Source of the DNA: Anaspis maculata
Taxonomy: Eukaryota > Arthropoda > Insecta > Coleoptera > Scraptiidae
Length of the DNA stretch: 64,000 bases
Assembly: GCA_949128115.1 (NCBI GenBank)
Contig: OX421964.1
Location: 4,650,001-4,714,000, forward strand
Direction of reading: 5' to 3'
Shown one piece after another: positions 1 through 64,000 of this stretch. A program made the position numbers and the translations under genes. The notes beneath the pieces are model-generated. The model searched no databases and had not been told where the DNA came from. It worked only from the letters and a program-made list of their open reading frames with translations. Each line of letters opens with the position of its first letter. The stretch's first letter is position 1.

Positions 1-259
1 GGCTCTTATTGGTCACCTCCGGAACTATTCAGGGCAAAATGATGTCAGCACATACACTTAAGTTTTAATGCTCAACATGATGAGGTAAAACTCATAAAAA
101 ATCACCCAGGGGTGGGGTGGTTGGAGACAGGCAGGGTAAAAATTGACCTACATTTTGTGTTTGTTTTTTTCCAGGATTTTATGCAAAATAGTTATCAAAA
201 TACGGTTATTTCTCATCACCAAACTCCAGCTTTGTTTTTAAAACCAAAGAAATCACTTG
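1..259. mobile_element. Left part of an older inverted-repeat element hosting the Polinton
   Basis: Bases about 1-125 match, in inverted orientation and imperfectly, the sequence just right of the Polinton (about 9990-10110). Shared words include the block around AGCACATACACT, a CACC-GGGTGGGG block, and a GGAGGT block at the outer end. The Polinton therefore appears to have inserted inside an older element with long inverted repeats whose left end lies at or beyond the window start. No coding sequence is seen. Confidence 0.5.
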
Positions 260-265
260 CGCTTC

Positions 266-930
266 AGTAGATAGGGAAGAAGGAGCCCAAATCAACTCTC
301 ATTACTTAAGGATGTAATTACAGAGAAGGAAATTACGACGTCGGTAATTAGCCCGGTGGTCTTACCGCTCTACAGTACACTCTTTCGATTGCGACGGCGG
401 ACGGCGGAGGGAAAGATATGGATAAGCGGTCCTGAAACCGAGCTCAATAATTATTGAGGTAATTACGGCGGCGGTAATAACGCCGGAGGTAAGACCGGCC
501 TCGGGAAATAATGCAGAGGTATGAATGAGCGCGACGAGTGCACTCAGCTCGGCAGTTGACCGTGCCAACACGCTTTCTCACTCGCACCTCTTCCGACACC
601 GTTTGCGCTATATTGGTAAGAGCGAGATGAAGCGCTGCCATCCTCTTAACACAGCTCGACCAAGCGCACAGCGGGAGGTCTTCTCCTCTGGCGCTCGGTT
701 TTTACCCGCTCTTCTCAGTCGAACCTTCGTCGTTACCATTTGTTCTGCGGTTGAAGGAGCGAGATGGAGCGTACGGTGCGAGCTCATGCGAGCGCTTTAC
801 CTGGGACGTCCGCGTTCCTCATGCAGACTATTTATCGAGAGTTGTGGAAGCTCGGCTAGAGCAGGTCCTGCACCAGCGTAAGGTAGGTCCTCATCATTGG
901 AAGACTCGAGGTTCGGAGGTCCTGCACATC

Positions 931-969
<39 letters not shown>

Positions 970-1734
970 ATTTCGCTCCACATCTCTGTCTATCATCCTA
1001 TGCAGTGGCGGTCCAGCCAAACGCAGGTGTTTATGCATCGGTGTACGGTTTCATTTATCAACGCTCACAACATGGGAACGAAGGGATGCACGACGCTTTA
1101 AAAAAAATAGGAGGAGGTAGCTAATTTTTCCATATGACCGCTACGTCGCAATGTTTTAATCATAGCAAGGAAAGAGAATATGAAATAGATATGGGAGCAG
1201 AGGTGAGGCGCACAGCGTTTTAAAAAAAATGAGATGAGGTACCTAATTTTTCTATATGCCCGCTGCGTCGACAGCGTGTGACAGAGCGCGCTATATTGGG
1301 ACCCATCCCTGTCTATCATCCCACATCGCATAAGATAGGTGCTAGGAACATCGGCATGGATATATTATGTGAGGCCTGTTAGATGCATAAGGTGAGGTTT
1401 CCCACCGTGGGTCTGCAGGTATAAAGTGCTATTATCATACAAAACCGGTAGGTACCTGCTCTTTAAAAAATTCATGCTCTCAAAGCTCGGGGTATATTAT
1501 AGAAATATGTGCCATCATAGTTTCGAGGAATATGGTGATATGATGGTGGTGTATGGAGATATTTCTACGAGCACTTTGGAAAAACCATATAGCAACACAT
1601 CGACACGGCTTCTATACCACTTTTTGAAGCATGGGGAAGCAGTGCCACTTGAATGAAAACTACGAGTGCACTCGCTTTTTTTTTATAAACCCAGCTGTGA
1701 ATGAGCATAATGAGCACCGTTTACCTGGAATCGC
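266..1734 (+). repeat. Left terminal inverted repeat of the Polinton
   Basis: Inverted copy of 8389-9862, very nearly identical. Small open frames inside are mirrored exactly in the other arm (for example 1426-1656 and 8470-8700), so they reflect arm identity rather than genes. It contains a (GA)n run at about 935-967. The paired arm ends at the shared word around TTTACCTGGAATCGC. Confidence 0.92.
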
Positions 1735-1839
1735 ATGGTTTAGCTGTAAAGATGTTGTGGGGTATGAGACAGTTCGGCATGCGTTAATTAGCAGTAGCCG
1801 TTGAAAAAAACTAGGCAATCTTTTTTTCAAGAGTTTTAT

Positions 1840-2499
1840 TCAAAAATTAATACATGTCTTCAGTCGTTCATAATCCGATAATACATCGTCGTAGTGTAGT
1901 TCGAGGAACTCTAGCATGCATGAAACTTTTTCATTAGATTTGAAACCAGCCAAAATCTGTTTGAGAACTTTATACATAGAAACGTTCGAGTTCGATACAT
2001 CGCTCGTTATTTTAAAGGAGCTTGATAATAAATCAGTATAAAATTTTTTAAAATTCATTGATTCTAGAGCCTCTAATCTATAGCTAATGATATCTCTCAT
2101 TCGTGCAATTTGTTGTAGAAAATTTTCATGCAGATAGACGGTCTGGGCCCTGCTATGTAGATGTCCGATGCCTGCAGATGATCCCAATTTTAGAGTATAG
2201 TTCTCGAAAATTTTCATATCACCATTCGGAACGTTCGAAGTTGATGCAGTCGAAGAGGGCAAGAGCTCTATTAATTCACTCCATTCCCGCATGGTGAAAG
2301 ATATTCGGCTCGAATTTGCATGCGATGTGATGATGATTGCTGGTGAGAGTCCTCTGGCGTTGCTAAGCCCGACTCGTATCCTTGCAGCTGATCCGTTCAG
2401 AGTTGTTTGATATAGTAATTCGGTCTCTTGAACGATGGCTTCGTCATAATACCGTAACATTTTTTCGATAGACTGCCAGGGGCTGAACAAGGTGGGCAT
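1840..2499 (-). CDS. Polinton-encoded hypothetical protein, 219 aa, possible PC4-like domain
   Basis: Open frame with an ATG start at 2497-2499. Its TGA stop overlaps an AATAAA signal (plus-strand bases 1835-1840), a compact 3' end expected of a real transcript. Around residues 43-80 the pattern of short beta-like stretches followed by RISFTMREWSELIEL resembles a transcriptional coactivator p15/PC4-like domain, a type I recall from uncharacterised Polinton-associated proteins; this is a faint match. The C-terminal half is leucine-rich and probably helical. No transmembrane segment or catalytic motif is visible. It lies just inside the left TIR and points outward. The coding frame is intact, unlike the integrase next to it, suggesting it was functional until recently. 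Confidence 0.55.
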   Translation of the reverse strand: MPTLFSPWQSIEKMLRYYDEAIVQETELLYQTTLNGSAARIRVGLSNARGLSPAIIITSHANSSRISFTMREWSELIELLPSSTASTSNVPNGDMKIFENYTLKLGSSAGIGHLHSRAQTVYLHENFLQQIARMRDIISYRLEALESMNFKKFYTDLLSSSFKITSDVSNSNVSMYKVLKQILAGFKSNEKVSCMLEFLELHYDDVLSDYERLKTCINF

Positions 2500-2514
2500 C
2501 TCTCTTTCTTTGAC

Positions 2515-2960
2515 GTTGGTGCTGGCGATGCTATGAAGATGTTTACGATGCTTATAATGCTAGCTGCTTATCTCGATATGCCGGTGATGATACTTATGTT
2601 GATGATGACGGCGATGACGAGGGTGTTATAACGATGTTTATGATGCTATGACGATAGCGAGGGTGATGAATATGATAATATGACGTTGTTTTATGATGAT
2701 ATGACGATAGCGATGATGTTGCTTATGATGAAATGACGTTAGCGGTGATGATGCTTGTGATGATATGGCGATAGCGGTGATGATCCTTACGTTGATATGA
2801 CGATAGAGGTGATGATGCTTGCGATGATATGACGATAACGGTGATGATGCTTATGATGATATGGCGTTGCTGGTGATGATATGACGTTGCTGGTGATGAT
2901 GGCTACGTTGCTTATGGCGATAGCGCCGATGGAGTTTATGACGGCTGTGATCGGGACGTT
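2515..2960. repeat. GATG-rich degenerate minisatellite
   Basis: About 400 bp of imperfect units of roughly 33 bp built from GATGATGCTTATGATGATAT and GACGATAGCGGT. It lies between the 219-aa ORF and the integrase remnant. It may hold the promoter of the 219-aa ORF, but no core promoter motif can be singled out. Confidence 0.7.
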
Positions 2961-3002
2961 TTTGCTCCAGACACCTTATTTCACCGGCTCTCTGGCGTTA
3001 AG

Positions 3003-3062
3003 TGTGATCGACGAGGTTGCTGGTTCAAACAACGTCTGCTCTCGCAATCCACCCTCGATCGG
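3003..3062 (+). repeat. Short inverted segment shared with 7345-7408
   Basis: The stretch containing GTGATCGACGAGGTTG and TTCAAACAAC is found again in inverted orientation at 7345-7408, near the other end of the same element. It may be a relic of an additional subterminal repeat, or of an internal inversion when the Polinton lost its core. Confidence 0.6.
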
Positions 3063-3322
3063 GCATGCCCAAATATTTAACGTAAAGCCTCGAACCGGTT
3101 TTTTTCAAAACTTTTTCCACTAGATAGATCTCGGGATGTTTAGTTTTCTCTAGTTCTCGTTCGTAAAAACATCCCATGATCGGCGAACCCTTTAGATCTT
3201 CAATAAGATATGTAGCCGGGTTGGTGTTCGGTTTCACTTGTCTGATGCGAAACAGCTCCGTCGTCCAGTTGGAGGTATAACCTTTTTCAAAAAGTACTTT
3301 GTATTTACCCAGACGCGCTAGC
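3025..3322 (-). pseudogene. C-terminal remnant of Polinton integrase (chromo-like end)
   Basis: Reading the minus strand from about 3320, the frame shows the integrase C-terminal landmarks YTSNWTTELFRI, then NPATYLIEDLKG, GCFYERELEKTKHPE and a chromodomain-like YLVEKVLKK...LYVKYLG ending at 3025. Maverick/Polinton integrases are retroviral-type DD35E enzymes that insert the element with 6-bp duplications. The catalytic core should lie upstream (higher coordinates) but is gone: the frame runs into the 59-bp satellite. About 100 residues remain, against a usual length of several hundred. The family assignment is strong; the gene is dead here. Confidence 0.85.
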
Positions 3323-3399
3323 AGCCCATGCCGACTCGGCGCTTAAATGATTCTAATGATCTATCCATCTATAATATGCCTCAATAGATCAGCCGGCTG

Positions 3400-4400
3400 A
3401 ACCATGCCTAATTCCACAAGGTCGCCGGTTGAAACATCACGAGCTGATTATTGCATGACGAGCTGCTGGTTAAAGCATGACGACACTGCTGGCAACTCAT
3501 GCCGACTTATGGTATGACGTGCTGATGGTTAAAGCATGACGACACTGCTGGCAACTCATGCCGACTTATGGCATGACGTGTTGCTGGTTAAAGCATGACG
3601 ACACTGCTGGCAACTCATGCCGACTTATGGCATGACGTGCTGATGGTTAAAGCATGACGACACTGCTGGCAACTCATGCCGACTTATGGTATGATGTGCT
3701 GATGGTTAAAGCATGACGACACTGCTGGCAACTCATGCCGACTTATGGTATGACGTGCTGATGGTTAAAGCATGACGACACTGCTGGCAACTCATGCCGA
3801 CTTATGGTATGACGTGCTGATGGTTAAAGCATGACGACACTGCTGGCAACTCATGCCGACTTATGGTATGACGTGCTGATGGTTAAAGCATGACGCCACT
3901 GCTGGCAACTCATGCCGACTTATGGCATGACGTGCTGCTGGTTAAAGCATGACGACACTGCTGGCAACTCATGCCGACTTATGGCATGACGTGCTGATGG
4001 TTAAAGCATGACGACACTGCTGGCAACTCATGCCGACTTATGGTATGATGTGCTGATGGTTAAAGCATGACGACACTGCTGGCAACTCATGCCGACTTAT
4101 GGTATGATGTGCTGATGGTTAAAGCATGACGACACTGCTGGCAACTCATGCCGACTTATGGTATGACGTGCTGATGGTTAAAGCATGACGACACTGCTGG
4201 CAACTCATGCCGACTTATGGTATGACGTGCTGATGGTTAAAGCATGACGCCACTGCTGGCAACTCATGCCGACTTATGGCATGACGTGCTGATGGTTAAA
4301 GCATGACGCCACTGTTGGCAGCTCATGCCGACTTATGGCATGACGAGCTGCTGGGTAAAGCATGACGTCATTGCTAGCAGCCCATGCCGACCCGATGCTT
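3400..4400. repeat. 59-bp satellite array inside the Polinton
   Basis: Roughly 15 head-to-tail copies of a 59-bp unit of the form GCTGATGGTTAAAGCATGACG / ACACTGCTGGCAACTCATG / CCGACTTATGGTATGACGT. Variants differ at a few positions (TGATG or TGCTG, GGTATG or GGCATG). The outer units at both ends are more divergent. A second degenerate block follows at about 4390-4720. The array lies where the integrase catalytic core would be expected. Confidence 0.92.
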
Positions 4401-4838
4401 AAATGATTCTATTAATCTATCCATCTATAATATACCTCAATAGAACATCCAGCTGAACCATGCCTAATTCCACATGGTCGTCGGTTAAAACATCACGAGC
4501 TGATTATGGCATGACGAGCTGCTGGGTAAGGCATGACGTCATTGCTAGCAGCCCATGCCGACCCGACGCTTAAAACGTGGTGATCTAGGTGATAGGGCAT
4601 GACGACTGATGGTTAATGCACAGCGCTTTGACTATCAGACCATGCCGTCTCTATGGATAAAACATGTCGACTAGTGCTGCTGGCACATGTCAAATTATCT
4701 AGCAGAGCATGTCGACTTATTATGGTTGAAACATTGCACCGTAGCGGTTATAGCTATAAAACCTCGAATACCTCCGATTAATAGCCAGTCGCGATCGATC
4801 TTTGTTCAGTGAATGAAGCTGCTGATCCTGAAAGAAAC

Positions 4839-6206
4839 ATGAGAAATCAAATTAGTTCTGAAACAATTCAAAAGGCTGTAGCCGAAGTCCGACGTGGTGG
4901 CTCGCGCAGAGCGATCGCTAGGTCATTATGTATTCCCGCATCTACACTGGGGCGGCTGTTGCGACGGGTTAAGAAAGTGAACGGCGTGTATGTCTATAAT
5001 CCAAATATCGGGAATAGGAGAATCTTCTCAAAAGATGAGGAGTTGATGCTCGCTGATTATATCAAAGCAGCATCGAAAATGCCACATGGCGTGACACGCA
5101 AGCACGTGTGTAAATTCGCTCTAGAACAGGCTAGACTGCTAAACAAGAGCTATCCACAGCGCTGGGATAAACAGCAAGCAGCATCTTTTGATTGGTGCAG
5201 AGGATTCATGAAACGACATCCGGACATTTCACTCAGAGGCTGCAGGGAACGCAATTTGCAGCAAGTGGTAGATCCTGACAAAGCGGCTCAGACCGTCTCT
5301 TGTAAAAATCACGAGACTTTTGAAGTCAGCTCGAATAATTCGGCTATGGTTATGAAGTATCCAACCAAAGCTTCGTCGAATACGTCGCTACAGCTCCTAG
5401 CATCATCAGGGGCTCAACCGGGACCTTCGCCAGTGCTGTCATCATCAGCCAGCATGATATCGGAACCATCAGATGTGTATGATGACGAGGATGCAGATGG
5501 TTATGAAAGAGCAGATGAGGACTCCACTACCAAGTTCACCGGTAATAAAGAAGATTTTCACAGCTCACAGGTTGGGGCGTCTAAAGCCTATGATTATATT
5601 AGCGTGTTCAGACCACGTTTTTCATCGGGGGATCAAGTCAAATCACGTCTCGCTTCTAAATATGCGAACACTGCTAAATCCTCGGAAGACTCTGTCTTGA
5701 AAGCTGATAGTGACGATGTGTTATACGATGGCTCTGGTGATTTCAACGCTGACAACGAACTTTCTTCGAGTACGCTTATCAAACCGCGTACGGGGTATAA
5801 AAATGCATATGAGCTCCGTTTTTCATCTGAGGACGAGGATCAAAACATGCGGTGTAAGAGCTTCAGTAATACAAAAGAAGTTTCTTCAAGGGCGCGACTT
5901 ACACCGAGTGGAGGATATCAGAATGCGTACAAGCACTGTTTTTCATCTGAGGATGAAGATAAGAGGTGCTCGGGGAGCGACTTCGAGAACATTGACGATC
6001 ATGTGGGGAATGTCTCCTTTATGAGTGATATGGGACGACGACGATTTGCGAAGAGGTCCCTAGTGGGTGAATATTTCACCGACATAAATGGCGTTATAGA
6101 TCGATTAGTAACATTGAGTGCACAGCGGAACACCGGGGACGTCGGAGTCGTCCGAGAAATAGTATCGCTGGAAAAAATTCTCCGAGATGCTGAAGTAATA
6201 TACTAA
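4839..6206 (+). CDS. Pipsqueak/CENP-B-type HTH DNA-binding protein carried by the Polinton, 455 aa
   Basis: Single-exon gene. The frame is open from 4809 but the first ATG is at 4839. Residues about 5-45 form a pipsqueak-type HTH (SSETIQKAVAEVRRGGSRRA, then IPASTLGRLLRR). Residues about 57-140 resemble the CENP-B/Tigger second HTH (FSKDEELMLADYI, KHVCKFALEQA, WCRGFMKRHPDISLR). The rest is acidic and serine-rich, with an imperfect repeat ending in FSSEDED (GYKNAYELRFSSEDED and GYQNAYKHCFSSEDED). No DDE catalytic domain is present, so this is a DNA-binding factor derived from a pogo/Tigger-like transposase or a psq factor, not an active transposase. AATAAA at about 6359-6364 fits a 3' end. It is the only full-length intact gene of the element. 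Its role (regulator of the element or captured host gene) is unknown. Confidence 0.8.
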   Translation: MRNQISSETIQKAVAEVRRGGSRRAIARSLCIPASTLGRLLRRVKKVNGVYVYNPNIGNRRIFSKDEELMLADYIKAASKMPHGVTRKHVCKFALEQARLLNKSYPQRWDKQQAASFDWCRGFMKRHPDISLRGCRERNLQQVVDPDKAAQTVSCKNHETFEVSSNNSAMVMKYPTKASSNTSLQLLASSGAQPGPSPVLSSSASMISEPSDVYDDEDADGYERADEDSTTKFTGNKEDFHSSQVGASKAYDYISVFRPRFSSGDQVKSRLASKYANTAKSSEDSVLKADSDDVLYDGSGDFNADNELSSSTLIKPRTGYKNAYELRFSSEDEDQNMRCKSFSNTKEVSSRARLTPSGGYQNAYKHCFSSEDEDKRCSGSDFENIDDHVGNVSFMSDMGRRRFAKRSLVGEYFTDINGVIDRLVTLSAQRNTGDVGVVREIVSLEKILRDAEVIY

Positions 6207-7125
6207 TATTTTTGGATACCCTCAATAGCGTAAAAATGTCGATATTTTATTCACGATCGAATGGGGCATTGACTGGAAATTTGTATTAACTAATACCTAA
6301 TACCTACCTACCTACCTACCTACCTAGCCATTTAAAGATGTAGTGAATATTCCCGTGGAAATAAAGATATTGATCACTTTTGAAAAGAGCATATTTCTTT
6401 CACTGTCATAATCACCAATCCTATATGCCTGGTTGTGATGCCCATACTTGTCTCAACAGCGAATCATAAGGTGAGGGTTTGCGGAATGCCAGCCTCATGG
6501 ACACGTTCATATTTATCAAAAAAAAAAAGAAAAAAGAATCCAGAGATGTCAAATAAATAGAGCGAGCTCGCGCGAAAGAATAGTCTTGACTGTAGAAACC
6601 CTCCAAAGCTCTTGTACTTTTTATCGCACCCAAATCAGTCCGGGCAGAGTCCAATTCCGGCTCTGTTAGAAGTCTATAATCTCTCATTCAAGATATAAAA
6701 ATTGAGCATTCCTTGATGCTAGAACATGGTATGCATGGTGAGAGATCCTTTTTGGCTCCCTTTTACTTCTCCTGAGCCACATCAATTCGGATGATAGCCG
6801 TACCCACTTCGAAGGAACGCCTAGCGTATTCGGCAAGACATATCAAAAATTTATATTTTTGCAATCACTGCGGCTACTAGTTACTGTAGCATCATGCATT
6901 TTGCCGATTTTGGTGGTGCAATGAGTTGCTAGGGGGCAATTTCCCTGGCAACTCCCTGCACAAAAGAGGTGAATCAGCATCTAATTCGAGTTGTATATCA
7001 AGTCAGGGAGATATTAGAAATATAAATTTTTTACATGGTTTGCGGAAAACTCTGAGCTTTCGAGTAAACTAGATAATATCATCCTATCCAATTTTATTCA
7101 GAAAATCAAATAAAACAGATAAAAC
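6207..7125. other. 3' region of the HTH gene and non-coding Polinton sequence
   Basis: Contains a CTAC/TACC microsatellite at about 6300-6326, the AATAAA signal at about 6359-6364, and then sequence without a convincing gene. The short frames here look like chance. Confidence 0.6.
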
Positions 7126-7740
7126 ATGTTTCACCCTCTAGCTCATCGTCAAACCGGTAAATTATTCTCGGAAATGCCTGCAAATACCTTCAAACATGTG
7201 AATGAAAATTTCTATGCTCTTGCTAGTACGATGAAATCCATCGTGTTTAACACTTGGGGGATATGGAAGATGCCGGTTCTCCGGTCATTTGGTTGGATTT
7301 TTTCCAACATTTCCATCTCAGATGGGGTTTTTTTCGAGTCGAACTTTGCGGTCGAGGATGGATTACGAGAGCAGATGTTGTTTGAACCGTCAACCTCATC
7401 GATCACGGTTATCATCATAATATTATTTAAAATTATCGTAGCGAGAATTAGGCAGCTTATTATACGCGATTTTCTCTTAAATTGATGCTTTCATATGTAT
7501 ATCATATTCTCTTCTCTCCGGATGTGGATATTTTGAAGCGAACTTGGGTATTAGGCAAATACTTATCACTCTATACTCTACTATTTTCACGCAAGCATAC
7601 TGGACTGAAAAAAATTATTCAGTGCTGATATTTTCCAACTCGGGGCACTATGGCATGCAAAAGAAAGAAGTAGCTTTCAATTAAGTTTCTACATAAATAT
7701 TTACTGTATAATTAACTCCATTAATAAGGCTGGAAGAGCG
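7126..7740. other. Decayed Polinton segment homologous to the 11.2-kb palindrome
   Basis: Patchy homology to 53415-54245 (and its mirror in the other palindrome arm). Around 7160-7215 both share an AAATG-CTGCAAATA block and AACATGTGAATGAAAATT. Around 7600-7725 both share TACTGGACTGA, CAG(C/T)GCTGATATTTT and AAGTTTCTA. A 119-codon frame at 7126-7485 is open but has no recognisable product and overlaps the inverted segment at 7345-7408. It is probably relic coding or subterminal sequence of the Polinton family. Confidence 0.6.
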
Positions 7741-8388
7741 GCCGCCCGAAGCTTCTCCTATAATACCTGCATATAGCGGGCAGGTACCTGCAGCAGAACA
7801 GGTTGGGATTTCTTCTACGGTCCTCATTGTTGTGTCATGGCTCGAAATTGCGGCGGTGTCTTGTTCGACCCGGGGTAAATTGGTTTTTATTCGCTAGGTA
7901 TTTACAATACATCAGCGGTTACTATATACGTATCGCAATTTTACACCAGCAGCCATGTTGCAGGCTCAATTAGTCATGGTTCAGCCGGCTGATATATTGA
8001 GACATATTATAGATGGATAGATAGATAGAATCATTTATTTGTTCAAGATGAAAACAGGCAGGTAGGTTATCACGTGGGTACCTACATCCTGATCATTAGC
8101 GAACTTATGACACCCAGTATGTACATGCATGCGGTAGGATAGGTATCCCTTATCACTACATAGCACTATATATGGGGAGCTATGTTTGAAGGTGGATTCG
8201 GGTTTTATTTTAACAAGAATCTCGCACCGGTACGACCTTTTTTTTTTTAAACTCGTAACACCATGATAAACAAGACGGCGGATTTTAAATAAGGTTTCTA
8301 TCTATCAAATAAATATTTCTCGGTTCACTCAGTTCTTCGCCATAGGAAAAAAATAGCTGATGCGACTAACCATCCTTTCAGAAAGGAG
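7741..8388. other. Non-coding Polinton interior
   Basis: No gene is seen. The stretch at about 7975-8035 (CAGCCGGCTGA plus ATTATAGATGGATAGAT) is an inverted copy of sequence at about 3350-3420 and 4390-4450 that borders the 59-bp satellite, another sign of internal inversion or duplication. Confidence 0.5.
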
Positions 8389-9156
8389 GCGATTCCAGGT
8401 AAACGGTGCTCATTATGCTCATTCACAGCTGGGTTTATAAAAAAAAAAAAGCGAGTGCACTCGTAGTTTTCATTCAAGTGGCACTGCTTCCCCATGCTTT
8501 AAAAAGTGGTATAGAAGCCGTGTCGATGTGTTGCTATATGGTTTTTCCAAAGTGCTCGTAGAAATATCTCCATACACCACCATCATATCACCATATTCCT
8601 CGAAACTATGATGGCACATATTTCTATAATATACCCCGAGCTTTGAGAGCATGAATTTTTTAAAGAGCAGGTACCTACCGGTTTTGTATGATAATAGCAC
8701 TTTATACCTGCAGACCCACGGTGGGAAACCTCACCTTATGCATCTAACAGGCCTCACATAATATATCCATGCCGATGTTCCTAGCACCTATCTTATGCGA
8801 TGTGGGATGATAGACAGGGATGGGTCCCAATATAGCGCGCTCTGTCACACGCTGTCGACGCAGCGGGCATATAGAAAAATTAGGTACCTCATCTCATTTT
8901 TTTTAAAACGCTGTGCGCCTCACCTCTGCTCCCATATCTATTTCATATTCTCCCTCCTTGCTATGATTAAAACATTGCGACGTAGCGGTCATATGGAAAA
9001 ATTAGCTACCTCCTCCTATTTTTTTTAAAGCGTCGTGCATCCCTTCGTTCCCATGTTGTGAGCGTTGATAAATGAAACCGTACACCGATGCATAAACACC
9101 TGCGTTTGGCTGGACCGCCACTGCATAGGATGATAGACAGAGATGTGGAGCGAAAT

Positions 9157-9197
<41 letters not shown>

Positions 9198-9862
9198 GAT
9201 GTGCAGGACCTCCGAACCTCGAGTCTTCCAATGATGAGGACCTACCTTACGCTGGTGCAGGACCTGCTCTAGCCGAGCTTCCACAACTCTCGATAAATAG
9301 TCTGCATGAGGAACGCGGACGTCCCAGGTGAAGCGCTCGCATGAGCTCGCACCGTACGCTCCATCTCGCTCCTTCAACCGCAGAACAAATGGTAACGACG
9401 AAGGTTCGACTGAGAAGAGCAGGTAAAAACCGAGCGCCAGAGGAGAAGACCTCCCGCTGTGCGCTTGGTCGAGCTGTGTTAAGAGGATGGCAGCGCTTCA
9501 TCTCGCTCTTACCAATATAGCGCAAACGGTGTCGGAAGAGGTGCGAGTGAGAAAGCGTGTTGGCACGGTCAACTGCCGAGCTGAGTGCACTCGTCGCGCT
9601 CATTCATACCTCTGCATTATTTCCCGAGGCCGGTCTTACCTCCGGCGTTATTACCGCCGCCGTAATTACCTCAATAATTATTGAGCTCGGTTTCAGGACC
9701 GCTTATCCATATCTTTCCCTCCGCCGTCCGCCGTCGCAATCGAAAGAGTGTACTGTAGAGCGGTAGGACCACCGGGCTAATTACCGACGTCGTAATTTCC
9801 TCCTCTGTAATTACATCCTTAAGTAATGAGAGTTGATTTGGGCTCCTTCTTCCCTATCTACT
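8389..9862 (-). repeat. Right terminal inverted repeat of the Polinton
   Basis: Mirror of 266-1734. It contains a (CT)n run at about 9160-9196 matching the (GA)n of the left arm. Differences between arms are few (for example in run lengths), implying recent insertion or arm homogenisation. Confidence 0.92.
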
Positions 9863-9868
9863 CGCTTC

Positions 9869-10170
9869 TCCATTTCAAAAAGCAGTTTTTTCCAGCAAAA
9901 CTTAGCAAAACTTGAGTCACAATAATTGAATCAATTATTGTTCCAGAAAACTTGGGCTAGTTTGAACACCTCCTCTGCCTTAGTTACCCCCCACCCAGGT
10001 GAATTTTTTCAAAGATTTTCACATAAGAATGGGGATAAGAATTTTAGTGTATGTGCTTAGTTTTATTATTCTCTCCTAACTGGTTACGGAGGTAATAACG
10101 CCTGATTACGAGATACCCTGAATACAACCAAGTAGAGAGATTCCTCATTTTGGATGGTAATACTTGGGAG
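9869..10170. mobile_element. Right part of the older host element of the Polinton
   Basis: About 9990-10110 is inversely related to 1-125 (TAGTGTATGTGCTTAG and GGTTACGGAGGT). No gene is visible in this stretch. Confidence 0.45.
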
Positions 10171-10924
10171 TAGAGACCGGATTTTAGGCCGTTAAAAAGT
10201 GGAAATTAGGACACATGTTCAGGTGAATAAAAGCTCCATTTTAGGACGCTTTAGGCCGTAACGACTAAAATAGGCAAAATAGGCCGAAAACATTTTTCGT
10301 ATGTGATAAAACAAATTAGTGATTTTTTAGTATTGTCTCCCTGAAACAGTCATTTTGCCGACTGTTTTGAGTCCACAAAACACGAATTTTTGCGAACTGT
10401 ATCTGAAAGATTCTCTCAAGGTGTTGTATTGTTGATTTAGCAGTTTAGTTGTTGTATTTATATTGTTACGGAATAGGCAACTTCACTATGGCCGATATGG
10501 AAGATACAAATTGGTGTTTGGAAAGCTCATGCTAAAAAATGATAATACATGCGACAAGTACGCAAAATGCTTCGGCGGCTCATTCGCTTCTATGGATAAT
10601 GCAGATTTATCCGCAAAGGATTTATTTTGCGCACTTGTAACATAAATTACCAGTTGGTGTCGAAATGAATAAAAGTGACATACAGTACGGAACAAATTAA
10701 ACAATGTGAATTATTTCAACCGTAACATAGAAAAAACCTATTGCAGGCTGTTAAAAAAGCACTTTTAGGCCACTAAATCCAAGTTTTGATAATTTTAGGC
10801 AAGTTAGACTTCAATCAAAGAGATGTGAAAGGCTTTTTTTTCCAACATAACTATATATTTCAAAGCTGAGTGCAAATGATCAAAACAAAAACCGAAAGCC
10901 AATTTGCCTAGAGTCCTGTCCCTG
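10171..10924. mobile_element. hAT-like non-autonomous element, copy A
   Basis: Begins TAGAGACCGGATTTTAGGC and ends with the inverse GCCTAGAGTCCTGTCCCTG. The interior (GTTAAAAAG...TTAGG motifs, a CAGGTGAATAAAAGCT block and a GCGCACTTGTAACATA block) recurs in copy B and at about 42290-42560, showing a dispersed family. No transposase is found. Confidence 0.6.
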
Positions 10925-10930
10925 CGTCAA

Positions 10931-13595
10931 GACTAGATCTCAAGCTGTTGAAAAGTGGAGATTGAGACGTTATGTTTACATTGTTCAGGTGAATAAAAGC
11001 TGTACTCCACGTAACAGCCTAAAATAGGCCGTAATAGTCCGGATGCTAGTTGCATAAAATGGAATGATCCTTGCACTTTTTGATGAGAAAATGCTACTTG
11101 GTGGAAATGTTCTTTGCATCATACTCTTCCGATCCAGAGAGGTAGCCATCAGCGCAATCCATGCCGGCAGCGTATACAGGGTGAAACAGAAAAAAAAAGT
11201 TGGAAAATTATATTTCTATAACCGAAGCATGTGGAAACGCGTAATTTACCACATACATCAACTGTTTTATGCTCATGAAGTCACAGCAAACCGTTTTTGA
11301 TTACCTTGAACCGTCTTGGAAATGTAGGGGAAAAACAGAAAAAAAAACAAAAACACTCTTTTTCCCATAAATGAGTGATTCTCAGAGATATTGACACAAT
11401 ACGTGGTATTTCTACAAAAAGTAATGTAAGGAATAATATGAGCTGAGTAGCCAATTCCCAAGCCAACTATTTCCAGAAATACGATTGTCAACTTTTTTTT
11501 TCCTCTTGAGCACCATCTTGAATCTGCCCTGTTAGGCATCGTTAAAAAAGTGATTGGTTATCATGATAATGGTAATACGTGATCATTGCATTGTAAAAAC
11601 AACCTTCTTATCATAATTAAGTGACCTCTTCGGCGGGAAAGAATTGCCATTCACGTATTTTCTGGCTCTTCAAAGCTTTAATGCCCATGATGGCATTTGC
11701 AACATCTGGAGTGGTAAAATATCTTACGCATTATGAACCTTCATGTACTTTGAGGTAGCCTACCAAGTTTTGCGATCATCAATTGAAAGGTTTGTTCTTA
11801 AAAGTTGTTTGAACAAAATTTGTTTCATTTTTTTATGGAAAATGCAAGATATTGGATCTTTCACCCTTATTTTATCTCTCGTTGAGGAAAGCCTGAAACC
11901 GAAAGTCTCCAAAATTTTTATGCTAATGGTTCACTGAAAACTGCTCTTCAATGTGTAGTTGTCAAAATCTTCATAGTTGCGTTCAGATATTAGACAAAGA
12001 GCGACAAAGAAGTAGTTCATGCAGTGAAAAAAGACACAACTTTCAATGCAACGGAGAAATCCCGGAAATGTCCCTTTTGGATAGGCTTCCCGCAATACAC
12101 AGGTTCTGTAAGACTCTCAAGCGTGGGTGAAAGGCTTGAAACATTACTAACTTAAGGCTCTAACAGTGTACCAAATTGCACATTTATGTTATAGAAAGCA
12201 AGGTCTCCAGACAGCTTTCAGTCTAGTTCGGGACTAGTTTTTTTTCGACTGTAATTTATGTCTTTTTTTACTGCATGAACTTCTTTGTCGCTCTCTGTCT
12301 GGAATCTGAACGCAACTATGCAATTTTTGACAACCACACATTGAAGAGCACTTCCCACTGAACCATTACCATGAAAAATTCGGAGACTTACGGTTTCAGG
12401 CTATCCTCAGTGAGGGATCAAGTAAGGGTGAGAGACCCAATATTTTGTATTTTTCATAAAAAAACTACACAAATTTTGTTCAAACAGCTTTTAAGAACAA
12501 ACCTCTCAATTGATGATGGTGGAACTTGGTAGGCTACCTCAAAGTACATCAAGGTTCATAATGCGTAACATATTTCACCATTCCAGATGTTACAAATGCT
12601 ATCATGGGCACCAAAGCTTTGAAGAGCCAAAAAATACTTAAATGACAATTCTTTCCCGCCGACGAGATCATTATATTATGATAAGGAGGTTGTTTTTGCG
12701 ATGCAATGATTTCATGTTGCCATTTTTATAATAACCATTCACTTTTTCAACAATGCCTTACAGGGCAGATTCAAGATGGTGCTCAAGATGAAAAAAAAGT
12801 TGACAATCGTATTTCTGGAAATAGTTGGCTTAGAAATTGGCTACCCAGCTAATATAATTTCTAACATTACTTTTTGTTGAAATACCAAGTACTGTGTCAA
12901 TATCTGGAAGATTTATCTATTTATGGAAAATAGAGCGCTCTTGCTTTTTTTTTCTGGTTTTTCCCTACATTTCAAAGACGGTTCAAGGTAATCAAGAACA
13001 GTTCGCCGAGACTTCATAAGCATGAAATAGTTAATGTATGTGGTGAATTACACGCCTCCCCATGTTTCGGTTAATTAAATATAATTTTTCAACTTTTTTT
13101 TTTGTATCACCCTGTATAGGCCGCCGGCATGAATGACGCTGATGGCTACCTTTCTGGATCGGAAGAGTACGATGCAAAGAACATTTCCACCGAGTGGCAT
13201 CTTCTCATCAAAAAATGCAAGGTACTTTCAACTAGCATCCGGACTATAACGACCTACATTGAGCAATATAGACCAAATACATTTTTGAATGAATTGAAGT
13301 AAATAAATTATATTAGGGTTGAAATCAATTTACTCCCATAGTTTCAATGACACAAATCAGACAATGAATTTTTTCAACATTGTGGATCATTTCCACCAAA
13401 AAATCGAGGAAGCCTATTTCAGGCCGTTAAAAAGGTCTTTTCAGGACAGTAAATCCGATTTTGTCAGTTTCAGGCCTTTGGCAAAAGAAAGGGGTGTCAA
13501 AAGCAATGTTTTTTCAACACTAATATTTATTTCAAGGTCTCATGCACATGCCCAAAACTTAAATAAAAAGGCATTTTGCCTAGAATCCAGTCTCT
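10931..13595. mobile_element. hAT-like element, copy B, carrying a nested palindrome
   Basis: The left end at 10931 and interior parallel copy A. The right end at 13577-13595 (GCCTAGAATCCAGTCTCTA) is the inverse of the start of copy A at 10171. The 8 bp before copy A (cttgggag, 10163-10170) and after copy B (cttagaag, 13596-13603) agree at 6 of 8 positions. This suggests the tandem pair was inserted as one unit with an 8-bp duplication, as for hAT elements. Confidence 0.6.
11020..13265. repeat. 2.2-kb imperfect palindrome nested in the hAT-like element
   Basis: Left and right halves are inverted copies centred near 12143. For example, the block CTAGTTGCATAAAATGGAAT at 11047 pairs with ACTAGCATCCGGACTAT near 13235, and AGGTAGCCTACC near 11752 pairs with GGTAGGCTACCTC near 12530. 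Inner ends carry ACAGGGTGAAACAG / TATCACCCTGTA. Arms are diverged and have lost open frames. It is a fold-back type element. Confidence 0.8.
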
Positions 13596-13603
13596 ACTTA
13601 GAA

Positions 13604-14577
13604 GGCATAAAATTGCCGGCTGATGAGCATTTTGAAAGCTGATGTGCCCCACAAGAATTGCACTTTATAAAAATAATGGCTACTGCTACCATTTTCATTG
13701 TGAATCGTTTTAAGGGAGTTTTCTCGTACATATTGATCTTTTTGCACTTTTCTATCGATCTCTCAAATTACGGAGCAAAAGTCATTTGACTGCAGCCTGG
13801 CTCTCAAGAAGGCGCAGGGGGTAACGCCACCATTTATTCCAATCGATGTTACTGGAAAAAAAATTCTGAGTTTTAGCCTTGTGAGATAACAGAAACAAAT
13901 CTGGAGACCTTTGAATCAAAACAGAAAAAGCTCCTTTACAATGCTTACTTCGAAGGGCTGTGTCCCTGTGTCATTGTTGTTACTCACCTCAGAAAAGTAT
14001 GTTCTTCTCAGAAATTCTGGGTCGATTTTCTGAGTAACGAAGCTAGAATGAAATCAACTGAAAGAAAGCTCCCAAGAAAATGCAGGGAGTGATCTTATTA
14101 CTTTTGAGCGCCGCCGACAAAAAAAAGTGATTTCCTAGATCTTGGTCCTTATAACTTCAGAATCCACAAAATTCTTGGAAATTCCTAATTTTAGAGGAAA
14201 GTTACACAAGCTCAGCCAAAGTTTCCAGAATTGACAAAAAATTGTTGAAGTTATGCCTCTAGAGACTGCAGTGTAATAAATATCGACTAAAGTTGCAAAG
14301 AATAAGAAAAGACTTTTCAATGATGTGCCACTCGACCTAACGTTATCAATAAGAAGGTGAGAAGAACGTTGCTCACCCCCTTTTGCACTTTTGTCGTAAT
14401 GATTTGTTATAAAAAGCTGAGCCGTGTGGAAGCAGAACAGTTTTGACCTGTTTTTTTTTATTGTATGTCGTGAAGAAGAAACAGGAGCATATCTCAAAAA
14501 AGCCTTTCCTTATTCAACAGTAGATATCTATTGAGTGCTAAGCATTTCTGTCTATGCTCTTTTTTTTTAATTTTTAG
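13604..14577. other. Gene-1 5' intronic or upstream sequence, tandemly duplicated
   Basis: About 13860-14560 is a diverged direct copy of about 16300-17110 (for example GAAGGGCTGT...TGTTGT...TACT blocks and the GTGTGGAAGCAGAA / CATGCAGAAGCAAA block). The copy precedes exon A1 and the other precedes exon A2, so each is the upstream intron of an A-type exon. No signal-peptide exon could be identified here. Confidence 0.6.
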
Positions 14578-17500
14578 AAGCTTCGTTACAAGAGCAAGGA
14601 CCTCGCAAACCAACAAAAGGAAGGGGTAAGTTCTATTTTTTATTCTATTACATACCTACGTACCCACTTGTTTTCCGTGAAAATAGAAAGAACTTTTTGC
14701 GGACAAAACGAGATATCAGTCACACTTGCCACCAAGAGGACTACTGTTCTGTATCTTGACTATCTCGTATTGTCCGTAATCATAATTATTCAATATTCAT
14801 ACCCAATACAATTCCCGTCGGTACAATGTATTTGTAATAACAGATTTATCGCGAAGCATGCGTATTATCTGGGAAATGGTTGTGGGCAGATAACATAGTG
14901 GGTAGGTGAAGGATAGGGAATGATCGAGATGGAGAACCCAGTCCTCATCGAGATTGATTGTATTGTATAGTCATTTTGTTATTCTCCCAGATAAATTCCC
15001 AGAACCCCAGATAAACTGGAAGGTCCAGAATTCAACTGTTGTCTAGATTTTCACCCACCCTTTACCCTATCAACAACATCCTTGCTTCAGATTTTTGAAA
15101 ACGATATGCCCATTGCTCGTAACACCATATGCTATTATAATGAAAATCGTAAGTCTCGGAATTTTTCTCCGTTAATTGATTTTGACCCCCAGCCCCCTTT
15201 ATAATCACTTTCAATTATTTGATTTAAATTTGTTAAAATTATTACTTCATTACGCTTCTGCTCAGTTCTCATAAGAATCGAAATTTCTGCAATTTCATGT
15301 TATTTTCTAGACTTCGACTCCCAACCCCCTCGACAACCACCCCAATGTACTACTTGGACTGTTCCAGTTACTTTTCCCATGGAAACAATTTCGATTTGAG
15401 CCAGTTTGAGGATAATTAAAAATGTTGAGACAATTCCAAATTTGGACCTTATTGAGCGTGTAGGGGAAAAACTGTTCATAGGAGGGGTCCAATTTTTTTG
15501 GAATATATACACCTATTTCTCGAGTAAGGATCTACAACTCGAAAAAAATCAGCCAAGTTCTCTTCTGTGATGAGCCGCATAAAATTAAAACACACTTGTC
15601 TCGACACTATCACAAAGTCGCAATACCTATAGTGCGCGATCCGTTTGTCATAATGGCTCACAGATCGTTCAATATCCAACACATTTGAATTCATCATTTC
15701 AACTTTTTTCTCTAATTTTCAAGGTAATGTCAAGTCGAGTGTCAAGGCAATGCAACGTCGCCTCGCACGTGTGCAGGAAGAAGTTGATTATCCTGGTAAG
15801 TTTTTTTTTCCATACAACTAAATACATTTTTCGTAATAGTCTAGTGACAACGCTAGCTGGCTTTCTAGTCTTGCAGTTCCAAAAACCAGAAAGGTATCAA
15901 ACATTGCAAGAATTAGAGACCGTCATTTACGTCATCTAGCTCCGTCACTCAACAACTTAGGCCCAGTTGCTCACTTCAAGTTTAACTTCAAACTTGGTTT
16001 GGTTGCCATAGATTTAATTGTTGCAACAATTATTTCCGTAGTAATCAAACCGGGTTTTTTAGCTAAACTTGAAGTGAGCAACCCGGCGTCAGCCAGAAAA
16101 ATTGATATCATTTTGCTGAATGGTTGATAGAATTGAGAAAGAAACCTATTACATTGTTCAGCGAAATCGTTTCGACATTTAAGAGACTGTGCCTCATGTG
16201 CCTCTATGAAAAATGCACTTTTTGAGATTTTGAAATCTGTTTCTTTTTATTGAGAATTGCTGTTAGGATATTGGCATCGTTTTCACGCGTTTCACAAGAA
16301 AAAAACACTGAATCTATGAGTCTTAACCATGTGAGATTAACGGAAAAACGATTCGACCAATGGATGCAGAGAAGCACTTGCAAGGCTCCTTCGCAATAAT
16401 TCCTTTGAAGGGCTGTATCACTGTTGTCACTTACTTCAAAAAAGTTTATCATACTGACTCTTCGGCGACTCTGTGTTCATCCTCGAGCTAACGAACTGAA
16501 CTTAGATAAACTGTGGCGGCTAGCCCCCAAGTGGCTGCTGGGGATAACCACATTATACTTCTAGGCGTTGCGAGCTGAGAAATCTGATTTTGCGGACCTT
16601 AGTCCTGGGAGTCCTAAGGTTCGCAGAATTGCTGGGAATTCGTTATACAAAACTGGAATTCAATCAATCCGTTGCTAGGCCCAAGATCGTGCTAGTTGCC
16701 AACCGCTTTTGGGCGTTGACATGAGAAAACTGATTCTGTAGGTAGTAATCCCTGTAGTCCCTCAACCAATTGAGATTGAAAAAACTTTTCAGCTTTTAAA
16801 GAAATACAGATTGGTAGCTAGCGAACAGACCAAAGAACAGACAAAGATAATTAGCGACTCGAATTTGGGAAAGCTTCAGTGTTGCCAACAGTATCGTATG
16901 ATCCGTTGAAAGATGTGCTGCTCGACCTGATGTGATTCATAAAAAAAACGTCACCATGCGCCGCGCATGCGCCACGATGCGATGAGCCGTAAAGAGGTGA
17001 AAAGTTATTTCTGACCCTCTTGCAGTAACGTTATATCATATTTTGCCAAAGAGAGTTGAGTCATGCAGAAGCAAATTGGATCTGTTTTGCCATATCTTAG
17101 AGACACCATCTATTTAGTATTTATCGCATTTCCTTTGTGGACCAGAAGTTACAAGATATCCAAATTTCTGCCACATTCACCAGGACATGGATTTTCTGAT
17201 GAAATGAGCGGGATCCATTCACTACGCGTTCATCCATCTCTGAAATGTTCAACCGAGTGTTCAACATTATCAAGTGCCTATCTCGGTGCTTATCATTGTT
17301 TCTGAATACTATAGCTCTTGTTTTATTTTCCAGGTTTGGGAGAATTAGAAGGTGAGCTCTGTTCTTTCTATATAACTATAGAAGCACTACAGTAGCAATA
17401 GCACATCTACAAGTAGGGTTTCACTTGAAATGTATAAGGTGGTCGGTTGACTAGCTTTTCAATGTTGAATAAGAATATTGAGATATGATCAATGTTTTAT

Positions 17501-20500
17501 CCATTTTTTTTTTCCCAGAACCCGAGCTAGAACCTGACTTGATGGATGAATCCAAAACCGATGGGGAGAGCGGAACTGAGGAACATCGTGAGTTCTCTGA
17601 ATACATATAACTAAATAGGTTCATTTTCTGTGACAGTCTAGTGGAAAGCTGCGGAGCTAGCTGGCTTTTTAATCTTATAGTTTTGAAAATCAAAGTTGTA
17701 TCAAACATCAAACAGGGTATCACAAAAGGTTAAGGCGGTCATTTTCAGTGGCTTCAGAGATTCCCAATTCTAGATATTTCAGAGGAGCCTATTCGAACTT
17801 CAGCTTAATCGATCCTTCAAGTTATAGAACTTGACATAGTTCAATTGGAAGCTAGACTCCAAGGGGTGTGGAAAGTAAGCGCACCTGTAGTGTACTCCTG
17901 ATCGAATCAGGATCCAAAAAACTCCAGCAACTCTGAGAAAAATTCAGAACACTAGCCATCTGGAAGATTACAATAAAACACCAGTGTAATGTTGACTGCA
18001 AAGAAAATTGGAAAACCTGTGAATGATGTTATATTTGACCTAATATTCGGGCTTTTTAAAAAAAAAAAGGAGGTGGAATGCCCAAAAGCCCCCTGTTGTG
18101 TTTTTGTTGGGCCACCCTGTATAGGAAATTGTTTACACGCCAATTCGCATTATTTCAGAATGAGAGAAATTATTGCATCGCCACATACAGGAAGGGACGG
18201 TGATGGGATAATCAAAACCGCGATATTGGAGTTTATTCGAACGTTGTGGCCGTTGACCATAATAAGAATATATTGTGCTACGGTATTAGGGTTTACCTTG
18301 TTCGAAATTTAACGTGCTGATTTACTTGTAAAAAAACTGCACTTCATTCACTACTACCGATACAACTAAATAACGCACACTATTAATAATCACTCAGGAA
18401 TTTACAATATCGCTTGAGATGTTATCGCCACGGTCGCTCGATTCCAACTCTCTCTGATGCCAGGTCGAGTTCCTCTCTTATAGTGGCATCGATGGTTCTG
18501 GATGCTTCCTGTTTGATCGTTGGAGTTTCCAGCACACAAGGATTCTTCTGGTATCTGCGTCGATAATATATGCGTACTTTCTACGGCACCTCCACCAGAT
18601 GTCTCGACGTGTCGTGACCTACCGCTGCAGTCTCTCGATGCTATCCGAATGCAACGCGGAAATCTAGATTTCTCTGGAAAGAGCCGGGATGGTTGCGAGC
18701 TTCGTAACAATACTTATTATACATGATTGTGTGAATCTGAATATGTACCTATTCAAAACTTGAAGCTCATCTCATGTGGTTCTATTGTATTACGCGCTGA
18801 TCATTTTTTGTGCAACATTCAACTTTTTTATTTGAAGTTCCAGGCGAGGTTCCAGGTTTGACGCATCAACTTGGGAAAGGTGAGTTTAACTCTTTCCATA
18901 TGCTCTTTTTTCCTTAACAATAGCACACCTACAGGGTGTTCTAATGATTAGGAGAAATAAGAGTGGTCGGTCTAGGTTATGCGATAAAACAAAAATACCA
19001 ACAAAAACTCGTCGCGGAAGAAATAACATTCTTTAACACAAATCAATAAAGTTCAGTCCTAACAATTTGATTTCTTCTGTATACTTGAAGATTGATAAGG
19101 TGATTTCCGCGCTTAAGCAAGCGTCAGCTTACATTCCACTGTTAAACAAGATTAAATCATTTTTCTCACCATCTTTTATTTTCAATGTTCTAGAACCTGG
19201 CTTGAAGGATGATGATTACGTGAAAATTCCAAGAAGTTTACTTGCTAGACTTGGTGAGTTGTTCTTATATAACTAGGTTATTTTCCAATGAGTTTGGTTA
19301 CGGAGCTGGTGGCTTTCTGATCTTGCGGTTTTGTAGTTTCGAGAGTCAGAATAAAACAGGTTATTTCAAAAGTTCGATTTTCCAAGAAACATCAAGTCAA
19401 GAAACATCTCGAAGTGTTTACAATGAATTCAAGTTCATTATCAATATTTTCATTGCAAACGGAATTACTGGGACGATTCAGATTTGGATCAATTTCAATG
19501 CAGCTCTGTATTTTGGACATTTGGCTTCACTCGATTTCTACCCCAAGGTTTTCCTACTTCAAGTTTTGGCTTCAACATGAACTTGATATTTTGAAAATCG
19601 GTTGACGGAGAAAAAGTTAACACTGGAATAGCAAAGTAATAATAATATGTTTTGATCACCCTGCATGGTTATAAAACAGATGGGCAAAAAAATCAACAGT
19701 TGGTCTAAGGTAGGTGATGAGGTCTATCCTCATGCATTTAGTGTTGAAATGGATAAGGAAAAATCTTTGTTCAAGCGGGGCTTGGTTGAACGTATCGGAG
19801 TTTTGGGACGTTTTACAAACCATCCTGTGAGCCACCCTGTATGAATTTTATTTGAAGACTCTCCAGATTCATATCTGTAGAATGAATTGTCAAAAAAAAA
19901 GGCTAACGGACAGCGCAAACCAAAATAAAATCGGTCGTGATAAAGAAAATTATCCTTTTTTGAAAAATTGCAAAATTTGTGAGTGTGACACATTTAGTGT
20001 TGCACAGTTTATATCCCGTCCGGTATCTCGCACTTGAACTAAATTAACCGCAAAATGACGATAAAGACAGGCCACGGCGAGGAAACTACATCCCCACATA
20101 CAAAAAGGACCGGAAAAAGACGAATCAAGAGCGCGCTATTTGAGTTTCTTTGAACGTCCTTGTGACCGTTGACAATTATTATGAAAATATACCAACTTAT
20201 ACCGGGTGATCATTTGAAAACTATCCAACTGGAATAACTCCCGATTCCTAGTGAATATTTCTTCGAGAAAAAACAGGTCGATTTTCATATCGAGGGGAAC
20301 ATCAAAAACATACATAGGCAAATTTCTATATCCACCCCCCTCGCCTCCACTCACCCCAACTTTGAAATTTCGGGTGACACTACCTACCTTGCGATACATC
20401 AAATTAAAGAGAAATAAATTTTCTTTCTGGGAAAAATATTTCCAAGATTTTCAACCCCACCCCCTTTTTCCTAAAAATTCTCTGACTGTCCCATTTTATA

Positions 20501-23500
20501 TTCTGGACCCCTCATTTTTTTCTCAATTTAGTCGGCGTCATCCTAAATAGCATCGAAGAAGAAAATTTTCGGTGGGAAAAGTGCTACCCAAATTTACCCC
20601 TTTGCTCTCCCCCACCTTAACTCCCAAATTAAACAAAACACTTCCTACTTTGTGATACATCAAATTGAAGGGAATTGAATTCTCTTTCTGGAAAGAATTT
20701 TTCTGAAATTTCCTCTCCCTCCATCAATAAATTGGTCATTTGGAGTATTCTAGGGGGGAAATGGGGGGCTTTGAAAATTGTGAAAAATCTTTTTCTGGAG
20801 AAGAATTCAATTTTCTTCAATTTGATGTATTACAAAGTGCGTATGGACCGTTTTAATAAGTGCATTATGGGTATATTTGTACAGTCAGTCATCGGTCGGT
20901 ACAGTAGAGACGTTGCCATGGTTCAGGTTCGAGTTGGCGGGAGTTGGGGATTTGATAGATTGATGGAGAAATTCAGTTGCCAAGTTGACAACTCACGTGC
21001 TTGAAAATGTCAAACAATTGCCGATTTCCCCAAAAAAATTGTTTTGCCTCTTCTACGAGGATATCTAGGTAATAATTCGTGTTTTCTCTACAAGTGTCGT
21101 GTTAAAATCGGGCGGCGAAATCGCAGATTGTGTAAGAAGAGGCGATTTGCTTCGGGAAATGTGGTTACATGGGTGTTTTTCACCTACCTCTCTATCAATG
21201 GTCTTGTGGGAACATGAATGTGTCATAAGCAGGCACACCTAAGCAGAACGTAGAAGCACAAACTAGCGTGGAAAGAAAGCACGTGAACGTGGTAAGCAGT
21301 TCGAGCAATGTGACCGAAGGCGAACCTGGGCGAACCCCAAACCATCGTACAATCATTTTCTGTCCATGTCAACTTGACGTAGTTTTACCGGCCGATGACT
21401 GACTGCACCAATATACCCAGAATGCATCTCATTTTGTTCGACTTATTAAAACGGCCCATTGACATTTTAGATTCTTAAGGTCAGGTTGGGGGAGCGAAGG
21501 GGTGAATTCGCTCCCCCCAGCGAGCGAAGGGGTAGCACTTTTTTTAGAGAAAATTTTCTCTTTTGATGCTGTGCAGGATGACGTTGACTGTATTGAAGGG
21601 AAATGGAGGTCAAGAATATCAACTTGGACACTCAGAGAAGTCTAGGAAAAAGGGGGGTGGGGTTGAAAAATTTCAAAATATTCTTTTTAAAAAGAGAATT
21701 CAATTCTCTTTAATTTGATGTATCGCAAGGTAGGCGGTGTTATTTGAAATTTCAAAGTTGGGGTGAGTGGGGGCGAGGGAGCTCAAGATATAAATTCTCC
21801 AACGTAGAGTTCAGATGTCCCCCTCGATATAAAAATCGACCTGTTTTTGCTCGAAGACATTTGCAGTAGGAATCGGGAGATATTGCAGGTGGATAGTTTT
21901 CAAATGATCACCCGGTATAATGCGATGTGTGAATGTATTGAGAACTCCAAGCTTATCTGATGTAAGTCTCTTGTATTGCATGCTGATCATCAATTAATTT
22001 GTGCCATATTTAAAATTCAAATTTCAAATTTCTAGCTTCGCCGCCTCCAGTTCCTGAGGAAGGTGAGTTCTATTCTTTTCATATACTTATTTCTCGTAAC
22101 CAGGTGTGCTAGTGATGAGGAGGAACGTACAGTGGTCGGTGGAGGTTATTCGATGGAAAAAAATCACAACAAGAACTCTTCACGGATGAAGAAACATGAT
22201 AAAATTGAAGCTTGAAAGGTAGTTTATTTACAATCACTATGTTAATTGATTCATTACATACCCTTTAAAAAATTGGGAACCAGCCTCTTGCCGACCTCTC
22301 GGGAAAATGAACAGCTCTGCTAACCAGTATGGATAATAAACACCTGCCTACTTCGCTTTTTAGTTTTGGCAGTAATGGGTGCTTTCCACCTAGACGGTAC
22401 AAATACCACCAGACGGCACATGTTCCATGGTGTGGCACAAAATTTTACGTGATCCAATGAACGGCGCAGAACCGAGTAAAAACACGTAGATGGAAAGCAC
22501 CGTTTGGAACCCGCACATGCGTAAATGGCAGGTGTACCGAACTTGAGGCTAGGTGGAAAGCACGCTTTGTTTGACAGCTCGGACTCGGGTATTTGATTTG
22601 TGGTTTTGAAAGGTTATGTTTTGGGTTATTCTATAATGATGGTGTTTGTTTCTTGTTCTAAACTTTGGAAGTCTGGAACAAAAAACGCCACGAAAATGTG
22701 CAATGAAACGTATTGCCCACCGGCATGGCATAATAATTTGGTTTATTGAATAAATTGCAGTAGGTGGAGGGTAGGTGAAACTATGTGGAAATTACCCCCT
22801 TTGAATTAATATGTATTGCTAGATAGCGCAGTACTCCGCTGGCTTTGATCGAACCGAGGATACCGTAAAGAGATTACCAAGTACGTAAGTGGATACAAAG
22901 AAGGACTTTGTAAAGAATAAAGAATTGGAAATATCCTTTGTTTTTAGTACGGAGTACTCACGAAACATAGCATACCAGGAGTCCTACCTTTTGCGGGAGG
23001 TACTCAGTTTGCGCAGTATTTATAAAATTTTCAATGTTGCTTTTGTAAAGACGTTGGATTTCTTCGCTCATTACCTAACGTTCTCTTTCTTCAAAAAAGT
23101 TTGTAATCTGCCATACTTCGAGATATCAATTTTTTGATTCATTTTCAGAGTTGCCCGAATCATTGAGTACATATAGCTCAAAGTGTTGACGCTTTCTTGT
23201 CTTTGGGCTTTGGCCAACTGACCAAAGTACGCCAGAGGCACATTTCCCGTCAGAGAATGGGCTCCCTTCGCCATTGCCACTCCTTGAACAAGGTGTACGC
23301 TTTTTCGTATCTCGCTCTACTTTTATCTGGGAGCAATTGGCCAGACACATGCTTTGCGGCCAGCCGCAATTCGGGCGTTGTAAGTTCCATGTCACTCTGA
23401 CTATCCATTTTAAAGTTTTGAACTGAACTGGTTCGAAAGAAATATGGAAATTGACAGCAAATTCAAATTTTGTTTTAGAAACACGTCCAATCCCAAGCCT

Positions 23501-24560
23501 ACTTGATTCAATTTTTTGATACGACTGCACAAAAAATAAACCTTCCATAATTCTTAATGTTTAATCGCCAAATATTTTACGAAAATAATTAAATTTTTCG
23601 ATTCTGTGGACTATTAAAGAGAATAAGTACCCATACTTGCTATTTTTTGCCTATAAACCCTGTTTTCAAGATTGGCGCCTACTCACTATTTGAGTATGGA
23701 TGAAAAACACGTGCATAGTCTATCCTTCGATATATCCATAGTAAAATATCTTGGAAATGGCTTGGTTTTATTCATTTATCTATTTTTATTCGCAAAATTC
23801 GTAGGAATAAATTTACGTTCTATACTGAGTGTGAATGAATTGATTTCTTTTGTAAAATATCCATAGCTTTTCAGTTTCGTTGACCGTTATGATGAAAAAC
23901 CAATTTTATAATAACTTTCAACAAACGTAAAGTACATGATTGTGAATAAAATAGTATACGAACTACGGTAGTAAGCTTCATTACAGCCTCGAGCCCTACC
24001 TTACCTCGGCGCTTTGCGCCTCGGTTATGTATCTTGGCTCTCGCCTGTTATATGACGCTTCCTACCTGAGTATGTAATATACTATTCCACGCTTGGATGC
24101 GTGAGTAGTCGAGAAATCAAATGACCTGTTAGTAAACCGGCGCTAAAGCACTAGGGCAGAACCAGGAACCACTGGTGGAACCAAAATTCTCAAAACTGAC
24201 CTCTGTGCCGTAAGAATTTATAATTTGGTCTTCAGAAGTTGAGACGCCTTGCTCTTGCTGCTATCTCTCTTTTGCGAGGTAGATCTGAAAAATTGTGATT
24301 TAAAGCTTGGCTGAGCAAAACCACAATGGATTATTGGATTTTTCCCGGCTCTTGGCTTTCTTGAATTGAAAAACACTGTCCAAGTAAATTTGTCCAAAGT
24401 GACAAATGTACGGAAGCCGTTCATTAGGCGTCGACTAATATTGTAATTTTCAATAAAATACAATTATTGTTCTTACCATCTTTTATTTTCAATTTTCCAG
24501 AACCTGACTTGGTGGATGATGGTTACGTGAAAATTCCAACAAGCGTACTTGCTAGTGTTG
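14578..24560 (+). CDS. Gene 1 exons A1/B1-A4/B4: four tandem two-exon units
   Basis: Short A exons (14578, 17334, 18844, 22036) alternate with longer B exons (15724, 17519, 19194, 24501). Introns after all B exons are homologous: GT donor, then a CTA(G)..GCTAG(C)TGGC..CTTGCAG block. Introns after A exons share GTGAGTTCTA..TTC..ATA and an AACAATAGCACA.CTACA block. B3 and B4 encode near-identical peptides (EPGLKDDDYVKIPRSLLARL and EPDLVDDGYVKIPTSVLASV). B2 starts EPELEPDLMDE and B1 is diverged and basic. A exons encode 6-16 codons (GLGELE in A2, ASPPPVPEE in A4). The unit arose by repeated intragenic duplication followed by fast exon divergence; the introns are better conserved than the exons. 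Confidence 0.75.
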
Positions 24561-26129
24561 GTGAGTTGTTCCCATCATAGAATAACTAGGTCAACTTTCC
24601 AATAATGTTCAGTTACGGAGCTAGTGGCTCTTCAATCTTGCAGTTTTGAGAACGAGAACCAGAATCAAGCAGGCTATTTCAAGAGTTATGAGCCTTCATT
24701 TCCGTTAGCTAGCTCCATAGCTCGACAAATTATCCAGGAATTAAGATTCCTTATTCTGGATGGTTGATGTCTTGGCACGGGGGGAAAATAGTAACAGCAC
24801 CATTTTCACGCGTTGACACACTGGAAAAATCGCATTGTTTTTTAAATTTTTTTACTGACTGAAAATTAGTTATTTGTACTGGTCGTTATTCAACTTGAAT
24901 CTATTACTGGAACGAATTCCAATTACCTCTCCGAGTTTTGCTTCTCCTGTATCGATTTTTTACCCTTGCTTTTGGCTAAAGCTCCATTTCTCTTCCGTAT
25001 GCATTTTTGGCACATGTCGCTACCAACTTTGAACTTCGAAGATTTATTTTAATTTAACTTTCTTCAATTTGAAGAAATCGTGACTTCAAATCTGACAGCT
25101 TACCATCACAGGTAGAGTCGACACTTTGGAACAATTTTAGAGTGAGGCCTTTTCTTCAAGACCCCTACAACCCACAAGTTTAAACCGCGACTGTTTTTGA
25201 TCTTGTCGCGGTTCCGGTTTTTGAAATCCTATCTTGTCAAATCTTTCTTTGCCTGGAAGCTTCGCTCTACTTTTGTTCGATCACTAGTTCTGGCCTCAAT
25301 TATTCATAACAAGTCCCTTGCATACAATCAAACATGGATACAATTCGTGGATTAATTTTATTCACAATAGGCAGAATGGGCGTTTATTTTATCCAGGTTC
25401 GTCAACCCTATTGCAGCAGGGCGTTTGGTACTCTCACATTTCTTATTTTCTTGACGTTTGCCGACTGCTCCAGAGTGGGGTTCTATCTGATGAGGTGCCT
25501 AGTGTAGTTGTTGTCCAACTGTGTACATAACTTTTTCCAATTTTATTTCTTGTACAATTTGCCAAAATAGTGTCAAAAAACAATGAACTTGATTGTTTAA
25601 CTGACAGATTGTACAAGAAGTTGTACAAGAAATTGTGTAGTGTAATATAGCTATAAGATCACTTTTTCACAATGTTTCTGTATTCCCATTATAGATTATA
25701 CCGAGGGGTTGACCACCTAGTAAATGTGGTGTACAAGCTCGAGTAAATGTTGGTAAATGTTTGGTAAATGTGGTAAATATTTGGTAAATGTTGGTAAATG
25801 TTGGTAAATGTTGGTAAATGTTGGTAAATGTAGTAAATATTTGGTAAATGTGGTAAATATTTGGTAAATGTTAGTAAATGTGGTAAATATTTGGTAAATG
25901 TTGGTAAATATTTGGTAAATGTTTGTAAATGTGGTAAATGTTTGGTAAATTTCAGTGAATAACAGTCAATTTTAGTGAATGTTTAGCGGATTTTTATAAA
26001 TGCTTAGTAAATTTTGATGCATATTTGTAAGTGTTTGGTCAATGTTGTAGTTTTTCAGTTATTCCAAGATAATTTTTAGCGCATTTTCGTAAGAAAATGA
26101 CGCTCATATGGCCGGTTTGTCTGTCTGCC

Positions 26130-26160
<31 letters not shown>

Positions 26161-29100
26161 GTAGAAATTGAGAAGTTGTACTCCTCCTCGGGGATTTGAG
26201 TTAGAACCCTGGAACTTTTTTTGAATGATAGCTGATGTCTTCAAGGATGACCAATGGGCATTATTTTTTCAACCATACATAGTTATCATTATTATTATCA
26301 AAAAACAAAGATTCACTGTGCACTTCTGAGAAGTTGAACTCCTCCTCGGGAAATGAACCTAGAGCCCTGGAACTTCTTCCTATGAATAGCTTAGGTTTTC
26401 AAGGGTGGCCAGTGGGCAGATTGGGTTTCATGGTTGCGCCGCCATCTTGGCCGTCATATTGAAATTTCTCACTGGTGGAACGATTTTCATGAAACTTCGA
26501 ACTTATTCTTGTCTCGTATGAACATTCTTATTTTTGAATTAAATTTCATAATTCCATCGCCATCTTGGCCGCCATATTAAAATCTCTTATTAGTGGAACG
26601 ATTGTCATCAAACTTGGAACTTATTCTTGCCTTGTATGAACATTTTTATTTTCAAGCTGATTTTCATGATTCCGCCGCCATCTTGGCCGCCATATTGGAA
26701 TTTCTTATTAGTGGAACGATTTTCATGGAACTTAGAACTTACCCTTGTTACGTGTGCATGATCATTCTCATTTTCAAGCTAAATTTCATGATTCCGCCGC
26801 CATATTGAAATCTCTTAGTAGTGGAACGATTGTCATAAAGCTTGGAACTTATTCTTGTTTCGTATGAACATTCTTATTTTCAAACTAAATTTCATTATTC
26901 CGCCGCCATCTTGGAATCTTTTTATAGTGGAACGATTTTCATGGAACTTAGAACTTACCCTTGTTACGTGTGATCATTCTCATTTTCTAGTTAGAATTCA
27001 TGATTTCACCGCCATATTGGAATCTCTTATTAGTGGAACGATTGACATCAAACTTGGAACTTATTCTTGTCTTGTATGAACATTCTCGAGTTTTCACCTT
27101 CGAACAAGTCGTCGAATCTCTAATTTTTCTTTATCAGATGAATTCTCTATCAAGTCCTTGCCCTGGCTGCTGAAATCAAATGTTTATGATCGAGTTCATG
27201 ACCAACCACAAATTAAAATTCCCAAAATATTCTCCTCTTTAGTCCTAGTCGATAAGTTCAGATAAAGAGTTCTTGTAAACTCTAGAATTTCATGCAAATC
27301 TTCATTTTACTTTCCCAACCCGTCTCCTCACTCGAAAGAGAAAGTTATGTGATGGTGCAGGGAAAACGTTCTGACACGATAGCTGATGCCGAACCGTTGA
27401 CCCGATCGACTTGAAATTTGATATACGCATACAGACAGGACCTTGCCGTCCAATGAGCTGATTAATTTTTGGTTGTCATCTGTGAAACGGAAGTGTCATT
27501 ATCAAAGAACGACAGAGCTTGTTTACGCGAGGCTTAGCAGAGATTTTAACAGTGGTTAGTTAGGAGTGTTTACGCGCCGAATGGCTTTGAGTATTTTTGG
27601 GAAAATCAAATAATTTTCTGAACCAATTGTCAATTTCCTGTGAATGTATTTTAAAATTAAAAATTAAAAAAAAATTAATGTTTTCCTGCTTCTCGGCTTA
27701 TCAGCGCCATAGGAGTTTTTGCGCCTTTTATTGATAACAGTGAATTATTACATAGGAATTACAATATACGCAAATTTTTTAACAAACACAAAACATCCAT
27801 GACTTACCGGGATTCGAACCCGCGCCATCCGCACCACAGACGGCAGACGACCGACTGTGCTACGGGGCCGTCTTCCTGTGAATGTATTAAAATCTACCTT
27901 TCGAACTCCAACTTTATACCTGAAGAAACACATCGAACAAAAATTTCCAAGGGTTTCTGGATTCTGGTCGGGAAAGTTTTGTGTCGCCCACAACAGATTT
28001 TTCAAATTCCCAAATGATACGTTTTGTAGTCGATTCCATGAAATTTTAGAAATTTAGAATGTTTTTGATAAATGTTGGAATTGTTGTGTTCATTTCCCGT
28101 TCAATAGATGAGAAAAAGTCAACTACTTATCACGTCTGTGGTTTTCATTTTCTCACAGAAAATTCTCTGACGAGTTCCAATTTCCAATGATGTGTAGTCA
28201 AAAACTCTACCCTAGACACTGGTAACAGGTAACACAAAATTACTCGGGAGACAAGTAGCTGACTTAATCAGTACGACGATATTTTGTTCGTTAGGTACCT
28301 ATTTTCCAGTTGGTATTCCGGTGATTATTAGTAATTGGGTAGTATTGATAGAGAATAAGCATAAGCATTTGCTTGAATTCTATAGGCGTTGCCAGTGATA
28401 GTCTGCTTAGCAACTCCTCAAATATCTGAGCAAGTGCTTATGCTTATTTCATATTATTACCTACTACCCATTATTGTTTTCGTACATTTCAGTACTTAGG
28501 TAGTTCATCTTATGCTTTTTACTAGTGGATTTCGTTTATAAATGTGGTAAATGTTTAGTAAATGTTGGTAAATGTAGTAAATATTTGGTAAATGTTGGTA
28601 AATGTGGTAAATATTTGGTAAATGTGGGTAAATGTGGTAAATGTTTGGTAAATATTAGTAAATGTGGTAAATGTTTGGTAAATGTTGGTAAATGTTAGTA
28701 AATGTGGGTAAATATTTAGTAAATGTAGTAAATGTTTGGTAAATTTTGTAAATTTTGTAAATGGTGTACACAAATTTCTTGGGTGGTCAACCCCTCGGAT
28801 TATACTGATTCTTTAGTGGAAGAAAATACAAGTACATCAATCAGATATTATTCAAACTTGGCAATCGCCACTCACATTGTCGTTATCTTTGCCATTTCAG
28901 ACGTCACACTGGAAAAGTGGTGCCAAAAAACATTTTTCAGAATATCTTTGCTCCAAGTCGCGTAATATGGGAAGGTTCACAAGCAGGTGGGGCGATGGAG
29001 CTCAAATTCTTGTCAGTTTGAAATCCTCCGCCAACTAAATATGTGCAAATCACAACAAAATTAATTGTTCATTGATAACCCTCAATAGTAATTGTTGACC

Positions 29101-32100
29101 ACATAATACATAATTATAATGAATCTGCATAAATCGTATAGTAAACGTACAGGTTATCCTGATTGAATGTGCTGGATCCATCCACCACGCGTCCATTGAC
29201 CTCCTGATGTTCGACATTCGGTGCAACAGCATTATGTGGAGATCATTGTTTTCACCATCTTCAATTTTCAGACAGGACAGCGCCAAACTATCCACCTACT
29301 GTTGATGAGGCACCGATGCAAACCCCAGAACGCGGATTTGGTGAGTTCTTTTCATAAACTTAACTACACTAAACTTGAGCTATGCTATGAGCTAACTTTC
29401 CTCCTCTAAGCGGGCTGTGGTCTGGTCATCGGCAGGCAAACGAGGCTGATTTTGGCCAGGTCACAGCCTGCCTAGAGGAGGAAAGTTTTTAATCATACGG
29501 TATATTATCAACCTATACCAGATAACTATCTTACTCCCAATTTTCCAGGCGATATGAACTATCCGCATCCCATGCCGAATCGCTTCCCGAACCATCAGGG
29601 AAGCCAAAATGGTGAGTTTTTTATGCAACAACCTGGTAACAAAAATACAGTACTTGGAAGCTTGATGGATTTTTTCGCTCGCGATAATAACTTTTCTGTA
29701 TTGATCAATTGTCTTGAACTCTTTCACGGAAGTTCAACAAAAACTACGGAAAAGCTGCAGCAACTCGTTTGTTTAATGAACAATTCCCATATAATATGAG
29801 TGTACCTCTATAATAGCTATGGTAGATAACCCTATTTCTCCCAATTTTCTAGGCGATAATATGAACTATCCACCTCCCATGCAAAACTATCCGCCTCCCA
29901 TGATGACGAATCGCCATCCAGACCAAGGAAGCCAAAATGGTGAGTTTTTTTCTACAACAGGCTGTAACAAAAGATACAGTCCTTGGAATCTTCATGAGTT
30001 TTTTCTTGATTACTTTTTTTATAAGGAGTATTGATCCATTGTCTCGATCTTTTCAACGGGAGAACCATGAAAACTGCGGACAAGTTGCTTTTGAAAGATA
30101 TCTGGCTGGCGTTTTTTCCAGTAACAGTAATATAATGATAGGGACTTTACATATAGGTATATTCATTTTATTACTTATTATCTTGGCCACTTATAATTCG
30201 AAATTGATTGCTATCTGCAATCAAGTTGCATGATTATTTTTATTCAACGATCGAAAAATAACCACAATTTGACGATATTGATATGAGTAAGTAGTTTGTT
30301 TCGATGCTTGAAAAATCATTCGCGTCTGATGATGAGTATAACTTGATATAATATGTAGGGGAACCCGGGGCGGCACGGGGTACTTAACATTCAAATGCAA
30401 GTCGAGTCTAACCTAAGCTGAACCTTTAAACTTCGCTAGCGATAATTGATTGTATAACTCGTGGGGCACGCGCTAGGGTGCTCTGTGCACAAGTTACACA
30501 CTTCGAATTAAAAGAATTAAGAACAACGCAATGAAATCAACGAGCGCATCTATTCATCTATTTGTTACAACAACCCGGATAACGCCATCATTCTTATTTC
30601 TTATTCTTAATCTCACTTATAACGAACTTCATCGACAACCTTCTTACACTAAAGTCACTAAAATAGTCTTGACAGTTCTGACAGCCGGTATTGTTGGCTG
30701 CCTACTCCCCATCCGTTATAATTGCCTGAAGTATTCGTTACTGTGTGGAGCTGGAAAAGGCATGATAAATAAGATACAGAATATTTCCTGACTCGGTGCG
30801 TTTTGCCCCGGTTTGCCTTTTACTGGGGGCAAAATGGGGTATCACACTCATAACATATCTAGGAATGAGGTCAGAAGAGAATGTTAGTAAGAATATACTT
30901 GTTAAATATCAGATTGCACAAAAATCGACCAGGGCAGAACGAAGTATTTCATCTCGTTTCGCCCCGTTCTGCCCCAGGGCATATATTTTAGGTTAGAGAC
31001 CGGGTTAGTAATTTGTGTTTATGATTCCAAAACTACAATAACGTCAAAGACGAACAAAAACTCTGATTATTTCATAGTAAAATATTTAAATTTTATAATT
31101 TACCTATTTATTTATTTATTCCATCGACTTATTCAACGAGGCGACATTCAGCTATCAGCTGCCCTACCATGCAACCTCGGGGACAAAACAAAATATCCAT
31201 GGATGTAGCGGGATTTTAACCCGCACAGTGCAGCGCGAATAGGTCAGCTTGCCATCACCTGTACCACTTGGTCACGACCGCTCTAAATTGATCTCAGTTG
31301 AGAAAAAAAGTTTACTTTGCCTCAAAAGTCCAACAAAATTATAACGCAACTCAAAAATCGGCAATTTGTATGAGCTGGGTGTATGAAGGGCGCCACTTTG
31401 CTTACTGACGAGACATCCGGATAGTATAATATTACTTCACTTAAAATTCCTTCGATAGAGGCCTCTCTGAGAAATCAAAAGGAGGTACCCTGTTGTGCCC
31501 CAATCCCCGTTTTGCCCCGGGTTCCCCTGTATTACAATATGAACCTATACTGGATAATCATCTTTTTTTCTATTTTCTAGGCGACATGAACTATCCGCCT
31601 CCCATGTCGAACGACTCGCCCCCCATGCCGAATCGCTTTCCTAACCAAGGAAGCCAAAATGGTGAGTTTTTTGTGGAATAGCCTGGAGTGAAAAATACAG
31701 CCCTCAGAAGCATGAAGCAAGAACTTGGTTCCTCCTTAATAATTTTCCTAACAAGAATCGTTGATCAGTTGTATTGATCTCTTTTACGGAAGGACAAAAA
31801 GAATTGGAAACTAGTTGCTTTTGGATGATGTCTGACATTTTCCAGTTACAGTGATAATGGAGAAAATATGTAGCCCATAACCCAATACTTGCGCTAGTAA
31901 GCCTGGTATTCGAAATTGATCTTGCTATTAATATACATCATAGTTTTTATTCAACTACTGAAAAAGAACCAAAATTAGACAAAATCAATTTTATCAAGCA
32001 ATTCGTTTGAATGCTCAGTTAATATTATCAGTTGTTAACAATTCCCATATAATATGAGTATACCTCTATTACATAATAGGTATATTAGTATCTATATGAA

Positions 32101-35100
32101 CCTATACAGAATAACGATCTTTCTACCAATTTTCTAGACGATATGAACTATCCGCCGCCCATGCAAAACTATCCACATCCCATGCCGAATAGCCATCCAG
32201 ACCATGGAAGACAAAATGGTGAGTTTTTATACAACAACCTGTAACAAAAAATACATCTCTTGAAATCTTCATGGGCTTTTTCTCATCAACTTTTCTCATA
32301 AGAAGTATTGATCCATTGACCATTGTCTCATTCTTTTTCACGGAAGGACCACGAAAACTGTTGTTCTTGCTCTTGAATAATATCTGGCGTATTTTTCTGA
32401 AACAGAGATAACAATAGGGTATATATTCATTTCATCACCTGTTGCCTATTATTTTCATTCAACTAGGTACCTACCAAGAAAGTACCACAATTGGACGATA
32501 TTAATTGGAGCGAATAGGTAGTTTGTTTTGATGTTTGAAAAGTCATCTGCGTCTGATATGAGTATGAGCTTCATTATGATAGGTATAAATTACAATATGA
32601 ACCCATACTAGGATTACTGGATAATCTTTTCCCTCCAATTTTCTAGGCGACATGAACTATCCGCCTTCCATGTCAAACTATTCGCCTTCGATGCCGGATC
32701 ACTTTCGTAACCAAGGAAGCCAAAATGGTGAGTTTTTCATGCAACAACCGGTAATGAAAAATACAGTTCTTGAAAGCATGATGAAAAAACCTGGTTTCTC
32801 CTTGAAATTTTCCTCACAAGAATTATTGATAAGTTGTTGTGATCTTTCCTACGGAACGACAAAGAGAATTGGGGACAAGTTGCTTTTGAAAGATGTCTGG
32901 TGTATTCTCCAGAGACAAAGATAATGGGGATGATATCCATTTTCGAACCTATCAGCTGCGCCACTGGATATTTGAAATTGATCTTGCCATCAATATAGAT
33001 GATTATTTTCATTCAACCACCAATAAAGAACTTGAGCAAGCTGCTACACAATCTTCAACCTTCAGCTGTAATTACCCCCCTCTCCCTCCCTTCCTCCCTT
33101 GTGGACCTTTCATCTACGTTGCTCACTTTATTCCTGAGTTGTCCTTCCTTTCATCCAGGCCCTTGCCTTTACCCAGGAGAACGTAACTTTGGGGATGATG
33201 CTGTAATTGAAAAGAAACACGGATAGACAGCAAATGAAACACATTCTTATTTAAATCATTAGCAAAATACAACTGAATAAGGTTCTTTTCTCAAAACACC
33301 TCACAAAATCAGACAATTAGACTGAGAGATGGACAGAATGACATGACATGGATGAAACACAAAATACGAACTAAAATAAAACAAGAAAAATTATGTTCAC
33401 AGATAAAATACGAAAAATAGAAATGTAACAAAAGCAACAAAAGGAAACACAACAACAGATGTATGTAACACAACAATAAGGAATCAAAAATGTCAAGCTC
33501 TCAGCAAAAAGCAGAAAAAAGTGAAGAAATTGACGTATTTGCTGACAGGCACACATGGGAAGAACACGTCAAAGGAACCCCTGCGTATTGCCCGATTGTG
33601 TGCTGAAGTATGTAACAAAATTTTCTGGGCAAAAACATGCGAAAATTAGTCATGGAGCCAGGGTAAATTGCTCACTTCAACTTCACGATTTATGAACAAG
33701 AGCACACACCTTATTTCTCTCAGAAGCAGAAGAACACACTTCTTTTTTTCATTTCGTACTGCCGAACAAGTATTGCTTGATGAGGTGGGGCCCGATCCTG
33801 TTGCAACCACACTTGCTGATTGGGAATATCTGGATCATTCTCGTTTAGGTAGACGAATGCTAGAGCTGGAACTCTGTCTCCACTGAACATTTCCAGTTTT
33901 CAACCGTGGTGAGATTCTTGTAGGAAGATGAGTCCAATAGTTTGTTCCCCGGTGATCCCAAGCCATCTGTTTGATTTCTGCAGCCATTGCGTGTGGTTTG
34001 TTCTTATTCAGTGGGGGTCTTCGGATGCCCAATATCTACAATTTTGTCTATTGACCTCACCGTCCAGTGTGAATGTTGTTTTTGTAAGGAAAAAGAACAA
34101 GATGGCGAGAGAAAATTAGATTTCTGTCAATTCTATCCACCATATTATATCTTCAGAAATTTGCACCATATTATAGTCTCGCAAAACTGACATTTCTGTC
34201 AGGATCGTCCTCAAGTAGCTCTTGTACGTAACGTAGTAGTTCATACGGATGCTTCCTCTCCTCCTTATTTTTAGCACGGTTGTGTGGCTAGCCTCGACAT
34301 CTCAAGTACCTACCTTATCGTGCTGGTGTAACGGGGCGGTCCTTGTTAGATAAAAGAACCTATATTTCGATTTTCTTGTCAATCCTGAGTTGTCAATATC
34401 TTGTTAAAATCTTGACTTGCTCATTTTCTCGGAAATGTCTTTCAATTCGACTTACTGTCGTTTGGAAGATCTGAGATAGATCAGAATGTCTTGGCTGAAT
34501 AGAAGGGCCACCTCAGCTTGAGTTCTGGTTCTATTCGCAAATCTGATGACCATCAGAACCTTGATCTTAAGAGCTTCAGACAGGTTGTTCTTTTTTGCCT
34601 AAGGTATATTCTTGGGGTAACATTACGGGTGGGTAAGTATCTAGGGATAGTATTACGAGCTCTCATCAGTTCAAACAAAAAACAGAAAGTAAGAATTATG
34701 CAAAAAAGGGAAACATTCTTTTGAAGAGTCGTCGAAAAGTTATTGTCGAACGAAATGGACGATCTTTTCTGACTATTCAAAAGGTGAACAAAGTTGGATC
34801 ACATCAGCTACACTAACAATGATTGATTTTCTGCTAACATTCTCCTCGTGTGGCAGAACTTCAGATAGGCTGCTAGGTTGGATAGAGAATTGAACGAAAA
34901 TAAAAGTGTCTTTTTCAATTTATTGGACAGTTAAAAGTTTCCACGCTGTATATGATGGGTATTTTTATGATATAAACCTATACTGGCTAACCATCTTTCT
35001 CTCAATTTTCCAGATGATATGACGCAAAACTATCCAAATCCCTTGCCGAATCGCCTACCAAACCAAGAAACTCAAACTGGTAAGTCTTTTATTACAACCT

Positions 35101-37799
35101 GTAACAAAAAATTACAGCCAATGGAAGCTTGATGGAAACGCTTGGTTTTCCGCAATAGCTTTCCCAATAACAATTATTGATCAGTTGTCTTGATCTTTTT
35201 AACAGGACAAAAATTAGAAAGTGACAAGTGGGGTTTTTGCAAAAAACGCCTCAATTTTTGACGCGTTAACACATCGTCATTGCTGGACTTCTGATCCAGG
35301 GAGTTCAGAAACCGCTTCAAGATCAGGCTTCATGAATAGTTCATTAGAATTAAAAAAAAAAATCACAAAAACCAGGGATCGGTGGAACTTAGCACCTAAT
35401 GTGCACCAGCTGTGAAAAAGTACCTAATTGAAATTGAAAACAAAATCTCGTCAACGGGATGGATTGCTGGAAGATGGATCTGAGAAACTGTGGAAACAAA
35501 TTGAAAATCGGTTGTGCCAATCTAAAGTAACGTCATTTTGAATAAGGGCAAAATTCTTGATATCGTCACTCCAGTTGTTAAGCAGTTTAGATAACAACCT
35601 TTCTTCCAATTTTTTAGGTGATAGAAGGATGTCAAACTATCCGCCTCCCACGCCAAATCTCGCACCAAACCCAGGAAGGCAACCTGGTGAGTTTTTTGTA
35701 TGAAAAAGGTGACGAAAAAACAGCCTCTGGAAGTGGAATGAAAAAACTTGGTTGTACCGCAATAACTTTTCTAATTTGATAGATCAACCAGTTGACTTCT
35801 ACGAAAGCATAAGAAAATGCAAACAAATAGCTTTTTAGAGATATTTAGCGTAGTTTTCAGTAACAGATATGATGGGGACTATATTCAATTTACCACCTAC
35901 TATCTGCGGTACTACTGCTACTAGTGAGCCGGAACCGATGTCATCTTGTCATTAATATGCATGATTATTTCCATCCAACAACCAAGGAAAAACAAAAATT
36001 TGATGGGACTGATTGAAGCAAGGCATCCTCCAAATGTTTGAGAAACAGTTCGCGTATAATATAGTTTTCATTTAATTTTATTATCATACAGGGTGTCTTA
36101 AAAGTATCTAAGTTCAAAGTCCAAAGCGGTATATAGAATCCACTCAAGAACACTAGAAAAATATTGGAAAAAATCGATACATTTATTTTTAAAGATATTG
36201 GGGGTCATGACCCTTCTCCTTGTCATAGAAAAATTTTCAGTGGCGTTTTTGAAAAAAAATAAATTCTTCTGACTCATGAGTATCCCTTTATATCAAATAG
36301 AATTTCAGTGCACACCCGGTGACTGATAATTTTCGCTGATTAGTCTATCTTAAACAGCTCCCCAGAATCACTTTGACTGACAGAATGATGGTCACTATTT
36401 TTTTTAATTTTTTTTTTCGTCTTCTTGAGTGGGTTTTCATGATATCGTTCCGGATTTGGAAAGCCAGACTTCTGAGACACGCTGTATTATGATGATATGT
36501 GAATACTTATACCAAATAACCAACTTTTTTCAATTTTTAGTTGGTGTGATGCCAGAATATAGGCCTGGTGGAAGCGACCCAGGTGAGTTTTTTTTTTAAC
36601 AACCTGTAACAAGAGATACAATCTTATAATTGGATTTTCCGCAATAGCTCTCTTTGTAACTATCATCGATGTTTTCCACGAGAGGATACATAATTGAGAA
36701 TGAACTGCTTTTCGAAGATATCTGGCAGATTTTCCATTACCGGAGATCATGGGGAAGATAACTGTTTCACCTCCCAATATCTGCGCCCCTAGTAATTCAA
36801 AACTGATTTTATCTTCTGAAAAAACCCCAGCTATCTTTTCAAACCCCTGAATGGGTAGACAACTCATTATACTTCAATTTAATTCAACTTATTTGAATCA
36901 AATCACGTTTCCCACTTTTAGAACCGCTTGGCCGATAATCATCGCGGGAGCCTTTTTCCAAAGGCTAACGTTCTTTTTGGGCTATGGTTCTGTTTTGCCC
37001 GTTTAGAAGGGATTGGAAAGGCCAGCCATGGCCTTTGTGGAAGCTTTAAACCTGTTTTCGCCATGAATTGCCTCCAACGCTCAGAAAGATTCCCGTGATC
37101 GAGAGTGCCTATAACCGGGAATATTAAATCAAATTTCACCCTTCCAGAAACTTTCGAACCGACGTTGTACGCGGAACAATAATTACTCAAGTCAAGGTAC
37201 AAACTTAATTGTGAAAAACTTTTTGAGCACGCGGTATACGCGCTCGTTCGTTGTTGTTTACTAGTACGTGGCAGATGCCGCAGTTAGGAGAAACAAAACG
37301 CAGAGAATTGACTATACAGAGTGTTCGCCAAAAAGCCGATGCGGAGAGGCGTCAAAATAATTATTACCCTAACACTAAATAGCCGCCGTCTACACCATAC
37401 CTGTTCGAGCCCTAATAACAATTTATTTGGTTAGGTTGTAAAATATTGGAGTTCCCAGTTTTGGAATCTACGGGAAAAAAATTCGAGAAAGTCTTTTCTT
37501 TTCAAATTGTCTCAAAGGGGAAACCTCCAGTATGGAGAAAATTCTCGCTTGATCACCTTGTATCTTGCCTACTCACACTTCTCAAAACAATTGAGGGATC
37601 CTTGATGCGAAGTTGATCTTTCACAACTTGAAGTACCTACAAAAATAAAAGCCAATGAATTTTTCATCAATTCTTATAGGTCTTGTCGGAATATTTCACT
37701 TTCAGGACTTTTCTATTTATTTTCAATACGTACCTACAATGATTCAAATCTTTCTGTTCAGAACTCTTCAACCAAAACCAGATGAGAAACTACCGGTAG
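14578..37799 (+). CDS. Microexon gene 1: putative secreted or effector-like repeat protein (5' end missing)
   Basis: Seventeen internal exons, all multiples of 3 and all in phase 1-1: 14578-14625, 15724-15795, 17334-17351, 17519-17587, 18844-18879, 19194-19253, 22036-22062, 24501-24560, 29272-29340, 29549-29611, 29853-29939, 31581-31661, 32138-32218, 32647-32727, 35014-35079, 35618-35686, 36541-36582. A terminal exon starts at 37762 (stop 37797-37799 in the phase-1 frame). Nearly all sites are strong: pyrimidine tract plus YAG, and GTGAGT or GTAAG. Exons 2-4 encode basic then acidic segments. Exons 10-16 encode a Pro/Asn/Met-rich repeat. There are no cysteines and no known domain. Serial phase-1 microexons are described for aphid bicycle-type salivary effectors, but the Cys-Tyr-Cys motif is absent, so only the architecture is shared. 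The signal-peptide exon must lie upstream or was missed. Expression and secretion are inferred. Confidence 0.75.
15961..16086. mobile_element. Small hairpin MITE in gene 1 intron
   Basis: About 125 bp with inverted ends: GTTGCTCACTTCAAGTTTA near the left and TAAACTTGAAGTGAGCAAC near the right. The motif TTGCTCACTTCAA recurs as a fragment near 33668. Confidence 0.75.
17711..18122. mobile_element. Fold-back or MITE-like element with ACAGGGT ends in gene 1 intron
   Basis: Left ACAGGGTATCACAAAAGG and right TTTTGTTGGGCCACCCTGT are inverted. Sequence after it (about 18130-18270, GTGGCCGTTGACC block) resembles about 20050-20190, indicating a dispersed repeat. Confidence 0.5.
19640..20195. repeat. 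Dispersed repeat also present at about 38930-39230
   Basis: Both copies carry AAAACAGATGGGCAA, a GGGGCTTGGTTGAACG block, CACCCTGTATGA, and GGCTAACGGACAGCG. The family is unidentified and has no intact open frame. Confidence 0.65.
20200..21917. mobile_element. TACCGGGTGATCA fold-back element, copy 1, with a nested MITE
   Basis: Ends ATACCGGGTGATCATTTGAA and TTCAAATGATCACCCGGTAT are inverted. Further inward, CTCCCGATTCC and GGAATCGGGAG also pair, and the halves are imperfect inverted copies (CCCCCACC/GGTGGGG tracts, a TTTGATGTAT..ACAAAGT block). It lies in the intron between exons B3 and A4 of gene 1. A separate 0.6-kb inverted-repeat element sits in the middle. Confidence 0.8.
20844..21457. 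mobile_element. MITE nested in the fold-back element
   Basis: Inverted ends GGACCGTTTTAATAAGTGCA and its partner ACTTATTAAAACGGCC, with further pairing of TACAGTCAGTCATCGG with CCGATGACTGACTGCA. No open frame of note. Confidence 0.75.
22380..22562. mobile_element. Small MITE with GTGCTTTCCACCTAG ends
   Basis: About 183 bp. The left GTGCTTTCCACCTAG and right CTAGGTGGAAAGCAC are perfect inverted repeats. An internal GTAGATGGAAAGCACC is a partial extra end. It lies in the intron between exons A4 and B4. Confidence 0.75.
22563..24500. other. Intron A4-B4 of gene 1, no supported gene
   Basis: A 140-codon frame with an ATG lies on the minus strand at 23126-23548, but no family is recognised and no splice context supports it. 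The last about 40 bp before exon B4 match the corresponding end of the A3-B3 intron (CACCATCTTTTATTTTCAAT). Confidence 0.5.
26430..27085 (+). repeat. About 110-bp tandem repeat within the 3.1-kb element
   Basis: Five to six imperfect units, each with TTAGTGGAACGATT, a CTTGGAACTTATTCTTG or CTTAGAACTTACCCTTG variant, and the CCGCCATCTTGG..GCCATATT segment. Confidence 0.75.
27651..27874 (-). mobile_element. tRNA-derived SINE, minus strand
   Basis: On the minus strand a tRNA-like head (GGCCCCGTAGCACAGTCGGT, with B-box GGGTTCGAATCCC) starts near 27870. A direct repeat CCTGTGAATGTATT at 27637-27650 and 27875-27888 flanks the unit as a target duplication. The tRNA-like part cannot form a perfect cloverleaf acceptor stem with its 3' side, so it is a SINE head rather than a tRNA gene. 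Confidence 0.75.
29272..36582 (+). CDS. Gene 1 exons 9-17: array of Pro/Asn/Met repeat exons
   Basis: Exon 9 (29272) encodes DRTAPNYPPTVDEAP. Exons 10-14 encode variants of GDMNYPPPM.N..PPMPN, ending in NQGSQN or a close form, each followed by GTGAGTTTTT. Exons 15 and 16 (35014, 35618) are shorter and diverged (DDMTQNYPNPLPN; GDRRMSNYPPPTPN). Exon 17 (36541) encodes VGVMPEYRPGGSDP. The downstream introns repeat too: each has a CAACAACCTGTAAC..AAATACAG block, a CTTGGAAGC.TGATGGA block and a TTGATC block, so exon plus intron (about 500 bp) was duplicated as a unit. In-frame exon counts could vary between alleles or transcripts without breaking the frame. Confidence 0.8.
29394..29490. repeat. 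97-nt strong hairpin in gene 1 intron
   Basis: The left stem AACTTTCCTCCTCTAAGCGG continues to about 29428 and pairs with 29454-29490 (GGCCAGGTCACAGCCTGCCT and onward), giving about 34 bp with roughly five mismatches, several compatible with G-U pairing. It is either a tiny MITE or a pre-miRNA-like hairpin. Confidence 0.6.
30356..31530. mobile_element. 1.2-kb DNA transposon with GGGGAACCCGGGGC ends
   Basis: Left TAGGGGAACCCGGGGCGGCA and right GCCCCGGGTTCCCCTGTA are inverted. Interior GC-rich patches (TTGCCCCGGTTTGCC; TCGCCCCGTTCTGCCCC) echo the ends. It lies in the intron between exons 29853 and 31581. No transposase is recognisable. Confidence 0.7.
31195..31285 (-). mobile_element. tRNA-like SINE head, minus strand
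   Basis: On the minus strand GAGCGGTCGTGACCAAGTGG followed by a degraded B box (CGGGTTAAAATCCCGC) resembles a tRNA-derived SINE promoter. It lies inside the 1.2-kb transposon. Confidence 0.55.
33690..34580 (-). pseudogene. Decayed mariner/Tc-like transposase in gene 1 intron
   Basis: Minus-strand fragments in broken frames, in order: an N-terminal HTH region near 34560-34400 (TQAEVALLF, then TTVSRIERHFREN), a central FTLDGEVNRQNCRYWASEDP near 34070-34010, and VWLQQDRAPPHQAILVRQY near 33820-33760, which corresponds to the second catalytic Asp motif QQDGAPPH. Frameshifts and stops separate them, so it is an old dead copy of a DD(E/D) transposon. Confidence 0.75.
36091..36485. mobile_element. 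ACAGGGTGTCTTA-ended MITE in gene 1 intron
   Basis: Left ACAGGGTGTCTTAAAAG and right CTGAGACACGCTGT are imperfect inverted ends enclosing about 390 bp without a gene. Confidence 0.5.
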
Positions 37800-37945
37800 A
37801 AGATATCGGAGGCTTCAAATTTGCAACATACGAATATCCCAGAATGTTATTCAGGTTGGGGCACAGAGGACCATCCATCAATCCGTCATCCAAGGAAAAA
37901 ATTGTACCTCCTAATAACTATTTGTTAATAAATTGTTTTTGAAAT
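37762..37945 (+). CDS. Gene 1 terminal exon and 3' end
   Basis: Acceptor TTTCTGTTCAG at 37751-37761. Joined in phase 1 to exon 36541-36582 it adds ELFNQNQMRNYR and stops at 37797-37799. A different frame of the same exon stays open to 37942 for about 60 codons, ending KEKIVPPNNYLLINCF. Using the internal AG at 37786-37787 in phase 1 opens a third, basic frame of about 40 codons. AATAAA at 37927-37932 makes this the natural 3' end. Which C-terminus is used cannot be decided from sequence. Confidence 0.6.
37927..37932 (+). promoter_or_regulatory. Polyadenylation signal of gene 1
   Basis: Canonical AATAAA about 130 bp after the phase-1 stop, followed by a T/GT-rich stretch (TTGTTTTTGAAATGTGTGTG). 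Confidence 0.65.
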
Positions 37946-37949
37946 GTGT

Positions 37950-40250
37950 GTGATATTATTGACCATGAATTATGCATATGGAATGAGCTGATCGAATACA
38001 ACGCCAATCTTTATTTGCACTATTGCAAACGATACAAGCTTATGTTCCAAGTTGAATAATTAAGAGGGGCTTACTTACGAAAAAGTTCAATAAGGCGGCC
38101 GAGCCAAGATTCGGGTAAATCCTAAAATTGGCCTTATCAGTCATGAAATGCCATTAGAGATCGAAGCATGCTGCAAGTTTCATCACAACCGGTACACTCA
38201 GAAAAAAGATCAATCTAGGGTCTATGAGCTGAGTTTTAAGTCCAACTTGCAACCTGTGCAGCGGCCAAGTGAGCCACGTGATCCTTTTTAGCCAATAGCC
38301 AGAGCATATCGATGACTTGCGTCGGTGACGCAGCTTATCGCGGGTTGCAGGTCGACTTGGAATTTCGCCTGAATATTGTCAAGAGCTGTCCAGAATTCAA
38401 GCATATAGAATGTAGCCGAATTGAAGCCTGAATTGGAGGGTGAGACGACAGCTATTGACAATATGGTGGAGGCGCCGGGTGTGTGTATACAATAGTCCAA
38501 TATGGCAAGTCAAGATTGTGACACAATTGAAATAAGGCCGATTGGCTACCCACTAGGCATGAGCTATCCATGGGAAAAATTTACAAAGCTTGAGCTTTAT
38601 TCCTCGAGGAGAAGTTCAAGTTGAAAAATTTGTACAGAGACAATTGGGTAGACGTGGGTACAGATCTAATCTTCCTAAACTTAACACTAGTATTGATGAA
38701 AAAAAAAGACTTATTGACAGGAAAGTTGAATACGATGAAGTTGAAATTGTTTGCTTTCAAACAAATTATTCATTTTGAACACTTCAAGATGCTTCTTGTC
38801 TGGTATTGATCACGGATTGTTCAAGTTTTCTCACCTGAAGTTTTGATTTCAACATGAGCTTTGTATTTTGAGAATTGGTTGGCTGGTAAAAAACGTTGGC
38901 ACAGCAACACTAAAGCCTTGACTGAAACGTTGATATTTTCCGATCATCCTGTGGATAAAACAGATGGGCAAGAAGCTCAAAAGTCAGTCGAAGGTTATAA
39001 GGTTTAACGTTATGCATTTAGCGTTGAAATTCATCGAAAAAATGTTCCTTCAAACGGGGCTTGGTTGAACGCATCGGAATTTCGCAACATTTTACATACC
39101 ACCTTGCATACCACCCTGTATGAGCTTTGGGAAGTTTCGAACTCCGTATCTATAGGATGGATTTCCAAAAGATACGGCTAACGGACAGCGTAATTTCTAA
39201 GTGGGACACATTGAGTGTTGCGCAGTTCATTTTGATCATGGAAAGACAATTTTATAAAATAGTTTCACTGCGTCATTCTGGGCTCACTTGTGGGTACAAT
39301 GACATAAGTAAAAAAAATACAAAAACGTGACCTTAATTCAGAGAACTAATTGAATAACGATTATCACTGAAAAACCTAGACAGAAGTTGTTACAGACAAA
39401 AAAAAAAAGGAATTCAAAAATGCTCAATTTACATAAGGGCACATAGAAAACATAGGACCAAAGGAGTTGAACAAGAACTGTGTAAAAACAGAACAAGACA
39501 AAACATCTTGATAGTATGATTCCGTTGATAAAAAATTCGATTATTGCAAAAAACTTGTCGGCCATTGGCTGTCACCTAGGCAATAACAGCGTGACAGAGC
39601 TTCATGGAATGTAATTTTTCACAGAACCACATCATAGATGAAGAAAGTCAAACTATACAAATGGGTTCTTCAGTTTTTGGCACCACATTCTGTGCACTCG
39701 CAATGTGCCCAGATCTCACATGTCAATTTCCATCATTCTGTCCCAAACTGACAAAAATTTCACTAACATAACCCTGTGCTGCGCTCGCATAATGGAGTCG
39801 CTTCGTGAATCTGTAGAAAAAATGACAACTGAATGACACGCTACCATTAACAATAATCGCGGTTCGATGAAATGCCTACAAACATTATTTTTGTCGAAAT
39901 TTTTGTAAATCATTGACTACGAAATAAATTTTTCTTCGATGTAGCATAGGTACATTACTCACATCAGTGCATTGTACGTTTCTTACAATCCAATGTTCCA
40001 GAAGAAAACGCGATTTGTGGAGAAAAAAACCTATTACTTACAATTTCACATGTTTGTCACCTCGTTTGTCACATTGTAAGCGTTTATTATTATGGCCACC
40101 GATCTACTCGTGCACTTTTTTTTGTAACTGGCACCCATACACGAACAATAGGCAATAACTGATTGGTGTTTCAAACTTTGATATTGATAATTTGAATGTT
40201 ATCGTGGAGCGTTTATTGAACAAATAGGTACTGAACATTGTTTCTATTCC
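37950..40250. other. Intergenic region between microexon genes 1 and 2
   Basis: No supported gene. Around 38930-39230 lies a copy of the dispersed repeat seen at 19640-19990. The other short frames show no family or splice support. Confidence 0.55.
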
Positions 40251-40253
40251 ACG

Positions 40254-40259
40254 TATAAA
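40254..40259 (+). promoter_or_regulatory. TATA box of microexon gene 2
   Basis: TATAAA in the context CACGTATAAAGC. Transcription about 30 bp downstream would start near 40284, beyond the first ATG (40280), which favours the second in-frame ATG at 40310 as the start codon. Confidence 0.5.
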
Positions 40260-40279
40260 GCTATCGATTCCTAACAAAA

Positions 40280-43200
40280 ATGAAATCCAATAACGTTGGA
40301 CGAATCTACATGAAGGAGATAATCATCGTAGTAGTTTTTGCCGTGGCGGTTGCGGTAAGATAATCTGCATTTAATTTTGCCAATTCTCAAATTTGCTGCC
40401 GAAATTGGCCTTTTTTTAATAATCGTTTTTTTTTTCCAACAGCATGACAACAGCGCAGACTCAGAGATCCAAAAGAGAGCTGGAGGTAAGAATGTATACT
40501 TCTCGGTATACTTTGAAAATGGAACTCTATGCAGAATAACACTTTTTTGACAAATTCCAAATTACACACAATTGAAATAGATATTGAAACATATACAAGC
40601 AACTGTGATCAAATTCAAATTTCGCGTATCTGAAGCGAATCGACAAAAAAAGAGAGAAGAAAGTGCCAAAGATTTTCCCTAAATTCCGAATACAACATTT
40701 CCTCACCGTCTGCATCATCTTTTGTAGCCTTCTCATGAGCTAGCAGCTTTTATTTTCTCCTTTTTTTTTAATTCTTAGATATTCCTCCTTCCACAGATCT
40801 GCAAGAGACGTCGAAGAGCACATCCAGATGGTAAGTCAAACATATTAATCTCACTCTACAGAAATAATTAAACACCCTGGCAAAAAAAAATCATTCACAT
40901 GGTTTGGTAAAAGCTAAGTCAAGTGCTGGTAAGCGTTCAATCTCGTAAAGGAAGGAATGCTTGGATCCCTCTCTTACACAAGAATTCAGCTATCAGTTAT
41001 AATAACGAATTGTATTAGGATACCAATTGTTCCAGAGTGTACCAGTAAACACTGCTAACGTTCAAAATACGTTCCAGTGGGCAATAAAAACGTTCGAGGC
41101 TCATAACAAAACGCCTGTTCCAGATTACGGCACCACAGTCTCTTATTTTCAACTTTTTTCCAGGGCAGGGAACTTCACCTTTTTTGAGGCTCATCATGGA
41201 ATTCCAAACGCGTCTGATGAAAGTCAGGCCCAAGTAAGTTATGGTGTTTGTTCGAACCAATCACAATAATTGCAGCTATCAATCAGGTATGAAATACGAA
41301 AATACAAACATCAACGTTCGATAAAGCTCACGATGCTGATTAAAGGTCGAGGGTAAACCCGGGAAGCAACGATCTCGACGTCTGTGCTGTCTATTTTTTC
41401 ACGCACTTTTCTTCCAACAGAAGCGGCAGTTCATAGGGGACTATGGCATGACGAGCTACTTCTCCCCATCTTACCCTACTTATCCCTTCAATGGCTATAA
41501 CTTGGACTATGGAGATGTGGTAAGTGATAGACTGGATAGTCTAGCTTGAAAATGAGTAGCTCCAGAAGTTCGGTAAGTTACGTGTTACACGCAAAAATAA
41601 AAAAATCCTCTTCCCCCTTTGAAGTTGATTAAAAATAATGGCTCAGCTGATCAGTGGAGAAGGCTGGGTTCGGAGAAAACGTGTGGTGAGAGCGGCGCAA
41701 TCGGCAAAGCTGTGGATCATTACTCAAAAAATACTGTTACGAGCGGCGATTCTGGATAACACGCGATCTTTCTAGACTTTTCCTGTTACGTCGCAGTCTA
41801 CAAGTGCGGAGCGTTCTGGTGTGTTCCAGAGCGCGCGTGTAGCCTTTTTCCTGGAAAACTGTATGGAGACTTCAGCAGTGGGTCAAGCTACATTTGTCCG
41901 TTTTGGCGGAGGCGCCACATACCAGAGCACAGGAAGCACGCGAAAGGTGTGTGATTATTCGAGAGTCGTCTAGAAACCAGGTCACGATGTAAATTGCTGA
42001 AGGATGATGGAAAGTTCGGGAACACTGCTCGGGAGCATATATAAGCACCGTCCTCAGCGCGACAGTCAGTAATGAATTGGAAGCGAACGAGTGCGAAACA
42101 AGCGCAGTAGTAATCGGCTGTATTCCTGAGTAAATAGTTGTAGGCGTGTATTTATTGTAGTACGCAGTAATGAACAGTGTATGTTTTAAAATGATGAAGC
42201 AGCACCTGTCGAAGGTCGTCGACGAGCATCAGCGAGACTGGGATCGTCATCTGCCGATATTCCTTGGATTCGTGGTCCAACTGAGTCGAAGAGAATCGGC
42301 TGCCGCCTCATCCCCTAGCAAACGGACTCATCTGCTAAAGATTTATTTCGCGCACTTACTTGCTACATAGAACCCTAACTGATGTCGAAATAAATGAAAG
42401 TGACACATCTCACAAAGCAAATCAAACAACGGATGTTTTCCACAACATTGTGCATCCGGGTGTAGAACATTTCCACGTAAAATAGAAAAAGACTATTGAA
42501 GCCTGTTAAAAAGGCACTACTAGGACAGAAAATCGAAGTTACTAACGTCACATCTGTTTGCGTCATGTTTTTTTGTTTATTCAACGTCGGCCTATTCCCG
42601 CAACGAGGCCCAACATCGACGCCGGTGAATGCTTTCCTCCATTATACCGGAAATCTTGCCAAATTCCTGTGTGTTCCGACACATGGTAGGGATTTTTAAC
42701 GACCACCAACATCGTATGGGGTCGGCACCACCGTTCGTATTTGACCTTTCCTGGCTGGGATCGAACCAGCGACCTGTGGCACGACGGCAGTCGAACGCGC
42801 TGATCACCACACCGCAAGTTCCTCCGTGTTTTGCACCATGAATAGCCCCTTAAAAAAAGATAAAGAGTCAAGACATGTGGCAGTTTTTTCTCTGCTTTCG
42901 TACTGACCTTGAGAATTTCAAAATATTTGCAATTATTTGATAATGAACTGGCAGGTGGTGTATAATTATTTGTCTCATGAATTATAGTCTTATGGGGGAG
43001 TTCTCAAGGCTCATCCCGAATCTACTCCCATGGACTACGGCTACCAGTACCCGTTTGATTCCTACACACCAACGATGGTGATATCAAGAAAGAAAAAAAG
43101 GAACAAAAAAGGAACAACAAGCGGCCCACCCACTACAACTCCAAGTAGTCCACAAAAAGGTCTGTGGAATTTTTCGTATATATTTTTACAAATGATACAG

Positions 43201-45323
43201 GATGAAAAAATAACCTGTACCCATATCCTGCATATTTTGTTCCAAATAATCGCAAAGAATACGATACTTTTGCTGAAATATGAAGAATCAGCATTTACCT
43301 GTACTTAAACTAGACTGCCTACATTGCTACGGCTCCAGTGGAAGGCTGACATGGTGTTTATAGCTAGGAACTTATATTTTCTGTGGATTTATTTTCTGGA
43401 AATACCATTGACCGTCCTGCTATTGTGACTGCTATTCTTTGCTGCTCTGCTGACATGAATGAAGTATAGCGTTCAAAATGATATACCGGGTGATCATTTG
43501 AAAACTATCCACCTGCAATCACTCCCGATTCCTAGTCTATATTTCTTCAAGCAAAAACAGGTCGATTTTTATATCGAGGGTGACATCTAAAACATACATT
43601 GGAAAATTTCCATCTTCAGCCCCCTCGCCCCCACCCATCCCAAAAATAAAATTTCAAATGACACTACCTACCTTGCGATACATCAAATTGAAGGAAACTA
43701 AATTCTCTTTTTGTAGAAGATATTTTCAAAAATTTTAACTCTACCCCCCTGAGTGTCCAAAAATTCTCTGAGTGTCCCTTTCAATACTTTGGACCCCACA
43801 ATTCTTTCCAGTTCAGTCAGCATGATCCTGAATAGCTTCAAAAAAAAAAAATTCTTGGAGGAAAAAGTGTCACCCAAATTGACCTCATTGCTCTCCCCCA
43901 TCTCAACTTTAAAATTTAGCAAAGTACCACGCACTTTGTGATACATCAAATCAAAGGAAACTAAATTATCTTTTTAAAAAAATTTTTTTGTAATTGTCAA
44001 CCCCTCCCCGATTCAACTGGACATTTGAAGTATTTTGGTAGAAAAACGGAGGCTTTAAAAATTTCGAAAAAATTGTGTTCAGGAAGAGATTTCAATTCCC
44101 TTTTGATTCGATGTATCACAAAGTAGGTATTGTCATTTTAGATTTTGAGGTGAGGAGGGAGGGGAGCGAAAGGGTGAATTTGGGTGGCACTTTTTCCATG
44201 TAAAATTTTCTCTTTCGATGCTGTGCAGGATGACGTTGACTGCATTGAAGAGAATTGAGAGGTCAAAAATATTTAATTGGACACTCAGATAACAGGAAGA
44301 GGGGTGGGGTTAAAAATTTCAGAAACATTTTTTCAGAAATAGAATTGAATTCTGTTGAATTTGATGTATCGCAAAATAGGTAGTTTCGTTTGAAATTTCA
44401 AAGTTGGGGTAGGTGGGAGCGAGGAGGCTGAAGATAGAAAATCGCTAATATATGTTTAAGATGTGCCCCTCGATATAAAAATCGACCTGTTTTTGCTCGA
44501 AGACATTTTCAATAGGAATCGGGAGTTATTGCAGGTGGATAGTTTTCAAATGATCATCCGGTATTTTCTTATCCCTGCATTGGATTGCTAAATAACTGAG
44601 TGCTGAGTATCAACTTGGTTTAATAGAACCTTTGGCTCTCGGCTGTAATCAAGATACAAATAAAAACCAGCTTGAAGTTCATAAGCAAAACAATATTTTG
44701 TACCCCGTTGAAACAACTATTATTTGATTATATGGAAGGTAGACTTGCCTTAGTGTTCTCTTCTCTTGTCACTGATGCACTTCAATTGGTAATAACTAGC
44801 TTGGCGCTATTATCAATGATTATTTAATTTGTCGTAATTGTCTCCAGTCTTTAAATTCGATTTTTCAACTTCATGATTTACCATGTATAACGAATGGGAA
44901 TCTAGTAAACGTTCGTACTTGTATTTTTGTTTGTCGCTCTTTCACCAACAGTTTACTGAGATCTCTCGAACGAACAAAGCTGGGAGGATCCAAAGATCCA
45001 CCCTTCAAACGCTGGTAGCTCCCAACGTCTAAAATGGAAGTCGAATAACTTTTCAAATATTTCTCGTGGTCTCGAGATAAAAAATTCCATTTACTGTTAT
45101 ATGGTTGTGGTCCGACGTGACTATTCAATATTTTATTGAATCATTTTCAGCTTGGACTATCGAATCGACTAGTCCAGGCACTACTACAATCAAATCGCTG
45201 ATGAACTTCTGGAGAATGGCTTCTCGTTTTCCCTGGATCTCATTCACTGATTCATCCAAATTTCCGATCCGCCACTCCCATTTCTTCCAATTTAAGTCTC
45301 AGTCTGCTCCATACATGCTATAG
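40280..45323 (+). CDS. Microexon gene 2: small secreted Tyr/Pro-rich protein
   Basis: Exons 40280-40354, 40443-40485, 40779-40830, 41164-41233, 41421-41519, 42988-43159 and probably 45151-45323. Junction phases (0,1,2,0,0,1) are consistent and give 227 aa. Exon 1 encodes a signal peptide; the second ATG at 40310 gives the compact form MKEIIIVVVFAVAVA. The mature part starts HDNSADSEIQKRAG, then threonine/serine-rich, then aromatic (GMTSYFSPSYPTYPFNGYNL, then MDYGYQYPFDSY), then a lysine-rich block (RKKKRNKKG) and a Thr/Pro stretch. No cysteines and no known domain. Alternative end: if the weak donor after 43159 (GTCTGT) is skipped, the frame stops at 43306-43308. Exon 7 has a good acceptor but lies antisense to a decayed Tc1 transposase, so it may be an exonised TE or wrong. 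It lies 2.3 kb after gene 1 on the same strand. Confidence 0.7.
41735..42165 (+). mobile_element. LTR-like sequence of a Gypsy-type retrotransposon
   Basis: Starts TGTTACGAGCGGCG, is GC-richer than its surroundings, and has a core promoter-like CATATATAAGCACC near 42037 followed by GACAGTCAGTAATG, as in an LTR U3/R region. The exact 3' end is unclear. It sits in intron 5 of gene 2. Confidence 0.5.
42175..42290 (+). pseudogene. Gypsy-type integrase fragment
   Basis: The frame reads QHLSKVVDEHQRDWDRHLPI, matching the conserved stretch near the end of the Ty3/Gypsy integrase core (VDEHQRDWD followed by HLP and a hydrophobic run). The RS..HEST continuation is lost. It directly follows the LTR-like sequence, so the internal region is almost wholly deleted. 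Confidence 0.65.
42290..42560 (+). mobile_element. Fragment of the hAT-like family seen at 10.1-13.6 kb
   Basis: Homologous to about 10560-10790: the TTTATTT(C/T)GCGCACTT block, TGTCGAAATAAATGAAAGTGACA, and CCTGTTAAAAAGGCACT correspond closely. No ends are recognisable. Confidence 0.6.
42565..42850 (-). mobile_element. tRNA-derived SINE, minus strand
   Basis: On the minus strand a tRNA-like head (GGAACTTGCGGTGTGGTGAT, B-box GGTTCGATCCCAGCC) begins near 42825 and is followed by a unique body. The head differs from the SINE at 27.7 kb, so a second family is present. Confidence 0.6.
43484..44563. mobile_element. TACCGGGTGATCA fold-back element, copy 2 (complete)
   Basis: Same family as 20200-21917 but without the nested MITE. 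Ends TACCGGGTGATCATTTGAA and TTCAAATGATCATCCGGTA are inverted. The two halves are inverted copies down to a short centre, making about 1.08 kb of self-complementary sequence in the last intron of gene 2. Confidence 0.85.
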
Positions 45324-45855
45324 CGGATGCATTTCTGAGGGATGGTCAAGATAATCTCTCAATGCTGTGGTTTCTCGGAAAGTCATTGACGATTCGAGCT
45401 CGATGCCGTCTAGCATTGTCGTCAACATGAATAATGTTATCGCCGACATTCTGAGCGTTGATCATTCATAAAAAAAATGCCTTCTCAAAATTACTGATAC
45501 CAAGTTAGTCTCTTATTCTCCTATTAATGGTATATTCACTACTACACACAGTTACTCCTCTACCTCCAAAAGCCACCCCTTGCTTTTATGTTCTCTTCCA
45601 CGCTCTTTTCATCTTCTCTCCACCATACCAGAACCTTTCCACATGATCAAAAAATAATGAACTAACTTTCATTCGTGAACAAACACCTAATACGTTACAA
45701 AAGATAGTGATTGTTCCAATTTTCGTCACGATGCGATAGTTACAACCATTTCTAGGTAAGCAAGAACGCTGACTCCTTTCAAAAGCGAGCAGTTGTGGTG
45801 GTAGAAGTAGTAGTAGTAAAATGCTCCATGACCGTTTTCGGCTCTGGCTATTCAC
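45140..45855 (-). pseudogene. Decayed Tc1-like transposase
   Basis: On the minus strand near 45450-45335 the fragments HVDDNARRHRARIVNDF and IERLSWPSLRNASA match the Tc1 DNARPHTARIV..LEWPARSPD region. Upstream (45620-45560) RFWYGGEKMKRAW fits the VWRRPGE region. Downstream (45310-45150) LEEMGVADR and LQKFISDLI fit the C-terminal end. Stops and frameshifts are frequent. The sequence is antisense to the proposed last exon of gene 2. Confidence 0.6.
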
Positions 45856-45929
45856 ATTTCAAAATTTGGATAACTAGTTAGTAGGTATGGCGGCAGTTGA
45901 GGCAGACGTTTCTAGGGACTTTTATCTGG

Positions 45930-46180
45930 TGACTTTTGGTTGGCAACACTGAATCTAGTGACTTTTTGGACAGGTCGTTAAGCATTGGATCTGTATTACC
46001 GGCATTTGACAGGTGGCGCGGGAAATTTGAAAAGTTTTTAGATCATCTGGTGACTTTTGGTTATTATCACTGAATCTAGTGACTTTTTTGACTGGTCGTC
46101 AAGCATTTAATCTGTATTATCGGCATTTGACATGTGGCGGATTTTAACGTGCGGGAAATTTGAAAAGTACGTGGAATTTG
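45930..46180. repeat. About 115-bp tandem repeat at the outer end of the left arm
   Basis: Two to three units with TGGTGACTTTTGGTT, CACTGAATCTAGTGACTTTT and CGGCATTTGACA. The mirror lies at about 56786-57036. This outer stretch is where the arms differ most. Confidence 0.7.
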
Positions 46181-46439
46181 GATTTGACAGGTTGGGTCAC
46201 AGATTGTGTTTGGCAGGAGACATTTGTTAGCTTGAAAGCGCGGGATGTTTGAATTCCCTATACCCACTGAAGCACTCCTCATTGTATCTTAACCCTTGCA
46301 AACTCTCAAGTGGTTTGGTTTCAATAGTTATTTTTGGTATATAAACGCAAGCAAATAGAACCATTTTATTGACAGACCAATATACTGTGCTAGTTACATG
46401 GACAATAATTACATACAGTTCAGGGTAAGACCTCAACAT

Positions 46440-47400
46440 CATGATTTATTCGTAGTTTAATTCACATAACTGCTTACATAGACAATTATATTAAATTCAA
46501 AATAAAGCACAAACAGGTGATCATAAACAAATTTACAGTATTGATTATACATAAAAACATTGATTACTAAAATTACTTGAAATCGAAGTACGTTCGATAA
46601 AATTTCTTAGTTGCTTACATAGACAATTACGTCAAATTGAAATAAGGCACAAACAGGTGATCGTGAACGATTTTTCATAGCTGAGTATACAGGCATCAAC
46701 TACCTATAATCGAAAAACATCTAATACATGTTCTTAGTTGCTTACATAGACAATTACGTGAAACTTAAAATAAGGTACAAACAGGTGAGCATGAATGACT
46801 TTTCATAGCTAAGTATACAGACATTATTCACTTGAAATCGAAGTACATTTGATACAATTTCCCAGCTGATTACCGCATACCATTACATAAAATTTGAAAT
46901 AAGGCACAAACAGGTGATAATAAACAAATTTACATAGTTGATTATACATAGAAGATATGCACACGAACATAAAATCGAAGTACATTTGACTATTTTTTAG
47001 TTGATTACATAATATACAATTACATGAAATTCAAAATAGGGCACGGAGAGGTGATCATAAACAAATTTACAGTGTTGAATAATACAAACTTGAATTACTC
47101 AAAATCGAAGTAGGTACATTCAATACAATTTCTTAGTTACTTACATAGGCAATTACGCGAAATTCAAATAAGGCCAAAACAGGTGTTCGTGAGCGATTTT
47201 TATAGCTGATTACACAAACATTGAATACTTTAAAATAGGAGTAGGTACTTTTAATACAATTTCTTAGTTGATTATACCATATAAAATTATTTGAAATTTG
47301 AATTGAGGCACAAACAAATTATAATAAACGAATTTATAGGGTTGATCACACAAATATCAATGACCTGAAATCGAGGTACATTTTTAATACAATTTCTCAG
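46440..47400. repeat. About 120-bp tandem repeat in the left arm
   Basis: About eight imperfect units with TTAGTTGCTTACATAGACAA, GGCACAAACAGGTGATCA, AAATTTACA.(A/G)TTGATTA and GAAATCGAAGTACATT. The mirror copy is at about 55566-56526. Confidence 0.8.
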
Positions 47401-47987
47401 TACAAACATCATTCACCCAAAGTCGAAGTACACTTAACACGACAACTTGATGGTCGGCAGTTCTGATGTGCCGGTCGCGAGGCAAATTGTTGGAATCATC
47501 GTCATCATTATTGGACACAATTAACTCCTTCATGGAGCCAAAATTGAGTAGCTTGGAATTCTTATAGCTCAGTTTTATTATTTTCACTTTGCAAACGACA
47601 TCACTTCTATTCTCGGGTGCTGGGAAGGCGAAGGGCCCACTGTTGGCTCTTAGAGAGAATCGTTGATAGTGTGAATTCAGTAACTGGATCAGGTTGACAG
47701 TATAATTCTAGTTATTGTAGTTGTGATGAGAACATTCCAGGTGAGTACTACAAAAAAAAAAAATCAAAAATTGTATGTTATGTCTAACAGGATATTATAA
47801 TACAAGTTTCATAAGACATAGTATTGTTGGGGGGTACGGAAAATGAACGAGTGAATATGCCTCCACGACCGTGAGGCTTATTGTTTGTAGGTATATGCAT
47901 TTCAACTACCTGAGAAGTCGCACCCAAAATAACGGCTCTTGCCAACAGGGAATTGGTTGAAGGCCTTTTTTCTTATAATTTATAAGG

Positions 47988-48404
47988 TTATGACGGTATT
48001 ACGGGAGCATAATTATTGAAAATAAAACATGCTAATTGTCGCAAGGCCCTTAAGGTCGTGAGTGGCGTGACAATATCCACCATGTAAACCGTGGTAATAA
48101 GTTTGAATTTGAACAATCTATACTGTTTATCCGCGTAACCAGTCTTTTTTCCATCAACTGTAGTCATTCCACAGAGTTTTAACAAGAGATTGATTTTTTT
48201 TTTCAATAAAGTTTGACCATCGAATCTGTGGGTGATTTTTTTTTTTGCATAAGCATGAGACATTACATTGAAAAAGATCGATGGAATTGGCTTAGCTTTG
48301 CGTGGGGTAGGTATAATATACAGCGAGCCGCGGCTTTGCAGTCGTTTCCAAAAATCCGGAACTATCGACCAGGGGCCTGTATCGAAATAGAATTTTTTTG
48401 TCAA
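47988..48404 (-). CDS. Hypothetical frame in the left palindrome arm
   Basis: Exact mirror of the frame at 54562-54978, with an identical predicted product. Same caveats: late ATG and no family match. Confidence 0.3.
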   Translation of the reverse strand: MTKKFYFDTGPWSIVPDFWKRLQSRGSLYIIPTPRKAKPIPSIFFNVMSHAYAKKKITHRFDGQTLLKKKINLLLKLCGMTTVDGKKTGYADKQYRLFKFKLITTVYMVDIVTPLTTLRALRQLACFIFNNYAPVIPS

Positions 48405-49544
48405 AAGAGAGTTAAATTTTTTTCTAAATATAACCCGTACATATAGTAATGTGTTTCCATAAAAATATGTACTTAAATAAATGAATTGTCCGCATAAACA
48501 TAGTGAAAATTAAACTTACACGAAAAACACAAACACGGCACAGCACCAACCCATGAGGCTGCTAGATAACGAATGCAAACGCACCACCACCACCTGTCGA
48601 CTGGGTGGTTGTTCGTAACTTCTTACCTGAAAAGCCCTGAGCTATTAATTTTTTTTACCTGAAAGATCGTGTCTGAACAGGAATTTTTAGTATCATATGC
48701 ACATATTCACGGAGCCAGCAGATAATCAATAATTATTATATAAATAGAAACTTTATTTAAAAATTACTTTGTGCTTATCACATAATGCTCCGACTTGAAA
48801 AATATCAGCGCTGAATTTTGTCAGTCCAGTACGGCAATGTAAAAATAAAAAAATATAAAAGATATAAGTATTTAGGAGCTCAATGTGTTGAAAAGATGTT
48901 TTAATAAAAACTATTAACATATGGACAAATTTACATAAAAATACCTAATGTTTTTCAATGCTCAAAGGTATTAGCCTAAAATGTTAGCGATTATCGATTG
49001 CATTGAGTACACCTGCCTACTGAAATTTTTCAAGTACCTGAGGGTCTAATATAAACGACTCTAGCAAGCCAGCATTTTATAAGAATTTTCTACTTGACCG
49101 ACCTTGAATTTTCAATAAATACCCTTTGATTACCAGGTTGAGAAAGAACGAATGAATACGAGAGGTAGCCAGTAGTGTAGGTAGCGCGACCGAAGAAATT
49201 AACAAGAGAGTTTTGCAGCATTGCCCACCCGCTGACGAGTGCTCTTCAAGCTACAAATATCTCCGGATCAAATATGTACCAAGCCATATGCGTAGTATCA
49301 GAATGGTGCATCTTAATACTTAACTCGGCCCTTTCAGGATGTACCTATGGGAGAAGTTTGTGCAAATAAAAATACGCACTAGTTATTGGTTACAGCTTTG
49401 TTCATTTCAGATTTTTAAACAGTTCCATACTCCTATCCTTACCTTAGATATGAAAGATTTTATTGTATCTATCTATGTACTAACAAGACTCTAAGAATTT
49501 TCATTCACATGTTCGAAAATATTTGCAGTCATTTCTTACAATAA

Positions 49545-50363
49545 TTAAAGGGTTTGACTGTCGAAGAGACAAATATGGTTTCGCCAGCTAATGATGTTGG
49601 ATATAAGAATCCAAGCTCGCATAGAAGGTCGAACGCAACCCGTTGACGCCTCTAATATTATTATCCCACTTTCTCGTCGTCTTCCTTCCAATAAAAGTAC
49701 CTCGCCAACATTAGCACTTTTGGAAGTTTTTAAATACACTAACTTATCTGTAACTGCGCCTGGGTCGGTAGGACAGCCATATTCTTCATTTTTTTCAATT
49801 CACTGAAATTCTTTGCCACTTCTTTTGAGGCTGGAACCTAACTTGGAGAGATTTCTATAGGTCCTTATTGGTGCAGATTGACCTTTTGTCGAGAATCCAA
49901 ATCGGTAGCAAGAAGCATCATGGACAAAGTCGTCATCACTCATTTCATCATCCATTGTCTCACCGCTGTCCGTCGTTTTCAGATTTTGAGAGAAGGTTAC
50001 TTCTAATTGATGAGATCTCGAGTGTATTGCAGATGTAGATGAACTGGTTCCGCACCTACGACGTTGGAATTTTTTTTTGTGTCCATACTTGTTTTGTTGA
50101 AGATATGTTAGCTCGGGACATATTCTTCAAGAAAACTGAGCTATTTTCAATATTTTGTAGGATATATGCGATGGCAGGGCCTTCTTCTCTTTAGTTTCTC
50201 GCACCAAGCGTGCTAACATAGACTTTAAAATACCGAAAACTCGGGCACTTGTTCTAACCTAGGTCTCTCGAAGGACTTTAGTTATAGCGCTTTGAATTTT
50301 TTCGGAAATATTTCTCTTGCTTTCTGCAGCTCTACCTTCTATCGTTATCAAAAGCTCGATCAT
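49545..50363 (-). pseudogene. Left-arm copy of the 273-codon interrupted frame
   Basis: Mirror image of 52603-53421 in the other arm. The segments that are open translate identically in both arms. See that entry for content. Confidence 0.55.
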
Positions 50364-50516
50364 TTCTGGATATTTTGCTCCCGCTCATTCAAATATACAG
50401 ATACTCTTCATTTCACGTTTTACTTATCTCAGCATGATGAATAATCTCACCATTATTTTGTCTCCATCGATTGTCCCCTTTCAGTGTCCACTTCAATGTC
50501 ACCTTTGTACTCTTCA

Positions 50517-50655
50517 GTTGTCCCTAACGTGTCCCTAACGTGTCCCTAACGTGTCTCTAACGTGTCCCTAACGTGTCTCTAACGTGTCCCTAACGTGTCT
50601 CTAGCGTGTCCCCAACGTGTCCCTAACGTGTACTTTAACGTGTTCCCTAACTTGA
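50517..50655. repeat. TGTCCCTAACG short tandem repeat, left arm
   Basis: About 11-12 copies of an 11-bp unit (GTCCCTAACGT with CTCTAACG variants). Mirror at about 52311-52449. It is not a canonical insect telomere repeat. Confidence 0.85.
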
Positions 50656-50869
50656 GTGAAGCGGATCGAACGTGCGGCGATAAAAACGCGCTTGACTAAA
50701 AATGCGCTTGACTGAAGCCACTCTGGACCCGATCGAAACTCGAGCAGATTGAAAGCTGCGATCGAAACGCAGTCACTGCTAGAGACCAGCGTATACCGAC
50801 AAGTCCTAGCGAACAGCCTATAACGTTAACTCCTAGTTGCCGGCCTATGCTGATAGCGACAGCACAAGT

Positions 50870-51062
50870 GATCAGGTTAGGAGTATAGAGACTTAGCGGT
50901 TGAAGCATGACGACTCGGCGGGCAGAGCATGACGACTCAAAAGGCCGACGTATGCAGACTTTGCCAGTGGACAGCGTATAGCGAGAAGTTCTAGTAGTCA
51001 TGCTCTGTCTGCCAAGTCGTCATGCTTTAACCGCTAAGTCTCTATACTCCTAACCTGATCCT
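50870..51062. repeat. Inner hairpin within the left arm
   Basis: GATCAGGTTAGGAGTATAGA at about 50869 pairs with TCTATACTCCTAACCTGATC near 51041; the stem continues through AGCGGTTGAAGCATGACGAC and its partner. Each palindrome arm therefore contains its own smaller palindrome, with a mirror at about 51904-52096. Confidence 0.8.
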
Positions 51063-51119
51063 CCTCACCATTATTTTGTCTCCATCGATTGTCCCCTTTC
51101 AGTGTCCACTTCAATGTCA

Positions 51120-51295
51120 CAGATGATAGCGTTCGCAATCATCGTCTCAACTCCTTTCATCAACGTCACCATCATCAATCATCATCGTCATCAACCCCGA
51201 TCATAGATGATAGCGTTCGCAATCATCGTCTCAACTTCTTTCATCAACGTCACCATCGTCAATCATCATCGTCATCAACCCCGATCATAGATGAT
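51120..51295. repeat. About 84-bp tandem repeat next to the loop
   Basis: Two and a part units beginning GATGATAGCGTTCGCAATCA, with ATCGTCATCAACCCCGATCA near the end. The mirror is in 51671-51846. Arm identity ends inside the last unit, so the repeat may have mediated the join. Confidence 0.8.
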
Positions 51296-51672
51296 AGCGT
51301 TCGCAACCCTGTCGACCTCCAACTCTTCTTCGTCTAGGTACCGTTGCATGCTCTTCACACTCTCTTTAACGTCTGTTGGGGGATCACGTCGAAGTTGCCA
51401 CATGCTAATGAGAGAGAGAAGCCAAGTTAGCGGATGATTTGAAATTATTTTGAGGAGAAAATAGCTTACGTTTGCAGAGATGGTATTGAAGCTCCGCAGT
51501 ACTTGACTCGTAGGGATCGACCTGACGATGATTGCGCTCGCTCGCGGGTGATGTTTTTACGTATGCTTTAGTATTCGACGCGTGCTTTAGGTATGGAGGA
51601 TGTGAACTCTCCCAGTTCTCGGGATCCTAGTTACGATGATGAAGGAGTTGAGATGATGAATGCGAACGTTAG
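51294..51672. other. Unique loop of the palindrome
   Basis: About 379 bp not shared between the arms, with no gene visible. Confidence 0.75.
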
Positions 51673-52602
51673 CATCTATGATCGGGGTTGATGACGATGA
51701 TGATTGACGATGGTGACGTTGATGAAAGAAGTTGAGACGATGATTGCGAACGCTATCATCTATGATCGGGGTTGATGACGATGATGATTGATGATGGTGA
51801 CGTTGATGAAAGGAGTTGAGACGATGATTGCGAACGCTATCATCTGTGACATTGAAGTGGACACTGAAAGGGGACAATCGATGGAGACAAAATAATGGTG
51901 AGGAGGATCAGGTTAGGAGTATAGAGACTTAGCGGTTAAAGCATGACGACTTGGCAGACAGAGCATGACTACTAGAACTTCTCGCTATACGCTGTCCACT
52001 GGCAAAGTCTGCATACGTCGGCCTTTTGAGTCGTCATGCTCTGCCCGCCGAGTCGTCATGCTTCAACCGCTAAGTCTCTATACTCCTAACCTGATCACTT
52101 GTGCTGTCGCTATCAGCATAGGCCGGCAACTAGGAGTTAACGTTATAGGCTGTTCGCTAGGACTTGTCGGTATACGCTGGTCTCTAGCAGTGACTGCGTT
52201 TCGATCGCAGCTTTCAATCTGCTCGAGTTTCGATCGGGTCCAGAGTGGCTTCAGTCAAGCGCATTTTTAGTCAAGCGCGTTTTTATCGCCGCACGTTCGA
52301 TCCGCTTCACTCAAGTTAGGGAACACGTTAAAGTACACGTTAGGGACACGTTGGGGACACGCTAGAGACACGTTAGGGACACGTTAGAGACACGTTAGGG
52401 ACACGTTAGAGACACGTTAGGGACACGTTAGGGACACGTTAGGGACAACTGAAGAGTACAAAGGTGACATTGAAGTGGACACTGAAAGGGGACAATCGAT
52501 GGAGACAAAATAATGGTGAGATTATTCATCATGCTGAGATAAGTAAAACGTGAAATGAAGAGTATCTGTATATTTGAATGAGCGGGAGCAAAATATCCAG
52601 AA

Positions 52603-53421
52603 ATGATCGAGCTTTTGATAACGATAGAAGGTAGAGCTGCAGAAAGCAAGAGAAATATTTCCGAAAAAATTCAAAGCGCTATAACTAAAGTCCTTCGAGA
52701 GACCTAGGTTAGAACAAGTGCCCGAGTTTTCGGTATTTTAAAGTCTATGTTAGCACGCTTGGTGCGAGAAACTAAAGAGAAGAAGGCCCTGCCATCGCAT
52801 ATATCCTACAAAATATTGAAAATAGCTCAGTTTTCTTGAAGAATATGTCCCGAGCTAACATATCTTCAACAAAACAAGTATGGACACAAAAAAAAATTCC
52901 AACGTCGTAGGTGCGGAACCAGTTCATCTACATCTGCAATACACTCGAGATCTCATCAATTAGAAGTAACCTTCTCTCAAAATCTGAAAACGACGGACAG
53001 CGGTGAGACAATGGATGATGAAATGAGTGATGACGACTTTGTCCATGATGCTTCTTGCTACCGATTTGGATTCTCGACAAAAGGTCAATCTGCACCAATA
53101 AGGACCTATAGAAATCTCTCCAAGTTAGGTTCCAGCCTCAAAAGAAGTGGCAAAGAATTTCAGTGAATTGAAAAAAATGAAGAATATGGCTGTCCTACCG
53201 ACCCAGGCGCAGTTACAGATAAGTTAGTGTATTTAAAAACTTCCAAAAGTGCTAATGTTGGCGAGGTACTTTTATTGGAAGGAAGACGACGAGAAAGTGG
53301 GATAATAATATTAGAGGCGTCAACGGGTTGCGTTCGACCTTCTATGCGAGCTTGGATTCTTATATCCAACATCATTAGCTGGCGAAACCATATTTGTCTC
53401 TTCGACAGTCAAACCCTTTAA
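52603..53421 (+). pseudogene. 273-codon frame interrupted by three in-frame stops (right arm)
   Basis: From the ATG at 52603 one frame runs to the stop at 53419-53421 with only three interruptions: TAG 52705-52707, TGA 52837-52839 and TGA 53164-53166. No frameshift is needed. Segment features: helical charged start (MIELLITIEGRAAESKRN), a basic patch (GHKKKFQRRRC), an acidic patch (MDDEMSDDDF) and a hydrophobic end. No family is recognised. In-frame stops without frameshifts suggest recent decay or an RNA-level read-through mechanism; the first is more likely. The mirror copy is at 49545-50363. Confidence 0.55.
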
Positions 53422-54561
53422 TTATTGTAAGAAATGACTGCAAATATTTTCGAACATGTGAATGAAAATTCTTAGAGTCTTGTTAGTACATAGATAGATA
53501 CAATAAAATCTTTCATATCTAAGGTAAGGATAGGAGTATGGAACTGTTTAAAAATCTGAAATGAACAAAGCTGTAACCAATAACTAGTGCGTATTTTTAT
53601 TTGCACAAACTTCTCCCATAGGTACATCCTGAAAGGGCCGAGTTAAGTATTAAGATGCACCATTCTGATACTACGCATATGGCTTGGTACATATTTGATC
53701 CGGAGATATTTGTAGCTTGAAGAGCACTCGTCAGCGGGTGGGCAATGCTGCAAAACTCTCTTGTTAATTTCTTCGGTCGCGCTACCTACACTACTGGCTA
53801 CCTCTCGTATTCATTCGTTCTTTCTCAACCTGGTAATCAAAGGGTATTTATTGAAAATTCAAGGTCGGTCAAGTAGAAAATTCTTATAAAATGCTGGCTT
53901 GCTAGAGTCGTTTATATTAGACCCTCAGGTACTTGAAAAATTTCAGTAGGCAGGTGTACTCAATGCAATCGATAATCGCTAACATTTTAGGCTAATACCT
54001 TTGAGCATTGAAAAACATTAGGTATTTTTATGTAAATTTGTCCATATGTTAATAGTTTTTATTAAAACATCTTTTCAACACATTGAGCTCCTAAATACTT
54101 ATATCTTTTATATTTTTTTATTTTTACATTGCCGTACTGGACTGACAAAATTCAGCGCTGATATTTTTCAAGTCGGAGCATTATGTGATAAGCACAAAGT
54201 AATTTTTAAATAAAGTTTCTATTTATATAATAATTATTGATTATCTGCTGGCTCCGTGAATATGTGCATATGATACTAAAAATTCCTGTTCAGACACGAT
54301 CTTTCAGGTAAAAAAAATTAATAGCTCAGGGCTTTTCAGGTAAGAAGTTACGAACAACCACCCAGTCGACAGGTGGTGGTGGTGCGTTTGCATTCGTTAT
54401 CTAGCAGCCTCATGGGTTGGTGCTGTGCCGTGTTTGTGTTTTTCGTGTAAGTTTAATTTTCACTATGTTTATGCGGACAATTCATTTATTTAAGTACATA
54501 TTTTTATGGAAACACATTACTATATGTACGGGTTATATTTAGAAAAAAATTTAACTCTCTT

Positions 54562-54978
54562 TTGACAAAAAAATTCTATTTCGATACAGGCCCCTGGTCG
54601 ATAGTTCCGGATTTTTGGAAACGACTGCAAAGCCGCGGCTCGCTGTATATTATACCTACCCCACGCAAAGCTAAGCCAATTCCATCGATCTTTTTCAATG
54701 TAATGTCTCATGCTTATGCAAAAAAAAAAATCACCCACAGATTCGATGGTCAAACTTTATTGAAAAAAAAAATCAATCTCTTGTTAAAACTCTGTGGAAT
54801 GACTACAGTTGATGGAAAAAAGACTGGTTACGCGGATAAACAGTATAGATTGTTCAAATTCAAACTTATTACCACGGTTTACATGGTGGATATTGTCACG
54901 CCACTCACGACCTTAAGGGCCTTGCGACAATTAGCATGTTTTATTTTCAATAATTATGCTCCCGTAATACCGTCATAA
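54562..54978 (+). CDS. Hypothetical frame in the right palindrome arm
   Basis: The frame is open from 54562, but the first ATG is at 54703 (91 codons to the stop). It contains two A-runs giving lysine clusters (KKKITHRF; LLKKKINLLL) and a hydrophobic C-terminus. An identical mirror lies at 47988-48404 on the minus strand. No domain is recognised; it could be a relic of a Polinton structural gene or chance. Confidence 0.3.
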   Translation: MTKKFYFDTGPWSIVPDFWKRLQSRGSLYIIPTPRKAKPIPSIFFNVMSHAYAKKKITHRFDGQTLLKKKINLLLKLCGMTTVDGKKTGYADKQYRLFKFKLITTVYMVDIVTPLTTLRALRQLACFIFNNYAPVIPS

Positions 54979-57092
54979 CCTTATAAATTATAAGAAAAAA
55001 GGCCTTCAACCAATTCCCTGTTGGCAAGAGCCGTTATTTTGGGTGCGACTTCTCAGGTAGTTGAAATGCATATACCTACAAACAATAAGCCTCACGGTCG
55101 TGGAGGCATATTCACTCGTTCATTTTCCGTACCCCCCAACAATACTATGTCTTATGAAACTTGTATTATAATATCCTGTTAGACATAACATACAATTTTT
55201 GATTTTTTTTTTTTGTAGTACTCACCTGGAATGTTCTCATCACAACTACAATAACTAGAATTATACTGTCAACCTGATCCAGTTACTGAATTCACACTAT
55301 CAACGATTCTCTCTAAGAGCCAACAGTGGGCCCTTCGCCTTCCCAGCACCCGAGAATAGAAGTGATGTCGTTTGCAAAGTGAAAATAATAAAACTGAGCT
55401 ATAAGAATTCCAAGCTACTCAATTTTGGCTCCATGAAGGAGTTAATTGTGTCCAATAATGATGACGATGATTCCAACAATTTGCCTCGCGACCGGCACAT
55501 CAGAACTGCCGACCATCAAGTTGTCGTGTTAAGTGTACTTCGACTTTGGGTGAATGATGTTTGTACTGAGAAATTGTATTAAAAATGTACCTCGATTTCA
55601 GGTCATTGATATTTGTGTGATCAACCCTATAAATTCGTTTATTATAATTTGTTTGTGCCTCAATTCAAATTTCAAATAATTTTATATGGTATAATCAACT
55701 AAGAAATTGTATTAAAAGTACCTACTCCTATTTTAAAGTATTCAATGTTTGTGTAATCAGCTATAAAAATCGCTCACGAACACCTGTTTTGGCCTTATTT
55801 GAATTTCGCGTAATTGCCTATGTAAGTAACTAAGAAATTGTATTGAATGTACCTACTTCGATTTTGAGTAATTCAAGTTTGTATTATTCAACACTGTAAA
55901 TTTGTTTATGATCACCTCTCCGTGCCCTATTTTGAATTTCATGTAATTGTATATTATGTAATCAACTAAAAAATAGTCAAATGTACTTCGATTTTATGTT
56001 CGTGTGCATATCTTCTATGTATAATCAACTATGTAAATTTGTTTATTATCACCTGTTTGTGCCTTATTTCAAATTTTATGTAATGGTATGCGGTAATCAG
56101 CTGGGAAATTGTATCAAATGTACTTCGATTTCAAGTGAATAATGTCTGTATACTTAGCTATGAAAAGTCATTCATGCTCACCTGTTTGTACCTTATTTTA
56201 AGTTTCACGTAATTGTCTATGTAAGCAACTAAGAACATGTATTAGATGTTTTTCGATTATAGGTAGTTGATGCCTGTATACTCAGCTATGAAAAATCGTT
56301 CACGATCACCTGTTTGTGCCTTATTTCAATTTGACGTAATTGTCTATGTAAGCAACTAAGAAATTTTATCGAACGTACTTCGATTTCAAGTAATTTTAGT
56401 AATCAATGTTTTTATGTATAATCAATACTGTAAATTTGTTTATGATCACCTGTTTGTGCTTTATTTTGAATTTAATATAATTGTCTATGTAAGCAGTTAT
56501 GTGAATTAAACTACGAATAAATCATGATGTTGAGGTCTTACCCTGAACTGTATGTAATTATTGTCCATGTAACTAGCACAGTATATTGGTCTGTCAATAA
56601 AATGGTTCTATTTGCTTGCGTTTATATACCAAAAATAACTATTGAAACCAAACCACTTGAGAGTTTGCAAGGGTTAAGATACAATGAGGAGTGCTTTAGT
56701 AGGTATAGGGAATTCAAACATCCCGCGCTTTCAAGCTAACAAATGTCTCCAGCCAAACACAATCTGTGACCTAGCCTGTCAAATCCAAATTCCACGTACT
56801 TTTCAAATTTCCCGCACGTTAAAATCCCCCACATGTCAAATGCCGGTAATACAGAATAAATGCTTGACGATCAGTCAAAAAAGTCACTAGATTCAGTGAT
56901 AATAACCAAAAGTCACCAGATAAACTGAAAACTTTTCAAATTTCCCGCGCCACCTGTCAAATGCCGGTAATGCAGATCCAATGCTTAACGACCTGTCAAA
57001 AAAGTCACTAGATTCAGTGTTGCCAACCAAAAGTCACCAGATAAAAGTCCCTAGAAACGTCTGCCTCAACTGCCGCCATACCTACTCTAGTT

Positions 57093-57729
57093 ATTTTGTC
57101 CTAATGATCATCTTCATCCATTCCATTCCTCTTCCACCTTCACTCAAGATTTCTTTTTCTTTCTCTGTCCTCCCTTTCACCTTCGCAAACGTTGCGTGCT
57201 GTACTTCCGCTACTGTCCCTACTGTAATCAATATTTTTTTGACCTCATATCAGCAAGGAAACACTTGAAGTGTTCACAAAATTGGTTTATCCGGAGACAA
57301 GTTGATTTCCATTCAATTTCGTTCTTCGTAAATCTCAAATTTTGAAAATGGGTCTGAGAGAGGGAAGTTCATCGCACTACAAAAAAGAAAAGTTGATGTT
57401 TCGAAATAATACAAGATATTCAGTGAAAATTTCTGAAATCGTCTCGAAAGAAGACATCAAGCTCAAAAATGTTTTGTAAAAACTTACGCAAAGAAATTCC
57501 CTTGAGAACGGATGTGTCAAAACCGTGAAAAAAATTATACGCTTCCGCATATGTCCCCGTAAACGTACTGAAGCAGTGAAATTGAGGAATTAGGAAAATT
57601 GAGCAACTGGTCATGTTATTGGCTGGTGCATATTAGCGGATACATTTGATCCGCTCGTGGAGTTTTGGTGGAGCCGGCTGCTATCCCTAATCATTGTACA
57701 TTGTACCATATCCTTTTTTGATTTTCCAG
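57093..57729. other. No supported gene
   Basis: Between the palindrome and the lone microexon. Short frames only; a T/C-rich stretch near 57110-57190. Confidence 0.5.
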
Positions 57730-57762
57730 GATCCACGCCCGGAGAAGACCTTCAAGACCGGA
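57730..57762 (+). CDS. Lone A-type phase-1 microexon homologous to gene 1
   Basis: The acceptor GATTTTCCAG precedes 33 nt in phase 1-1 encoding STPGEDLQDR after the split codon, then GTGAGTTCTATTTTTTTCAT. The following intron (TTTTCCTTAACAATAACACA, then a CTACAAGGTG block) closely matches the introns after A3 (18880) and A4 (22063) of gene 1. No partner B exon is seen before the window end. It is either part of a third paralogous gene continuing past 64 kb and disrupted by TEs, or an orphan exon copy. Confidence 0.65.
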
Positions 57763-58184
57763 GTGAGTTCTATTTTTTTCATAGCTACTCATTTTCCTTA
57801 ACAATAACACAACTACAAGGTGCCGCTGTGATAAAAAATGTACGGCGGTTATTCAATTTTGAAACTTTTTGATAGATATTTATGAAATTTTGTAACAAGA
57901 ATCTATTGCGGATAGGACTTCACTCTTGCCACTTATAAACCACTCGCAGGACTATCATTCTGTATCTCGTTCTCTTCATGTTACCGCAGATAGTTACAAA
58001 AGGCCGATGCATGTATAGATGGGATTCATTGCACATGACATGTACGTTGCAAGATACAAAATAGCCAAATAAGTCCTTTTGGAGAAACATCAGTAGAGTT
58101 CAGTTCGAGGTTCAGTTTGAGACTTTCACTTTCATATCTTTAGTCGACTTAAAGCTTGATGGTGTGGTTTTTGTGCTTGGATGC

Positions 58185-60951
58185 TAGTGTTTAGGGTTAC
58201 CAACCGTACTCTTTAAAGAGTACAGGTACTCTTTTTGGGGTGAAAGAGTAGCGTACTCTCACTTTTCACATTCTGAAGCCAAATGTACTCTTTTTCATTT
58301 TTTCGAACTAATTTTTCCTATTCTTCTTCTTCTATTCGTTTGGACCATATAATATTGAATGACCGATGACCCCACAAACTAGGTATGTTCTTGGACGCAT
58401 GCGTACTGCTGTAGATTCAAGACACAATCAAAGACCAATAATCTCAGCCCAGTGCTGTGACTACTGTGCAGTGCGATATTGGTGATATTGATATCTGTGT
58501 CAGTAGTCAGTACTGATGTCAGTAATGTACCTAACTACTAACCAAAGCTCCTTGTACCTACTGTCACGTTCGCACAAAATCACGCATGTGGCCAAAATCC
58601 AAGAATATGAGGAATTTCCATCAACTATATTTTTGTTTAAATTTCACTTTTCCGTTGTGTTTTACATTAGGACGACATCATATTATACAATATCCAGTAC
58701 ACGCGAAACGGTGGATTTTCATGTGTGATCATCGCATGATTTTGATTATCAATTGTCAAATTTGAAGGGTCTGCAAATCCTTCAAAAATTTGAATTTGAC
58801 GAGTGTCACCGAATTTTTTTGCGAAAATCTTTAAATGGGAATCCGCCTTAAGTCTTCATGGTATTCAAAACTGACTGATCACGCCCCTTTTTTCCAAAAA
58901 TTTTCACCTGCGGCGCTATTTAGCTCGCTTTGCTCAGACTGTACTCTTTTCGTGTGGTTTGAGGATGGTAACCCTACTAGTGTTGCCGTGTAGACAAGAC
59001 AAGACAAGAGTTGCCCTACTCTTGTCCTGTCTTGAAATATCAAGATAATTTCAAGACAAGACTCTAACTCTTGATGGAAATTTTACAAGAGTCTAGATAG
59101 ACTCTTGAAATTAAATTACTGAAAAACCCCTTCTTTCAAGAAAAATACGTGGAAGAAATATAGACATCTTTCAGCAAGAAAAACAGAGAAACTGTAAGGA
59201 GCAAGGAGCACCCTCCGAATAGGGACTGCGCTCCAATAAAATATTCTACTTGGGTATAATTAAGTTCAAATTTCAAAACAAAGACTTACTTTGTTTTGAC
59301 ACTGAAATTTATCATTGGTGTGAATGCTGGAAGAAGAGGTTGTCACCGCCACCCCCGACCTGTTGGTAAACGTATTTCTGCAATTGGGTCTTATATAAAA
59401 TGACAAGATACGATTTTATAGCCGTAGGTTGATGCCTGAATAAATATAGTCAACTACTCTCCATTTAAAAAGTACTGAAAAAATCTGGCACCGGGAAAGG
59501 ATATAAAAATTCAACTCACCGCAGTTCATGGGCTCGAATCGAATGAATAAGCAAATCAAAAACAATACCAGGTAGCCGTGAACGTCAAGAAACAGTCAAC
59601 GAAAGAGTCACAGTCAAGAAAAAGTTAAACAATCAACTTCAATATTATTTTGCTGTTTGGTGTTCGAAACATTGCTGCTGGACGAAGAAATGTGAATAAT
59701 TGGGTTTAAGCAGGACCCAGAGTTCCTAGATGTCATGGTGCAGACGTGGTCCAATATTTTTGTCGAAAATATACCGATTATTTGCAGACCTGTGTCAGGT
59801 TCCCGCTTGTGTCAACCTGACGCAGGCAGAAAGACTAACTTCACTAAAGTTGTAAAAAGAACACCAGCTTAATCGGCATTTTGCCTTGGTACATTGAGAG
59901 GATATCTGGCTGCAGCATTTTGTCTGAATCATTCTCTTTTTATTGGCAAGAAACACTTTGTCTCGCAGCTATTGACCAAAAGCCTCATAGAGCTACCCAA
60001 TTTTTTAAAAGTTGCGATCTGAGAAGGCGCAGCTATTTTTTGGGAAAGTAGAAATGAAGATGTTGGAGCAGCCCTTGAAAAAAAAATCACTTGGACGAAA
60101 CTTTCGCATGAGAACCGGAAAAAAAAACAGTAGAGACATACAGAGTCTGAAGGAGATGTCATGTGAATATATAATCACAAGACATTAACATAATTCGACA
60201 TGGCATCTGTCTGGCAACGCTATTCCGTTTCCTGATGCAAAATTGATAAATTTATAGAGAACTGCCACCACAAACCGAAAATCAAATTGTCTTCTGATAT
60301 ATAAAATTCACAATATACAGGAAAATGCTTCTATGTGTTGTTTTGTTTCTCCTAATTTTCAAAATATTCATGGACTGTAGACTGCCTTTCAGACACAGCC
60401 TGACAACAACGGTCAATGCATAATGACATGATTGCCTGCCTAGTGCGCAAGCGCAGAACAGAATTGCTTCTTTATTCCCCCAATTTAAACTTCCAAATTA
60501 CCAGATTTTTTTCTGAAAAAAGTAGGAACTTTTGAGACGAGATATTTTATATCGTCTGTAGTGATCTCGGTACTTTGATTTCAACAAATGAGAGAAACAT
60601 GGTAAAAGAACCCTCCGCAATCATTTTCATTTCAAGTAGATATGGCTTTGAATAGCATTTTGTCATGCCGTTTATCCTTATCAATGCTATTTTATGTTGT
60701 CAATAAACTATGTAAGAAATCTCCAAGCTAATCACACATTTAGTAGAAAATAAAAAGCATCAACGGAGAGAAGTATATATGATTTTTTTAATTTTTCCTT
60801 TTCAAGAGTCTAATCAAGACTCTTGATCTTGACAGCCCTACTCTTTTTTTGTCTAGAAATTCCAAGACAAGAGTTTCTAGAGGTCTTGTCTAAGTCTTGA
60901 CGCCTTTTCAAGACAAGAGTCTAGAAAGTCTAACTCTAGACGGCAACACTA
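58185..60951. mobile_element. hAT-like element with CAAGAC-rich interior, split by a second hAT-like element
   Basis: Ends TAGTGTTGCCGTGTAGA (broken by insertion after TAGTGTT) and TCTAGACGGCAACACTA. Flanking 8-mers ttggatgc (58177-58184) and ttagatgt (60952-60959) agree at 6 of 8. Subterminal regions are dense in CAAGACAAGAG and TCAAGACTCTTGA motifs. No transposase frame is found in about 2 kb. Confidence 0.65.
58192..58976. mobile_element. 785-bp non-autonomous hAT-like element
   Basis: Ends TAGGGTTACCAACC and GGATGGTAACCCTA, with a perfect 8-bp target duplication ctagtgtt at 58184-58191 and 58977-58984. The duplication falls on the terminus of the surrounding element, dating this insertion as the younger. 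Subterminal GTACTCTTT motifs recur at both ends. Confidence 0.8.
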
Positions 60952-61199
60952 TTAGATGTTATAGTGATCAAGAAACCAAATAACTTGCCAACACACCAAG
61001 GCTTGGACACCGGCCTTTACTTTGAGACATCTAAGGACGGCAAGGCAAAATTAGACGGTCACATTTCTCCTACGAGACATTTATAATAATGAAATATCTG
61101 GGACGGTTTCATACAGAAAAACGTCTTGTCAAAAGTGGGGTCCAAGTCTTCTGACCGGGTGCCACTCGAGGTGACCCGTCACATCGCAAGATATCTATC

Positions 61200-61417
61200 C
61201 AATTCAACATATTTACAACCTTTCAAAAGACTCTGCTTTCAAGGGGAGCTTCTTCAATTCGACTCTATCTTCTGCCACTTTTCTCCAGTTGTTCAGTTGC
61301 ATTGCTCCGACGATCTCCTTCATTCTTTTCAGCCACCTCCTTCTATGTCTTTCTTTATCCCTGATCCCTTCCACTTTTGCATCAGTCACCTTCTCAACCG
61401 AGTTCTTAACCATTTTT
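61200..61417 (-). pseudogene. Older LINE C-terminal fragment, minus strand
   Basis: The minus-strand frame carries RHRRRWLKRMKEIVGAM, then LNNWRKVAEDRVE, a pattern typical of the end of non-LTR retrotransposon polyproteins (RKRWLD..V..L...NWR..A.DR..W). It is interrupted at its upstream side by the younger LINE insertion at 61433. Confidence 0.6.
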
Positions 61418-61432
61418 ACTTGTCCGATTCTT

Positions 61433-62580
61433 GACCCTCGAGATTGTTAACAGGTACAGATACCTGGGTGTTGAGTTCTCCTCTTCAGTGGTTTTTCGGG
61501 GAATGGCAGGGGTCACCGTCTGTAAGGCAAAGGGAGCTATTGCATCAGTAATGGATCTTATGTTGCACTCGAAGATAAATTCGTGGGAGGCTAGAATGAA
61601 GCTTTATCAGTCGATTGTCCTGGGGTCTCTCTCGCATTGTGCTGTGGTTTTTGGTTTGCGGTACTGTGAGATCCTTGAGAGGGTTCAGGTGGGCTTTTTC
61701 AAAAGATTGTTGTCCCTGTCGAGAAGTACGCCGGACTACATTGTAAGACTTGAAACTGGAACTGTAAAACTTGCCTATCTTTTGTTTGGAAAATCTCTTA
61801 ACTGGTTGCGTAGACTGTTGTCTATGAATGATTCGCGTTTCCCGCGAGTTTGTTTCCAGAGACTCTTACAGTTGAGTAGTAATGGTGACATACGGTACAA
61901 CTGGGCCTTGCAGCTCAAGGAGTTTTTCACTCTCATTAATGCTGGTGACTACTGGGAGGGTTTGGATTTGGGTCGTCTCAATTCGGTTCAGAGTGAATTG
62001 TTGGTCAGATTCAGGCGTTATTTGTATGCGGGTGACCTCGAGCGGCTGCGTGACTCTTCCTACCCTCTTTTTTACTCTCACTTTACGGTTGGCGAGGAGC
62101 CCCCATTTTACTTGAAGCAACCTTTGAACTTGTGTTTCATACGACTTGTAGCTCAACTAAGAGTATGCAGCAGAAAACTATTGAAATTCACATACGGTGG
62201 CTCAGCCTACCTCATTTATTCCGATCAAGTCTGCTTGCTCTGTAACACTAGGTCTCTTGAGACATTGGAGCATATTATGTTTGGCTGCCCTCTCTACGGA
62301 CCGATTCGCCCTCGGTTCGTAAAAAATCTGAATGGTATCCTGCAGTTGAGAGAGGTTTTGAATGAAATCACCATACCCAAGATAAAGCTCCTATCAAATT
62401 TCTTGATTGGAGTTCTTAAATTAAGAGCTTTTGCGTTGGATGAATGATTATTTGTATTCATATTTTTCTACTTCTTGGTCTTTTTATACATTTACATGTT
62501 TTAATTTTCTATTGTTTCTTTTTTTTTCTCTTGTTATAAGGATGTAATTTCTTGATGAACAATAAATTATAATAATAATA
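61433..62580 (+). mobile_element. 5'-truncated non-LTR retrotransposon (LINE) insertion
   Basis: The 15-bp target duplication acttgtccgattctt lies at 61418-61432 and 62581-62595. The 3' end is an AATAAATTATAATAATAATA tail. The insertion keeps only the last third of the polyprotein and its 3' UTR, the normal outcome of incomplete target-primed reverse transcription. Confidence 0.9.
61434..62447 (+). pseudogene. LINE reverse transcriptase C-terminal part, about 338 codons, undamaged frame
   Basis: Open from the truncation point to TGA at 62445-62447. The start YRYLGVEFSSS is the conserved post-catalytic YLG motif of LINE reverse transcriptases. Thumb and C-terminal regions follow. Near residues 265-285 there is a CCHC-type knuckle (CLLCN...EHIMFGCPLY). 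The catalytic FADD box is missing. The frame has no stops, so the insertion is young; no promoter or start codon of its own is expected. Confidence 0.8.
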
Positions 62581-62671
62581 ACTTGTCCGATTCTTAGCAC
62601 ATGAACTGTTCATCTGAATATCTACTTTCTTACAACTCCTGCTACGTCATATCCGCCATACTCTGTTACTC

Positions 62672-63707
62672 ACTAGGAGGATATAAGAATAGGGAGGGAG
62701 TATAACCCAGCTTGTGGGCGGGGGGAAATGAAGCCGGGAGACGTAAGGGGTGAGGTAGCAACTACGCCCAAATATTGCATCTAGTTACAGGAGTCTTTCG
62801 ACTTTTGTGGATTAATTGATGTTATTGAAATAATTTGAAACTATTTGAGGTTAGTGAGATTTTTTTGATTGACATAAAATGAGTCCTGCCTGATATCTTT
62901 TATCTTTGTGCCTGGATCTTGTTTGAATGGTGCTTCATCTATAGGAGCTGAATAGATCAACTTTCCCAGGTGTGGGAAAGACAGAGGCTACGTGCGCTGG
63001 ATACAATATCATGTATGAAGAATACCTATCCCATCAATGCGAGCCGGAGCTGCCGAAGGGAAGATACCTACCTGTAGTATGGGGTCGCCTAATGTTTCAG
63101 TAGAATGTTAGGCGAGGATGAGAATGACCAGCAAATTCCAAAAAATAATGAGCAGAAAATGAGCAGTTCGATTCTTTCCTCCTAGATGATCACGTATTTG
63201 TGAGGTCAGCATTGTTAATACACCTAATGATGATCTACACTCTGTGATCTACACTGAACAGTGATAGGAGGTAGGTACTCTGGGAACCTCATCATCAGCC
63301 AATTTTAAGGCCTGTGTAGACTTCAAGGTTCATGGCAAAATTACAATGAAAAGTACCCACCTAGGTATCTATCTTGGTGGAATTTCTATCCTGCTACGGA
63401 CTATCACCTACCACGAAGTTAGTGACGAAAATGCTAATAAGTAGAAGCTAGTGAAACCTGTGATGAAATTCCTTTATGTAATCCAACGATCATATTTAGG
63501 AAGGATGTGGCTGGATCTGGTGCAGCACAAAGCGTCATAGACTGACACTGACAAGAGCGACAGATCGCAGAACTTGACGTGGCAATATTCAGTTTCAATG
63601 GTAAAGTGATAAAAATTTTGGGCGTACAAAGATGGCGGATATGACATTTCCATGGCTTCACTTTTTATGACGAACCCTCCCTCCCTATTCTTATATCCTC
63701 CTAGGTT
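62672..63707. mobile_element. Fold-back element with CTAGGAGGATATAAGAATAG ends
   Basis: CTAGGAGGATATAAGAATAG followed by GGAGGGAG near 62672-62700 is inverted at about 63679-63707. A looser outer pairing (CATATCCGCCA near 62648 with TGGCGGATATG near 63632) suggests older rearrangement. No gene is inside. Confidence 0.65.
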
Positions 63708-64000
63708 ACTCATGATTGTACCTCAATCAGAATGTTCCATTCTCTTCACGGGCCGCTTTTTCTCAATTTCTCCAGCCTTTCTTCTGATCTATTCTGCAGC
63801 TATTTCGCTCAACACTCATTTTCTCCCCTCTATCATCCCCCTACATTCTTTGTCGAACAGCTTTCGCCTGGTCTTTGTTCCGTTGTTCCCAGTGATTTTC
63901 ATCGTACCTCAAGCTTGCTCCACGTTTCGTTGTTCGCAGTTTGTTTTCTTGATTCGTTGTTCCGTTTTCGTTTTCCGCTTCTCCTGTGTACTATTCTCCT
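63708..64000. other. No supported gene
   Basis: T/C-rich tail of the window (TTCTC, CGTTGTTC repeats such as GTTCCGTTGTTC and TTCGTTGTTCGCAG). Nothing definite. Confidence 0.5.

What the first reader, a model, noticed from the sequence alone, without database searches (positions are those of the whole stretch)
14578..37799. A gene of at least 17 consecutive phase-1 microexons, probably a fast-evolving secreted protein
Seventeen internal exons of 18-87 nt were found by eye, all with good splice sites, all divisible by three, all starting and ending in phase 1. Chance cannot give this. The architecture matches what is known for aphid bicycle-type gall and salivary effector genes, yet the exons lack cysteines and the Cys-Tyr-Cys motif, so this may be a distinct, undescribed family with the same gene-structure logic.
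Basis: partly seen in the sequence, partly recalled or inferred. Interest (0 to 1): 0.9.

Follow-up and report, generated by a model that had tools for sequence, protein, structure and literature searches.

The report
Tandem array of giant microexon genes
The run of tiny exons is real and belongs to the middle one of at least three neighbouring, very large genes, probably of an insect, that look set to make secreted, proline-rich proteins and that grew by copying small exons again and again.

Summary
All 17 exons are there, each divisible by three, open in phase 1 and bounded by usable splice sites; a scan of the region gives 18 such candidates against 0.9 on average (maximum 3) in 40 shuffles and 2 on the other strand. 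But they are not 17 independent events. Intron homology puts 14 of 17 firmly, and two more less firmly, into three families in the order B-AB-AB-AB-A-C(x8), so the shared phase follows from repeated duplication of phase-1 exon-intron units. The frame shows constraint. The gene is larger than the window shows. The chromosome carries a head-to-tail array of at least three such genes: U, ending near C4:4607350; W, the finding, about 77 kb; D, starting at window 40280. D begins with a leader-like exon, and a homologous exon starts W about 39 kb upstream of the window. The aphid reading is not supported: the 17 exons have no cysteine and 19% proline, the published bicycle classifier rejects the gene, and GC is 39%. 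'Secreted' and 'fast-evolving' gain support. Expression, tissue, function and species were not shown.

The parts
14578..14625 (+). phase-1 exon S, 48 nt; the only window exon not placed in family A, B or C
   Evidence: similar stretch at C4:4649094-4649318
15724..15795 (+). phase-1 exon B0, 72 nt
   Evidence: downstream intron z 18 to B1, 17 to B3
17334..17351 (+). phase-1 exon A1, 18 nt; placed in A less firmly
   Evidence: upstream intron z 13 to A4, downstream only z 4 to A2
17519..17587 (+). phase-1 exon B1, 69 nt
18838..18879 (+). phase-1 exon A2, 42 nt (alternative acceptor 18844, same phase)
   Evidence: z 26 and 14 to A3
19194..19253 (+). phase-1 exon B2, 60 nt
   Evidence: z 36 to B3
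22036..22062 (+). phase-1 exon A3, 27 nt
24501..24560 (+). phase-1 exon B3, 60 nt
29272..29340 (+). phase-1 exon A4, 69 nt; placed in A less firmly
   Evidence: upstream z 13 to A1, 4 to A2; counterpart in gene U at C4:4568765
29549..29611 (+). phase-1 exon C1, 63 nt (NYPxPM type)
29853..29939 (+). phase-1 exon C2, 87 nt
31581..31661 (+). phase-1 exon C3, 81 nt
32138..32218 (+). phase-1 exon C4, 81 nt
32647..32727 (+). phase-1 exon C5, 81 nt
35014..35079 (+). phase-1 exon C6, 66 nt
35618..35686 (+). phase-1 exon C7, 69 nt
36541..36582 (+). phase-1 exon C8, 42 nt, most divergent C
   Evidence: counterpart in gene U at C4:4604013
37762..37800 (+). terminal coding exon of gene W with stop TAG; AATAAA at 37927
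   Evidence: homologous terminal exon and 3' flank of gene U at C4:4607265-4607641, 79% over 405 columns
40280..40354 (+). gene D exon 1 with hydrophobic leader; a second ATG at 40310 aligns with the ATG of gene W exon 1
40443..40485 (+). gene D exon 2, phase 0 to 1
40779..40830 (+). gene D exon 3, phase 1 to 2
41164..41233 (+). gene D exon 4, phase 2 to 0
41421..41519 (+). gene D exon 5, phase 0 to 0
42988..43159 (+). gene D exon 6, phase 0 to 1; weak acceptor (score 2.3), boundary uncertain
57730..57762 (+). A-family phase-1 exon, probably of gene D
   Evidence: E 1.3e-8; downstream intron z 16 to A2

Best explanation
The finding is the 3' part of one gene (W), about 77 kb long, in a head-to-tail array of at least three related giant genes (U, W, D). 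Each most likely encodes a leader-bearing, secreted, cysteine-poor, proline-rich repeat protein. The microexons descend from a few ancestral exons that were flanked by phase-1 introns on both sides. Because such an exon can be added or dropped without breaking the frame, unequal crossing-over inside introns copied whole exon-intron units: an A-B pair, then C, and in gene D a unit with a 36-nt exon that is present 14 times. This lengthens, shortens and shuffles the protein's repeats quickly. Shown: exon families, intron homology, tandem genes, constraint on the frame, homologous first exons with hydrophobic leaders in W and D. Inferred: that these exons are spliced together, that the product is secreted, and that it is a gland product (saliva is my first guess, about 40%) acting outside the cell as a flexible repeat protein.
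For: Exon scan against shuffles and against three unrelated 10-kb stretches of the same genome: 3, 1, 0 on + and 1, 0, 1 on -, while the 20 fetched stretches around the array give 0-10 on + (mean 4.0) and 0-3 on -. In 264 kb, non-overlapping symmetric exons on + number 98 in phase 1, 73 in phase 0 and 49 in phase 2 (short exons are often open in several phases), on - 12, 19 and 14. Family membership comes from intron sequence, not exon sequence. Profiles of A, B, C and S hit 94 places in 244 kb at E <= 0.01, all 94 on + (18 of them are the 17 window exons that built the profiles and one second match to such an exon). Pooled pS 0.365 and pN 0.203 in the true frame against 0.282/0.222 and 0.208/0.238 in shifted frames, 7 of 8 C copies. 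The chance that 7 C copies stay intact under intron-like decay is 2e-7, or 0.002 without the frameshift term. 5' exons of W and D homologous, 73% DNA identity over 690 columns around exons 1-2. Terminal exons of U and W homologous. Fourteen units in D, 10 of 13 spacings 407-413 bp, 70-95% identical.
Against: No transcript was seen. Gene W lacks the acceptor AG that gene D uses at exon 3, where an in-phase AG 15 nt downstream could serve, and shows no clear acceptor for exon 6, so its 5' part may be spliced differently or be damaged. The first five or six exons do not follow the phase-1 pattern. The assignment of 4.610-4.650 Mb to the same gene as the window exons rests on order, strand and homology. 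No 5' leader was found for gene U, and no 3' end for gene D. The A hits in gene D are weak (E 1e-2 to 2e-9), and the profiles contain splice consensus. One control stretch has as many candidates (3) as some stretches of the array. Between gene D's first exons and its later exons lies an 11-kb palindromic element. The leader was judged by hydropathy only.
Confidence: 0.75

Rival explanations
1. The genes are distant members of the bicycle/megacycle family of aphids, phylloxerans and scale insects, changed beyond sequence recognition; they would be salivary effectors built on saposin-like folds.
For: Same exon phase (exons start at codon position 2) and many small exons; megacycle genes also grew by internal tandem duplication, have a leader and span about 100 kb; cysteine-free bicycle proteins exist.
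Against: Classifier value 0.19 at most for the window part and below 1e-6 for the inferred gene, cut-off 0.72. Pro 19.2% in the 17 exons and no Pro-free run above 10 residues in any C exon, unlike four-helix saposin-like domains, although B0 and B1 have Pro-free runs of 22 and 17. No bicycle genes were found in whiteflies, psyllids or planthoppers. GC is not aphid-like.
Confidence: 0.1
2. Same array and same growth by exon duplication, but the proteins are structural secretions (cuticle, egg coat, wax or gel-saliva matrix) in which repeat number sets the mechanics, not agents that act on a plant. This disputes only the role.
For: Low-complexity Pro/Asn/Met/Tyr repeats; copy number free to vary; no Pfam match above its cut-off for any of the 10 exon peptides given.
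Against: The acidic A and B modules with a recurring short V-x-I-P-like motif across genes (pattern drawn up afterwards) look like more than filler. No expression data either way.
Confidence: 0.3
3. The array is a graveyard of exon copies: once a gene, now decaying, with phase kept only because the copies are recent.
For: Missing acceptors at W exons 3 and 6; introns of W crowded with repeats.
Against: All 17 exons open with intact GT-AG although C introns differ by 20-45%; frame-specific constraint; simulated neutral survival 2e-7 to 0.002.
Confidence: 0.07

Closest known systems
megacycle gene of aphids (Stern and Han 2022, PMC9168663; abstract, sections 11, 12 and 17 and passages seen)
   Same: Very large gene (about 100 kb and 118 exons in one species), small exons of the same phase, leader, internal tandem duplications
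   Different: Single copy in most aphids that have it (three paralogs in two species), not found in the non-aphids studied; here a tandem array of at least three genes, proline-rich repeats, classifier negative; sequences not compared
bicycle genes (PMC9168663 as above; PMC13041983, abstract and first part of Results seen)
   Same: Many small internal exons beginning at codon position 2; leader; rapid change
   Different: No cysteine in the 17 exons, high proline, classifier below cut-off
Schistosoma microexon genes, MEGs (PMC5825161, passages seen)
   Same: Symmetric short exons, secreted products
   Different: MEG microexons are 6-36 bp and make about 80% of the coding region; here 2 of 17 exons (45 of 1035 nt) are that short
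repeat-protein genes made of class 1-1 exons, such as elastin (recalled, no call)
   Same: In-frame growth by duplicating exons flanked by phase-1 introns
   Different: Other lineage; no sequence comparison made

Membership tests
bicycle genes | many small internal exons that start at codon position 2 | tested here: met
   17 of 17 window exons; definition
bicycle genes | gene-structure classifier value of 0.72 or more | tested here: not met
   0.001-0.192 over 20 assumed combinations of first-exon and gene length for the window part; 1e-9 and 6e-7 for the inferred whole gene with and without exon 6 (two upstream exons with weak donors were left out, and the exon list is inferred)
bicycle genes | Cys-Tyr-Cys motifs (not present in all members) | tested here: not met
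   0 Cys in 328 whole codons of 17 exons
bicycle genes | saposin-like helical fold | tested here: inconclusive
   no fold was run because exons were kept apart; Pro content speaks against it
bicycle genes | N-terminal secretion signal | tested here: met
   hydrophobic leader in D and its homologue in W; hydropathy only, and W's first exon is assigned by homology and position
bicycle genes | strong expression in salivary glands | not testable with these tools
   no RNA data
megacycle genes | more than 100 microexons and a protein of about 2000 aa | tested here: not met
   32-33 exons proposed for W; U and D are incomplete, so open for them. Internal tandem duplication itself is met
megacycle genes | sequence similarity to aphid megacycle proteins | not tested
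   no megacycle sequence fetched
Schistosoma MEGs | about 80% of coding region in symmetric exons of 6-36 bp | tested here: not met
   45 of 1035 nt in the window exons (lengths, definition)

The most novel reading that the evidence does not exclude
An undescribed family of giant, tandemly arrayed, leader-bearing microexon genes in an insect outside the known range of bicycle genes has arrived independently at the same phase-1 microexon architecture. It would show that this structure is a recurrent way to make fast-changing secreted proteins, by duplicating frame-neutral exon-intron units, and not by itself a sign of common descent.
Probability: 0.5. Interest if true: 0.8.

Novelty: new variant of a known kind. 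Interest (0 to 1): 0.66.

Why it matters
Bicycle homology in distant insects has been argued largely from gene structure. Here the same structure arises visibly from duplication of a few phase-1 exon units, caught at what look like several ages: A-B units, C units, and the closely similar 410-bp units in gene D. That gives a mechanism for such genes and a caution for structure-based homology. The array also offers a natural experiment on how exon number and content of a secreted repeat protein change.

Tried and rejected
Aphid bicycle membership: rejected as a filing. Independent origin of 17 exons: rejected. First exon inside the window: one search lists none upstream of 14578 with a strongly hydrophobic start and a phase-1 donor; the leader exons found later end in phase 0, so that filter was the wrong one, and the start lies upstream of the window. 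More A, B or C exons in the window: profile matches at E <= 0.001 beyond those used to build the profiles were only the one at 57689-57849. Known domains: no Pfam match above cut-off for the 10 of 17 exon peptides given (one below it, E 0.17) and none for 8 of the 46 listed ORFs. PDB sequence search of one exon peptide: nothing at E <= 10. Protein database: no candidate for the 107-aa read-through ORF around exon C1. Exact search of one repeat sequence in bacterial/archaeal and viral contigs to learn the host: nothing (the tool says records near the window's own genome may be left out). Paper searches for peptide words and for microexon or phase-1 genes in insects gave no earlier description in the listings; that covers only this open-licence library. 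B-pair pN above pS (0.18 and 0.08, 19 codons) is too few sites to claim positive selection. Relatives: the genome tool holds none for this organism.

Full report
What was checked. The finding says that at least 17 consecutive phase-1 microexons lie at 14578-37799. A scan with generic splice-site matrices recovers all 17. Each is a multiple of three and open in phase 1; 9 of 17 are open in no other phase. Against 40 order-1 shuffles the region has 18 phase-1 candidates where 0.9 are expected and 3 is the maximum; the opposite strand has 2 in phase 1, 7 in phase 0 and 2 in phase 2. Three unrelated 10-kb stretches of the same genome have 3, 1 and 0 on + and 1, 0 and 1 on -. Sixteen of the 17 exons end in G and one in C, so no junction codon can be a stop. 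Exons are richer in G+C than introns, 49.5% against 37.8%. A terminal exon with a stop at 37798-37800 and AATAAA at 37927 closes the gene.

What the exons are. I compared the introns, not the exons. The 220 nt after each donor and the 160 nt before each acceptor give three families: A (17334, 18838, 22036, 29272), B (15724, 17519, 19194, 24501) and C (29549 to 36541, eight copies). Only 14578 stays alone (the C units and several A and B pairs also appear). Fourteen placements are firm (z of 7 or more to another member). A1 (17334) and A4 (29272) match each other upstream (z 13) and A2 only weakly (z 4), so they belong to A less firmly; the profile scores cannot settle this because the profile was built from them. 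The order is B-AB-AB-AB-A-C x8. The exons therefore arose by tandem duplication of exon-intron units, first an A-B pair, then C; that order in time is inferred. The common phase is what such growth requires, because only exons with the same phase at both ends can be added in frame.

Is it coding. Among seven of the eight C copies (the divergent C8 left out) the pooled differences are pS 0.365 and pN 0.203 in the proposed frame, 0.282 and 0.222 in the next frame, 0.208 and 0.238 in the third; C introns differ by 0.20-0.45. Letting the seven exons decay like their introns leaves all seven intact with probability 2e-7, or 0.002 if frameshifts are ignored. These figures treat copies as independent and are rough.

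The larger setting. The whole-genome tool answered once: the window is C4:4650001-4714000 of a 757.8-Mb genome in 50 contigs, and sequence like exon C1 and its introns also lies at C4:4570303-4596217; the matches outside C4:4.57-4.69 Mb are 30-35 bp long. I fetched 4540001-4650000 and 4714001-4784000, then 10 kb on either side. Profiles of A, B, C and S hit 94 places in the first 244 kb, all on + (18 of these are the 17 exons that built the profiles and one second match to such an exon). Non-overlapping symmetric exons over 264 kb number 98 (phase 1), 73 (phase 0) and 49 (phase 2) on +, and 12, 19 and 14 on -. The places sort into three genes. Gene U has candidate exons from 4546174, perhaps from 4538626, 43 profile hits including 30 of type C, and a terminal exon and 3' flank like those of the finding at 4607265-4607641. 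Gene W is the finding. Gene D starts at window 40280 with a leader exon and has candidate exons to 4782943; the next 10 kb has none. Gene U's 5' end and gene D's 3' end were not found.

The start of gene W. Gene D's first exons find a homologous series at 4610689-4615138, between the end of U and the first microexons of W. Its first exon starts with an ATG at 4610719 that aligns with the second ATG of D (window 40310), followed by a hydrophobic run. Exons 2, 4 and 5 keep splice sites and phases, with in-frame length changes; exon 3 lacks the acceptor AG used in D but keeps an in-phase AG 15 nt further in; exon 6 has no clear acceptor in W and a weak one in D. These first exons are not of the 1-1 type. 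Between this start and the window lie nine candidate phase-1 microexons (two of them, at 4639346 and 4649798, have weak donors of about 4 bits). Gene W would then run from 4610719 to 4687800, about 77 kb, with 32-33 exons. U and W are about 3.4 kb apart, W and D 2.5 kb.

Rate of change. Between U and W, 51 codons in the four exon pairs that I took as the clearest counterparts give pS 0.23 and pN 0.14; between D and W, 91 codons in five of the first six exons give 0.24 and 0.18. That is weak constraint, in keeping with fast evolution, not proof of positive selection. Gene D shows the process at work: 14 units in two blocks, 10 of 13 spacings 407-413 bp, 351-nt stretches 70-95% identical; a 36-nt exon is the best call in 13 of the 14, a longer one in the other.

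What it may do. The 17 exons hold 19.2% proline, 9.5% asparagine, 6.4% methionine and no cysteine. The 98 + strand phase-1 candidates of the whole region hold 19.9% proline; 7 of the 98 contain cysteine, at least one of them an exon read in the wrong phase (4613754, exon 5 of W, which is phase 0). Eight of the ten B-type exons that I compared match a loose V/K-x-I/V-P pattern (drawn up after seeing them). I read the products as secreted, largely unfolded repeat proteins. Saliva is my first guess for a sap-feeder, but neither the tissue nor the feeding habit was shown.

Comparison. Bicycle genes share the phase and the small exons, megacycle genes also the size and the internal duplication. The published bicycle classifier gives 0.19 at most for the window part and below 1e-6 for the inferred whole gene. 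Bicycle proteins are reported as saposin-like helical folds, with or without cysteines (abstract, and first part of Results); a proline-rich repeat is a poor match, though no fold was run. The authors found no bicycle genes in the whiteflies, psyllids and planthoppers they sampled. GC of 38.5-39.4% matches Bemisia (38.2-39.6%, passage) and not the 31.4% reported for an adelgid as comparable with aphids (passage); psyllids are not excluded (assembly filters of 0.3-0.4 and 0.3-0.45, passage). GC is a hint, not an identification; an insect, probably a hemipteran, is my working guess.

Verdict. The finding is one member of a tandem array of giant microexon genes for which the paper searches made here listed no earlier description. 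On rechecking, the count of exons open in phase 1 only was mended to 9 of 17 and the placement of A1 and A4 was softened; neither changes the odds given.

Noticed in passing
window 45880-57086: Palindromic element with 5426-nt arms (16 mismatches) around a 355-nt spacer, flanked by a likely 7-bp target duplication CTAGTTA, so probably a real insertion and not an assembly fold-back.
   Followed up: partly
window 51311-51373, minus strand: A 21-residue stretch in the spacer of that palindromic element resembles the peptide of exon B0 (57% identity, E 0.002 before correction for 21 queries; best ungapped six-frame match in the window after the exon itself). A mobile element may carry a copy of the exon, or it may be chance.
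   Followed up: partly
window 266-9862: 9.6-kb element with long inverted ends (753 nt and 702 nt pieces) and a 6-bp flank repeat CGCTTC; the ORFs inside it that were scanned had no Pfam match. The long ends and 6-bp duplication recall Maverick/Polinton elements (recalled, not tested).
   Followed up: no
window 11025-13256: Fold-back repeat with arms of about 1 kb, 85% identical.
   Followed up: no
window 61410-62447: ORF of 345 aa with two relatives in the protein database, 40-41% identical; one carries a reverse-transcriptase domain (PF00078).
   Followed up: no
L020-L021, C4:4716829-4730348: Fourteen closely similar exon-intron units of gene D, in two blocks 8.7 kb apart.
   Followed up: partly
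L016, C4:4611314 and about 4615000: Acceptor AGs present in gene D are missing at the matching places of gene W (exons 3 and 6).
   Followed up: partly
window 20198-21918 and 43482-44564: Dispersed inverted-repeat family, four copies in the window, with ends close to TACCGGGTGATCATTTGAAAACTATCC; no exact match in bacterial, archaeal or viral contigs.
   Followed up: partly
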